From Nereocystis luetkeana (Eukaryota > Sar > Phaeophyceae > Laminariales > Laminariaceae), in the NCBI GenBank assembly GCA_031213475.1, contig JARUPZ010000017.1, positions 9,437,587-9,501,586 of the forward strand: a DNA stretch of 64,000 nucleotides, in the 5' to 3' direction. Each line of letters starts with the position of its first letter. Position 1 is the first letter of the stretch. The position numbers and the translations under genes are program-made. Below the pieces are notes generated by a model. It did not search any database. It saw only the letters and a program-made list of their open reading frames with translations, and was not told where the DNA came from. This document shows positions 1 to 64,000 of the stretch, piece by piece.

Positions 1-1128
1 CACACCATCCATGTCTGCGGTGGCGACGTGCAGGGGGTGGTACTTTTTTTCCGACCGCATCAATAATGGCCGCAGTGAAAAACTCAACCATACCAGACGT
101 ATTACTGGGCTGGATAGGCTGGTTGAGAGTGGAAATGACCCTGGCCACTACTCGTTCACGATACTTTCCATCGGACATAAAAAGCTGCCTGTCGAACTCT
201 CGGCTTTTTGTCGGTCTACGTGTTTGTCTGTTGGACGCAAAGTGACCACCGAGTTGGACTTTGATATACAAGATGTTGTGGTCTGAGTCAGCCTTAGCTG
301 GGGCAGGAGGCTGTGGGACAACTTTAGCATCTTGTACTCTAGGTCGAGGGACTTGACGGGTTAGGATGTAGTCGATCCGCTTACGGTCAGTCGGGCTGGT
401 GCCGTTGTGTGTATGCGATATCCCACTCTTGCGCGTGCTGAAAAACGTGTTGGTGAGAGCTAACTTGCAATTAGTGGCGAACGACAGGAGCCGTCTGCCA
501 TTATCGTTACGAACATCACGTCCATACGCTCCCAGCACTCTACTTTCATCATCACCGCACCCTTCCTTCCTCTGTCCAGTTCGCGCGTTGGCATCCATCA
601 GTACAAACAGACACTCTTTCGTCGGGATATTTTCCACCAAGTCCTCCAGCTTCTGTCAGAAAATACGTTTCAGTTCGGCGTCCTTGGTACAATCAGTTAG
701 AGCATACCCAACGACGAAATTGACGGCCTCGCTTTTGCTAGCCAACTCAAAGCGCATAGACAATAGCCGCTCGTCAAAGAACTGATGAGTGTACACAGAC
801 TTACTGCACAATAATTCCTTGACAGCTAGACCTACCCCGTACAGCCCTTGCCTGGTAGCTGAATTTTCCTGGCGTGAACAGAAAACGCGATACCCTGCCG
901 CACGGAACGTCGTGCTGCCGGACGTCCGAATTTCCTGCAGGCCAACGAAGTCACAGCCGAGTAGCCGTCCCTTCGCCAGTACACGCTCGTCATGTCCGTA
1001 CCCGTTCTTCCCCTTTACAGCCAGGGTGCGCACATTGTAGGTCGCTACAGCCACAAGTGCCTCCTTCCGTCTCTTACGAGCCTCGCGTGCTGCTTTTCTT
1101 GCCAGCCGACGCGAGGCTCGTCCCCGCC
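1..1128 (-). pseudogene. LINE (non-LTR retrotransposon) APE-type endonuclease domain, partial
   Basis: Reading leftwards, a basic stretch (about 1128-1058, many R/K/A) leads into an endonuclease/exonuclease/phosphatase fold: VATYNVRTL near 1050, GLQEIRTSG near 950, then after a frame change near 656 LMDANARTG near 590, RIDYILTR near 370 and DSDHNIL near 285. These are the N, E, D and SDH motifs of the apurinic-type endonuclease that nicks target DNA for LINE insertion. The style matches LINE proteins often mislabelled 'craniofacial development protein 2'. The reverse transcriptase that should follow lies beyond position 1. One frameshift breaks the domain. The minus-strand LINE reverse transcriptase at 53.4-55.5 kb looks like the same clade, so this is probably another copy of that family. 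The start of the protein is not defined; a short basic ORF1-like region may lie at 1130-1440. Confidence 0.85.
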
Positions 1129-1692
1129 TCCTTTTTTTCTCTTTTCTTCTCTATGGCGAAAGTGGCTCTCCGTTTCGTAGTCCGATACGCGCCTTGGTTT
1201 CCGTTGGCTGGGTGCGGCCGTCCCAACGCGCGCCGACACCCCCCTCCTTCCTGTCGTGCATGCATACCCACGCTGTGGCCAGCCTCTCCACTCCACCGGT
1301 TGCCCACGTAGCGCTCTCTGCTGTGGTGATGTACCCGTCCCGCCTGAGGAATGAACTCCTCGGCGTCGGGGTTGAGAAGAACAAACATCACCACCACCCC
1401 ACGCGGTCCTCAAAGCGAGCAGGCCACCAGTCGGACCGCGCAAGGTTCCGCTCTCTACCTAGCCCGAAGCTCGATGTTCGCGTGACTGTCGCTAGACTGC
1501 TGCAGGTCCTGGCGGACTTCCTCGGCCCACCCCAAGGACGGGGCAGGCCGGAGGGGAGAGGTACGTAGCCCCATACAAAACGAACCTTGGCTTGGTATTA
1601 GTATGTGGTACCTCCATCTCGATTTTGTGTTTTTTTCTGCTCTGCTCCCCTGCGAGAAAAATACGGGGTGGTAGTGTCATCGTCCAGTACAT
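1129..1692. other. No gene recognised; probable 5' region of the minus-strand LINE
   Basis: Overlapping open frames on both strands have arginine/proline-rich, low-complexity products with no family signature. On the minus strand they abut the LINE endonuclease, so this may be degraded 5' sequence of that element. No repeat ends were seen. Confidence 0.4.
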
Positions 1693-1796
1693 ATGTGTTG
1701 GCGTCGCCTTGCCCTGCATTGCCTGATGAATGGACGATGTGATCAACAAAGAAATCGCCTGGCCGGGTGTGCTCCATTGTTGAACAAATACAGGAA

Positions 1797-2004
1797 ACAA
1801 CGAGCACTGGGGGAGAAGGATGCAGTCCTGGAAAGCCAGGAATTCACAGACAACCCGAACCGGTACCATCAACTGCAGTTCGTGAAGAGCTTTATTGTTC
1901 ATGCTGCATGCCCGTTCAGCATCGCGGAGCACCTCTGGATCCGGCGCTGTCTGTCGTTGTTGTGCCCCAGCAAGCTCCAGGTGGATGGCCTTCACAACAG
2001 AGCC
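1797..2004 (+). pseudogene. hAT transposase exon, N-terminal region
   Basis: The frame contains FVKSFIVHAACPFSIAEHL, the pattern seen in hAT proteins just after the BED finger (a hydrophobic 'I...PFs..E...F' helix). It ends in KLQVDGLHNRA at a strong donor, GCC|GTGAGT at 2004/2005, in phase 0. The next exon at 5846 continues in phase 0. The frame is open from 1693 but the residues before about 1797 look unrelated, and a possible acceptor (ATACAG) precedes 1797. Upstream exons, including any zinc finger, were not found. Confidence 0.65.
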
Positions 2005-2149
2005 GTGAGTGTAGGTGCTATTACATATGATTTCCAAATACCTCTTATACCCTGGATAATGCCCTGTTACATACCTGGTACCAGGTATAGGCTATTGGAC
2101 GTCCAATATGTCGAACAAAAAGGGTATCGATACGTACTGCGGGCCATAA

Positions 2150-3090
2150 TCGGTTGGTTTCAGAGCACGAGCCTGCTCTGCTTGTTTCGTATTGTCTGAC
2201 GCCAAGGGGCTGGGCATAGTTGACGAACGCAGGGCGGAGACGGCAGTCTGGGTAGCAAGGTACCAGGCGGATTAGCAGGGAGAACCTGGCTATATACTAC
2301 GCGTACCACAAACTGCTGCGGCTGCCTCGAGGGAGCTTTGGGCTTTGGTCTGCCTGTTATTTTCCTTTCGTCGTTTTTCCTTGGTTCTTTGTCTTAGGTT
2401 CATTCTTATCGGAGAGCGTTTTTTCCATAATTTCCAAAGTTTGGAAATAATTGGAGATATGTATCAATATACGGAGGCGTTCTGTCATTATATGTGAAAT
2501 TCTCCAGAACCAAAAATATCAAGTTCGTTAACATTCCAATATTTGGAAAAAGAAAACAGGAAAAGATGGAAGATTGAAAAATTGCCCGAAAACAATGTCG
2601 TAAATTTGGAAAAAAAAAACTCTCCGATAAGAATGACGTTTACTCCGTTTACAAGTAGTGGTGCTTTTGTTATTTATTTATTTTTCCCGCTCGTCCTTTT
2701 TTAAGTGCCTGCCACTTCGCCTGCGGGGGGGGGGGACGACGACAGTTTGTTTCTTCTATACCTGGTATATATATTTTCATTCATTTTTTTTTTCTTCTCT
2801 TTCGGATTGTCTTCTTTGTTTTCGTTATCTCTTCGATTGTTTCCTTGCGTTTCTCTACATAGAAAGTGTATGTTGTGTCTGTCGTATCTAGTATGATGGC
2901 ATGACATTTCATTGCCCACTGTTGTGCTTACCGCATACCTGGTACGTGGCAACGTAGTATCTCTGTGGCGTAGCTTTGTGACCACATAACTTGTAGTTCT
3001 TCTAGGATTGAAGAATCGGCACGGACACTGGTTGTGCTGGATGTCGACGTGTAGAAAGAACGGTTTAATGTGAAGAGCACACACACATAT
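2150..3090. repeat. Dispersed repeat R1, copy 1
   Basis: Shares long stretches with 60955-61545: for example the block beginning TGTCTGACGCCAA (2196 and about 61000), the block after AAGTAGTGGTG, and the block starting CATTGCCCACT through GAAAGAACGGTT. Similarity looks like 80-90 percent with small indels. Copy 1 additionally carries a 243 bp MITE (2397-2639) and TA-CCTGG-TA insertions. A shorter, more diverged inverted relative lies near 52700-52800. On the minus strand the repeats share a short peptide pattern (LHIKPFFL), hinting at an eroded coding region, but no family was recognised. Confidence 0.75.
2397..2639. mobile_element. MITE with CTTATCGGAGAG inverted ends, copy 1
   Basis: The ends are inverted repeats: GGTTCATTCTTATCGGAGAG on the left and, read on the other strand, ACGTCATTCTTATCGGAGAG on the right. 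It interrupts repeat R1. The uninterrupted copy at 61134-61136 has a single TTA where this copy has TTA on both sides (2394-2396 and 2640-2642), so the target duplication is TTA, the hallmark of PIF/Harbinger elements. The 243 bp interior is AT-rich and non-coding. A second copy in the opposite orientation lies at 35818-36072. Confidence 0.85.
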
Positions 3091-3189
3091 CGATAGGTAT
3101 TGCAAGCCCCCATAGAGTTGCAAGTCAGCGCAATAGGCTACTGCTGTGCGACCGATAAGTTTGTAAAAGTCCCTATCGATAGGTTTCTT

Positions 3190-3900
3190 GTGTACCAATG
3201 GGGTATGCAGGTTTTTCCGAACAGGCTATCGATCTAACAATACCTTGATATCCCACTCAAACGATACCTATCGCTGAAACCGATAGTTATCTATTGATAC
3301 CGACCGATACCTGTTGATGCAAGCGATAGGTGTCTACTGATACTGACCGATACTTATTGTTGCAAGCGATGGGTGTCGATTGACATCGATCTATACCTGT
3401 TGATGCGAGCGATAGGTGTCTGTTGACACCAACCGACACCTATTGTTGCAAGCGATAGGTGTATATTGATATAGACTGATACCTATTGCTGTAAGCGGTA
3501 GGTTTCTATCGAAGCGATCGCCACCTATTGCTGCAAACGGTAGGTTTCCATTAATTTCGACCGATACCTATTGCTGCAAGGGAATAGGTGTCTATTGATG
3601 GCGATCGATACCGATCGCTGCAAGCGATGAGTGTTTATTGAACCAGGCCGATGCCTATTGCTTCAAGCGATAGGTGCATATTTATACGGACCGATGTCTT
3701 TAGCTAATAATGCTGCAAGCGATAGGTGTTTATTGATCCAGATCAATACTTATCGCGATACTTATTGCTGCACGCGATAGGTGTCTGTTGATACCGATCG
3801 ACTCCCTTATGTTGCCGATCCACTCCCTATTGTTGCAAGTTGCAAGCGATAGGTGCGCAATGGTATCGGGCGACAATTACTGCACATTTTAATAGGTCTG
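3190..3900. repeat. Degenerate satellite, about 55-65 bp units
   Basis: About twelve diverged head-to-tail units built around GCAAGCGATAGGTGTCTATTG followed by ATACCGACCGATACCTATTG. Each unit contains an internal inverted pair (GATAGGT / ACCTATC-like). Units differ by substitutions and small indels, so the array is old. A related array lies at 12420-13135. Confidence 0.85.
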
Positions 3901-4375
3901 CGCATGTCAGTGCCCAGGTTCTTGCAATCTATATACGGCATCGATCAACACCTTTTGCCCTATTTATTTTGCTGTCAAGGTCATCGATTAATACAAATCC
4001 CAGCCCAGTAGGATTTCAAGCGTGCCTATCGATACCTTTTGTTCAGTTAAATAGGTTTACACAGGTATTCTTCCACGTTGGATTGTACCAACACGGTATA
4101 CACTTGAGTATTGCCTGACCCTATTACTCAATACATATATCCTCAACCCGATCGTTCTATTAAACACTTTGGATGATAACAATGTGTTGTGTCAAAACAA
4201 CAGAAGGTTGTACATCCCCAATATATTTTGCACGATCTATTCATACTACGTTCGCAAGGGTGCGGTGGTCGACACCCGTGGCTGTTACTGTTGCCGCATG
4301 GGAAAAGTCACCGACGTCTTATTTACCGCACGGGATACTTGTGAGTGCGCTGTGGTCCTCTCTGTATGACACGTG
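3900..4375. other. No feature recognised
   Basis: AT-rich sequence trailing off the satellite, with a few more GATAGGT/CGATACC-like words. Short open frames show no recognisable domain. Confidence 0.5.
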
Positions 4376-4439
4376 TGTCATGACCCCCCCCCCCCCCTCC
4401 GTCGAAACATATAGCAAAAGAAAATAGGAAAAGGTAAAG

Positions 4440-5492
4440 CACAAGTAGGCAAGATGGATGCGATCCTAGCAGACTCGCACCTTGACACCAGGATTAAGAG
4501 ATGTATACTGATGAATGTGATAGTACCAAAGCTAGAATATGCAGGAGAAGTACGGGAAGGGAATGCGAAACTCGTACAACAGTTGGAAACAATACAGATG
4601 ACAGCAGCTAAAAAATGCTAAGATGCTCAGGTACGACTAGTAATACAGTATTAAGAGCAGAACTGGGAATGCACCCACTGAAGACAAACAGGGATATGAG
4701 AAAGTTGAAAACGCAATATAAAGTCAGGAACATCCCAAAAACGAGGTTGCCAGCCATAGTTGATAGGATTGTATGGGACAAGAGTAATAAAGGGCGAGCT
4801 GGAATAAGACGGGGTAGCGTAGTTGAGAAAGTATGGAAGGATATAGGGGGAAACCAAGAAGAGGTGATGTTCGCCGGGAAGTTTGGGAAGCACAACGCAA
4901 AAGTAGAAGAAAATATAGAAAGAAGGAAAAAGGCTAGCGCTACGAAACAAGGTGGAATCGGAAAAACACCTAGAGATATACGGGGGATTGAGGGAAGGAA
5001 TAGGAATGAATACGTATATGCACAATGGAGTTCGCGAAAACGCTGCAGCTGCGCTTTCGTGTAGGTGACCTGGACCTGCCTAAATGAAGAACGAGGTATA
5101 CCAGTAGCCGGGAGGAGGAGGAAATAGATGCACAGATGTGCCCGTGTGGCAAAGCGATAGAGAGTAGAACTCACATAGTTGGAGAATGTGAAATATACAA
5201 GGAGGAACGGGATGTGTTAGAAGAGGAGATGAGGGAAATAGAAGAATGTGACATGGAGGAGTTTGACACACTAGATAGCAGCGAGAGAACGATCGCTATC
5301 CTAGGAGATAGATGGTGGCCACAGGCGGCCAGACAGGAAGGGGATAAGATTAGCAAAAGTTTCTATGTAGTATATGGAAACAACGTAATGAACGCCCAAT
5401 TGTTGGAGGTGTCTCTATTAGGAGAAGGAACGGTGCTCCGTTTCGAAAGGGATGCGTGGTCAATGGTCAAATGACTAAGGCAAGCAACAAAT
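4440..5492 (+). pseudogene. LINE reverse transcriptase C-terminal fragment (5'-truncated)
   Basis: The frames read a LINE thumb/C-terminal domain: HLDTRIKRCILMNVIVPKL, then a motif with KLKTQYKVRN and VVEKVWKDIGG, then a zinc-knuckle CPCGKAIESRTHIVGEC (about 5136-5190), the C..C....H...C terminus typical of several LINE clades. It ends at a TGA at 5490-5492 after KASNK. It is broken by frame changes near 4617, 5035 and 5360 and a stop near 5083. The fragment is flanked on both sides by a C-run followed by CTCCGTCG (about 4383-4408 and 5497-5516), possibly its target duplication. No catalytic YxDD motif is present. Confidence 0.8.
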
Positions 5493-5845
5493 GAGTACGC
5501 CCCCCCCCCCTCCGTCGGGGATTGTGGTCGTAATGGATACGTACGAGCTTGTTTTGTACGACAGGAAAACAGGAAATACACTTGTGTTGTCCCTCCTTCC
5601 TTGCTTGGTCATTGTAGAGGTAAAAACGCGTTATGGCCAATCGACCACTACTGCCATGCATGACAACGCCCCCCCCCCCCCCCAAGGCACGTGCCTGTCA
5701 ATAGAGATAAAACAGTAAAGTCAAGTACCCAGCTTTCGTTGATGAACTGGTCCCAAATCTGTCTCGTTGAAAAGCACTAGACGTGCGCGCTACCTACAGC
5801 TATCGGTGACAACCTGTACATACACAACTGCTCGCGACGTCGCAG
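5493..5845. other. C-runs and unclassified intronic sequence
   Basis: Two C-runs (about 5497-5510 and 5668-5683) with no recognised coding sequence. It ends at the CGCAG acceptor of the next hAT exon. Confidence 0.5.
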
Positions 5846-5993
5846 GTCAAGAGGATGATCGTCGAGCTTTACCCCGCCACCACAAAGAAGTTCAACGCCA
5901 CCCTGAAGGCGGAGATCCGTGATGCCCTCATCCCTAGTGTCTTCATTAACCGCGACCTGTGGCAGAGCAGAGTGTCAGGAGAGACGTATATCG
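5846..5993 (+). pseudogene. hAT transposase exon carrying the first catalytic Asp
   Basis: Acceptor CGCAG|GTC and donor ATC G|GTGAGT, ending in phase 1. Reads VKRMIVELYPATTKKFN, then NRDLWQSR, whose D corresponds to the first catalytic acid of hAT transposases. It joins in phase to 6142. Confidence 0.8.
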
Positions 5994-6141
5994 GTGAGTC
6001 TGTTTGTTTACGTTTTGAAAAGCCTTGAACAAAACCGTATACTCTTGTCTACTTTCTCGAAAGTCTTGAGCAAACCCTATAAATTGACGTCGGGATCTTC
6101 GGTAGCGCGACGTGACTCGCCTTTGTTTGAAATGTCCGCAG

Positions 6142-6512
6142 GTGTCCGTGTCTTCTTCATGGATCGGAACATGATCTTGAGGACGCACTTGCTGGGTGAA
6201 GCTTTTCAGGCCAGACCCGTCTCTCGGCAAGGCGAAGTGGTGATGGAGTGGCTTCGGCAAGTGCTGGCCCAGCATGGTGCACAGGAGAAGAACATCGCCG
6301 GCGCCGTGACGGACGCTGGATCCGATATCTCGACTGGAATGGGGCGTCAATTCAAGTGTGAGTGGTGCTTTCCTCACATGCTCAACCGTGTCACCATCGA
6401 CGGCACCGGCATGGCCAACTCACGTGGAGCTTCGAAGAACACCGACGGTCGCGACCGTTTCTATATGTGCAAGAAGGTTGTCGAGTACTTCAACAGGTCT
6501 ACTAGCAGCCAG
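6142..6512 (+). pseudogene. hAT transposase exon, catalytic core
   Basis: Starts in phase 1 after CCGCAG and ends in phase 0 at AGCCAG|GTATGT. Encodes FFMDRNMILRTHLLGEAF, then IAGAVTDAGSDIS with the second catalytic Asp, then CFPHMLNRVTIDGTGM. This is the RNase H-fold core of the hAT transposase. No internal stop. Confidence 0.85.
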
Positions 6513-8116
6513 GTATGTCGGCAACAAAATTACGGCATACCATGTCAAGTACGTCAGACCGATTTATGCTGTTGTTGATTGGGCAAAAATATAACTGGGC
6601 CTCTCATGTACCCGTGGCTAGAGACCTGACATAGCATTTATCTCCCTGATCGCGGCTGGCTAAGCAGAGTCGTGTACTAACGTTGTTCTTCCGATCATAT
6701 TCAACCCCTACCTCTCCCTCAATCCCAACGAAGTTCTTTTGTGCTAAAATCTGTACTAGTTACTAAGTTGCGGAATTGATTGCCTGCCCCGTTTGTTTCG
6801 GAAAAACGGACGACAGTCTCTTTTGTGATTTAAGTACTTACGGCCTAAATTAAGACCTTAATAATACCCTATGTTACCTATGAAAAATCAATAGCTGGGT
6901 GTGGCTTGGGGTTAGGCTCAGCAGCCAGTTTTGAAGGGTGAAATGAATGATGATTTTAGTGGTTATTTACGATTTTTTTACCGTACGAGTTTTGCTCTTG
7001 GAAACCGCACCGAAGGTTTTACGGCTTCGAAAGATCGCACCGAACCGCACCGTAGGGTGCACGACATATGAAAACTGCACTATACTCGTACCTTTTGCGA
7101 TTTGGTTACAGTAATGGATAATGGATTGTGCTGGCGCAAATGTAGGACATAATCGTACGTGCATTAAATCATCTTTCAAGCTATACAACCGATGTATTGT
7201 ATATAAAAGTACATACCTGGTACCAGGTATTATTTTTATATGATTACTTTACAGAGTATGTGAATAATCTTCCATCCCTGCAACCCCGAAAAATTGTTGA
7301 GATATAAATGAAGAAATTTAAATCAGAAAATTTACGTAGACCTAAAGTCATGTATGAGTTGTCGTGCGATCGAAAACCACATCCAATGCCGCTTTCAGCA
7401 TCGAGTATCGACCGATCGGGAGACGTCGCAAATGACGTAATTTATTAATACAAAAGTTAGCACTCGTACCCGGTAGCAAATGTGAAAAAGCGGTGATGAG
7501 GGTCTTCCTGCAGGGAGTCGAACTGCAAAACGAAACGTGTTTGACGTGAAACCGCGCCTTACGACTTGTGACTGGGGAAAATCGCACCGTAGGGATACAT
7601 CACGGCTCTAAACCGCACAGCGGGATTTTCGATATCCGAAAACCGCACCGAACCGGACCGTAACATATCCGATTTTGAAAATCCGCACCGAACCGGACCG
7701 TAACATATCCGATTTTGAAAATCCGCACCGTAGCATTCTTATTTAAAAAAAAAAACTCCGAACCGCACCGTACATAAAAGCCGTCGAACCGCATCGTAGG
7801 ATTTTCGATATCTGGAAACCGCACCAAACAGCAAAATCGAACGTTAGGAGGTCCGATGCACGATAAACCGCACGGTAGACGGACCTGTAACCGCAAATAA
7901 CCCTGTAAGTTTCGAGTTTCCTTGGCTACAGTAGAGCGCAGGTGCGGTTCAAACCAGCTAGTTTAAGCTCGCAAACGGCTGCGTAATTTATCATCTCTCA
8001 CATTGGTGACGTTACCACTACTGTGCTTTTAGGTACAGTCCAAAAACCAACGCGTGTTCGAATCTTCTGTGCATTTTTTTTTGTGCTGTCGTGCTCTCAA
8101 CCTTTGTGTCGTGCAG
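6513..8116 (+). other. Intron 3 of the hAT gene with CCGCACCG-rich repeats
   Basis: GTATGT to GTGCAG, 1.6 kb. Between about 6980 and 7890 the words AACCGCACCG and ACCGTA recur. A unit of about 48 bp is repeated exactly at 7646-7735. A tandem TACCTGGTACCAGGTA lies at 7214-7229 and a TACCCGGTA near 7466. No coding sequence recognised. Confidence 0.6.
7610..7740. repeat. Tandem repeat, about 48 bp unit
   Basis: The block CGCACCGAACCGGACCGTAA followed by CATATCCGATTTTGAAAATC occurs twice in direct succession, inside a wider field of CCGCACCG words. Recent local duplication within the hAT intron. Confidence 0.8.
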
Positions 8117-8300
8117 ATCCAGCTTGAAAATGAGGTCGAGATTCTCTCCGGCCGCAAGGAATCCAAGGCCGAACTATCGCAAGCCGTTGCCCAGCGCTGG
8201 ATCAGCACCTGCACGAGGCTGCTGCACCTGCTGCAAAAACTGTGATGCCCTCGAGACGTGTTACGTTCGCAAAGGAGACCCTTTCCCCCTGGCCAAGCTG
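8117..8300 (+). pseudogene. hAT transposase exon, RW-motif region
   Basis: After GTGCAG, phase 0: IQLENEVEIL, then QRWIST (hAT RW motif) and LLHLLQK. A one-base frame change near 8242 moves the conserved continuation ALETCYVRKGDPFPLAKL into the next frame. The donor is unclear, so the end is approximate. Confidence 0.75.
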
Positions 8301-9138
8301 AGAATTGAGCTAAGCTGCTGCGTGCTGACTGTTTGGAGGTTTCCTGTTCTCATGTCGGTTCGCCGACGGTGAATTATATTGCCCGTTTACGGCCCAAGCC
8401 GGCGTTCATAACGTGCTAAGATGTATGTACGCCGTGCCCTCATTATGAACACCCTTTAGTTCATGGCTGTAAAGACTCCATGGTTGTAACGTTGGCTTTC
8501 GACGGGATTTGAACTGATCCATTTCAGTTTGCTTGTGGGCAATGCATGCGGAGATAGCACTTCCAGATACATCGTGTTCCAAATTTACCATGTTGAACAA
8601 AAACGTTGATTGCTGCAAGCGATTCAAAGCGCACCAGCGCGCCGTTGCCTTTCGCTATTGGTGTGACGCATCTACTTAAACCCGAGGGATCACGATATCT
8701 GCCGGTTTTTATCCACCTTGGCAACTAATTCGGCGGAGCGTGTTCGGGAATAAAAACTCCTGAAAAAGACAGCGCATGCTTTAACGGCTCTGGGATGTTT
8801 GGGCGCGTTAACAACGATTGATTTGATTGATCCTACACCAGATATCGCCACAGTTCTTCGTTAAAACGTGAGGTATCTGATTGAACATTGTGCCATGTAC
8901 ATCTAACGCAGGGACGGCCACAAACAGATTAACCTGCACTATAAAAAAGGCATAATATTCACGAACGAAAGAATAAGCCTTGCAGAACAAAATTGGTTCG
9001 CTACGTATTACGCTCTGGGAACGGTGAAACGTTTTCTGTGGCCGACATCAAAATGACTCCTTCTTTCTCTCGAGTGTGATTTTTCAAAATTACTTCTTCT
9101 TCCTCTAGTGTGTCTTACCAGTATACATTTAGTTTCAG
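8300..9138 (+). other. Presumed hAT intron, nothing else recognised
   Basis: Short frames on both strands have no recognisable domain. It ends in a plausible acceptor, TTTCAG at 9133-9138. Confidence 0.4.
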
Positions 9139-9864
9139 GAGGTGTACCGCATCCAGTAGATGATCAAGGACGCCAACCTGTACTGCCAAACTACGCACGA
9201 GTCTACCGCAGAAGGGGGGCTGCAGAGGGTTTTCCTGCTCCTGACCCACACCCTCGAGCCGACCAAACCACTCTAGGATCTGCACGTGCCGACCATCGGT
9301 CGGGAGGACGCGGACGCCTCATCGGAGACCTTCTGACCCCACCACGCGCTGACTGACATCGGCCGGAAACTCGTGACTTTTTCAATGCAGCCCTCGCAAA
9401 GGGGTTCCTGCCGCGCTACGGGGAAGCTCTGAAGAGCCGTACGCATCTATTCGACCACGCCATGCTTCTCAACCCGCGCAAGTTGAAGTACATCGAGCTG
9501 CTGCTATCGTCGACCGCCGGCAAGACCACCCACTTGGCGACAGCGTCGGAGGTCAAGAGAAAGATCAACGCGGAAGTCATCGCCATGCTTACTGCGGTCA
9601 TCGTCGAGATAAGTGCAACGGCAAAGACGGCGGCAGTAGGAGGGGTGGACGCGGGTCCAGTGCAGGGGGGGGGGGGCGGCTTCGACGGGGCAGCGGCCGA
9701 AAACCCCGCAGGCCGCCGCCGCAGCAAGCCACAACGCCAACCGGATCAAAGGCGCGGGCGTATTCGATGACAGCGACGACAGCGGCGTTGATCTCGAGTC
9801 TCCAGGCGAACGTGCTCCTAAAGAAGAGGACAAATCCCTTCGCGAGGCCTGGCTGGCTCTGAAG
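9139..9864 (+). pseudogene. hAT transposase exon, C-terminal half, with several stops
   Basis: Reads EVYRIQ, MIKDANLYCQTTHES, LQRVFLLLTHTLEPTKPL in one frame with three in-frame stops, then shifts frame near 9385 to AALAKGFLPRYGEAL and LLNPRKLKYIELLL. A run of eleven or twelve Gs near 9665-9677 moves the frame again to DDSDDSGVDLESPGERAP and SLREAWLALK, ending at AAG|GTACG. The order matches the hAT region between the RW motif and the dimerisation domain. Confidence 0.75.
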
Positions 9865-11377
9865 GTACGAATTCAGGTGTGCACTCGTGCGAGTACACGA
9901 CATTTAGGAATTTCGCAAATATGCCTAGACACCAGCTACTCGTGTGTTGAGTTGCTTAGCAAAAGTAAAGAATTGAGCTTTTGTTGTGCTAGCAAAGTAA
10001 TTTCCTTGCGAAAGTTGGATGTGTTTCGTACGCGTAATACCTTCGGTTTCATTTTTTTGTTGTTAACCTTTGATTCCGTCTTTTACTGGTTTGGAATACA
10101 CCGTGGTTACTAAACACGAAACGTCTTAACTACGACGAGTTGGGTTAGACGCATCGCCCCAATAGTCGTCGGCCACGACTGCCGCACAGTACGAGTACAC
10201 TGGTAGCAACTAGATCGATACATATTTGGTATCGTACTGGCTGCCATGGGCAGTGAAAGAGGGTGACATAACCAGTTTGTTTGGCAAGGCCAGGCCTTGC
10301 GTTAGCACCTGATCATGTCCCGACCAGTCGGAGACCTGTAACGATAGGTAAAAACAAACATAAACCTCACTATTTTTTAGTGAGCGAGCCGTTTCCAGGT
10401 CGCGCAGGATGTAGTCTTTAAAATGTTTTGGCGCAGCCACTCGAACAGCTGTCAGGCCATAGTGTACCCCCATATTCGAATGTACACTGAATCTAAGCCA
10501 TTACTAGGTGATGCAGTACAAACGTTATCGTACAAAAGTCAAAATGTCCATTCCTTTTCAATACGCGGAACATTTGCGTGCGTGTTGTAGTGCCCCGTCA
10601 ATCTTTGCTAGTTGTGTTTTCGCTGGGAATGTAGGCGCCGTGAAACGATTTATTCTTGGGGCACTTTCTCTCGTGGTATTCCTTTTGTTCAAAATAAGAA
10701 AAACTGAAATTATGGTGTATCATCTGTTTAATTCAACATAGGGTAAATGTATCAGTCAACAGGAAAAATGTCAGGAACGCTTTGCACCCACGCTTTGAAA
10801 GGAAAACGCGGGTAAACCTGTAAAATACAAAACGCACGTATCTAAAGTCAAGCAAAAATACGCAAAACGTATAGCGATAACGCTTCCATCAAAATTGGTG
10901 CAAACTCCAGCAGTTGCCCCCCAAAACGTGGGCTCAGCACACGGGGAGCTGATTCCGACCCTTACACAAAACTAGACGATATCTAAACTTGTTGTGAGAG
11001 CAAAACATGTTAACCATTTAAATGGGCAACGGGTCGGCACGGGCTCATAAAACGCGTGTGTCACAAACCAGAAACCGTCTCGAAAAAGCAGCATGGAGTT
11101 TTCCGATTGTTTTGGGTATATCTTGGGCGGTGAGCTCAGCCTGCATAAAAAACAAACACCGGTAGTAGGTTGTAACAGATGCTGTATTCGTGCACTCGTA
11201 CCTGGTTTGTTCGTTTTTCCATCTCGTGTTATTGTACCATGTTCTAGTGCTTCCTTCGAAGTATGTAGTTGTTTTATTCACAGCCTATGACTCTCCTGCC
11301 GCCGCCCACTTTCTATTTTTTTGCGTCGCGGGGTAGATCCCCCCCACCGAACGGGGAACGAACACCACCGACTGCAG
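9865..11377 (+). other. Presumed hAT intron, nothing else recognised
   Basis: GTACGA to ACTGCAG, 1.5 kb, ordinary AT-rich sequence. I looked for repeats and coding similarity and found none that I would defend. Confidence 0.5.
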
Positions 11378-11730
11378 GCGTCTGTACGGAAACGAATCTC
11401 CGCTGGCGCTTCGAGAAGTTGCGCAGACGGTGTTTTGGCTGCCCGGCGTCGGCAGGCGTAATGGAGCGGGATTTTAGCATCGCAGGTATGTTCATGCCTG
11501 GCAAGCGCGGCTCGCTTGACCCCGCTTATTTAGAGATGTCGCTCTTCTTGCGAGCGCAGTATGATAACATACCCGACGACGTCCCGCGGCTGTCCGACGA
11601 CGACACGAAAAAGGCTATCCCGGAGCGATTCAGGGATCAGACAATGCTGGATGACGTGAAGGTGTTGGCCTATGTACCTGATGAGGATCCCGATGATGAC
11701 GAAGACGACAGGGATCAAAGCGTCGAGTGA
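11378..11730 (+). pseudogene. hAT transposase last exon: dimerisation domain
   Basis: Encodes FEKLRRRCFGCPASAGV, MERDFSIAGMF and KRGSLDPAYLEM, the hAT C-terminal dimerisation domain with the third catalytic acid, then an acidic tail (DEDPDDDEDDRD) and TGA at 11728-11730. This is the best-preserved exon and is open throughout. Confidence 0.9.
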
Positions 11731-12420
11731 GTGTTGCCGGACCCGGTAAGACCGGAGCCGACGAGCCACGAAGGCGAAGGGGCCGCAGCTGGGAACGGTG
11801 GAGGGGCGTCAAGCCGGGAGGAATAAGAGGTCACAGCCCGGAGTGGCGGACAGGCCGTTTATGCCAGCGGCTCCACAGAAACCGCGGGTGGACTATTTGT
11901 TTAGTCGGGTCTGCGTTTGTAGCCTTCATATTTAATCGCAAGTGAAGCACAACGATGAAAGTTGTCTGAGCACACTTTCGAGCAACGGAGCTCGTAAATG
12001 GGAACCAATTGCGAGCGTAAAACATATGTTTTGGGGGCGAGCATGAAAAAAAGTGTCGTTGATGTTCTTTCAGGGTAGGGCCCATCATTTTGAGTTCGCC
12101 ACGGTCGCCGTGACATTGTGGTTTTGGCCGCCTCGCCGCGTGTTATAAAAGCGGCGGCATTTAGTGTCTTACTGCAGAATGCAAACGACGACGCCAGTCC
12201 TGCGTGTACTATTAATAAGCACTTTTGCCTCATGTTCGCCTCTACGAACACTTGACTTGCAGGAAGGTGGTTGACCTTTCTAACCTTCCATGCCTTCATG
12301 TCCTCGCACGTACTGTACTCTGTTGCATTAATTAAATTGAGTCTTTTGGGAGCAACCGATTTTCGTCTAGTGATTCGACTGGTTTTCAGCTTTCTGTCGT
12401 AGGAAATACGCTTGAGAACG
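11731..12420. other. No feature recognised
   Basis: Sequence downstream of the hAT stop. Open frames of up to about 130 codons on the minus strand have no family signature. No clear hAT terminal inverted repeat was found. Confidence 0.5.
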
Positions 12421-13135
12421 TGCTAGTGGTATTGATTGGCAAATCTCGCATTTTAGCCACAGCCATAGGCATCGGTCGACAGTGTCACGTACCATTTAAT
12501 CGTAAATGGGTATTAGTCGATGAAGCACAATCAAATTAGTCTAAGCAATGGGTATCGATCGACAATTTGATATATATATATATATATTATATATATATAT
12601 ATATCGGTCAAGTCAAGAAGCATCGATCGACAAATGCGTCACCTATTAGTCATGTCAACAGGCATCGAGCGACAAGCGCATGCTCAAATCGACTAAGTGC
12701 TATACCTATTAATCAAATCAATAGGCATCGAACGACTAAGTGGCATACCTATTAACTGAATCACTAGGCACCGATCGACCAAGTGGTATGCCTGGTACCT
12801 CTTAGTCAGATCAATAGGCATCGATCGACAAGGTGACACTCCTATTGGACTCAACAATACCTATCGATTGGCAATGTAACAGACCTATTGCACGAACAGC
12901 AGCCTATTGGGCCGATCAATCAAAACATATTGGTCAAAGAAATAGGTATCGATAGACGGTTTGAGATACCTATCCCAAGGTCAGTAGCCTATTGCACACA
13001 TGTTCCAACATATATTTGTCGAACTAATAGGTACCGATCGACAAGTTCGCACACCTATTGGGCACGACAATAGGTATCGACATGTATTACCCAAACCTAT
13101 TGAGACATCAATAAGCCTATTCAATAAACTATTGT
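12420..13135. repeat. Degenerate satellite related to the 3.2-3.9 kb array
   Basis: About a dozen units of 50-65 bp built on ATAGGCATCGATCGACAAG and CACCTATTAGTC, including an (AT)n tract at 12567-12604. The words AATAGG, ATCGAT and ACCTAT are shared with the first array. Arm-like complementary words inside each unit could form small hairpins. Confidence 0.85.
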
Positions 13136-13199
13136 CCAGGGGGGGCACTTCGTAGGATGTTACCGAGTTGAAATTTGAAAAGAAGAATGAGTCACCACG

Positions 13200-16100
13200 C
13201 GAGCGTGCATGAAGAGGCAGCAACTGCTCCCTAACCTTTTGAAAGGAAGACATACATACACTTGGTGTCGGCGTGGCACGGCAAGAGGGATCAGGCCAAC
13301 GAGGGGGCGTGTCGAGGTGCGGTAGCTGCTGCTGCTGCTACTGCAGTTGATGCCGCTACTGCTTTGGATGAGAAAAACGCTGGTGCTCTTGTTGCGGTTG
13401 CTACTGGTGCAGCCGATGAAATTGCTGGAGGTGAGGATGAGGGGTGTGTGGAGATTGCTGCTATTGGCGAGGGAGCAAGGGCAATACAACGTGGGATTAG
13501 GGGTCAGCAGGTGGGATCGCGAATGAGCTTGTCGTGGTGCCGATATCTGTGGCAGACCAGACAAAACAAACTATCCTTCGTATAAATACGATAATCGAGA
13601 AGCTGGCGGTTACGCATCTGGTGGTTCAAGGGTTGACTGAGGAACAACCGGGAGTTGGAGTGGGGGGTCAACTGGCGGGGGGTGGGGGGGGAGGGGCATC
13701 TCATGTAAACGGGGTGGCTGTTTTTCCTACTATGATACAAATGAGACCATCGAAGAAGCATCGACGGCAGAGCGTCGTAAGACAGTATGGAGCAAGGGTG
13801 GCACAATGCGCTTTGGTGCACTGTCAGCAGTCGTGCAATTGTTCGCCAAGGGGCTAATCCAAGATGTGCTCGGGGAGGATTTGATAGTGAACCCACGCTG
13901 TGTCGAAGGTCCCACGCTGTGTCGAAGATGCTAACAACGTGCTCTGGTATTTGCGTTGATCAGTTCGCGCCAAAGAAGGGGGTTTGAGGGGGTTCGGCGG
14001 AAAAAAGGACGCCGGTTGCAGCGAAGATGACCGTCTAATTACCGGTTTGTGACGCTGACAAGCAGCTCCGAGGTCGGTTCGGGAGCCTCCGCCCGGGACG
14101 GGTCGTTTCTGTACACAGAAATCCCCACAGCAGCACATACGTCACACCTAGTTTGGCAGAGAGAACAAGGGTACGACCAGCCACCCTTGCAGCAGTCAGA
14201 CGAACCCACGCTCGTTTCGGCAGACACGCGAGAGAGTATCGGGTCAGCACGTTCACGGCTTCCCAATGGGGAGTCGCGCAGTCGGAAACGATCAGACAGC
14301 ATGGTGCAGCAATGGCACGCAGGAAAAGAACTGCTGTATACGCTCGCCAACATTTGCACAACCGTGATAAGCGAGGCGTCGTCGGAGACGAATCTCGAGC
14401 AATAGGAGGATCTCTGGTTGCACCACCGATAGACCCCGTACACATGCAACGGTATTTCGGATACTTCAAAGGGTTCGGGGCAGTGGATGAGCTAGTCAGG
14501 TTAGTCACAGGAGGGGTATCTGTACACGCACCAGCGACGGGCGCAGATCTAGAGCGCGCATTACAGTACGGAAACCACCCCAGTGTCAACGAGCATTTCC
14601 CAGCGGTCTGGAAAAACACCGGCGAAGATGTAAGACGACAGAAATGCTTAGTCATAAAAAACTCAGTAGCGCACGAAATTCCCAATCTAACCCTAAGTTC
14701 CCGTTCGCGTCCGTCGTGACCGACAAGGTCAAGATCAAAAATGATTTATCGTTTGATGGGCAGCGTGGAGGGAGCAAAGGAGGGTTCAACGGAGATGCTG
14801 ACCCTGTCGCTGTTCCCCAATGCCTGTGCGCACACGCGCTGCCCAAGTTTCTTGACGAACTCGCGGCACTGAGGAAGAAGTTCCCAGAAGAGAGGATACC
14901 GATGAGTAAGGCCGATGTGGCGGACGCCTTCAGGAACGTGCGGATCGACCCCGACCAAGCTCACAACTTTTGCTACACAGTAGTAGATCTGGTCGTGATT
15001 TATTTTCGATTAACCTTCGGATGGTCGGGATCGCCGGGTTTCTGGGGCGTCATGTCTGCCGCGGCCGAACACGCGCACTGCCACACCACTCTGATTTCGA
15101 CTCAGCTATCAGACGAAGGAAAATAAATGATGGTCCACGTTAAGGTGGTGGATCTATGGGAAGAGGATACACCCACGCCGTTTCCGTCGGACGCGAACGT
15201 CAGAGCGCACAGCGGGGGAGAGATTTCCGACCCATTTTTGCCACCCGTGTACGTAGACGACTATCTCTTATTCAGGGTACAACATTCAGATTGTATTGCC
15301 TCGGCCTCCATCGCTTCGGATCACGTGGCTCATTCGGACCGGGGGAGCCCATTTTAGCCCCGAAGAAGAGTACGGATTGGGGCTCCACGATTGACGCGTT
15401 AGGGTTCACTATCAATTCGCGCACAATGCGAATCTCGTCTCCGCGAGAAAAGGCCAACGATATAAAAAGGCTGATGCTTCACCAGTGGCCCTTGAGCAGA
15501 AGGCGAGCGTCGGCGAGGGACGTTCTCCGCGTGGCCGGGAAGTTGTGGAACCTCACGTACGAAGTGCGAGCGGGCAGGTATTTCGCATGGAGGCTGTTGC
15601 AACTGACCGGAATACACGACGCAAGCGCTAGAAATAAACAGAACCGCATGATAAAGCTTGGCAGAGAGTTTCATGCGGACCTCCTCTTTTGGTAGTGGGT
15701 GATAGATCACGAGCTGCTACTAGAGGGAGAGGCGCTTAGCGTGCCCTGCCACACGGCGATAAAAAGATCCGCCTAAAGACTTTATCTGTCTGACGCAAGT
15801 TTTGAAGCGGTGGGAGGATTTTGTGTTCAGAAGAAGGTATTTCGGAGATACGACTTGTCGACTGAGTTGACTGCAGAACTTAAAAGGAAAGCCGGCCTTC
15901 AGGAGATCTACACCATCACAATCAACCTCCTAGAGTTGTTGGGAATGGTTGTGACCTCGTGGGTGATGCTCGAATTGGTAGGAGACGGGCCAGGCGCGGC
16001 AGACGACTCGTTTCTGATGCGAGGCGATAACATGGCGGCCGTGTCGTGGGTGTCTCGGAGCGGTGGGGCCACAGACAAGAGGACCTGCCTACTCACGAGA

Positions 16101-18360
16101 ATGCTGGCGCACCTTGAACTCGCAGGCGGATGGAACCACAGTGCAAAACATATTCCAGGCGTGCAGAATACTTTAGCGGACGGGATTTCAAGGTGGCCTA
16201 GGGAGATGTTGGCAGACAAGGTCAGGGAGCTAACCCACTCATGCGACTGGCGCGAAGAATCCATTGGTCCGCGGGGGTTGGGGATTTGTTATTTTGTACT
16301 CCAGACGAAGACCATCCTCACAAAACACGACGACGTATAATGGAGGCTCATGATGAACGAAGCAAAAGAACTCGCTTGACTCGCGCGCCCGTTATGATGC
16401 ATGCCTCGCTCAATTCATGGCATGCATAGTGTACACGCACGTTATCACAGGAACAGGGAACAACAGAGGAGGAAACAAGAAAGAGGTGGGAAATTGGTCG
16501 AAATGCTCGCGCTTGGTTCGGTAGGGAAGAGTAATCAGAAAAACTACTTAGCAAAAAGGAACACCTGGGTGAAAGAGAGAAACGCGCAGGGTGAAGGGCC
16601 TTAGTTGCATGCTGTCGACGATCCCAATGAAGAGTAGACCGAACTGCTCGAATTCATGACGTCCCGCTGTTTCGTGCACAATAACCAGCAATCGATCGCC
16701 AGAGGGTACTGGGACCTATGCCAATGGGACAGCGAAGTTTCAATAAAGAGTTTGAATTTCAAAGATCCGCCAAACTTTTTCAGAACACGCTTCCTATGGG
16801 CCACGTAAAAAAAATAAAACTCCTAACTTTTGAAAAAGCCCGAAAAAAGCAAATCTGGGGTCGATGTTGGGCCAACATCGGCTTGAGAAAAACTCAGGCC
16901 AATCTTCGGTTCGAAGCGGCGAGATTCCGAGTCCTCGACAGACATCGATCAGCAAAACCAACGATTGTGTCATGAATTCTGAACGGAGTGCGCTCGTTAG
17001 GGGCTCAGACCCACCCTAGGGTAACCGTCTTCACACCATGGCCGGTGGCCTGTGGCGGGAGCTGATCAGGCGCATGATAAAAAACATTTGGCCGCTGGTT
17101 TGCACAAAACAGAAGACAAAACTTCTCCTTCCGTTTCGAATGGCAAAAAATAGGGGATTTTTCAGGTTTGGGAGGATACCGTAGGACGCCGCCGGCAAGC
17201 TCTCGCCCCCTAGACCATGGATCCACCTGATATCTTCGAGGCCGCCATCTATATTCGTTGGCCTCGCCAGATACCGAGCGGGTTGGCCGTGGGCTGAGTC
17301 TATGTCGAGATCGAGCGTCGAGCGTCGCACGAGCTGGTTTCGATCACCGTGTTACAACTTGCAACCAGAAAAACACAAATTGCACCGCCTGCAGCCGTTG
17401 GGGGAAAAACAGAAAAAATCAAACATTTTTCTCTTTTTTCCCCACAGCGGCGGTACGTGAATTTTTTCGGCTGTTTTTTTAAAGCAATATATTTGAAAAA
17501 AAAAACTTTGAACTCCGCGTTTCCATTGGCATAGGTCTTAACAGCGATTAACTTTTTCCACAAGATGTTCGCAGGATGGGAGCTACTTTTGTCGCATAGC
17601 ATGACCGACGACGCAGTGGGAAAGGGGATATAATGGGCGCACGGTATGTCTACCAAAGAAAAACACGTTAGATTGCCCTTGACGTGGGGAATGCTTGCGG
17701 AAGGGCGACAGGCAATCGTGAGTATGGAAGACGGGGGGTATGTTACATGTGGTTAGGATTCGCCGTGTCATATTTTATCTTGTGCCGAGCGTCGGAGTTG
17801 TGGGCGTACGCCAATAGGCAGGTACATCCCGAGTTTTGTATGACACGGAAATGCACGTCTTTCTTTCACGAAGGAGTGCAGGTGGCATTTGAGAACAGAG
17901 CGATCGCTACTGCAGTGTAGCCAATGTTTTTGGCGTCGAAATGTGACCAAAATCTGGCAGGGTGCACCATCCCGCGAACGCGCCTCGCCCAGGAAAGAGA
18001 CGGGGAGGGCGTCAATGGGAGCGTTCGAAGCTCTGTTGGAACTGCTGGGTATATGTCCACTGCTACCAGCGGATGCGCCCTTGACGGCTAGGAGCCCCCC
18101 GCTTGGGTGGAAAGTGTTTGCTAGGACAGAAGCAGTCGTGGCGTTGAGATTTATGGTAGGTAGCATCGGTAGAGATCCCATGCAGGTCGCGTTGCACTCT
18201 GGAAGAATCGCGGGGGCGCCCAGCTAGCGTCCCAAGGAATCTCGGAGTTGCACAAATTCAGCGCGCAGGACGGTGAAAGTCGCGGGCGTTCATGACGTAC
18301 GTGAAGGAGGCAGGGGAAGGGGCAAGCTCCGTTTCTGCTGCTCTCGCAATAACGTAGAAT
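13200..18360 (+). mobile_element. DIRS-like (tyrosine-recombinase) retroelement, broken fossil
   Basis: Order of parts: gag-like region about 13.25-14.7 kb (alanine-rich, then a region ending in VAHEIPNLTLS that typically precedes the RT); reverse transcriptase about 14.7-15.35 kb (MSKADVADAFRNVRID, FGWSGSPGFW, and the YVDDY catalytic motif near 15250); RNase H and connection about 15.36-16.34 kb (HIPGVQNTLADGISRWP); tyrosine recombinase about 16.4-18.36 kb (ALHSGRIAGA, and a terminal FMTYV-type nucleophile region). RT, then RNase H, then tyrosine recombinase is the DIRS arrangement. It is broken in roughly ten places and carries one inserted element. No terminal repeats were identified, so both ends are approximate; age looks moderate to old. 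Confidence 0.8.
16711..17540. mobile_element. Non-autonomous inverted-repeat element inside the DIRS recombinase region
   Basis: The two ends are inverted repeats: GGACCTATGCCAATGGGA (16712-16729) and, on the other strand, AGACCTATGCCAATGGAA (17521-17538), with weaker complementarity for about 20 bp more. The 830 bp interior has no recognisable protein. Recombinase-like sequence lies on both sides, so this is a later insertion. A target duplication could not be fixed. Confidence 0.75.
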
Positions 18361-19530
18361 AATATTCCTGACAACATGGACATAACTTTCAAGTGGTCAG
18401 GCTGCTTTATGGTGTGAGTGGTAGATAGCCTCGCAGAGTTTGCAACCGCGCCATCAGAGTTCGGGTTCGCCTCAATCATTAAACGTAGGAAGGTTTTTCC
18501 ATAAGATGTAGATGGGGGAAAAAGAACGGGACATATGACGGAGTGGTCGTTCGTATCAAAGTTTGGGAGGTTTTGAATCTGCACGATAGAGGTCTACATG
18601 TGAAAAGTTAACCCATGATTCTTGAGCCATAACAAACCTGGAGGATGTAGGTATTTACCGTATTCATACGACTAAAATTGCACCTGGAAGGTCGTACAAA
18701 CAATCGGAACCGCAAGTGCGAGGATCATTTTGTTTTTCATGATGACGGAGAAAGATAATCGACTGGAAAGGAATGGCAACGAGTGCACGCACAAAGGAGC
18801 GGGTGGATTGGGCCAAGGCGATGAGGCGGCCATGAAGAGCGGCAGGAAGACGGTGCACGGAGACCCATGATCTGCGTGCACACTGTCATCACGAGAGAAG
18901 CAGTCATAGTTTGTTTTTTCCTGGTATTGTTTTTCACGTGGCAGATTAGTATCTACCGGTACTTGTTATTAACGTCGTCACTGGTCTTTGTAGTTTATCG
19001 AGTTGTATACCCTTCACGGGGGATAAGCTACGCAATTATCAGGGACGTGGTATCATAACTGTGCTGCACCTTTTTGTGTCAGACAGTCCAGGAAGAGATG
19101 GCGATCGTTGATATTCGTGTGGTAGTAAGGTTCGATTGCTCTCTTTTTCACTGCATATCCGCGAGTCTTCACTCTGACAGCACTCCAGATAGCAGGTAGG
19201 TGTGTTCCTCTTTCGTTTTCACGACTACCGTGCGTTTCGTACGGTGTAGGCAGCACTTCAGACAGCATCCGCTGTAGTCAGCAGCCACGAGTTGGTTGGT
19301 GGTGGGAACGGGGGTACTCTATGTTATAGTTGAGAGGATATACCCGCAGCCATGTTAGTTCAGTTTGCACATTGGTTTTAGCTCGTGTGCGCTTTCTTCG
19401 TCTGGTTTATTTTGAGGCAGCCGAGTTTTTGATTTTTTTTGTTTTTCGGATCTTCCTAGGGCTCCAGCACCTTTGTGTGACGGACTCCTTCGTCAAGAGA
19501 GTTAATGTGAGAACAACAACAACAACAATA
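18360..19530. other. No gene recognised
   Basis: Probably the 3' non-coding part of the DIRS-like element and then unclassified sequence. A word at about 18677 (TTGCACCTGGAAGGTCGTAC) recurs near 50973, so the tail belongs to the repeat shared with 51 kb. Confidence 0.4.
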
Positions 19531-19534
19531 AACA

Positions 19535-20455
19535 CACACCTGTAGGATGTATGTTCATATGATATTCATACTGCTACCAGTCGAACTGTTCCTGGTAGGT
19601 CGTATGGCAAGAGCTCTCTGGATCCTCGGGCCTATCTCTCTTGCTTTCACGAGAGTGGAGACCTTCACCTTAGCCCCTACACATGTACAGGACTAAGTTT
19701 CCCTGACCACCGCAGCAAACTATCACACCGCTGCCTCCAAGCATGAAGCTGTGCAGTGCAAGCAGGTTATTATTTGGGTGAAAGAACCCTATGAAAGCTA
19801 CGTTGGAACTGAAAACTACACAATGGCAGCTTTTTTTTTTTTTTTTTTTTCTTATCCCACTCATTATCTTCGCACATCTTCTTCTTTCTCTTCCAACTCG
19901 TAACTCAGATCCGGGGTCACATAGCAGGCTCTTCTACCCCCTTCCCGCTACGGTACGTGCCTTCATTTTTATCGCGAGAAGATTTCAGCCTTTTCTTCCC
20001 TCGTCGACTCGCATCGAATTGTGCCTACCCACGCTGCAAGGCGCTCTCAACAATTGAATCCTTTTTTAATTTGCAAATAAAGTCGAAGTCCGACCCACCT
20101 GGGGCTCGAACCCAGGACTCAAACAAGTAGAATTCGAGGTTAACCACTTGAACCACCGGGGCGACCGGTCATGATATAGCTGGTGTTAGGGTCTTCTCGT
20201 ACCCGGTACGTTGGCGTTTCACTCGTTTTGCCCGTTTTGTTATTCTCGTACCCGGTACGTTGGCATTCCACTCGCTTTTCCCGGTATTGTCATCTGTCCT
20301 CGTACGTTCGCACTTTGCTTGCTTTACTCGTTAGGTTGGTTAAACATCATAATTCTGTCACTTATACTACCTGGTAAGTCAGAGGTGCCACTTGGTTGTA
20401 CTGATGTAGTTGGGCTTAAAAACGGTATAAACGGTGATGACACACATAGCTACCT
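19535..20455. repeat. Dispersed repeat R2, copy A (interrupted by a SINE)
   Basis: About 19535-19827 and 20170-20440 match 51010-51580 in the same orientation at high identity, for example from GATATTCATACTGCTA through GAAAACTACACAA and again from ATAGCTGGTGTTA through GGTTAAACATCATAATTCTG. The interruption is the SINE at 19828-20167. A TACCTGGTA at 20368-20376 corresponds to a plain TA in the other copy. Confidence 0.85.
19828..20167 (-). mobile_element. tRNA-derived SINE, copy 1
   Basis: Reading from 20167 leftwards: a tRNA-like head with an A box around GGTTCAAGTGGTTAACC and a B box GGTTCGAGCCC, a body of about 240 bp, and a 3' poly-A tail (a T-run of about 22 on the plus strand). Inserted in repeat R2. 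The head resembles a tRNA but is followed by a shared body, so it is a SINE and not a tRNA gene. A nearly identical copy is at 21439-21775. Confidence 0.9.
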
Positions 20456-20469
20456 TTGTTTTTCGCTTT

Positions 20470-21430
20470 TTTCTCTAGGGGGGGGGTCGCGTTTTAATTA
20501 CTTGGATAAAGTTTACGAAGGTCCGAGATGCGCAACAAAATCTCCTATACTAAAACCCTTTATAAAAATGGCTCGTGAGCGCGGGACCTCAGGATCACAT
20601 AGGGAACGAATATGCTGACGGACGTAGCGCCACCCAACGGGTCCCGCAGGCACGCTACACGGCCGGGGATACACCCAAGGACTCTGCAAACGGCACCTCT
20701 CGCTCTCTACATGGCGGGGATGGCGCGCTGCGCCGTGTGGCGAGGCCGAAATTGTCAAACGGAGCGAAAAAGGCGCGAGATACTTGCTCAGTACTTGCTC
20801 AAAGAAGGAGCACCCAATCACCCAGTTGCATCAGAAAACTTCCAAGGAATTGACGATCCTACACCGTCAAACACGAAGGCTGCACGGACACACCGGTACA
20901 CCTCAAGACCTCTGATACGTGCAAGTCCTCTACGGACTTTATCTCTGCGGCCTCAGCTGTCCGTGGGTGGGGTTGTCCACGTCTCCAGTCGTCAACTGCT
21001 GCTATCAGCAACTTTTTACGAGCCTATTTTATGCGGTGCAATTTACTACTCTGTTAATATTAATGCTGCTGCTGTTTTTTGCTACAGCAGTAAAAGCCCA
21101 GGTCTCATATTGCAAAGCACCCTGCAGCCTGCTCTCACCGGCGCTGTAGCCCGCCACAGTTGTGCGGGACGCAGAGCTTTCCTCCCGTCTTCCACCACGA
21201 CGCGCAAGGCCTCCGGTCTCCAACACCCCCACCGTCTACTTGTATTCGTCACCTCTACTGTGCTGCTGCTGCTGCTGCTGCTTTTCCCAGTGACGCAGTC
21301 TCTAAACCATTACACATTTACCATCCGCAAATCCCCTCCTTTTCTTCACTATTTTCAAGACTAAATTCCATCTTTTTGTAGCCATCCCCCCTCCTTTCCC
21401 ACTTTGTCCAAGTAAACCGAAATTTGGCTC
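20470..21430. repeat. Repeat Y with inverted ends, possible non-autonomous DNA element
   Basis: The left end (about 20495, ATTACTTGGATAAAGT) and right end (about 21402-21417, the complement of TTTACTTGGACAAAGT) are inverted repeats. The first 190 bp (20470-20660) occur in reverse at 50755-50940. The open frame at 20612-21364 has no recognised domain and a CTG-run-encoded leucine stretch; I do not call it a gene. Confidence 0.5.
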
Positions 21431-21438
21431 TATAGCAT

Positions 21439-21775
21439 TTTTTTTTTTTTTTTTCTATTTCCATTTATTATCTTCGCACATCTTCTTCTCTCTCTCCTTC
21501 CAACTCGTAACTCAGATCCGGGGTCACATAGGCTCTTCTACCCCCTTCCCGCTACGGTACGTGCCTTCATTTTTATCGCGAGAAGATTTCAGCCTTTTCT
21601 TCCCTCGTCGACTCGCATCGAATTGTGCCTATACCCACGCTGCAAGGCGCTCTCAACGATAAAATCCTTTTTTATTTTTTGCAAATAGAGTCAAAGTCCG
21701 ACCCACCTGGGGCTCGAACCCAGGACTCAAACAAGTAGAATTCGAGGTTTAAAAACCACTTGAACCACCGGGGCG
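21439..21775 (-). mobile_element. tRNA-derived SINE, copy 2
   Basis: Same head (A box, B box GGTTCGAGCCC), body and poly-A tail (T-run at about 21439-21460) as copy 1, with only scattered differences and small indels. Two close copies 1.6 kb apart suggest fairly recent activity. Confidence 0.9.
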
Positions 21776-21779
21776 CTGG

Positions 21780-22050
21780 AGGTGGCCACGCAATTTTGTA
21801 GCCAAGTAGTTAAGAAAAACAACGTACCACGTAGCCTGGATTTCACCGACCAACACTTTCTACAAGTAATTTTTCTGACTCTTTCAAGTCTGCGTTGAGG
21901 TCAGCCTTTCTTTCAAATTTGCCGTGAAAGTCAGCATTGTCACAAAGGAAGTCAGCATTTGTCAAGCAAATGTCATACACCTCAGTCGGTGCGTCGGCTC
22001 AGCTCTGCGAAGCCACCTCCTTGCAGTCTACCGGTATCAGACAGAGCTGC
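21780..22050. other. No feature recognised
   Basis: Unclassified sequence between the SINE and the CTG/CAG-rich block. Confidence 0.4.
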
Positions 22051-22565
22051 TGCCGCTGCTTCTGAGCTTTGTCCGCCGAACGCTTGACATTTTTGCAGCT
22101 GCTGCTCCTGAGCGGCACAGATCCTGAGCAGCAGCTTCGCTGACTGCGGATAATTTTTGTTGCAGATCAGCAATGCTGCTGCTTTTCTACAGCTGTGAGC
22201 TTTGGCCGCCGAGACCTGGCCGCGATAGACACATTCATGCTTCTTCTGGGGTTTTCGCGACGGCAGATACATAAGCGACAGAGAGAGCCAGCACCACCAC
22301 CACAACAAGTAGCTGCTGTGCAGCTGCTGCTCGGCGTTAGCTGCTGCTGCCTGCCGCTGACTGCAGATAACTGTTTTTGCACTTATTAATAGCTGCTGCT
22401 GCTGCTGCTGCTTGCTTCTTCTGCTTGCTGCTGAGCTTCGGCCGCCGAGAGCTCTGGCCGCGATCGACATATACGTATGTTTCTTTTACGAGTTGTCGCG
22501 ACGGGAGGTCATGGTCGGTTAGTTCCTGGCGATTAGCCACCCGTATCTGCCGAGGGGTGTGTACC
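22050..22565. repeat. CTG/CAG-rich tandem duplication
   Basis: A unit of about 240 bp recurs: GGCCGCCGAGACCTGGCCGC (about 22203) and GGCCGCCGAGAGCTCTGGCC (about 22441) each precede CGCGAT.GACA and a TCGCGACGG word; a third partial unit lies upstream at about 22070. The spacers are rich in CTG triplets. Open frames here reflect the triplets and are not called as genes. Confidence 0.7.
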
Positions 22566-23188
22566 TCTAGTAGCTCTGTCTGGCTTTAAAGGTTACTCGT
22601 TTTTTGTGTAACTGTTGTCGGATCCTTTGTCTCTGACCTGACCCTCGGCTTCTCGTTTAATCTGGCACCAGTCGCAGTTGGAAGCTTGACGATGATTTTG
22701 CTGCGATTGGCTGCAACGTTGCTTTGCGCTGTTTGTTGTGTAGCTACACAGATACAACAAAAGCCCCACGCAGTCCTTCGCGAGCGCGGGTTCGTCGTTC
22801 GGCACGATCCTGTCCAGTATTTATACCATCACGGCCAACTGCTGCTATCGACACCCCACTAGGTCAACAACGGTGCAGAGACAGCGTCGAATTAACAGGC
22901 CCACTTCGACCCGAAATTCTCTTGGGGGCTATCGATTATTTTGACGAACGCATGCTTGTGCTGTGTGGTCGATACACCGCCGTGTGAGTTGTGTTTTCTG
23001 TATCGTATATCGTATCTCGAAAGGTAACTCTTTATCGTCGTAATTTGAAACGAACGGTAACACTCAATCATTCTCTGCGTTCAGGTTTCCTGTGCGGTGT
23101 ACGCGACAGTACAAGTAGGACCCGTGCAATACATGTTGACGCCGTGAGAAATCCCTGACAAGGATGTTCTAATAAAAGCGACAGGTAG
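22565..23188. other. No feature recognised
   Basis: No repeat ends or coding similarity seen. Flanks the left boundary of the large palindrome. Confidence 0.4.
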
Positions 23189-26027
23189 GTAAAATTTTAA
23201 AAAACGTCGTGAAAGAACGTCGTCTCAGTTATTTTCCGGCAAAATAAATCGTCGCGAAGTTCGCCGTGACGTTTGAACCACAGTTTGGCGAGTAGTCTGC
23301 GAAATGATGTAGATCTCGATGTTCGGCCCGCTTTTTCATCTACCAGGTACCTGGTACCTATATCCTGTGCCGATTGCGCATTCCTCATACTCTCATCACT
23401 TACGTACCAGATACAAAGCATGAACCCGCAAGAACTAAAACATCCGGTTTATCAGCTGGCGCTACTGCCGTTGTACACCTCTTCCGTTCGTGGGTCCAAT
23501 CACGTGTGTGTTGATTACTGTATGTATACCTGAAGCTCGTACAGCAGCAGTTGCCGGACGTACGAGTACATACAGCAAACACACCATCAGGTGTCATACC
23601 TGGTTTACTACTACTGCTGTAGTGGTATAAAAAACTCGTATCTGGACAGCAAGCTTCAAAAACGCGAAACCATATGGAGCGATCCTCCGTCCTGCTTCTT
23701 CGTACATCATACTCGTACGAACGCCATATATATGCTCCGATGACCCGCTACATACAACCTCAAGCACAATCTGCTGCGGTACCGCCGCCTGCGTTATTCC
23801 CCCTCCTGCCCATCATCCTCGTCCTTTTAATCTGCCTCCTCCACCCCGCTCGGACCTCCAACCACAGCAGCAGCCCCCCCACCTCTCGTGCCCACAAATT
23901 CCAACTCCGGTGAGCGTCCCAGCGAGCCAAAGCTATCATCCAGACGCACTGGAGAGCTGTTGCTCCCGGTCGCCCTCGGAGGCCCAACGTCACCCCCCTC
24001 GACCCCCAGCCCGGCTTGCTGCGGCTCTCCACAGCCTTGGCGATGGTCTCGGCTCGGCGGGGTGCCAGTGCAAAGGGAATGTATTTTGCGCTAGTGTTGG
24101 TGTGGTTGCAAGCCCCTTGCTGCGTGCACCCGAGGACATGTTTCCTCTCGTCGACAAGAAACTCAACATGCGATCAGCGCAGAGCTGTAGATGGGTTTCA
24201 CACAAACAGAAAGCAGTATCTATCTCCCGCGGTGCCGGCCGGCGACACGTCGAAGCGGTATATGTCGCCGTGGGACACTGCTGCTGCTGTGGATTGCTTA
24301 CAGCGCACGAGATGAGGGATGCCAAGGCTGGAAGATGGGGATGGCCTGGCTGCGGTCTGTTCGCAGCTGTTCCAGGTTCATCCTCACTCACGACGAAAAA
24401 AAATACCAGGTACCTTGGTATGCCGTAGAAGTACCTCTCGTCAGTTTTTTTCGTCGTGGTAAAATTTCTAGGTTTTTTAATTTTCACGTAATAATTAGCG
24501 GCGTAATAACCTCGAGACGACTTTCTTTCGGCGAGACGACGATCTTCCACGACTTTCTTTTTTTATGCAGAAAACAGGTTTTTCTGCATAAAAAAAGAAA
24601 GTCGTGGAAGATCGTCGTATAATAAAATATAGGGAAGTCGTGGAAGATCGTCGTCTCGCCAAAAGAAAGTCGTCTCGAGGTTACGCCGCTAAATTATACC
24701 GGTACCTGGTACCAGGTACGTGAAAATTAAAAAACCTGGAAATTTTACCACGACGAAAAAATCTGACGAGAGGTACTGCTACGGCATATTTTTTTTCGTC
24801 GTGAGGATGAACAACAGCTGCGAACAGACCGCAGCCAGGCCATCCCCATCTCCCAGCCTTGGCATCCCTCATCTCGTGCGCTGTAAGCAATCCACAGCAG
24901 CAGCAGTGTACCACGACGACATATACCGCTTCGACGTGTCGCCGGCCGGCACCGCGGGAGGTAGATACTGCTTTCTGTTTGTGTGAAACCCATCTACAGC
25001 TCTGCGCTGATCGCATGTTGAGTTTCTTGTCGACGAGAGGAAACATGTCTTCGGGTGCACGCAGCAAGGGGCATGCAACCACACCAACAGCGAGCGCAAA
25101 ATACATTCCCTTTGCACTGGCACCCCGCCGAGCCGAGACCATCGCCAAGGCTGTGGAGAACCGCAGCCGGACTGGGGGTCGAGGGGGGTGGCGTTGGGCC
25201 TGTGAGGGCGACCGGGAGCAACAGCTCTCCAGTGCGTCTGGATGATAGCTTTGGCTCGCTGGGACGCTCACCGGAGTTGGAATTTGTGGGCACGAGAGGT
25301 GGGGGAACTGCTGCTGTGGTTGGAGGTTCGAGCGGGGTGGAGGAGGCAGATGAAAAGGACGAGGATGATGAGCAATGAGCAGGGGGGGGAATAACGCAGG
25401 CGGCGGTACCGCAGCAGATTGTGCTTGAGGTTGTATGTAGCGGGTCATCGGAGCATATATATGGCGTTCGTACGAGCATGATGTACGAAGAGAAGCAGGA
25501 CGGAGGATCGCTCCATATGGTTTCGCGTTTTTGAAGCTTGCTGTCCAGATACGAGTTTTTTATACCACTACGTGCAGCAGTAGTAGTAGTAAACCAGGTA
25601 TGACACCTGATGGTGTGTTTGCTGTATGTACTCGTACGTCCCGCAACTGCTGCTGTATGATTTTCAGGCATACATACAATAATCAACACACACGTGATTG
25701 GACCCACGAACGGAAGGGGTGTACAACGGCAGTAGCGCCAGTTGATAAACCGGAGGTTTTAGTACTTGCGGGTTCATGCTTTGTACCAAGGTATCAGGTA
25801 TCTGGTAGGTGATGAGAGTATGAATATGAGGAATGCGCAATCGGCACAGGAAATATATTACCTGGTACCTGGTAGATGAAAAAGCGGGCCGAACGTCGAG
25901 ATCTACACCATTTCCGCAGACTACTCGCCAAACTGTGGTTCAAACGTCACGGCGAACTTCGCGACGATTTATTTTGCCGGAAAATAACTGAGACGACGTT
26001 CTTTCACGACGTTTTTTTAAATTTTAC
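23189..26027. mobile_element. Giant fold-back palindrome, arms about 1.4 kb
   Basis: Sequence from 23189 is repeated in inverted orientation back from 26027: both ends begin GTAAAATTT and run through CGTCGTGAAAGAACGTCGTC and CAGTTATTTTCCGGCAAAAT. The centre is TATGCAGAAAA-caggt-TTTTCTGCATA at 24564-24590, so the spacer is 5 bp. Arms are near-identical, apart from a 40 bp duplication in the right arm and several TA-CC(n)GG-TA differences. Open frames of up to 255 codons occur symmetrically in both arms, but no domain was recognised. It resembles a fold-back (FB-type) transposon or a palindromic duplication. No flanking target duplication was evident. Confidence 0.9.
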
Positions 26028-26270
26028 GGGGAAACCCTCTAAATACGTCGTAGTTTGTCTCAACTGCTGCTCCGCTTTGTCGGGCCCAGCTGATGCACAC
26101 ACTAAACCGTTAAATGTAACGCCAAGATGATTGGTGCACACACTAAAACGTTAGATGTAACACAAGCCAACGGCGTCCCAGCTTAAGCGCTTACTCGGAG
26201 CTCGAAAGACCGTCGTGGGTGACCTTATTTAATATCTGGTATATGTAGGACGACGGAAGTCATTTGGTCT
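26028..26270. other. No feature recognised; may hold the Helitron 5' end
   Basis: Short unclassified stretch between the palindrome and the first Helitron-like codons. Helitron ends are too short to place by eye. Confidence 0.3.
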
Positions 26271-27394
26271 GTGGGTTTCAGCTGGCCGCGTTCAGTCAGC
26301 CTAACCTCGATACTTATCCGTCTGCCGGAAGTGTTTCTGAGGAAAGCGGTTTTAGCACCAGAAGATCCTTACAATTTGAGAGGAAGATCATCTGAGGCTT
26401 ATACGAACGACAGGCGTGAAGACGACGTACCTATGGCCGAGGCCAACCGCGATATCGCGCCGGCCGGCAACATGGTGGTCGAGGGAGTTACGGCAGAAAA
26501 TGAAAAAACCTACATTATTGACACATATGCTGTCGTTGACTCTGGGGAAGACGCTGCGACGTCTTCTCGACAACATCCAAGTGTGCTACGAAGATTGGGG
26601 CACGACTCCCATCTCAATGTCGTGACCGCGTCTCAAGCTGGTCTGTCTCAGGGAAGGCCGCCGCCTGAAGGGACGGAGAATGCTGTTGTAGTTCCGCGTT
26701 ATGGCGATAATCTTTCTGACATTCGCAATAATGATGCCTCTATGGGGGCGTTCGGTGACTTGTCCCCAAAAGGTTGTGGAGGACCACTTTACACAACTCG
26801 TCAAAAAAGTGTTTTATTCGTGAGATGGGTCCGGATCCTGCTCAACCGTCGCGACCCGTCTTGGCGGAAAGACAGGGTTTGCTTTTGTGTGCTGCCGCCA
26901 TAATTTTCAGGCACGAAGCTCTGTATCCAATGTGCGGTTCAAACTACGCGGAAAAATGTCCGTTGATGTGGCCGAAAAAATAGCACTGGTGAAGAGCAGG
27001 GATCTCAAGTCGATGGCGACAGACTTGGAGCAGGGAAAACGTGTACTCACCGCCTCCAGTGAACATCCCGAGATCTTTACGCTTTTGAGAACTCTGCAGG
27101 CTATATCACCTGATTCTACGTGGACGGATCATGGTAAGCACCAAACACGAACTGACGCTACATCTATGATGATGCAACTGGGCGAGCCGTTTTTTGTGTG
27201 ACGATTAATCCGTCCGACGTATACAGCCCATCACTCGTCGTGAACTACGGCGGCCATGACATAATTCCTTCATCGACATGCAATGAACATATGCCCCATC
27301 AATTTACGAGCCTAAGAACCGTTGCGGACGAGCCTGTTGCATCGGCGACATTCTTTCACGAAACTACTCAAGCGGTGTTCGACCATGTGCTGAG
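26271..27394 (+). pseudogene. Helitron protein, N-terminal part
   Basis: Contains the FP.G.GGP-type motif (LSPKGCGGP near 26760), an arginine-rich W..ILLNRRDP..RKDR region near 26830, then KMSVDVAEKIALVKSRDL and MMQLGEPFF near 27170, and INPSDVYSP and NYGGHDII at 27200-27270. At least two frame changes. The coding sequence is interrupted at 27395 by the copia target site. Confidence 0.85.
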
Positions 27395-27399
27395 AGTGG
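27395..27399. repeat. Target-site duplication of copia element 1 (AGTGG)
   Basis: AGTGG immediately before the left LTR; the same five bases follow the right LTR at 33500-33504. A perfect 5 bp duplication shows a simple, unrearranged insertion. Confidence 0.95.
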
Positions 27400-27643
27400 T
27401 GTTCGTAGAGCCCAAACCTGGATGCCCTGACCACCACGTGGTCTGATGAGATTATTTTTAATCGTTGTATTAGAGGACAGAGGAGGAGAGAGAGAGCGGA
27501 GCCTAGCTCGTAGCTCGGAGCGGAGAACGGAGTGCTCGAACTCTCCTCATGAACACACGGCAAAATTCACAATAACGCCTGCGTAGATATACGCAACCCT
27601 CTACAACTTGTAACCGTCGCTGCTGGAACGATCCAAACGAACA
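27400..27643 (-). repeat. LTR of copia element 1 (3' LTR by coding strand)
   Basis: Begins TGTTCG and ends GAACA with TG..CA ends; 244 bp. About nine differences from the partner LTR. Confidence 0.95.
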
Positions 27644-27961
27644 CCCTCCCTGGCTCTTCACAGCAGTGACGAGACCGAAGAGACATTCAAGACTTGCTAG
27701 GACCTAAGAACAGCCAACGACAGTCCCGCAGGAGGAAATCCGGCCACCGGGCCAAAACCCCCTGTATAACACATAAATATACTCCAAACCATTGCAATTG
27801 AACAACGGCCGCATTCCAAACGATGACCATGGCCAGAAAATAAAATGCCAAGCTGTGCCCTACTCCCCCATGCCCCTCAAATTAGCGCAGGGTTGGCGAC
27901 CTGACAAATTATTCCTCGCATCACTCAAACATGGTACTCATCGAACAATGCCCATACCCCC

Positions 27962-29122
27962 TTATTCGCCGTCCAAGGGCAGATTCAACAAGAACCTACG
28001 ATGAGACTTAAAAGGGGTCGCAGCAAGGGATTTCGTCAAAATATCTGCGTGCTGCTCTCCCGAAGCTACGAACTGAATGTCGATCTTCTTAGCACGAAGT
28101 AGCTCTCTGACAAAATGAAAACGCACGTCAATATGCTTACTCCGCGCAGAACTAAGAGGGTTCTCAGCCAACGCTATGGCCCCCTGGTTATCCTCGAAAA
28201 CCCGAACACATGATCCGCTTAGCTCTGGACAAATAAACGACAACACCGCGCCCGTAAACAAAGCTTCCTTCACCCCTTCACCCAGGGCGACATATTCTGC
28301 TTCTGCCGTCGACAACGTAGCACACCTCTGCGTGCTACTTGCCCAACTGACGGCCGCACCCCCTAGGGTAATTACCGTCCCCGATACCGAGCGCCTATCG
28401 TTCGACTTACCGGCATAATCAGCGTCACTATACGCTGTCAGATCCAATCCCGAACCCCGCACAAAGGTCAATCCCATAAACCTGGTCCCATGGAGGTAAG
28501 CCATAATCCTCAAAACTGCCTTGCAGTGCCTCTCCGTTGGGTTGTGGGAGTGGCGCGCCACAGCACGCACAGCGTTCGAGATGTCCGGCCTCGTCATGGT
28601 CGACAGCCACATCAAGCTGCCCACAGCCTCCCTGTACGGCCAGTCTCCTCCAATTTCGCCCTCCTCTCTTGGACCTAGTTCCATACCGGGGGTCGCGGGG
28701 ATGTCAGAGGATGAGTTAACACCAAAACGATTCAGCATGCTCTCTATAAACGCCTTCTGCGTAATCTCCAATGTTCCCAACTCCCAGTCGCGTTTGAAAG
28801 CACAACCGGTATACCAAGTCAGTTCGCCGAGGTTATTTGTGGGGAATTTCGTAACTAGCGCGGCATGGAAATCTCTGCATGTCTCGTCCGATCCTGCGAT
28901 CACGATGCCATCTACATGGACGGCCATGATCAGTTCTACCTTGCAGTCCACAACCATGCGAAAAACACACGGGTCAGATGTACACTGCTCCATACCGTAC
29001 TCTACCACGGTTTTGACCAATAATCCGGCCCACTGCCGTCCGCTCTGCTTTAGACCATACAGTGATCTGTTCAAGCGGACGATCCTTCCTGACATGTCAC
29101 CACACCCACCGGGTAGTTTCAT
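27962..29122 (-). pseudogene. Copia element 1: reverse transcriptase and RNase H part
   Basis: Contains RLNRSLYGLKQSGRQW, TWYTGCAFKRD, MAYLHGTRFMGL, TAYSDADYAGKSNDRRSVSG (RNase H) and KHIDVRFHFVREL followed by HADILTKSL, the standard copia RT/RNase H sequence. Part of a broken element. Confidence 0.95.
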
Positions 29123-30439
29123 GTATATATCGGCGTCGAGTTTCGCGCGAACAAAAGCTTGCGCGACGTCTAGATGAAAACATCTTCAGACCATTTTCGT
29201 TGGCAACAGTCGCCAGAATTTTAACTGACGCTGACGACGGAGTAGGTGCAAACGTTTGGAAGTAATCTACGTCCTGCACCTGGCTAAAACCCTTAGCCAC
29301 ATGTCTGGCCTTTGTCTTTACTATCACACCATCCTTATCCGTCTTGTCGGTGAATACCCACTTCGCGCCTACAGGTTTCCGCCCTCGTGGCGGTGTCGCG
29401 GCTTCATATGTACCGGTCGTTGTGTGACCGCCCAACTCAATTTGCATGGCCTCGTGCCACGCCGCTTTATATCGGGAACGCTCTACATCTGCTACGGACT
29501 GCGGGGGTGGTTCTACGTCTTCCGGGAAACCACTCGGCATGCACTCGCTCAACTCCCCTTTATTCTCCCCGGCAGGTCCTCCGGCCATCAAGGCCACTGC
29601 GTCCTCCGTCGTCCATGACGTACGATTCAGGATACTCCCAGGCGTCGTCCACCACTCGTACGCTGCCGCAAGCAGCGCGTCTGCGGCTCCTCTGTCCATC
29701 CTTAGTTGGTTCACAGCAGGTTCACCCTCCAGGCGTTGGCTGTGACCCCGAGTCCGGCCCCGTACTGTTGGAGGGAGCCGTCCCCAGCTGCTGAGCTCGT
29801 GTGCTGGCCTGCCCGACAGGATCGCGGGAGGGCCCTCACCGTTCCCTTGGCCGGTGTCGAAGACTAATGCTGCACCCGGGTCGCTTTCGGCCCTCCCTGG
29901 CGGGGCCGAGGAGGCGTCCACGGCGCCCCCTTGAGACGAACCCATCGTCTCGGCTGTTTCGGCCCTCCCCCTCGGGGCCGAGGAGGCGTCCATGGCGCCC
30001 CCTTGAGACGAACCTATCGTCTCTGGTGTTTCGTCGCCGGCCTCGCCGGCGACAGGTACCTGATGTATGCGCTCCTGCATAAACGCGTCCAGGTCAAAAC
30101 CCCACGTCACGTCGAGGTCGTTCAAGTGAGCCAGACCGTCGTCCAGCGCATTCACCACCCCCCCACCACCTCGATCCGACGTGCTCACGTCGTCCGCCTC
30201 GGACCCCCCCTTTTCCGTAGACAGGGAGTCATTCGCCTGGGCACGTACAGGTGGTGCAGGCGACACGCGTTGCCAGGTGACATTTCGCGTGATTAGCACA
30301 GTGCGTTGCCTCGTCAATACTCGTACTGAGTCTCGGGGGTAGTTGGGTGCAGGGCCAAGGTAAAAGCACTCTTGTGCTTTCACCTGTGACTTGCTTTCCC
30401 TCTTCACCTTGCAGTAGCCAGGCTTGAGGAAAGGTAGTA

Positions 30440-31650
30440 ATACTCACGGGGGGGGGCTACCATGCCACATCTCATGCGGCGACTTGCTCTCAGGGTTAGC
30501 TGTCGTTGCAGTGCGGTTCAAGGCGTCACACGCCCAGTGGGACGCTTCCGCCCACAATGACGCAGTGGCCGGGAGTTGCGTGCCGGGAAAAAACTCTTTA
30601 GCCTGGATTCGGCCCTCCATTGCGGCCGTCTCGATCAAACCCAGCGCGCGCTCTGCTACTCCGTTAAATTGGGGACTGTCGGCTGTCGTAAATTCCTGCT
30701 TGATCCCTCGTGATCTACACAGGTCGCCAAACTTGCCTCCGCGGAATTCGCCACCTCCATCAGATTGGACGATTACCAAGGTAGAAGGGACACCATCTGC
30801 ACGAGAATCCGCAAGAAACTGCTCGAACAATTCCGTGGCGTCCGACTTGTGGCGCATGAAGTACACCCACGTATACCGTGACAAATCGTCGCGCACTATC
30901 AGAGTATACCGCTTCCTTCCGAGAGACTCTACCACCTTAGGTCCACTCAAATCCACAAAAACCCTCCCAAGCTTCTTAGCTGCTCGTGTGTGTGGACTGC
31001 TTGATACCTTTGCGGAGACCCTTCGCCATGGAGCACCCTCTGCACTCCAGCAGCTTTCCCTCGAGGACAATCCCTTGCTGCTCCGCGGTCTTGCGGAGTA
31101 GTACCCTATGGGAGTGTCCAGCCGCGCAGTGGAAACCATTGATGTTGATCGCAGACTTGTGGGGCGGTTGCCCCGGGGCGAGTACAGCACAGGCAGTTTC
31201 CCCACAACTGCGGTCGATCCGGTAGCCGTACAGGCTGAAAAGGGTCCCACTCAGCGGAAACACGATCGAACGCTCTGACTTGAGCCTGACTACAACCCCC
31301 GTGGGGCGCCCTTCGAAAGTGTGACCGTTTTTGACGAGAGTGGGCAGGGAAAACAGGTGGTAGCGGAGACCCGGCACGTGCGCAACATTCGTAAGCAGCA
31401 CTTGCACGAGACCATTTCCGGACCGAAAGATAACGCTTATGTCACCGTAACCTTCAATCGATCGAGTGGATCCATCCGCGATTCGCAGTTCCAGGTTGCA
31501 CTCTCTATAGTTGACCATGCAGTCAGCTGAGGGCGTCATGTGAGTAGGTGCACCACTATCGCATATCCATGCCTCGTCTACTACCTGCCAACCAGGTTCC
31601 CCTTCCCCCGAACCATCACCGTTCTTGCTTGCTTCCTCGGCCTTGAAAGC
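30440..31650 (-). pseudogene. Copia element 1: protease and integrase part
   Basis: Protease-type CDSGAPTHMTP near 31.55 kb. An integrase HHCC-like region (HCAAGHS..CRGCSMAKG near 31.0-31.1 kb) and core with QSDGGGEFRGGKF and FNGVAERALGLIE near 30.6-30.75 kb. Part of a broken element. Confidence 0.9.
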
Positions 31651-31699
31651 TGAGGCCTGGACCGTACCTTTCTCTTGGTCGTCGTCCCTTGCCCCACCC

Positions 31700-33211
31700 T
31701 CGCTCGCCACCGCCATGACAACTTCTTCTTCCGATGAGGGGCAGACATCAGCAGCGTGCCCCCGCCCGTTGCATCGACTGCAGCGGTCCATGGACGTGGG
31801 ACAGGCATCCGCAGAGTGCCCCCGTCCTTGGCATCGGCTGCATAGCTTCGCCGTGTAGTCGCTCCTCCAATGGCCCTTCCTGCTACACCTATGACACTTG
31901 CCCACTGGAGTACTTCCGCTGGTGGCTTTGGCGTTGCTGCCATTGCCACCAGCAGCCGCGGCCGAGCCACCACCGGCCTCGTTGGTGCCTTTTCCACCTC
32001 ATCCAGGCTGTCGTCGCCGTCCGCCGTTTTCTCTGCCATTGCCTCCACATTGTCTGCGACCACCGCCACTGCCGCCGGCGTACATAGCATGGCCTGCGTG
32101 GCCAGCGTTGGACCCCTTCTTCCTGTTTCCAGAACGTCGGTGATGCCGTTCTCGAACAGCCTTGATGATGTCATCACGGCCGACGCTGTCACGTGATGCC
32201 AGGTTCCGAGCCTCCACCTCGTATTCAGCAGGCAGAGCGTCAATAAAGATGGTGTACAGCATGTGGTCGTCTACTGACATTCCTGCTGCGCGCATTTCCG
32301 CGGCAAGATCCTCGATCCTGCCCATCTCCTCGAGCGGGTTGCTCCCCGGCGCTATCCTAAAGCTATTTAAGCGCCTCGAGAGGTCGAGAGGTCCGACTTG
32401 GCCCCCGTCGTTTGAGGGCCGTACCACGCAAGGAGAGCGTCCCACGCTTGCCTCGGCGAGGTACACCTGTGTCAAATGCTCTTGTCGCTCTTTCTTTTGA
32501 GCGCAGTCGACAGGAAATTCCACGCCAGAGTATGCACGTGCACACCTTCGCGGCTAAACCCCCTAGCGACAAGCATCGAGTTCTCAGTGTCCAATTCCCC
32601 TACGGGAATGTACTGCGGTGGATCTGACACGAAAGCAGACAAGAAACCAACTCCTTTGTCGTAATACCTAGTGTCTCTTGTCCAGGAGTTGAACTCAGGC
32701 TTCAGCCCACTAAACGATGGCGCAGGAGTATGTTTGAATGCCAAATGACGCGAGAGAGGTAGATCAAATCCACCACCCAACTCACCGCCAGAGTATGCAC
32801 CCCATTCTTCAGTCCTCTGAGGCTGGTCTGGCTGACCCCTCGGTGGGCCAACCTCGACAGGCAACGCAGTTCCTCCGCGTCCAGTTGCTCCCAAATCTGC
32901 GAGGCGCCCTCATGCAAATTTGGCTGATATTCTGCTGCAATATCCCGTGCCATGCCTACAGCAGCAGCAGCAGCAGGGGTTTCTCTTACAGCAGCGGGCA
33001 CTATCCCACGCGGGATCTGCCCAACAGCAGCGCTTCCCTCAGCGCTGCCGGACTCCGATCGGCCGTTGTTCCTCGTGAACTCGGCCATCATTTCCCTCAT
33101 GGCGTTCATCATCGACGCCTGACTGTGCTCAATCGCCAGCTTTACCTCGCGCCTCAGATCTTGCTCACCCGGAGAATCGTGCTCCACGTGGGCCGACCTC
33201 TCCGAAGGCAT
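31700..33211 (-). pseudogene. Copia element 1: gag with zinc knuckles
   Basis: N-terminus MPSERSAHVEHDSPGE, a central region shared with element 2 (HTPAPSFSGLKPEFNSW-type in both), then CHRCSRKGHW, CSRCQGRGH and CSRCNGRGH knuckles that bind RNA. Part of a broken element. Confidence 0.9.
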
Positions 33212-33256
33212 CTTGGCTTCTGGTACCAGACCTCAAACGTTCAAGCACACTAGTGT

Positions 33257-33499
33257 GTTCGTAGAGTCAAAACCTGGATGCCCTGACCACCACGTGGTCT
33301 GATGGGATTCTTTATAGTCGTTGTATTAGAGGACAGAGGAGGAGAGAGAGAGCGGAGCCTAGCTCGTAGCTCGGAGCGGAGAACGGAGTGCTCGAATTCT
33401 CCTCATGAACACACGGCAAAATTCACAATAACGCCTGCGAAGATATACGCAACCCTCTACAACTTGTAACCGTCGCTGCTGGAACGATCCAAACGAACA
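33257..33499 (-). repeat. LTR of copia element 1 (5' LTR by coding strand)
   Basis: 243 bp, TGTTCG..GAACA, followed directly by the AGTGG target duplication at 33500-33504. Confidence 0.95.
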
Positions 33500-33504
33500 A
33501 GTGG

Positions 33505-34941
33505 GCGCTTCTGACGGTGACGGTGGAGCCCTGGGGAAAGTGCAAGCATACATTGGCATGACGGAGGAGCATTTCAGGTTCACTCTGCACGCACATCTCC
33601 TGGTTTGGGTGTATGAATATAGCCGCCGCGATCAGCTCCGGGAAGACCTCGGCACAACTATAGAAAAAGACGCTGCTCTTGCCAAACACGTAGGCCGTAT
33701 TAGCTGCAATCAACTCATGTCAACTGAGGAAGCGGACTATTGCCTGATGAACGGATCAGTACCCGTTTACAGCAGCACGGACATCGTTCAGGATCCATCG
33801 AACAATGCCGACGAATTCGGCGGCCACACCGATGGTTGGCCAGAGGACGAAGTAACCCGTAAGGCGAGAAAAGACAAATAAAATGTGAGCTTTTGTCCGC
33901 CTGTCTGTACCAGCGGCTGGGGTTCAAGATTTTTCGATGAAAATGCCAAATGCCTGTCTAGTATTGCAGAAGATGCTTCAACTACGTCGGAGGTAGCAAA
34001 CACACAATAATGTTCACAGTGTTGTGTGAAATACTCGAAGAAGGGGGTCGACGTCCAAGTTTTACCGGGAGCAGAATGTCGCTTTGGTTATGGAACCGAC
34101 GAGAGACCTCTAATACCGCAAGGATCCGTCAAGAATGGCAAAATTCGTGTGCATGCAGATGGCTCTGTTGAAATGGATAATGTTCGAATACATATGGACG
34201 AGCATGCCGACCAACAACCTGCACAGATACTTGAAGCTGAAATTATTCGTGCTACGCGCGCGCGAAAGGCTGCGCGCCAGGCCGGACAGCCACCTGAAGC
34301 CGACGATGACGATTTTATGGTCGAAAGCCAGGTTTGGGTCAACCCACATCAACTCCTACAATCGGGTCGTTCAACAGTGTGTACGTTCCAGTATGTACGT
34401 CAAAGTAATCCTTGGAAATGGCGACGCTCGTGGTCTTGTATTTTACATATTTATGTATACAGAACAAAGTCGACTCGCACAATGGGTACCGTTATTCCTC
34501 TCTTGGCCGGTGCTGTGTCTAGGCTCCAAAAGGAGGGGGAAGCCTTTCCCTCTTCTAAGCGTGCCCGGAAGATTGTGCAATGTTTTGTCGGAAACAGAGC
34601 TCGGCACGCCTGCTGCGGCGTACCAAATCATGGGTTGGTTGGAAAGCATAAAATACAACAAGCCTATATTATGCCGCACGAGACCCGTTTTTGCGTGGAC
34701 CAGATCTTCGCTCGCCGAAGAGGATCGTCGACAGGAAGGGCCAAGCAGCAGCGAAAGCTCCGAAGACGAGATCCTTGTCACGGCTCGTGAAGGACGCCTC
34801 GCGGTTTCGACGAAAGTCCCGCAAGACTACATTCATCGCTGTGGCCGTGATGATACTTCTCATCCGCTGTACGGTCTCTCTTATTTCATGTACAAGCGAA
34901 TGGTGAAGACGGAAGATGTCAAAGGTGGATCAATCTTATAG
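33505..34941 (+). pseudogene. Helitron protein, Rep catalytic and central part
   Basis: Resumes directly after the copia target duplication with ALGKVQAYIGMTEEHFRF and the Rep HUH-type motif LHAHLLVW near 33575. Continues ECRFGYGTDERPLIPQG near 34065, then after a frame change NSYNRVVQQCVRSSMYVKV, NGDARGLVFYI and PAAAYQIMGW to a stop at 34939. No helicase motifs follow. Confidence 0.8.
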
Positions 34942-35817
34942 ATTGCCTTCAGGTGGGACGTCGCCCACGTGGCGTATCCATCGTTTATTCCTCCGCCCGG
35001 TTGGGGGGTGAGTGTGCGGCAGCTCCGGCAGACCGACCTGAGCCTACCGCAGTCGGGCCTTGTCCAATCGGTCGTTTCGGGCACGTGGAGCGACCTTCGG
35101 CAGTGGGCGCGCGATGTCGACTCTGCCGTTGAGCGCGCCTCCACCGGAAGCACAGACGAGAACAGCTTGTCTTCTTTCCCTCAGCGGCGACGTTAGTTCG
35201 AGCTTTTCTTACATTATTTGGTTCACAACACGGTTTGACGAACATGGGCGTACGTCAAGCCCACCCTCGCGGGTAAAGGGCACGGCTCTCTGTTTTGATG
35301 TCGTAGAGCAGTATAAGGCTGCTGGTGTGGAAAGTAAATCGCTGGCAGAGTCCCACCGACGAGATACAACGGCGGCCTCGTTCTCAAGCTCCGTTTAGGG
35401 CGATACGCCGAGTATCTCGTTTGTTTGTTGGGTGGGATACGCAAGTAAGCAGCCTCGGCGCTTGCTTCTTTCGTATAGGATAAGTTCAGTGGAAAGTCAT
35501 ATTTTTTTTATGTTTGTGTGTTGCATTTGCTCCGCCATCCTATACGGAAGGCAGATCGTCCGAAACCCTGCAACATGAGCTAGATCGCAGAGAAAATGAA
35601 ATATGTTTGCCCTCAAATATCTAGATCATCTATTAATAGTGGGAATCGATGATCTGTCCGACGTGTGCAACGAGTCTTGCCTGGATTATTGTTACGCATT
35701 TTGACTTGTGTGTCCGATCCATGGAGTGGTTGAAACTCCACTCGCAAACCTTCGTCTATTTCTCATTTTTTATTTTTACGATTTGAGCCTTTGTTGCATT
35801 ATTATTACATCTTTACG
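34942..35817. other. No gene recognised
   Basis: GC-rich then AT-rich sequence after the Helitron-like frame. An open frame at 34969-35196 (plus) shows no recognised domain. May include non-coding Helitron sequence. Confidence 0.4.
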
Positions 35818-36072
35818 GAACTCTTATCGGAGAGTTTTTTCCCTCCCAGATTATTTTCGACATCTTTTTCGCGCAATTTTTCAATCTTCAATATTTTCCA
35901 GATTTTTGTCCAAATAAATGTGTGAATTTTCACGAACTTGTTTTTTTTGCTTCTGGAGAGTGTCACGAATAGTGACAGAACGCCTCCGTATATTGGTACA
36001 TATCTCCAATTATTTCCAAACTTTGGACATTAAAATATACCAGGTAAGTAAAAAATGATTTCCGATAAGAGT
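35818..36072. mobile_element. MITE with CTTATCGGAGAG inverted ends, copy 2
   Basis: Left end CTCTTATCGGAGAG (about 35821), right end CCGATAAGAGT (about 36062-36072). The interior matches copy 1 (2397-2639) in reverse orientation, including ACGGAGGCGTTCTGTCA and the CAATTATTTCCAAACTTTGG block. Carries a TACCAGGTA at 36038-36046. The target duplication is not clear for this copy. Confidence 0.8.
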
Positions 36073-36074
36073 AA

Positions 36075-37047
36075 GTAAAAACGTCACCTGTGATTTTACA
36101 GGTGGGTACGACAGATTCAGTGGTTGAAACTCGCTTTTGTTTTTTCTATGTTTCAGCTGTGAGTACGACCGATTGAGTGATCGAAACTCATCTTCTTGAA
36201 AGCTGCGCGATACGTTTGCGTAAGACACGCTCATCGGGCTGTCACCTATAAAAACCTCACGAAACACGCCAGCTATGAGTCCAACCGATCGGTTGATACT
36301 CAGCTTTGCAACCTTCGTGAACCGTTCGAGCGTTTTCCATTGTTTCCCCCGCGATCGACTACTACTGTGGTCAATAATGAATGATGACTCCCCTGGATGC
36401 TTTTATAATATCGGTGCCGGTTTCGCCTGTCCTGTGACCACGGGCTGTTCTGGCGATTAGATCATACAGTAGTAGTATGGGCCAACCAGTAAGACGCGCC
36501 TAATCTTGGCAAAAGCCTGAGGTTCTTAATATTCAAACAACCGGGTTCATTACCACTGAGCCGTTTTTCTTACGATGACAATTTTCTTAGCAGCCTACCA
36601 ACATAAAGATCCAACCATCCTCGCTTTTACAGCGGGTTACAAACGAGGGTATATCCCGGGCCTGTCTCTGTGTGTAGACGTAGCATAAGAGAGTACTGCT
36701 GTTGTCCGGCCTCTGTCTGCATGCTTGTTGTCTGTCTGTTGCGCATACTTTTAATACTTCTATTCGTAGTCTGGTTCTCTATTCGAAGAGGTAGGTGCAT
36801 GCTGCAGCTCCGGTGCGGCGGGATTACGAACGAGGGAGCTCGTATATATATCCGGGGCTTGTTCTCTGTGTGTACACGTAGCACCACAAGAGGGCACTGT
36901 CCTGCCTCTGTCTGCTTGTCTGTTATCTGTTGCGAATACTTCTCTATTCGAAGAGGTGCATACAGCAGCTCCCATGCGGCGGTATGTCCCCGTCTTTTTG
37001 GCCAATCCTGAACTTCGTGTGCAGGATCTCACTGGGATCCGCGTGTA
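36075..37047. other. No gene recognised; local duplication
   Basis: A block containing CTCTGTGTGTA.ACGTAGCA, TGTCTGC and TATTCGAAGAGGT(A)GGTGCAT recurs at about 36665-36810 and 36855-36965 (period near 190 bp). It points to a tandem duplication with no coding signal. Confidence 0.45.
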
Positions 37048-37746
37048 GTGCAACTGCACGCTGTGAATTATTTTTTCTCAACAACAGAGGTTCACACCAC
37101 CACACCCTGTAAAGCACGCTACGGTCACGAAGCAAAGCCAATGCACACAATACAGAACCCTGTGCGCAAAAATTCAAACCCCGCAGGCACACCAACTTTA
37201 GCAGTCTCTGATACTGAGCTTCATCACGCTGCGAGCAACAAAGACTACGTTCGTCAGACAAACTCTGGTGCGTGCATGTCTCACCACTGCTGCATCTGCA
37301 GCTTCCCTGCTTGCAAGGCTGATGGCGGCGACGCAACTTTCCGTCTACCTCGAGAACAGCCAGCGAGGAGACTGTGGCTTGCTAAGGTTGGGATGGAAAA
37401 CCCTGAGTGTCCACGAAAAAACGCAAGAGTGTCCGCATCGCATTTCTCCCAGCATAGCCTTGTCGCTAGCAAAGCCGGCTCCGGCCCAGGTGGGGCGTCA
37501 GTGTCTGTTGGACTTGTCGAAGGCGCCCTGCCTACAGTATCGAACGAGGACATGGTTTGTGCGATGAAGGGTTCCCTTGGACGGTTGCTGAGGGCTAAAG
37601 CGGTTACAGATCGTCATGCTGTAGCTTTGATGTTGGCCTCCTCCAAGACTGCCGAGCTCGAGGCCAAGATTGTACGCCTCGAGGCCCAGATTGTACGCCT
37701 GAATCGAGGCCGGAGTACGGGCCGAGATTGGGAAGCCAGGGTCTAA
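37048..37746 (+). CDS. THAP zinc-finger protein, probable transposon DNA-binding ORF
   Basis: Contains a THAP-like finger: CSFPAC, TFRLP, RRLWLAKVG (conserved Trp), a conserved Pro (CPRKN), RVSASHF and an AVPTx-like box (ALPTV), followed by a short coiled coil (AELEAKIVRLEAQIVRL). THAP domains bind DNA and are found in P-element and several Harbinger-type transposases and their host derivatives. The third zinc ligand, normally Cys in V-C-x-x-H-F, is Ser here, so the finger may not fold. The natural start may be the ATG at 37141 and not 37048. A DDE_Tnp_4 transposase lies 3.4 kb downstream on the same strand; they could be parts of one element. Confidence 0.65.
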   Translation: MQLHAVNYFFSTTEVHTTTPCKARYGHEAKPMHTIQNPVRKNSNPAGTPTLAVSDTELHHAASNKDYVRQTNSGACMSHHCCICSFPACKADGGDATFRLPREQPARRLWLAKVGMENPECPRKNARVSASHFSQHSLVASKAGSGPGGASVSVGLVEGALPTVSNEDMVCAMKGSLGRLLRAKAVTDRHAVALMLASSKTAELEAKIVRLEAQIVRLNRGRSTGRDWEARV

Positions 37747-37883
37747 AGGGGGCGTTAAGCCAAGCAGCCTGGGAGGGGTCGATATCGGTTTCCTCATCGG
37801 CAAAAACGAGGACACTGTGAGGTCCCTCACCGGTCTGAGCAGCCACGCCTCTCTGCAGGTGAGCCGTTTTGCCCGGCATGTCC

Positions 37884-38744
37884 GTTCGCGATGAGACACT
37901 ACCCTCTCGTCAACACTACACTGGCCCCCTCGAGGGGGAAAAACTATTATTAGTCTTTCATACAAACAGCAGGCACCCGCTGGGCTGTACCTCACACATA
38001 CATGCCCAAAATAAGGTTCAAAACACAGACTTGTTATTCACGACCGAAGAAGTGGCGGTAATGTGCATGCCATACACGGCTCCAGCCGTAGTTCCTATAC
38101 ATGGTATACACTCGAATTAGTACACCAACAATTTACAGAGATACTGCTCGATACTACCTGATACGTACGTAATACACGGAAAATGCGGCCTTGCTGCCTT
38201 CCGCAGCCCCAGCGAACAAACAACTACACTCCTCAACGAGTGCAGAAATGCGGCCTTGCTGCCTTCCGCAGCCCCAGCGAACAGGCAACTACACTCCTCA
38301 ACGAGTGCAGGTTGTCTAAGGGTCTATCTTAACGAGGAATGTTCTTCAGTTTTTTTCAGTCTTTTCCCGGAATTTCGGTACAACCTGCACTCGTTGAGGA
38401 GTGTAGTTGCCTGTTCGCTGGGGCTGCGGAAGGCAGCAAGGCCGCATTTTCCGTGTATGTACGTACCAGGTAGTATCGAGCAGTATCTCTGGAAAGTGTT
38501 GTTGTACTAATTCGAGTGTGTACCATGTATTTGCACTACGGTTGGAGCTGTGTACGGCATGCACATTACCGCCACTTCTTCGGTCGTAAATAACAAGTCT
38601 GCGTTTTGAACCTCATTTTGGGCATGCGAGGTACAGCGCAACGGGTGCCTGCTGTTTGTATGAAATACTAATATTAATAATAGCTTTTCCCCCTCGAGGT
38701 GGCCAGGGTATTGTTGACGAGAGGGTAGCGTCTCACTATCGAAC
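37884..38744. mobile_element. Fold-back element, arms about 400 bp, loop about 65 bp
   Basis: The left arm from 37884 (GTTCG..GAGAC.CTACCCTCTCGTCAA) is the reverse complement of the right arm ending at 38744. The loop is 38315-38380. The left arm carries a 65 bp block twice (about 38181-38308, from AAATGCGGCCTTGCTGCC) and the right arm once. The right arm has TACCAGGTA (38464-38472) where the left has the one-base variant TACCTGATA. Non-coding. It lies between the THAP and transposase ORFs. Confidence 0.85.
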
Positions 38745-41126
38745 TTCGAGCGTCGAACTGCGTGATATACGTAATAAACACCGCCATGTTGAGTTTTGTC
38801 CCCCGTATAAGAGGCCCCGTTGGAAAGTGTTAGCAGGTCCAGCAATACGGATAATGGCGCCAAAGAGTAGGAGCCGTACTCGTATCGTTGTTCGTATCTG
38901 GTCAAGTGCAGTTAGGGCTGCCGTTGGTGGTACTGTACAAAAAATATACCACCGTCGTGACAATCGAAACAGTGTACTTTAGTGGTGGTACCATCCGGAG
39001 AAACACAGTCGTGTTATCCATTTAGTTTTCACGAACAATTCTCAACCCAACGTCGACCTACTGCTGTACTCCTTCTGTCGAAGATAAGAGACGCGGAAAG
39101 GGCACTTCGATCGGACCCATCATTACCGAGCGTACAATCCCGCGATTATTGAACATCTTGTGGACGTGGATTTAAGTGCATGCCAAGTGCGCCTCACGTG
39201 TAGAACGTTACAGTCAAGACACCTTGCCCTGCATGACGACCGACCGCTGCTGCTATGCACCCTCGTTCATAGTAGGCCCGAAGCCCGATGAGGGGGCTCC
39301 TTCTTGTTGGTATATACTGGTATATAACAGTTAGCGTGGGGGGGTGCAGTTTGCCTGCGAACCACGGCAGGTTAATTCGAAACAAGACGCATACGTCGAT
39401 ACCGCCACTGATGCAGAGATGCTGCTGTGCACCAGGTATACGACGATATTTACTTTTCGAGACTCATGACATTTTATGCTTCGGTATCGGCCGGGCCGAG
39501 TCGTCAGGTTTTGGCCCGCTCCCGACGGGTAGGGCCATCGGATGCTGAAAGCCCTTATTTTTTCGTCGTTCGTTTTTAAATGGTCGGACTGGATATTTTA
39601 TGGAAACCGTATTGCCTATTTCAAGCTCACAATCTGGACTCATTACCGTCTCCCATACAGAACATCCCGCAAAGTTTGATTTCGTACGCGTTGCTACCTA
39701 TCTCGGACGCTCGAGGTTTACCTCCTCCAGTGCATGCATTAAACCGACGCAGTTCTTCTGTGCGTCAGACGACGACAGTAGGATCCAGTCGCGCTGCTGC
39801 TGTGTTTCCAGCCGGTCACGTACACAAATAAATGACACTTGGGCGTAAGACTGTCCTTTTACATTATGCAGTCACCAAAGGAGTGGCAGCAGACATCGAT
39901 CTGTGGCGCGTGGCACGTCATATACGTTTTGGAGTTGAAACGTCATCATCTGAAAGGCAGTGCAAACACACACCACAGCACTGCACGGCGCGGCTTTATT
40001 CAGATCCTATCCGTCGTTGGCAAACTGACAAAACCCGAACGCTGAGCACTACACCTGCTGTTGCCTTTTCACTTGGATCGTCTCCGTTTATAATCTACCT
40101 ACACATTATTTGATACATACGGGTGCAAATGAGACAGGGCCTGAAATAGAATCCGACAGTATTCGTGACATCCGCCTCCTTCCCAAAAACCTCTACGAGG
40201 GCCGGCCACGTGTTACATCCTGTTCGGAACTTGTCCATACCACGGCGACCCCGACAGGAAGGCGTTCTCCGATACAAGCTTGTACGATGTTCTCACACGG
40301 TGTGTGTATGTATATGGAGAAACCACCTAAACCGACGAATCATGGCCCTCAAAAAGCCCTAACGCGCTTAGCAAAGTTCTTTAAGGCAACAATTCTGGTA
40401 AGCGCTGCTGTGGACGGCAAATTCACCGCTCTTGTCTGCCTGCACATGTCCACCTGGTTTAGTTTCATTTCGCGGCCCATTCCAGCATCGGGGAATGCTG
40501 TGCCGTTCCACAGCGTATAATAGATGTGAATTCAACCAATTAAAAATCAATATGCGAAGGAAGACTAAACTCTCTTTCTGGGAGTCGTTTCTTTGTGCAC
40601 ATCATACGTAGGCGGTTAGAATGACCGTAGCTCCCGTCGAAGCTGTACTTTTGCAGGCATGTTGCTCATGTCCCCAGGAGGAAATCGGAGTGATTTGCAT
40701 TGTCATAGCCGTCACACACCAATACTAATTGCGTAACTCTATACAATAGATTCATGAAGTCATTCCCAAACCAGCGGTATTTCCACCGGTATCCCGCACA
40801 ATTTTGCGATTTGTGAGTCCTGACTTTAACGGCGGATAAGGACCGCATTTGCACACAAAGGGAGAGCCTGCGTTTTTTTCGTTCCTATTTAACGCGTGTT
40901 GTAATCGTTACGTTTTTGTTATCGTGTCGTTAAATCGGTCACACCTCTAGAACGGCAAAAATAAGGCTGGCTTTCCAATTGTCGGGTGGTGCATTGTCAA
41001 CACCGGGTCCGAACATTTCTCGCCCTAGCACGTTGCGTTGAGCGGGTCGTAGCGAACCCACTGTAGTATTGGAGGTGGCCTGGCTTGTCTAGGTTGTAGG
41101 TTCCTGCTTTTTCCGACTGAAAACGT
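38745..41126. other. No gene recognised
   Basis: Open frames at 39600-39848, 39832-40113 and 40110-40520 (plus) show no domain I can name. If the THAP and DDE ORFs belong to one element, this 2.4 kb would be internal or intronic. Confidence 0.4.
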
Positions 41127-42140
41127 GTGCCGTGTACACGTGCAGTCTGGGAGGATCCAACACAACTTTCTCTCGGCGTTACGGATCCATGGAATTATTT
41201 TCTCGTGGCTATGCCCGCTAATTTGTTACCTGCGGTGTCGTGGCATGTGTCGTCGCAGGAGCTCTATTCTATTCTCAACGACGAGGGTGCAGCCGACAAC
41301 ATGACTTTCTACGAGTCTGGATCGTCGGTGGAGAGCGACGGATCTCGGAAGGCGCACCGGAAGAGAACCTTTGGCGGTCCTAACGGCCTTTTCTTCGCGC
41401 TCTTCATCATGCGAACGTCGTCTCCCGTTGCGGTTGCGTCGGCTCTTTTTGGGACGAGCGAGACTACAGGAGGGAGGGCATTCAGTACGTGGGTGAACTT
41501 CTCGGCAAAACCTCTTCGTCCTCTAGTGCGACTACCGCTTCCTCACGAAGTCGCCCTGACCGCACCAGAGAACTTTGTGGCAAGTAACCTGTCCAAAATC
41601 ATCTTGATACTCGATGCGACTGAAGTCGAGGTTGATAGGGTACGGCACAAGGATGCAGCTTACGTTCTGTGCTCAACCTACAAGTCAAAGCCAACAGGCA
41701 AGGTTTTGATTGCATCCCCCCCTGGAGGCGCCATATGTTACGTATCGGGTGTATACGGCGGTAGGCTAAGTGATGCGGAGTTGGTGAGAGAGTCCGGCCT
41801 TCTTGATGACTTGAGGCTGCGGGGGTTTGCCAGTGGGGGGTTCCACGTTATGGCCGACAGGGGTTTCAACTCCTTAGCCCCACTTTTGATGCAGGATGAG
41901 ATCCACTTCGTAGCGCCCCCATGGAAGCGGCAGGGAGAGGATCAGTTCACGGAGGCCGACGCGAACTTGACGCAAGAGATAGCAAACCGTCGCATTCATG
42001 TTGAGCGAGCTTTTGGAGCCATGGAAAAATGGCGCATTCTGGACACTAGGTTTTCGTCTAAGGAATTGGATCACATGGGCATGTGCTTCCAAGCTATAGG
42101 GGGTTTGGTCAATCTGTTGCAACAACCGTTCGCTTCGTGA
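41127..42140 (+). CDS. DDE_Tnp_4 transposase (PIF/Harbinger or ISL2EU type), ORF uninterrupted
   Basis: 337 codons without a break. The catalytic triad is visible: D163 in ILDATEVEV, D244 in HVMADRGFNSL, E293 in HVERAFGAMEKWRIL, the usual DDE_Tnp_4 pattern with a following Trp/Arg. Residues 170-240 (YVLCSTYKSKPTGKVLIA, VSGVYGGRLSDAELV) match the substrate-binding part of the fold. The N-terminal 80 residues before GGPNGLFFALF are unusual; an upstream helix-turn-helix exon may be missing, so the true start is uncertain. This is the only transposase in the window with an open frame through all catalytic residues. Terminal inverted repeats were not found. It could drive TTA-duplicating MITEs such as those at 2397 and 35818, but that is inference. 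Confidence 0.85.
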   Translation: MPCTRAVWEDPTQLSLGVTDPWNYFLVAMPANLLPAVSWHVSSQELYSILNDEGAADNMTFYESGSSVESDGSRKAHRKRTFGGPNGLFFALFIMRTSSPVAVASALFGTSETTGGRAFSTWVNFSAKPLRPLVRLPLPHEVALTAPENFVASNLSKIILILDATEVEVDRVRHKDAAYVLCSTYKSKPTGKVLIASPPGGAICYVSGVYGGRLSDAELVRESGLLDDLRLRGFASGGFHVMADRGFNSLAPLLMQDEIHFVAPPWKRQGEDQFTEADANLTQEIANRRIHVERAFGAMEKWRILDTRFSSKELDHMGMCFQAIGGLVNLLQQPFAS

Positions 42141-44632
42141 CCGTTTTGGGGCCGACAAGTAGCGACAAAAAGGGCCCAGCATTTGTGTTATACGTCGTGT
42201 ACTGATGGTGAGGGTTTGTGTGGGATGTCTAACATTAAAGATGGTCCTGTTTTTAGTTATTGATTGAACCTTTAAGCCGGTCAACACTACATTGGGAATC
42301 TCGTGCTGTACGGAACAGAGTGTATCCGTGAGAGTCTGGGGCTGGGAAGTATGCCCGCGATCTTGATTGTCGAAGAAATCCATGTGAAATATCATCGGTG
42401 GTGCAATTCCTCGTATTTTTTCAGTGTGGCCAACAGATGGCCGAGTGATATGTACAGCGTTTGCACTTGTGAATCTTCAGGGCAGTATTATTACAAAACC
42501 GGGGTTGTTTGGCAGTAGCGCAAGTAAATCATGTCATTTCCTGCAACCTTTCTTCATGTATGATATGCGCCCATAACGAACCTGCTAACAAGGATTATTA
42601 ATATTTTCCGTAGGTCGCCAAAATTAATGTCGCTATGACATTACATTCTGTAACTAGTAAAAATACGGATGAATAAGAAGTTGTACATAATATTACTTTT
42701 CCCGACCCATCAGCCAAAACACTCAAAAAATATCTCGACTGGCTTCGTAACCTCTTTCGCCTCCCCGTTTCACCCTCTTCGACTCCATCGTTTCTTGGCA
42801 CCCCGTCAACGTTCCAAGAGCCATTTTTCGGTAATACCGGGCTCGAAATTACCCCCCGCTTAAAGATGAATGTTGCCGTACTAAAAATAAATGTTTGTGC
42901 GAACGTCATTGCTCATTCATGGTGGAATTAATACGTGGAACAATCCAGGAAGCCTGAGCCACGTGGACCGTCTGCATTTCTTGCATTAAAAATCACACAT
43001 TATTAGACAGCTCTGCGCGTCTCTCGATGATGCACTAAATGGGACAAGCATATATATATCATTGCACGCCCACAATATCGCCGCCACGCGTTCTTTAGTT
43101 GGTTGTCATCCGTCCCTCCAAAGTATGCTGTGTCGATGTCGCCACATGAATTTCTTACCGTGAGATATAGCCTGTGACCCAATGAACCGGATGGAATAAG
43201 CGTCCAGATGCAAGAATAAAACGGACAAAAATGCCACGCACTAGCACGTCACATGGGAACGTTACCCTACAATACACTGTGCATTGATCGGTCGTCCACG
43301 AGTGAGGTTATCATTGCGTATACATCTGCCACGAGCTGATACCACTCGACGGTTTAGTACAGACAACTACGGGTAGTCATCACGCAAGGTTCCAAATTAC
43401 AAAACAAAATAACGAGGCCATGGTGTTTCCTAGCGCCTCAGCCACCAACTGTAGTGCCCTGTAAATTATGTAAGCCGGTGAAACCGACCCCCCCTGTGGG
43501 CATGTTACATTGTTTCCACCTGTTGTATACTGTTACAGATTAACATATTAAAACAGTGGAATTACAACGTTTGTTTGTGAGGACAACAATGGCTCGAGCA
43601 CGCCTGCTGTGCTTCCATTATTTTCTAAAGGCTCGCCTGTAGTCACAGCATACATCCCACGCGACGGCGGTGAAGTTATACTGGGTACCTGCCTGGTGGA
43701 CGTGTCGGTTTCGATACGGGCGCCGTGCGTTCTCCGTCCCCCGGAGTTGCCATTTGGTTTGTGGGTTGTAAGCCGGTGAGTGTGCTGTCGTATTCCGTAT
43801 CGTCCAACAAGCTTTACAGCGCCTCTTTGATCTCGCGCGCAAGAAGATTACAAGACCTGTTTCATGGAAATCCAGGTCTGTCAAATAATCTGGTTTGGTT
43901 TGATCGCATACTGCTGTACCATAGTTTAATTATTGGTTCAGAGCATACGAGAGGAGAATCGAGAGGAACGGCTCGGGTTCAAACAAGTCGCCTCTTTCCC
44001 CTGGGAATTCTATCCCATCGCGCAAAACACACGTTTCCCCGTGTAGAAAGCAGGGGCAGTACGCGCAAAACGTCATCATCTCCCATCATCATATATATTG
44101 GGAAACATTCGTCACTGGGCTGATTTGACGTCAGTTACGGCACGCATAATGAAACCCTACACCTCGACTTCTACACGTACCTCTTCAAAGTGAAGGGAGT
44201 ATAGACAACGGCAACAGAAGAAATCCGACAGGCGTGAGGGTGCGAGTTGAACCTTCAAACGAAGCCTACAAGACAATGCTCACATGGACCACATACAGGA
44301 GAAACGGATCGCCTCCCGTTCCAATGTCCAATATTTGGAGGTCAACAAATCCTTTGCTTTTCGACAGAAATCAACGATATCTCCGCTCGCTGTTTTATCG
44401 GTTTCACCCGGTACACACAGACAGAGTCGGGTGTTCAGAGCACTCTGTAATCCATCGTGTAACCCGAGCAAGTCACGCGAGCTCCTCGCATGTGTCGTCG
44501 CAAGGAGGCAGGCTCTTATGTATTGCTCGCTCAACGTCTCTACTGCGACAAATCTCTGTAACGTGTCCCATTTGCTGCATCTGAGCGAGGCACCCTCGTT
44601 GAACCGCGCTGCATGTTCACACCAGACGCCCC
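42141..44632. other. No gene recognised
   Basis: AT-rich to mixed sequence. Frames at 43725-44123 and 44284-44632 (plus) and 44280-44648 (minus) have no recognised family. The left flank of copia element 2 (44620-44632) bears no resemblance to its right flank. Confidence 0.45.
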
Positions 44633-44875
44633 TGTTCGTAGAGTCCAAGCCTGGATGCCCTGACCACCACGTGGTCTGATGAGATTATTAATAGTCGTGT
44701 TATGATAATACAGAGGAGGAGATAGAGAGCGGAGCCTAGCTCGTAGCTCGGAGCGGAGAACGGAGTGCTCGAACTCTCCTCATGAACACACGGCAAAATT
44801 CGCAATAACGCCTGCGAAGATATACACAACCCTCTACAACTTGTAACCGTCGCTGCTGGAACGATCCAAACGAAC
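44633..44875 (-). repeat. LTR of copia element 2 (left)
   Basis: TGTTCG..GAACA ends. Closer to both element 1 LTRs than to its own partner. Confidence 0.95.
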
Positions 44876-45190
44876 ACCCTCCCTGGCTCTTCACAGCAGT
44901 GACGAGACTGAAGAAACATTCAAGACCTGCTGGGACCTAAGAACAGCCAACGACAGTCCCGCAGGAGGAAACCCGGCCACCGGGTCAAAACCCCCTGTAT
45001 AACACATATACTCCAAACCATTGCAATTGAACAACGGCCGCATTCCAAACGATGACCATCGCCAGTAAAACAAATGCCAAGCGGTGCCCGACTCCCCCAT
45101 GCCCCTCAAAGTAGCGCAGGGTCGGCGACCTGACAAATTATTCCTCGCATCACTCAAACATGGTACTCATCGAACAATGCCCATACCCCC

Positions 45191-46400
45191 TTATTCACCG
45201 TCCAAAGGCAGATTCAACAAGAACCTACGATGAGACTTAAAAGGGGTCGCAGCAAGGGATTTCGTCAAAATATCCGCGTGCTGCTCTCCCGAAGCTACGA
45301 ACTGAATGTCGATCTTCTTAGCACGAAGTAGCTCTCTGACAAAACGAAAACGTACGTCAATACGCTTACTCCGCGCAGAACTAAGAGGGTTCTCAGCCAA
45401 CGCTATGGCCCCCTGGTTATCCTCGAAAACCCGAACACATGATCCGCTTAGCCCTGGACAAATAAGCGTCAACACCGCGCCCGTAAACAAAGCTTCCTTC
45501 ACCCCTTCACCCAGGGCGACATACTCTGCTTCTGCTGTCGACAACGTAACACACCTCTGCGTGCTACTTGCCCAACTGACGGCCGCACCCCCTAGGATAA
45601 TTACCGTCCCCGATACCGAGCGCCTATCGTTCGACTTACCGGCATAATCAGCGTCACTATACGCTGTCAAATCCAATCCCGAACCCCGCACAAAGGTCAA
45701 TCCCATAAACCTGGTCCCATGGAGGTAAGCCATAATCTTCGAAACTGCCTTCCATTGCCTCTCCGTTGGGTTGTGGGAGTGGCGCGCCACAGCACGCACA
45801 GCGTTCGAGATGTCCGGCCTCGTCATGATCGACAGCCACATCAAGCTGCCCACAGCCTCCCTGTACGGCCAGTCTCCTCCAATTTCGCACTCCTCTCTTG
45901 GACCTAGTTCCATACCGGGGGTCGCGGGGATGTCAGAGGATGAGTTAACACCAAAACGATTCAGCATGCTCTCTATAAACGCCTTCTGCGTAATCTCCAA
46001 TGTTCCCAACTCCCAGTCGCATTTGAAAGCACAACCAATATATCAAGTCAGTCCGCCGAGGTTATTTGTGGGGGATTTCGTAACTAGCGCGGCATGAAAA
46101 TCTCTTCATGTCTCATCCGATCCTGCGATCACGATGTCATCTACATGGACGGCCATGATCACTTCTACCTTGCCGTCCACAACCATGCAAAAAACACACG
46201 GGTCAGACGTACACTGCTCCATACCGTACTCTACCACGGTTTCCACCAATAATCCGGCCCACTGCCGTCCGCTCTGCTTTAGACAATACAGTGATCTGTT
46301 CAAGCGGGCGATCCCTCCTGACATGTCACCACATCCACCGGGTAGTTTCATGTATATATCGGCGTCGAGTTTCGCGCGAACAAACGTTTGTGCGACCTCT
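45191..46400 (-). pseudogene. Copia element 2: RNase H and part of reverse transcriptase
   Basis: Near-identical to element 1: TAYSDADYAGKSNDRRSVSG, HADILTKSLAATPFKSH, and upstream HVDDIVIAGSDE, the YVDD-equivalent RT motif. Part of a broken element. Confidence 0.95.
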
Positions 46401-47456
46401 AGATAAAAACATCTTCAGACCATATTTTTGTTGGCAACAGTCGCCAGAATTTTAACTGACGCTGACGACGGAGTTGGTGCAAACGTTTGGAAGTAATCTA
46501 CATCCTGCACCTGGCTGAACCCTCAGCCACTAGTCTGGCCTTTGTCTATACTAGCATGCCATCCTTATCAGTCTTGTAGGTGAACACCCACTTCGCACGT
46601 ACAAGTTTCCGCCCTTGTGGCGGTGTTGCGGCTTCATATGTACCGGTCTTTTTGTGACCGTCCAACTCAATTTGCATGGCCTCGTGCCACGCCGCTTTAT
46701 ATCAGGAACGATCTACATCTGCTACGGACTGCGGGGGCGATTCTACGTCTTCCGGGAAACACTCGGCATGCACGTGCTCAACTCCCCTTTATTCTCCACG
46801 GCGGGTCCTCCGATCACCAATGCCACTGCGTCCTCCGTCGTCCATGACGTACGATTCAGGATGCTCCCAGGCGTCGTCGACCACTCATACGCTGCCGCAA
46901 GCAGCGCGTCTGCGGTTTCTTTATCCATACTGAGCTGTTTAACAGCAGGTTCACCCTCCAGGCGTTGGCTCTGACCCCGGGTCCGGCCCCATACTGTTGG
47001 AGAGAGCCGTCCCCAGCTGCTCAGCTTGTGTGCTGGTCTGCCCGACAGGATCGCGGGAGGACCCTCACCGTCCCCTTGGGCGGTGTCGGAGGCTGATGCT
47101 GCACCCGGGTCACTTTCGGTCCACTTGCCGGGACCGAGGAGGCGTCCGCGGCGCCCCCTTGAGACGAACCCATCGTCTCGGCTGTTTCCGCCCTCCCCCT
47201 CGGGGTCGAGGAGGCGTCCATGGCGCCTCTTTGAGACGAACCCATCGTCTCCGGTGTTTCGTCACCGGCCTCGCCGGCGGCAGGTACCTGATGTATGCGC
47301 TCCCGCATAGACGCGTCCAGGTCAAACCCCACGTCACGTCGAGGTCGTTCAAGTGAGCCAGACCGTCGTCCAGCTCATCCACCACCCCCCCACCACCTCG
47401 ATCCGACGTGCTCACGTCGTCCGCCTCGGACCCCTCCCTCGTCCGTTGACAGGGAG

Positions 47457-48500
47457 TCATGCGCCTGGGCAGGTACAGGTGGTGCAGGCGACACGCGTTG
47501 CCAGGTGACATTTCGCGTGATTAACATAGTACGTTGCCTCGTCAATACTCGTACTGAGTCTCGGGGGTAGTTGGGTGCAAGGCCAAGGTAAAAACATTCT
47601 CGTGCTTTCGCCTGTGACTTGCTTTCCCTCTTCACCTTGTAGTAGCCAGGCTTGAGGAAAGGTAGTAATACTACCGGGGGGGGGGCTACCATGCCACATC
47701 TCATGCGGCGACTCGCTCTCAGGGTTAGCTGTGGTTGCTGTGCGGTTCAAGGCGTCACACGCCCAGTGGGACGCTTCCGCCCACAATGACGCAGTGGCCG
47801 GGAGTTGCGCGCCGGGAAAAAGCTCTTTAGCCTGGATTCGGCCCGCCATTGCGGCCGTCTCGATCAAACCCAGCGCGCGCTCTGCTACTCCATTGAATTT
47901 GGGACTGTCGGCTGTCGTAAATTCCTGCTGGATCCCTCGTGATATACACAGGTCGCCAAACTTGCCCCCGCGGAATTCGCCACCTCCATCAGATCGGGCG
48001 ATTACCACCGTAGCAGGGACACCGTCAGCACGAGAATCCGCAAGGAACTGTTCGAACAATTCCGTGGCATCCGACTTGTGGCGCATAAAGTACACCCACG
48101 CATACCGTGACAAATCGTCGCGCACTACGAGAGTATACCGCTTCCTTCCGAGAGACTCTACCACCTTAGGCCCACTCAAATCCACAAAACCCTCCCAAGC
48201 TTCTTATCTTCTCGTGCGTGTGTGGACTGCTTGATGCCGTTGCGGAGACCCTTTGCCATGGAGCACCCTCTGCACTCCAGCAGCTCTCCCTCGAGGGCAA
48301 TCCTGTGCTGCTCCGCGGTCTTGCGAAATAGTACCTCGTGGGAGTGTCCAGCAGCGCAGTGAAAGTCATCGACCTTAATCGCAGACTTGTGGGGCGGTTG
48401 CCCCGGGGCGAGTACCTGGTACAGCACAGGCAGTTTCCCCACAACTACGGTCGACCCGGTAGCCGTACAGGCTGTAGAGGGTCCCACTCAGCGGAAACAC
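47457..48500 (-). pseudogene. Copia element 2: integrase part
   Basis: RKRYTLVVRDDLSRYAWVYF, RSDGGGEFRGGKFGDL and FNGVAERALGLIE; the HHCC-like region with CRGCSMAKGL lies upstream. Part of a broken element. Confidence 0.9.
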
Positions 48501-48743
48501 AATCGAACGCTCTGACTTGAGCCTGACTACAACCCCCGTGGGACGCCCTTCGAAAGTGTGGCCGTTTTTGACGAGAGTGGGCAGGAAAAACAGGTGGTAG
48601 CGGAGATCCGGCACGTGCGCAACATTCGTAAGCAGCACTTGCACGAGACCATTTCCGGACCGAAAGATAACGCGTATGTCACCGTAACCGTCGATCGATC
48701 GAGTGGATCCATCGGCAATTCGCAGTGTGAGGTTGCATTCTCT

Positions 48744-50453
48744 TTAGCTGATCATGCAATCCGCTGAAGGCGTCAGGTGAGTGGACGCACCACTCTCACA
48801 TATCCATGCCTCGTCTCCTACCTGCCGAGCAGGGTCCCCTTCCCCCGAACCCTCACCGTTCTGGCCTGTCTCCTCGGCCTCGGCCTTGGAAGCTGAGGCC
48901 TGGATCGTACCTTTCTCTTGGTCGTCGTCCCTTGCCCCACCCTCGCTCGCCACCGCCATGACAGCTTCTTCTTTCGATGAGGGGCAGACATCAGCAGCGT
49001 GCCCCCGCCCGTTGCATCGACTACATCGGTCCATGGGCGTGGGACACGCATCGGCAGAGTGCCCCCGTCCTTGGCATCGGCTGCATAGCTTCGCCGTGTA
49101 GTCGCTCCTCCAATGGCCCTTCCTGCTACACCTATGACACTTGCCCACTGGAGTACTTCCGCTGGTGGCTTTGGCGTTGCTGCCATTGCCACCAGCAGCC
49201 GCGGCCGAGCCACCACCGGCCTCGTTGGTGCCTCTTCCACCTCGTCTAGGCTGTCGTCGCCGTCCGCCGTTTTCTCTGCCATTGCCTCCACCTTGTCTGC
49301 GACCACCGCCACCGCCGCCAGCGTACATAGCATGGCCTGCGTGGCCAGCGTTGGACCCCTTCTTCCTATTTCCAGAACGTCGGTGATGCCGTTCTCGAAC
49401 AGCCTTGATGATGTCATCACGGCCGACGCTGTCACGTGATGCCAGGTTCCGAGCCTCCACCTCGTATTCAGCAGGCAGAGCGTCAATAAAGATGGTGTAC
49501 AGCATGTGGTCGTCTACTGACATTCCTGCTGCGCGCATTTCCGCGGCAAGATCCTCGATCCTGCCCCTCCCCTCGAGCGCGTTGCTCCCCGGCGCTATCC
49601 TAAAGCTATTTAAGCGCCTCGAGAGGTCCGACTTGGCCCCCGTCGTTTGAGGGCCGTACCACGCGAGGAGAGCGTCCCACGCTTGCCTCGGCGAGGTACA
49701 TCTGTGTAAAATGCTCTTGTCGCTCTTTCTTTTGAGCGCAGTCGACAGGAAATTCCACGCCAGAGTATGCACGTGCACACTTTCGCGGGTAAACCCCCTA
49801 GCGACAAGCATCGAGTTCTCAGTGTCCAATTCCCCTACGGGAATGTACTGCGGTGGATCTGACACGAAAGCAGACAAGAAACCAACTCCTTTGTCGTAAT
49901 ACCTAGTGTCTCTTGTCCAGGAGTTGAACTCAGGCTTCAGCCCACTAAACGATGGCGCAGGAGTATGTTTAAATGCCAAATGACGCGAGAGAGGTAGATC
50001 AAATCCACCACCCAACTCACCGCCAGGGTATGCACCCCATTCTCCAGTCCTCCCGGGCTGGTCTGGCTGACCCCTCGGTGGGCCAACCTCGACAGGCAAT
50101 GCAGTTCTTCCGCGTCCAGTTACTCCCAAATCTGGCGAGACGCCCTCACGCAAATTTGGCTGATGTTCTGCTGCAATATCCCGTGCCATGCCTACACCAG
50201 CAGCAGCAGCAGCAGGGGTTTCTCTTACAGCAGCGGGCACTATCCCACGCGGGATCTGCCCAACAGCAGCGCTTCCCTCAGCGCTGCCGGACTCCGATCG
50301 GCCGTTGTTCCTCGTGAACTCGGCCATCATGTCCCTCATGGCGTTCATCATCGACGCCTGACCGTGCTCAATCGCCAGCTTTACCTCGCGCCCCAGATCT
50401 TGAACTTCACCCGGAGAATCGTGCTCCACGTGAGCCGACCTCTCCGAAGGCAT
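48744..50453 (-). pseudogene. Copia element 2: gag and start of protease
   Basis: Long open frame beginning MPSERSAHVEHDSPGEVQDL, with a gag core (FKHTPAPSFSGLKPEF, YDKGVGFLSAFVSD), a Gly/Arg/Asn-rich linker, three CCHC knuckles (CHRCSRKGHW, CSRCQGRGH, CSRCNGRGH), and a protease-like WICESGASTHLTP at the end. Part of a broken element. Confidence 0.9.
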
Positions 50454-50499
50454 CTTGGCTTCTGGTACCAGCCAGACCTCAAACGTTCAATCACTAGTG

Positions 50500-50749
50500 T
50501 GTTCGTAGAGTCCAAACCTGGATGCCCTGACTACCAAGTGGGCTGATGAGATTATTTATAGTCGTTGTGTTAGAGGACAGAGGAGGAGAGAGAAAGCGGA
50601 GCCTAGCTCGTACCTGGTAGCTCGGAGCGGAGAACGGAGTGCTCGAGCTCTCCTCTTGAGCACAAGGCAACATTCACATTAGCGCTTGAGAAGATATGCG
50701 CAACCCTCTACGAGTTGTAACCGTCGCTGCTGGAACGATTCAACAAACA
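50500..50749 (-). repeat. LTR of copia element 2 (right)
   Basis: 250 bp. Differs from the other three LTRs at many sites and contains an extra TA-CCTGG-TA (50611-50619) exactly where the others have a plain TA. Confidence 0.95.
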
Positions 50750-50945
50750 TGCGGGACCCGTCGGGTGGCGCTACGTCCGTCGGCATATCCATATTTCCAT
50801 GTGATCCTGATGTGCCGCGCTCACGAGCCATTTTTATGTAGGGTTTTAATATAGGAGATTTTGTTGCACATCTCGGACCTTCCTATACTTTATCCAAGTA
50901 ATTAAAACACGGTTCCCCCCCCCCCGCAGAAAAAAAAGCGAACAA
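50750..50945. repeat. Repeat Y, partial inverted copy
   Basis: Reverse complement of 20470-20660: for example GTCGGGTGGCGCTACGTCCG and CTTTATCCAAGTAATTAAAA. Ends at the C-run near 50918-50929. The copia element 2 LTR abuts it directly. Confidence 0.85.
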
Positions 50946-50959
50946 AAAACTTAACGAAG

Positions 50960-51585
50960 GTAGCACACGACTAAAATTGCACCTGGTAGGTCGTACAAAC
51001 GTACAAACACACACCTGGAGGATGTATGTGCATATGATATTCATACTGCTATCAGTCGAACTGTTCCTGGTAGGTCGTACGGCAAGAGCTCTCTGGATCA
51101 TCGGGCCTATCTCTCTTGAATTCACGAGAGTGGAGACCTTCACCTTAGCCCCTACACATGTACAGGGCTAAGTTTCCCTGACCACCGCAGCAAACTATCA
51201 CACCGCTGCCTCCCGGCATGAAGCTGTGCAGTGCAAGCAGGTTATTATTTGGGTGAAAGCACCCTATGAAAGCTACGTTGGAACTGAAAACTACACAACG
51301 GCAGCTAACATGTCAGGACATAGCTGGTGTTATGGTCTTCTCGTACCCGGTACGTTGGCGTTTCACTTGTTTTGCCCGTTTTGTTATTCTCGTACCCGGT
51401 ACGTTGGCATTCCACTCGCTTTTCCCGGTATTGTCGTCTGTCCCCGTACGTTCGCACGTCGCTTGCTTTACACGTTAGGTTGGTTAAACATCATAATTCT
51501 GTCACTTACTTATATTAAATCAGAGGTGCCACTTGGTTGTACTGATGTAGTTGGGTTTAAAAACGGTATATGACACACATATAAG
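50960..51585. repeat. Dispersed repeat R2, copy B
   Basis: Matches 19535-19827 plus 20170-20440 without the SINE, so it gives the empty site for that insertion. Contains two TACCCGGTA words (51351, 51395) shared with copy A. Confidence 0.85.
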
Positions 51586-52665
51586 AGTTACGAATCGTAT
51601 TCGAGGCCTCTCCATAAAGAAGTACAAAACGGGTTAGACATACGATCGCACGTTGTTCATGCTGACCGTAAAATATGTGTTATTTTAATCATTCACACAC
51701 TCAGGCGTGTACCGATTTATCTCCGATTCAGGACCCTTCGGCCAAGTTTTAAAAACGATGTTCCCCGGTAAGTTTGTGTGTTATCATGTTTTCGAGTTCT
51801 TCGTAAAAAGTATGATACGAGTAGAAAAAACAATCCCACTTTAAGAGCGAAAACTTCGTCGAACATCCTTTCTGGAGCTAGCTGTCGTTTTTCAGCTAGC
51901 ATCGGTATATATATCCTGTTCTTATACGTCGTATGGTACATTTAAAGTGCTATTAATAGTGTGTTTGTTTCCTGTTGTATAATACACCCCAGAATAATAT
52001 TTATTAACAAACAGCTTATCTCGTGTGTGCTCTTACTAAAAAAAGTGTATTTGGTCTGTTACCAGACGCAAAAAAAACACGCAAGACATCACACCCCCTA
52101 GGATGTGTTGACACAGTGATTTTCGCGACAACGATGAGGTTCGATTGCCGAGCGATGCTGCTACAGAGATATGTCAACAAGATGTTTCCCAGGGCCGCCA
52201 TGTTCGTCCTGTGTGCACCCCTGCGGCCTGCAGTACGTAGTCTCAGAGAGACACGTCTCGAAAACTCGTCGCATGCATTATCCTGATAGCATACGGTATG
52301 TATGTGCGTATACAAGTATGTACAAACCTGGTATAAAGTACAGACGCATGCTACAGTAGCGGTACGCAATTTGTTTTTGAGGCTCCTCACTCGAGGACCT
52401 CTAGACCTCACCCCTAAACTGACTTACTTGGAGAAAAATGAAGACGCAACTAACTCGATGAATAATTCCATATATATGGTCTAGGCACACCAAATGTGTC
52501 GTTTTGCAAATTTATAATGGCGTTCCGATGATTTTGGGCCCGTCACTCGGAAAATAAAACAGATAAATAAAAATTCAAATGTGTTTTTAATACCTCTATC
52601 GTAGAACGCGTATGCGTAGTAGGTACCTTGTAATTTGTTCTTAGCAGCAGTCGTGCTGTACTGTT
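51586..52665. other. No gene recognised
   Basis: AT-rich. Open frames at 51717-51941 (minus) and 52016-52411 (minus) have no recognisable family. Confidence 0.45.
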
Positions 52666-52669
52666 AACA

Positions 52670-53176
52670 TTGAGTTTCCCGTGTTTTTTATACACGCAAG
52701 CATCTATCTGTTGTCTTCACATTAAACCATTATTTCTACTCAGTTACATTAATTTAGCACACCCAGTGTTCGTCCTGGTTCCTTACCCAGCAGAGATACG
52801 TACTAATGATGCGGTCATAGACTGCTGTGATATAGAGAAGAGTAAATATATATACGAAAATAAATCATTAAGGGGGAACGCAGATGAAATAAATGTCAAC
52901 GTATCGGGTACGGGACCACAACAACACGAGCCAGACCAAAAATACACTGAGCACAAAAATAAGTATCAAACGAAACAGAGTACTGGCACAATTGACGCAA
53001 GGAGATCAGAACGGCCCAATGGAGGAACTACATACCAGTGCGGGCTCAATCAAGAAGGGACGAAAAACTGCTGCACGGATCAAGCAATACAATACAAAAG
53101 GGAGGGATTCACCGGCAGAAGGATGGCGGTGGGGCGAAGGAAACAAAGAGAAAACGAAGGACTAAAAGCAAAATAA
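52670..53176 (+). other. Unassigned open frame of 168 codons, partly repeat-derived
   Basis: The first 40 codons (CCLHIKPLFLLSY) are related to the minus-strand frame of repeat R1 (LHIKPFFLHVD), so this part is an inverted, diverged R1 fragment. The remainder is polar (Q, K, R, N rich) with no recognised domain. I do not assign a function; it may not be a gene. Confidence 0.3.
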
Positions 53177-53404
53177 CTATTATAACTTAATAGAAGAGAG
53201 AAGAGAGAACAGAGAAGGGCGTACTCAAGGCGGTGGCAGTAACGCGGGTTTTCGTCTCTGCTGTGAAACTGATTCGAGACCATTGCCACACCTTCTGCCG
53301 CCTCATTCGTACTATATCAGTGTCACGCGCCAGGACTGTCGTTATCGCGTCCCCCTCCCATTCATTGAGCAACTCAACAAGAAACAAACATAAACTTGTA
53401 GAAC

Positions 53405-55500
53405 TCAATGACTAGTCGAACCGATACCTTGCCACCCGATCTTGATCATATTTTTCTGCCTTCGTCGACAGCTGTATATGTACGGCTGCTGCCCTCCCCC
53501 GCGCCGTTCCTCAAGTGTGTGATGTAGCCAGCTCCTCTCCGCCTTGCCCCTGTGCCACCTCGCCATGAAACGGTCCGCCGCTAACCCTATACGGCCGATA
53601 CTACTGCCCACTCGTCCTGACCGTCCTCGGCTATAGCGCGTGGGTCATTCGGAGGCTTGAAAACGCTAGGGTCGTCAGCTAGAAATTGGCCCAGTCATCT
53701 ACTGGTTGACCTAGTCGCGTGTTCTCCCCACCAGCCATCCCCCCGAAACACCTGACGGGTCAGCCGCTCATTGGTCGTCCGCTGTTCACCCCCCGTAAAG
53801 AGGAGGCGTCGTTTGCAGATGGTCCTCTCAACACTCTCACGTTGTACCTTCTGGAAGGATTTAGCATACCACATAAGGTGGTCCGTGCATTGTCGGCGTT
53901 GGAGGCCTATGATCCGTAGAAAGAGCTGGTGATGTGCCGTCCGGAGCTCAGCGAACTGTGCCTGGCCACGGATTCACGCCACACACCCATACAGCAGGGT
54001 CTCCATCACCTCGGCCTTTACCGGTAGCATTCGCACCTTTGGAATGAGCGGGTCCCGTATGGCACAGCTCCCGTTTTAACCGATTGCAGCATGCCCTTGC
54101 GAATCGGATTCAGCGTATGATGTGTGGCGTGTTGTCAGCCCGTGCAACCACACGACGTCCCAGGTATAAAAATAGCTTCGTCTGTCTATACCTCTGGCCC
54201 GCTGCTGTGACGCCAAGCGGCAAGGTTCAGAGTCCCTGGCTCGGTGTCCGCAGCAGCATGGTGTCCGTTTCGAGTTTGGATACGATGAGGCCTGCTGCTT
54301 CGAAAAGTGTCACAATGACAGCCATCATCTTCGCAAGGCCTTTCGCTGACTCAGATACATGCCTGCATCGTCCACGTACATCATACCCCATATTTCCTCC
54401 ATACACATGCTAGTGGGTCAAGCTTCACCCCGTCCTCCCCGAGGTCCTCCGCGATGTAAACCAAACGCTTAAATGTACTCAAGAACACAACCCATAAGAT
54501 CCATCGCAGATTGAGGAGTTCCATGCTAAAAGGGGTTCTAGTAGTAGCGTATTGGGATATCTGGGTAATGTGGGCCCACCAATGCCACTCGTTACTAATA
54601 GGTGTAGCTCTATATGAGGTGAATCGACTCGACAGCTCGGATATAGTATAAGATGAGTTCCGTGCTGTTGTCTGGAGTCAACCACGCCTTCCCGTGCCAG
54701 CTGAGTCTATACCTTTAGAGATCAATTAACACAAACCCCTCGAAAACTCTGGTTCCTCACTGAAGCGTACCAGCACGGCATGTATCTCAGCAGCGAAGAA
54801 GACATTGCACAGAATCGGCGATCTCACACATCCTTGTCGCAGCCCCTGAGTGATGTCAAACCATTCCAGGTGTTCACCGTCATCCGTACGCATGCGAGCT
54901 CGCATCCCTCCGTGGAACTGGCGGATAATGGCTAGCATCTTATCTGGTACGCCGACGCGTGCGAGCACTACCCGCAACAGCTCTCAGTCGACGGGGTCTT
55001 ATGTTTATTGCAGGTTGAAGACGCACATGTACAGGCGGGGGATTCTAGCTCGTCCGAGGTCTTGCAGTCGGCGTACGATCAACGGCAGGTCGACTGTTGA
55101 TAGTGCTCGGCGAAAGCCGCACTGTGGCGCGAGGGGTATCCCTTTAATCTCGCAGTAATTGCTAGGGCGGGACGTCAGCATTTTCAGCAATGTGTTTCTG
55201 AATGGGCAACAAGCAAAACCCCTTGATTATTGCTGCAATCAAAGCGATCCTTCTTTTTATTGAGGAACTTCAAGGTCACTTTTTTCCCATGCTGGGGGGC
55301 GTCACCCGTTCTCCACGCATTGGCAAGTGAGTAGGGAAAGTACCGAGTGAATTCAAGGTGGCAGCGTTTCAGCGACTCGGATGCAAGGGAGTCCGGTTCC
55401 ACCGCTTTCCAGTTTGGCATACCCCGGATTACCGCCATCATGTCATCCATGGAAGTTCGTCTCCAAGCGATGGTTTCAACGGATGTTTTGGAAATAGGGC
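53405..55500 (-). pseudogene. LINE reverse transcriptase (non-LTR retrotransposon), decayed
   Basis: Reading leftwards: DDMMAVIRGMPNWKAVEPD (about 55440), LKMLTSRPSNYCEIKGIPLA and QCGFRRALSTVDLPLIVRRL (about 55190-55080), [20 protein letters not shown] and [18 protein letters not shown] (about 54930-54830), MMYVDDAGMYL with the catalytic YVDD (about 54380), and a C-terminal RFMARWHRGKAERSWLHHT (about 53560). It carries several stops and frame changes, including near 55190, 54990 and 54720. Same style as the endonuclease at 1-1128, so probably the same LINE clade. No poly-A tail or target duplication could be set. Confidence 0.85.
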
Positions 55501-55860
55501 GCAGATGGTTAAGCCAAGAGTATGGGATTTCTTGGTCAGGAGGGTACTATCACTCAGAGGGCATTTGGCCATATTATTTGCAGGCCCAGAGTTGTACTAC
55601 CTCGGAAAGATGGCATGGGAGGGGATCGATTTAACGTGCGTGGGCTCTGCTGGAGCTTGGGGTATGTCGATCACTGTAAAACACGGATGCACCAAACTGA
55701 GAACTTGTGATTGAGCACCGAGAACTTGTGAACTCCTGGCACGGAACGATTGCTCTAACACACGGAACACTCGCCCTAAACGTATAAAACATTATCCGCA
55801 CGCTCGTGAGTCACCCAGGGTTCTACACTATTTCACGTTTCCGTGGCATGCGTCAGGGCC
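55500..55860. other. No feature recognised
   Basis: Sequence 5' of the minus-strand LINE. Frames at 55358-55714 (plus) show no family signature. Confidence 0.4.
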
Positions 55861-56040
55861 CCACCCATGGCATACCATGGCATCCCCACGGCATCTCGTT
55901 GAGTGGCTTATGGTTCCATGGCACGCCATGGGTGGTGCCCGGAATGCCATGGGTGGTACCATGGCAACCTCCGCGGTAACTACCACGGCACTCCATGGCA
56001 GCCCCATGGCATGTCATGGCAACCCCCATAACACCCCAAT
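55860..56040. repeat. CCATGGCA-rich simple repeat
   Basis: About fourteen occurrences of CATGGCA/CCATGG/CACGGCA words at short irregular intervals, forming a G/C/A/T-balanced, self-complementary microsatellite-like tract. It runs directly into the telomere-like tract. Confidence 0.8.
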
Positions 56041-56052
56041 GTCCACGGCACC

Positions 56053-56070
56053 TAGGTTAGGGTTAGGGTT
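56053..56070 (+). repeat. Short interstitial telomere-like tract (TTAGGG)n
   Basis: CTAGGTTAGGGTTAGGGTTA, two full TTAGGG units with partial neighbours. Too short to be a chromosome end; it may mark a repaired break. TTAGGG is the telomere unit of brown algae and many other eukaryotes. Confidence 0.6.
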
Positions 56071-56214
56071 ACACACACCTACTCCTTCGACTTGCCTGAT
56101 CCCCGGGAGCATAACACGTCAGACAGTACAACGGAAGTGCACGCTTTGTCATCGTGCCTCACGGGTAGAACAGGTCAATACACAGCTATACAAAGTCGTG
56201 ATGCGCAAGGGGCG

Positions 56215-56305
56215 GTTCCCGTGACTTGGCTCCCCCGTCGGAATCAAACCTGGGCCTGATAAAGGAATGCCATATATCCTAACCCTTGGACTACCAGGGC
56301 GTGTC
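56215..56305 (-). mobile_element. tRNA-Glu-like sequence: tRNA pseudogene or SINE head
   Basis: On the minus strand CCCTGGTAGTCCAAGGGTTA (A-box region) is followed 35 bp later by GGTTTGATTCC (B box, one base off GGTTCGATTCC). Spacing and D-arm match a tRNA of the Glu/Gln style, but acceptor ends do not pair well and the anticodon loop is not convincing, so I do not call a functional tRNA. Confidence 0.55.
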
Positions 56306-57180
56306 GCTTGCTCTGCTTGCATGTCTGCTTCTTCAATCAACTGGATGCTCGTATACCGGCTTCCACTGTGCGTGCACACATGCTCCTTTCGCATTATCGA
56401 AAAGAGTGTATCTCTAATATACCTGTACACGTTCACAACAACTTTGTACTTTTGGGAGACATTGATACCACTTGTGCAACGTAATTTTCCAAGTCAAACC
56501 CATATGCGTATACCAACGTCTCGCCCACACGCACGCGCATATTGTACTGCTGCAATGTACTCCAACAAGCCACTACCGCTGTAAGTATACCAGATACGAG
56601 AAAGTCTTGTTGTCCTCGAAATTGCTGTAGGATCGCCTCGTCATTTGACAACCCTACATAAAATGTCGCCTGCGGAGGGTGGTTGTCTGTAGTAATATTT
56701 TTTGTCGATTATTTAAATTCAAAATGTCGAACAAATATTGGTACAGTACAAGTAGCATACGATTACGGCACAACTGCAGCGTGTGCACACATAAGTAGCA
56801 CAACAGAATCTCGAGGACGTGTGTTTTCGAAAAACCGTGGTTTCACTCAAAACGGCTCAACACAGCGACTAGGACGTACATGCAAAGATTAGGTAGTATA
56901 ATCAAGATACAATCTGGAAAATTATGCAACGTTGTGAATTCATCCCCGTTTTTATACTTGAAAATTACATGGAACACCCAACAATGCGGGCGAAATCGTA
57001 CAAGAGCTCGAATCGCGATCGACGCTGTACTGCGTTCGCTACGCCCTCCTGAAGAGAGACACCTCGTTTGTCTGTCGCATACACCACCATCTCGGCGCTA
57101 CCGGGTGCTACTGGTGGCGCCGTTGCTGTGGCGCTGCGCTCTCGGCGACGACGAAGGGAAGATACGCCAGAGGTGATGGC
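56305..57180. other. No gene recognised
   Basis: Mixed sequence with short frames only. Repeat ends of the downstream transposon may lie here but were not identified. Confidence 0.4.
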
Positions 57181-57183
57181 CAA

Positions 57184-58353
57184 CGACTGCACTTGGTAAA
57201 GAAGCAGAAGGCGGAGCAGATGAAAGCCGCAAGGCTCGCCAAGGCCACCGCTAAGGCTGCTGCCAAGGCAGCCGCCGAGGCTGCTGAGGCGGACTCCGAG
57301 GAACGCTGGCCGACTCGAGCCGTTGAGCAGGAAGAAGCGCGGCAGACGAAGCAGAAGCTGGCGCCTAAGAAAGGTGCTGTTTGACTACCGACGAATCTCG
57401 ACACATACTGATGCTGCATGAAACACTTGTTTTTTAAAGAGCGCTCGCTCTTCTGATGCAATGACGGACGTCTGTGATACGTTTTCGGTCGGACTCACCA
57501 AGGTCTGCAGCATCGTCAAGAAGTGGTGGTAAGAGGGCGAGGTGCGGCAAGGGTCTTCGGAGGGTCGCGGCCTTGCCAAGGATTCTGACAACGACAAGCA
57601 CCAGACTCTATCGAGCGCCAGGTTGGTGAACTTGCGCGAGTATATCGACTCGGAAAAAGACTCAGGCCGGCAGGTTTTCCGGCGCGGACTAAAACTGTGG
57701 ATAGCAGATAAGTGTGGAGTTACGATGTCATGTCAGGTTGTAGGTCGGCTGCTGTCCGCCACATCACTCTTCAACGCGACAGCAAGGCAAAGGTGTTCAA
57801 GGTGCCGCTGACGGGCTCGTTTCCGCATAAGAACTTCAAAGCTGGAGACGGGGTGAGCTCCGAAGAGGTGGCAGCAGAGGAGCGCGCTCAGTACATGCAG
57901 AAGGATCCCTACAAACTGCTGGAGAGGGCGGAGGCTTTCATGCGGGGGAGTGGGTGGGAGTTAATCTGGACGCCGCCCTGCATGCCACAGTTTCAGCCCA
58001 TCGACCTCTTCTGGCAGCATGGCAAGCAGTACCTCAGCTTGTGCTATGAACAGCGAAGAACCATCGCAACGGTGTGGAAGCAGATTTGGAAGGGGTGGCA
58101 CCGAGATTCAGAGTGGAACGGGCCGGAGGGGAGGGGGAGGAAGGCGGCATGCTGCGCCGATTTGGTGCGGCATTCTGAGGGCTGTATGAAGGAGTGGGTT
58201 GCACAGGACGAGGGTGGGTTCAGTCGTAAGATCGGCGATGAGAGCGTATCCAGTTCCTTTGTTGAAGACGACCTCATCGAAGGAAAGAACAAAGGCAACA
58301 CTGCTGAGCGGGTTGACACGGAAATGGAGTTGGATGGGTGGAGAGTGAAGTGA
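57184..58353 (+). pseudogene. Tc1/mariner-type (DDE_3) transposase, internally deleted
   Basis: An N-terminal basic, alanine-rich stretch (57193-57384), then after a frame change a helix-turn-helix-like region (VGLTKVCSIVKKWW at 57490, then NLREYIDSEKDSGRQVFRRG and WIADKCGVTMSCQVVGRLL). The end of the DDE domain follows in another frame: GSGWELIWTPPCMPQF, QPIDLFWQHGKQYLS (57950-58035), equivalent to the PPYSPDLNPIE..W motif. The stretch carrying the first two catalytic acids is missing between about 57770 and 57870. The C-terminal tail is acidic and ends at 58353. A DNA-transposon relic, non-functional. Confidence 0.7.
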
Positions 58354-59060
58354 ATGTACATTTCATGCGACCGGCGGCGGAGAGCAGAACACAGTGTGCT
58401 GCTGTGTTTGTACTGTAACTCGTCGACAATGACATGACAAACGAGCAACCGTCAAATACCGGTCGGGTACACTACAGTGGTGGGGCCTATAGAAGGCGAC
58501 CCCGTGCCAAGAAAGTTAGGTCACCTTATCTCGAGTGGTCGCCTTTTACGCTATTAACCATTTTAGAACCGCACTCCCATATGTGGGGACAAAACACTGT
58601 AGTTGTAGGTAGTTTGTTCCCAAAACGGAACTGGGGTCCTAAAAGGGTTAAGGCCGTTCCCGCGTTACTGAGGTGTTGAAATCCCCTGAATAAGGCGCGT
58701 ACCGCCCTATTCGGGGAATCATATGTTTTAGTGGGTAGTACAGTGTGCTATTAATACCAACCCGACATATGATCAGAGTGCTGCGCAGAGGGGGAGACTC
58801 GTGCTCGGGGACTACTGTGCCCAACCCAGCGAACACGTGTGATGTAAAACGCACACAATATCACACCAGAGTAGACAGATGAAAACACGTGTTTTATGTT
58901 ACGGAGTACTACTGTACCAGGTATTATATCATTAGAGCTGCATGCGACAGAGCCTGCTCAAGATGCGCACTTTCTGCTTCCGAACTGAAACGATTCTTCA
59001 CGCAGCCACACATCGAAGCCCAAACCGCGAGATATAATATATATTTTCGTACTACTGACT
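58354..59060. other. No gene recognised
   Basis: Contains a small inverted pair, AAGGCGACC (about 58494) and GGTCGCCTT (about 58537), that could form a hairpin, and a TACCAGGTA at 58915-58923. Possibly the 3' non-coding end of the mariner-like element. Confidence 0.4.
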
Positions 59061-59066
59061 GGAGCA

Positions 59067-59462
59067 CTACTGTGCTGTACTACCCCCCTCCCCACAAAAT
59101 TCCCTCACGTCTGCCTGTCGCACTGGAATAGAGGCATGCGCCTTGATGAACGGGATCCTGATCTTATGTAGATAGAAGGCATTGCCACGCGCCCCCGACG
59201 CGGTCTTCGGGAGATTGAAACGCAGCGAAAGCTCAGCGCAAGGCGGGGGGGCACGAACCCCATACGTTGTCGTGGTATCATCGCTGGCGCTCTTCGCCGC
59301 CTGTGTCTGCCATCTTGCGCTTGCCCGCCTTGTGCTTGCCCGTGACATCATTGGAAAATTGCTAGGCAGCACGACCATCATGACAGACGCGATGCATTGG
59401 GTTGTCCCAATCTGGGTCCGCTTCGCCACGAAACCCGTCAAGTCGGCCACAGCATTTTCCAC
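59067..59462 (-). other. Unassigned minus-strand open frame, 131 codons
   Basis: Reads MENAVADLTGFVAKRTQIGT and MMVVLPSNFPMMSRASTRR with mixed composition that looks protein-like, but I recognise no family. The neighbours are repeats; it could be the remnant of a transposon ORF1 or an exon. Low confidence that it is real. Confidence 0.25.
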
Positions 59463-59577
59463 GACATTCGTGGCCGTCAGGGTTCTCCCGCCGCACCGGC
59501 TATCGTGCCTATATCCACTGCTTGTTGTACTGTAGGCGTGTGTGTGTTCTTTCTCGCAGCAGCGGCGGCAACGGTTT

Positions 59578-59763
59578 GATATTTCTCTCAGAGGGAGCAG
59601 CAGCAGATCGAGGTTTTGTACTGACGTGGAGGCAGGAATGGGCCGTGAGTAAGGCGTATTACTTCCCAGCGGTGTGATATTTCTCTCAGAGGGAGCAGCA
59701 GCAGATCGAGGTTTTGTACTGACGTGGAGGAACGAATGGGCCGTGAGTAAGGCGTATTACTTC
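59578..59763. repeat. Tandem duplication, 98 bp unit, two copies
   Basis: GATATTTCTCTCAGAGGGAG begins both units (59578 and 59676), and they stay nearly identical to GGCGTATTACTTC. Only a few substitutions, so recent. Confidence 0.9.
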
Positions 59764-60430
59764 TTATATGTGTATTCAGACATAGCAGTCGTTCACAGCC
59801 GCGCAAATGTCTGATGTATTCCGATTGGTTGATTGGTGTGATCCATGTAGCGGCAAACCGCATCGTCCAACGGGCATATGCGGTGGATTTTGTGATTTCC
59901 CGGAGGGGTTGCGTAAAGATATATTTGAATGGTCTTCCAGTGTCACGGGGAAGATGAATGAGAGCCCCCTTGTCGGTTGGTGATAGCTAATGGGTGAAGA
60001 ATGTGAGTTTCAGCATCACGGTTTGCGTACCTGGCTATAAATGGCACCACGCACCTTGATTGTTTGAGTTTTTTTTGTTTTTCCTGGAATTATTGTTGTG
60101 GCAAATGGATGATTTTGAATTAGCATCTCTGTTTGCGTAAACATCACGCCTTCAATTTATTTGATTTTTTTTCTTTAGTCCTCAATCCACTATTAATAAT
60201 GGATGTACCTGATATGGAATGCGTGCGCACTATCTCTGGGTGGAATGCGCGTAGATTTTTCCAGTGAAAAATCCGTACAACGTACCTGGTATATATTTTC
60301 AAGTTTTTTATACTGTTTTACTAGGTATAAACTGTAAGCAAGAGCTTGCACACTGATGTCGAGTAGGGAAGAAGGACAGCAGCGGTATATACTACGTAGA
60401 GAATAGTAATAGTTGACATACTAGCCACCA
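59764..60430. other. No gene recognised
   Basis: AT-rich sequence; a TACCTGGTA at 60283-60291. No recognisable coding or repeat ends. Confidence 0.45.
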
Positions 60431-60435
60431 AAGGG

Positions 60436-60780
60436 TCAACGGAAGTTGCCCCCTTGGTGTCTGGAGTTGAGACCGCACTGTGGTCCACTGCAGCAAAAAA
60501 GGCGGGGAAGCGGTACCGGGGGATCCTTGAAGCAGCCGAACGGTTCGTGGTGAGGTGGTACGAGGCTGAGGCTGAGATGAGGAGGCAGCGCCGCGCACCC
60601 ACCGTGGTTGGTCTTCAAGGGAATAGGGGGGGGGGGGGGGGGGGCAACAGGAGGTGTGACCGAAAATCCGACCAAGGGAATGTGGAGAGGGGGAGGACCA
60701 GGAGGTGTAGAAGGGAAACTGCGGTGGACGAAAGTAGGAAGGAGATGGCAGACAGGGTAGCAAGGCACCAGGCCGTCTAG
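60436..60780 (+). other. Unassigned open frame next to repeat R1
   Basis: MVSGVETALWSTAAKKAGKR and ILEAAERFVVRWYEAEAEMR: a charged, helical, basic protein with an 18-base G-run (about 60625-60642) that encodes glycines and probably shifts frame. No known domain; the composition would suit a transposon accessory ORF. It lies just upstream of R1 copy 2. Confidence 0.3.
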
Positions 60781-60954
60781 GAAGTAGAACATGACTACAT
60801 TACTCGTGCCACCAACTGGTGCAGCTGGTTCGAACGTCCTTTGTCTTCTCTTCTTTCTTTTTCTTTTTTTTCTTGCGCTGATCCTCTGTGATTTTAATAT
60901 TCTTTAGTTCTCTTCCTTTTTCGATTGATTGATAAGCCATATTGAAGAAATCGT

Positions 60955-61545
60955 GTAGCGTGGATGGATGACGAGCCTACTTTGCTTGTTACGTATTGTC
61001 TGACGCCAACGGGCTGGGCATAGTTGACTAATGCCAGACGGAGACTCGTATCAAAAACTGCTGCCGCTACCTGGAGGGTGCTTTGAGCTTTGGTTTGACT
61101 GGTATTTTCCCTTGTTTTTTGTCTTACTCTGTTTACAAGTAGTGGTGTTTTTCTTCTTTTTTCTTTCTTTTCCAGCTCGTGATTTCCAAGTGTCTGCCAC
61201 ATCCCCTGCGGGGGGGGCACGACAGCTCGTTTCTTCTGTTTTTCCTTGTTTTCCTTTTTTTCTTTTGCTCTTTCGATTGTCTTCTTTTTTTCTGTTTTTT
61301 CTTTGTTTCCTCTCGTTTCTCTAGTTCACATAATGGGTATGCCGGGCCTGTCGTATCCAGTATGACGACATGGTATTGCATTGCCCACTGTGCTTACTGC
61401 ATACGTGGCAACGTAGTATCTCTGGCGTAGCTTTGTGACCACAGAACTTGTATATCTTCTAGGATTCAAGAATAGGCAGAGACGCTGGTTGTGCTGGAAG
61501 TCGACGGGTAGAAAGAACGGTTCAATGTGGAGAACACACACGGTA
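60955..61545. repeat. Dispersed repeat R1, copy 2
   Basis: Second copy of the repeat at 2150-3090. It lacks the nested MITE (empty TTA at 61134-61136) and lacks TA-CCTGG-TA at 61402, so it serves as the empty-site reference for both insertions. Confidence 0.8.
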
Positions 61546-62200
61546 TATGCTCCATGACCTCGTTGAGTTCAATCCTTCGAGAGGGGCAGTGCTATCACAC
61601 AAGTGGACAAGATTACCTGAGCCGCGGCCGGAGATCAGAATGGAGAACGAAGGTCGGCGAAGGCATCCGTCTCAGATTGGTGGCTAAGGGGAGAGGTGAT
61701 GCACGTGTGTAAGTACGAACATGCTTGGAGTCGAGACCCATGAATTTGTTTTAATTTGCTTACGTATTGTCGTAACTGGAATGTACCCCCCCCCCTCCCC
61801 GGCGCGCGCGTGCGTGTGTGTACGATATCAATAAAAGGTTTGTTTGCTCGGGTTTTTTCATTGGTTTGGTAAAATGAAAAATGTTTGATTTTTCTGTAGT
61901 AAAATGGCGATCCAATCCATGGACTCAAATTTGGCACAAATAATGGAACCATTGATTATATCGAAATGTCTCGAAATTTGGATCGAATCGAGGTCACCTC
62001 TTCTTTTCGCACCCGAACCCTCAGGAGTAGAGTTGGTCGCGCCATTTCTTGACACCATCCCACCCACCCGGCAGTAGGATTGGTATTTTTGGGCTTGCAT
62101 ACCCAGATCATTTACAGGTACTAACCCCGCGCAGAGTTTGTGATTCGCCACTTTACTCAGCGCGGGCGGAAATACTGGACGAGACCTGCCGCCCGGCGCT
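61546..62200. other. No gene recognised
   Basis: Includes a C-run (about 61787-61797) and GCGCGCGTGCGTGTGTGT near 61801. Frames have no recognised family. Confidence 0.4.
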
Positions 62201-62320
62201 GGAGGCCTCATCCAATCCAATACTTACATTAAATGATCCACGGTAGAGAGACAGAATACTCGTATTCTGTCTCTCTACCGTGGATCATTTAATGTAAGTA
62301 TTGGATTGGATGAGGCCTCC
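62201..62320. repeat. Perfect palindrome, 59 bp arms, 2 bp spacer
   Basis: GGAGGCCTCATCCAATCCAA at 62201 is mirrored exactly by the arm ending TGAGGCCTCC at 62320. The centre is AGAATAC-tc-GTATTCT. After one mismatch the symmetry continues for several more bases (CCGGCGC). No mismatch in 59 pairs. Confidence 0.95.
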
Positions 62321-62420
62321 TGCGCCGGCCTGTGGTCCCGCCTATACTTCGTTACGCCTCCTTTCAGATTGTCTTTGTAGTTGACCGCTGGTCCGGGGCA
62401 GAACTGCCTCGCCCAAACTT

Positions 62421-63760
62421 CTATCGCCTGAACTCAGTCCTTACCCGCACACGCCGCAAAGTCATTTCTGAATTCGGCGACAACGGTAGCTCGCTAGCGT
62501 CCGCGTAGCTCTGGCCACACTTCTTCTTGCTACCCCGCACTTGTCCACTCGAGGTAGCCCCGATGAAATACTGCGCAACTGACTCAGTCTTCCAGCCACC
62601 AATGTTCATTATCTCGTCCACAGCCGTCTCGGCCAGGGATTTGCTGAGCGAGCCTCCCACTCGAAAGGAGTGCATCGTGAAGTGGTTCGGCAGGTCTGCC
62701 ATTCGCAGATAGCTTTGCACGTTCACCGTCGTACGGGCCGCGGAGAGAGAAAGAGCGCCCCGGCCACCTTCTGCCGTAGCAACAGGGAAGAGGTGCCCAG
62801 AACTTAAGTCCCACCCAATCCGCTGTGCGGCCGAGATGCACGCCGTAACCGCCCGAAAAACGCAAATCCCTGGGCAGTCCCGGTCCGCTAACACTAGCAC
62901 TGCCTCACTAGAGGACCGCAGCGTTTTGACAAACGGAAAGTTGAAGATGAAACCCTTAGACGCTGGGGCCCTCAAGATGTACGAGCCCATGGTAAAAGAA
63001 AGATCGCAACCCCTACGCATCGAATAGAAAGCCAAAGAATACCAGGCGATATCTCGGGTCAGCGAAATACGCTCTGCCAGATATATGAGTGAGTGTTACA
63101 ATATCGGCGCGGCCTGATTGACCTGAACCCCGACCTGCTTTTGTTCCTCAGGTACGAAGGTAAGTTACGAATCTATGAACGGGCTCGAGCACGGACTTCC
63201 TACCCGGCGGACGGGGTCCCATTCCTCTCCTTACCCGCTTTCCTTCATCGCCATTTTCAGCTTCGACCCAAAATATTTTCGAATAAACTCGGCCGATACC
63301 GTTTGGCACACGAAGACCCCGTCAGGCACGTATCGTCGCCCGCGTGGCCCACACCGGGGCAAGACGCTTCACGCACCATCTTAGTGCCTTTCCCTTGCGT
63401 GTCAAGGAAGCTGAGGAAATAGAGGACATCGTCTGGGGTAGCTGCTTGCCAACCACGGGACCCCACCGAAACGACGAGCACAAACGCGTCAAACTCGTCG
63501 GCCACCCTGCTTTTTCGGACTTGCCCGGGGCGCCCCTCCATCGTCGCCAGTACTTGGCGTCGACGTGCTTGCGTCATATCAAACATCCACAACTCCAGGC
63601 ACCCGGTCCGGATACCGCGGGGCCGGCAATGATCGAAGCGGCTGAGAAGCGCATTTTCAGCAGATATTAAACTGTGCAACGGTTTCCTCCTAACCCGTCG
63701 AACAAAACGCAAACCGAACCAAGTCCCTGGCCGTTGCCGCCCCACTGAGAGGTGGCCCAC
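62421..63760 (-). mobile_element. Crypton-like tyrosine recombinase, partial
   Basis: Reading leftwards: an N-terminal region (63760-63257) with AATPDDVLYFLSFLDTQGKG and a cysteine-bearing stretch; then a catalytic domain (63060-62421) with TRDIAWYSLAFYSMRRGCDL (box I Arg), HSFRVGGSLSKSLAETAVD (H-x-x-R), NIGGWKTESVAQYFIG (the Trp in the His/Trp position and the nucleophilic Tyr). This is a tyrosine recombinase that cuts and rejoins DNA. No RT sits beside it, which favours a Crypton over a DIRS element; stramenopile Cryptons are known. The two parts are separated by about 200 bp that may be an intron or decayed coding sequence. Confidence 0.7.
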
Positions 63761-64000
63761 CCTGAAAGAGGCTTCCGCCAGTGCCGTTCTGTTTGAACGA
63801 GAACAACAAAGAAAGGAGGACCGTAAGCCTCGGTGAGCGTTCGAAGACGCCCGAAACAGCGAAGTATATGCACGCTACTACGTGATGGCTGCCCGTCCCT
63901 GCGCGATAGTAGCCGAAACTTGGGCGTTACCCTTTTCTACGGAAGTCTAAAGCCGAGGGCTCGTACCTCGTCATCCACAAACTTGGTGGGCCTTGGCGGG
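63761..64000. other. No feature recognised; possible upstream part of the recombinase element
   Basis: Sequence at the right edge. A minus-strand frame runs 63667-63873 without a known domain. Confidence 0.3.

What the first reader, a model, noticed from the sequence alone, without database searches (positions are those of the whole stretch)
2072..60291. About twenty TA-CC(n)GG-TA micro-insertions that duplicate a TA target
The 9-mer TACCTGGTA/TACCAGGTA occurs about 20 times (roughly 0.5 expected in 64 kb, both strands): 2072-2087 (tandem), 2759, 2936, 7214-7229 (tandem), 20368, 23341-23356 (tandem), 24404, 24704-24718 (tandem), 25859-25874 (tandem), 36038, 38464, 50611, 58915, 60283 and one inside a copia copy. 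Paired repeats show empty sites: 2936 vs 61402 (R1), 50611 vs 27511 (LTRs), 20368 vs 51516 (R2), and two places in the large palindrome. Each time a plain TA became TA-core-TA. Cores vary: CCTGG, CCAGG, CCCGG (7466, 20207, 20251, 51351), CCGG (18956, 22031, 24697, 54017) and CCTTGG (24411). That pattern, two fixed bases from each side with a variable centre of 0-2 bases, is what footprints of a TA-targeting transposon with CC..GG termini would look like. Tandem copies need repeated hits at the same TA. An ultrashort self-copying insertion is the less likely alternative.
Basis: partly seen in the sequence, partly recalled or inferred. Interest (0 to 1): 0.9.

Follow-up and report, generated by a model that had tools for sequence, protein, structure and literature searches.

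The report
Seven-base TA-duplicating insertion scars
A 64-kb stretch of a eukaryotic genome holds twenty copies of one short word, and where copies can be compared several prove to be 7-base insertions at a TA, most likely scars left where a cut-and-paste transposon jumped out, although no such transposon was found in the stretch and several scars are stacked head to tail.

Summary
TACCWGGTA occurs 20 times against 0.37 expected and is the top TA-5-TA word of 140 (20 against at most 5). Comparison of paralogous copies shows real insertions: at 5 loci TA in one copy is TA-core-TA in the other (2936, 24404, 25784, 48413, 50611), and a sixth (24697) is off by one base. Of 11 distinct indels of 7-19 bp between repeat copies, 7 are of this kind. 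Best reading: excision footprints of a TA-targeting DDE (Tc1/mariner-like) transposon whose ends leave CC or CCW on each flank. The centre is A/T, C, absent, or AA/TT, never AT or TA. Against it: no parent element or end fragment was found in the window, and units are stacked 7 times where 0.3 is expected. The one Tc1/mariner-like relic seen has CAGT ends. No genome was available and no related contig was found, so a mechanism that makes the units directly is not excluded.

The parts
2072..2087 (.). double unit TACCTGGTACCAGGTA
   Evidence: no paralog to test
2759..2767 (.). unit TACCTGGTA in R1
   Evidence: paralog at 61238 lacks it but the alignment is low-complexity
2936..2944 (.). unit TACCTGGTA in R1, clean insertion
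   Evidence: paralog near 61402 has GCATACGTGG
7214..7229 (.). double unit TACCTGGTACCAGGTA
   Evidence: no paralog
7467..7475 (.). CCCGG-core site
   Evidence: no paralog
20200..20208 (.). CCCGG-core site in R2, also in the other R2 copy
20249..20257 (.). CCCGG-core site in R2, also in the other R2 copy
20368..20376 (.). unit in R2; the other copy differs but not as a clean insertion
23341..23356 (.). double unit in left palindrome arm
   Evidence: right arm also double, second core A instead of T
24404..24420 (.). double unit CCAGG + CCTTGG, clean insertion of 15 bp
   Evidence: other arm has AAAATATGCC
24697..24718 (.). triple unit CCGG + CCTGG + CCAGG
   Evidence: absent from other arm, one-base shift
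25784..25807 (.). CCAAGG and TCAGG units next to a TCTGG unit that the other arm has alone
25859..25874 (.). double unit in right palindrome arm
36038..36046 (.). unit inside or next to a MITE-like repeat
   Evidence: no alignment spans it
38464..38472 (.). unit in second palindrome; other arm has TATCAGGTA
48413..48421 (.). unit in copia internal region, clean insertion
   Evidence: other copia copy has GAGTACAGC
50611..50619 (.). unit in copia LTR, clean insertion
   Evidence: three other LTRs have CTCGTAGCTCGG
51344..51352 (.). CCCGG-core site in second R2 copy
51393..51401 (.). CCCGG-core site in second R2 copy
58915..58923 (.). unit TACCAGGTA
   Evidence: no paralog
60283..60291 (.). unit TACCTGGTA
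   Evidence: no paralog

Best explanation
The units are excision footprints of a cut-and-paste DNA transposon that inserts at TA and duplicates it, working like a Tc1/mariner element. On excision the strand with the element's 5' end is cut 2-3 bases inside the element, so each flank keeps CC or CCW as a 3' overhang; end joining gives TA-CC(0-2 bases)GG-TA. The commonest product, CCWGG, fits either one terminal base of overlap between a CCT end and a CCA end, or CC overhangs with one untemplated A; CCAAGG/CCTTGG is the same with two bases, CCGG with none. Stacked units are repeated visits to a TA of an earlier scar. Shown: insertion, TA duplication, core spectrum, enrichment. Inferred: that a long element was ever there, its ends, the overhang length, the repair step, and rapid insertion and excision (hit and run) to account for the lack of resident copies. 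I do not file it as a proven member of the superfamily.
For: TA becomes TA-core-TA at 5 loci and 1 near-clean. In the copia LTR 3 of 4 LTRs are empty, so the filled form is derived by parsimony; at 48413 the empty copy carries a frame open across the site (31183 in ORF 30976-31998), which a 7-bp insert would shift. Cores vary at the centre: A/T 20, C 5, none 4, AA/TT 3 (one of them, 30774, a substitution), AT or TA 0, as joined element ends would. TC-for-CC variants (8 seen, about 0.9 expected) fit slightly different element ends. Scars of 2-4 bp next to one TA and 1-2 bp next to the other, and re-insertion at a TA that already carried a scar, are described for Stowaway in Triticeae (PMC1925063, passages). 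A TA-flanked Tc1/mariner-like relic suggests the superfamily is or was present.
Against: No element with TACC...GGTA inverted ends was found outside the palindromes, apart from pairs made of the units or of R2 repeats themselves, and no repeated longer end, though about 15 unit loci lie in 64 kb. The core is mostly 5 bp, while 2-4 bp is given for Tc1/mariner (PMC7913693, passages), with in vivo cuts two or three bases inside (PMC2642840, one passage). End joining usually leaves varied scars, for instance non-canonical ones for Hsmar2 (PMC3770610, passages); here only 20368 could be such a one. Stacking 7 against 0.30 expected and 10 of 31 sites in one 2.8-kb palindrome are not predicted. The one Tc1/mariner-like relic has CAGT ends, not CC.
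Confidence: 0.52

Rival explanations
1. The 7-bp unit is made directly: an enzyme opens TA with a two-base stagger, adds or captures CCWGG and reseals, with the TA copied by fill-in; no long element was ever resident. This could be a transposase joining only trimmed end fragments, or an unknown ultrashort self-spreading insertion.
For: Uniform size, no parent or partial elements found, stacking of units, concentration in a palindrome.
Against: I know of no enzyme that does this; the fixed CC..GG with variable centre is what two joined transposon ends give; TC variants suggest templated ends.
Confidence: 0.25
2. Repair of breaks at TA by end joining with untemplated additions, no transposase: the break leaves TA overhangs that are filled in and a polymerase adds C-rich bases.
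For: The centre spectrum none, A/T, AA/TT looks like untemplated A addition.
Against: The same CC/GG at unrelated loci is too constant for random additions and is not copied from the local flanks.
Confidence: 0.1
3. Scars of programmed DNA elimination: TA-bounded germline segments are removed from the sequenced genome form, which explains the lack of resident elements.
For: Every element would be absent from the assembled form. Ciliate internal eliminated sequences are TA-bounded (recalled; PMC3464196 seen only in the listing).
Against: Standard-code frames of up to 569 aa and retained copia elements; known TA-bounded elimination is precise (recalled).
Confidence: 0.04
4. Ordinary fixed motif of repeats, or chance.
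For: CCCGG sites 20200, 20249, 51344, 51393 belong to one repeat family; lone CCGG sites are near chance.
Against: The CCWGG units lie in unrelated contexts and several are absent from paralogous copies.
Confidence: 0.04

Closest known systems
Stowaway (Tc1/mariner MITE) excision footprints in Triticeae (PMC1925063, start of abstract and passages seen)
   Same: Short pieces of element ends between two TAs at empty sites; re-insertion at a TA already scarred.
   Different: There the element is present in relatives and several distinct scars occur at one site; here no element is seen and one core dominates at many sites.
Sleeping Beauty canonical footprint TAC(A/T)GTA (recalled, not read here)
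   Same: Pseudo-palindromic core with an A/T centre between two TAs.
   Different: Core CCWGG, five bases instead of three.
Mos1/mariner excision (PMC2642840, one passage seen)
   Same: Cut two or three bases inside the element, TA target.
   Different: Core; no mariner with CC ends was found in the window.

Membership tests
Tc1/mariner excision footprint | TA target duplicated around the remnant | tested here: met
   5 loci clean, 1 near-clean; of 21 sites with a paralog, 9 absent from the other copy, 9 in both, 2 unclear, 1 a substitution
Tc1/mariner excision footprint | remnant made of the first bases of both element ends | tested here: inconclusive
   the CC..GG core fits, but no element with such ends was found
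Tc1/mariner excision footprint | remnant length 2-4 bp | tested here: not met
   core 4-6 bp, mostly 5; 2-4 bp from a passage of PMC7913693; Stowaway scars in PMC1925063 add up to 3-6 bp
Tc1/mariner excision footprint | cognate element with matching ends in the genome | tested here: inconclusive
   none found in the 64 kb; whole genome not held
Tc1/mariner excision footprint | transposase of the IS630/Tc1/mariner superfamily acting on these ends | tested here: inconclusive
   weak DDE_3 relic 57712-58350 (E 0.073, below the curated cut-off) inside TACAGTACAA ends, not CC ends
MITE or other short transposon | terminal inverted repeats around an internal region | tested here: not met
   a single inserted unit is 7-8 bp with nothing inside
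Harbinger footprints | three-base TNA/ANT target duplication | tested here: not met
   two-base TA duplication; Harbinger targets from PMC12477816 section 5

The most novel reading that the evidence does not exclude
A TA-acting enzyme writes 7-bp units (CCWGGTA) directly into the genome with no resident transposon, repeatedly at the same TA and preferentially in palindromic DNA; these would be the smallest insertion units I know of that spread through a nuclear genome.
Probability: 0.2. Interest if true: 0.9.

Novelty: new variant of a known kind. Interest (0 to 1): 0.58.

Why it matters
If they are footprints, this genome keeps a dense fossil record of transposon visits with, in this window, no resident copy; annotation that looks only for element copies would miss it. 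Counting TA-core-TA words would then be a way to detect vanished or hit-and-run transposons. If they are made without a long element, an unrecognised kind of mutation is at work. In the aligned repeats of this window they make up 7 of 11 indels of 7-19 bp (larger inserts break those alignments and are not counted), and a 7-bp insert shifts a reading frame.

Tried and rejected
Parent element. One search looked for TACC...GGTA pairs with 16-base inverted ends within 12 kb. Inside the palindromes such pairs exist (23597-25600, 23780-25408, 24432-24775, 37900-38727), but there any TA has an inverted partner and the repeats run on past the TA. Outside them one search counts 6 pairs with at most 4 mismatches against 2 in a control: three are made of the units themselves, two join R2's TACCCGGTACGTTGGCAT to TACCCGATACGTTGACAT ending at 52910, and one (4033-10745) has 4 mismatches. 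One search (any TA-flanked 26-base ends) gave 3 pairs outside the palindromes and 1 in the control, none convincing. End fragments: the 12-mers beginning TACC with three or more copies all contain the unit. Palindromic preference of the target TA: no signal (z -0.27 to 1.2, 20 loci; four duplicate clusters left out). The DDE_Tnp_4 gene (41127-42140) as source: Harbinger type, no clear ends. Relatives: copia, tyrosine-recombinase-like and transposase proteins in viral contigs and a copia gag in genome contigs gave none; a SINE 31-mer gave none in either and the SINE none in phages. A viral-contig scan for the 16-base double unit gave 9 stretches with isolated hits, taken as chance. Rfam: nothing at gathering score. 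Templating from local flanks was rejected because the same core sits at unrelated places. A link to tRNA 3' ends (TACCA, TGGTA) was considered and dropped as coincidence, untested. Papers: the six answered searches listed no report of such units; only the open-licence library was searched. Passages of PMC3770610 and PMC4495683 were seen; PMC3271037 held no mention of footprints.
Full report
Setting. The window reads as nuclear eukaryotic DNA, about 51% GC, with two copia-type elements (RVT_2, Retrotran_gag_2), a Harbinger-type transposase gene (DDE_Tnp_4, E 9.6e-30), frames that look to me like DIRS-type reverse transcriptase and tyrosine recombinase (Pfam gave no match for 14491-15123, 15777-16337 and 62424-63095), a SINE-like element in two copies and large palindromes. 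The organism is not known. The element mix resembles that described for the brown alga Ectocarpus (PMC12477816: abstract, section 5 and passages seen); this is a resemblance, not an identification. No genome is held.

Observation. TACCWGGTA occurs 20 times (shuffle mean 0.37, largest 2 in 100). A second-order model expects 0.52 (p 6e-25), and among 140 distinct strand-collapsed TA-5-TA cores CCWGG has 20 and the next ones 5. Simple repeats apart, it heads the list of over-represented 9-mers.

They are insertions. I queried all 32 TACC(N0-2)GGTA sites (listed) against the window. 21 have a paralogous copy across the site. 6 sites at 5 loci are missing from the other copy, which has one TA: 2936, 24404+24411, 25784, 48413, 50611. 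3 sites at 24697 are missing with a one-base shift. 9 are present in both copies or nearly so, 2 are unclear (2759, 20368) and 1 (30774) is a substitution. 2 sites match only themselves in reverse and 9 have no paralog. Looking the other way, 15 alignments between repeats gave 11 distinct indels of 7 bp or more (none above 19; larger inserts break the alignments): 7 contain these units (one of them, 2758, in low-complexity sequence), 3 look like tandem duplications and 1 is other.

Direction. The LTR unit at 50611 is absent from three other LTRs, so the filled state is derived by parsimony. The second copia copy has no matching five-base flanks, unlike the first (AGTGG on both sides), and its right LTR is the more divergent, so I do not claim that its two LTRs began identical. 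At 48413 the empty copy has an open frame across the site, which 7 bp would shift.

Core spectrum. Between CC and GG: A or T 20, C 5 (four in the two R2 copies), nothing 4 (one of them, in the 24697 cluster, supported by alignment), AA or TT 3 (two supported), AT or TA none. Variants with TC for CC: 8 seen, about 0.9 expected; some are paralogous, and one faces a CC form in the other palindrome arm, so part may be decay. At 25784-25807 one palindrome arm has CCAAGG, TCAGG and TCTGG units where the other has TCTGG alone, so a TC unit also behaves as an insertion.

Stacking. 31 sites (30774 dropped) fall into 24 clusters with 7 joins; random hits on 3,090 TAs give 0.30 on average and at most 4 in 20,000 simulations. 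Two of the stacked clusters are the paired arms of one palindrome, so independent joins are about 6. Ten of the 31 sites lie in the 2.8-kb palindrome, 4.4% of the window. Per substitution, arm-specific units there (7 units at 3 loci per 56 substitutions, half the doubled count of 112) exceed those of the copia pair (2 per 323), with p 0.026 by loci and 4e-5 by units; the unit value overstates because stacked units are not independent, and the choice of these two pairs was mine after seeing the data.

Mechanism. Joined transposon ends at a duplicated TA explain position, TA duplication, symmetry and centre variation with known chemistry. For Stowaway, scars of 2-4 bp by one TA and 1-2 bp by the other, and renewed insertion at a scarred TA, are on record (PMC1925063, passages). 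Mariner cuts lie two or three bases inside the element in vivo (PMC2642840, one passage); Tc1/mariner footprints are given as 2-4 bp (PMC7913693, passages), shorter than the 5 bp here. With CCT and CCA ends, one base of terminal overlap gives CCTGG or CCAGG and a filled join gives CCTTGG or CCAAGG; with CC overhangs and added A the same set results. The data do not separate these. Neither predicts CCCGG, for which other end letters or another added base would be needed.

What does not fit. No parent element or end fragment was found. Inverted TACC...GGTA pairs occur inside the palindromes, where every TA has a partner; outside them 6 pairs with at most 4 mismatches in 16 were seen against 2 in a control, of which 5 are units or R2 repeats. 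The R2-type pair 51393-52910 continues past its TA on the outer side, so I read 52910 as another repeat copy (with TACCCGATA). A degraded Tc1/mariner-like element at 56742-59534 has TACAGTACAA ends around a weak DDE_3 match (E 0.073, under the cut-off), so it is not the source. If the window were typical, scars would outnumber resident elements many times; I infer rapid insertion and excision, a vanished family, or no long element at all. With one window I cannot choose firmly, hence 0.52.

Controls and limits. The nine viral stretches fetched by the double-unit pattern (82,339 bases) hold, besides the matched places, one further TACCWGGTA, about what chance predicts. Flanks of the 24 clusters are somewhat AT-richer than those of other TAs in 8 bases on each side (0.60 against 0.52; C is also commoner at -2, 0.42 against 0.23; neither tested), without palindromic preference. 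The six answered paper searches listed no description of such units; only an open-licence library was searched.

Noticed in passing
window 56742-59534: Degraded Tc1/mariner-like element: 30-base ends TACAGTACAA.../...TTGTACTGTA (73% complementary) around a weak DDE_3 relic.
   Followed up: partly
window 19831-20163 and 21438-21775: SINE-like element with a poly-T head and a part that looks tRNA-like to me, two copies 92% alike; one interrupts R2, the other R2 copy is empty.
   Followed up: partly
window 23189-26027, 37892-38735, 62193-62328: Large inverted repeats (2.8 kb, 0.84 kb, 136 bp at 97%); the first is rich in the units.
   Followed up: partly
window about 2400-2640 and 35822-36070: MITE-like repeat with ends like CTTATCGGAGAG, inserted in R1 relative to the copy at 61124.
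   Followed up: no
window 41127-42140 and 37012-37743: Harbinger-type transposase gene (DDE_Tnp_4) and, 3.4 kb before it, a THAP domain frame (E 6e-6).
   Followed up: no
window 3262-3695: Tandem array of a 43-bp unit, about 10 copies; another 43-bp-period array at 12690-12793.
   Followed up: no
window about 52870-52910: Inverted R2-like fragment with TACCCGATA in place of TACCCGGTA.
   Followed up: partly
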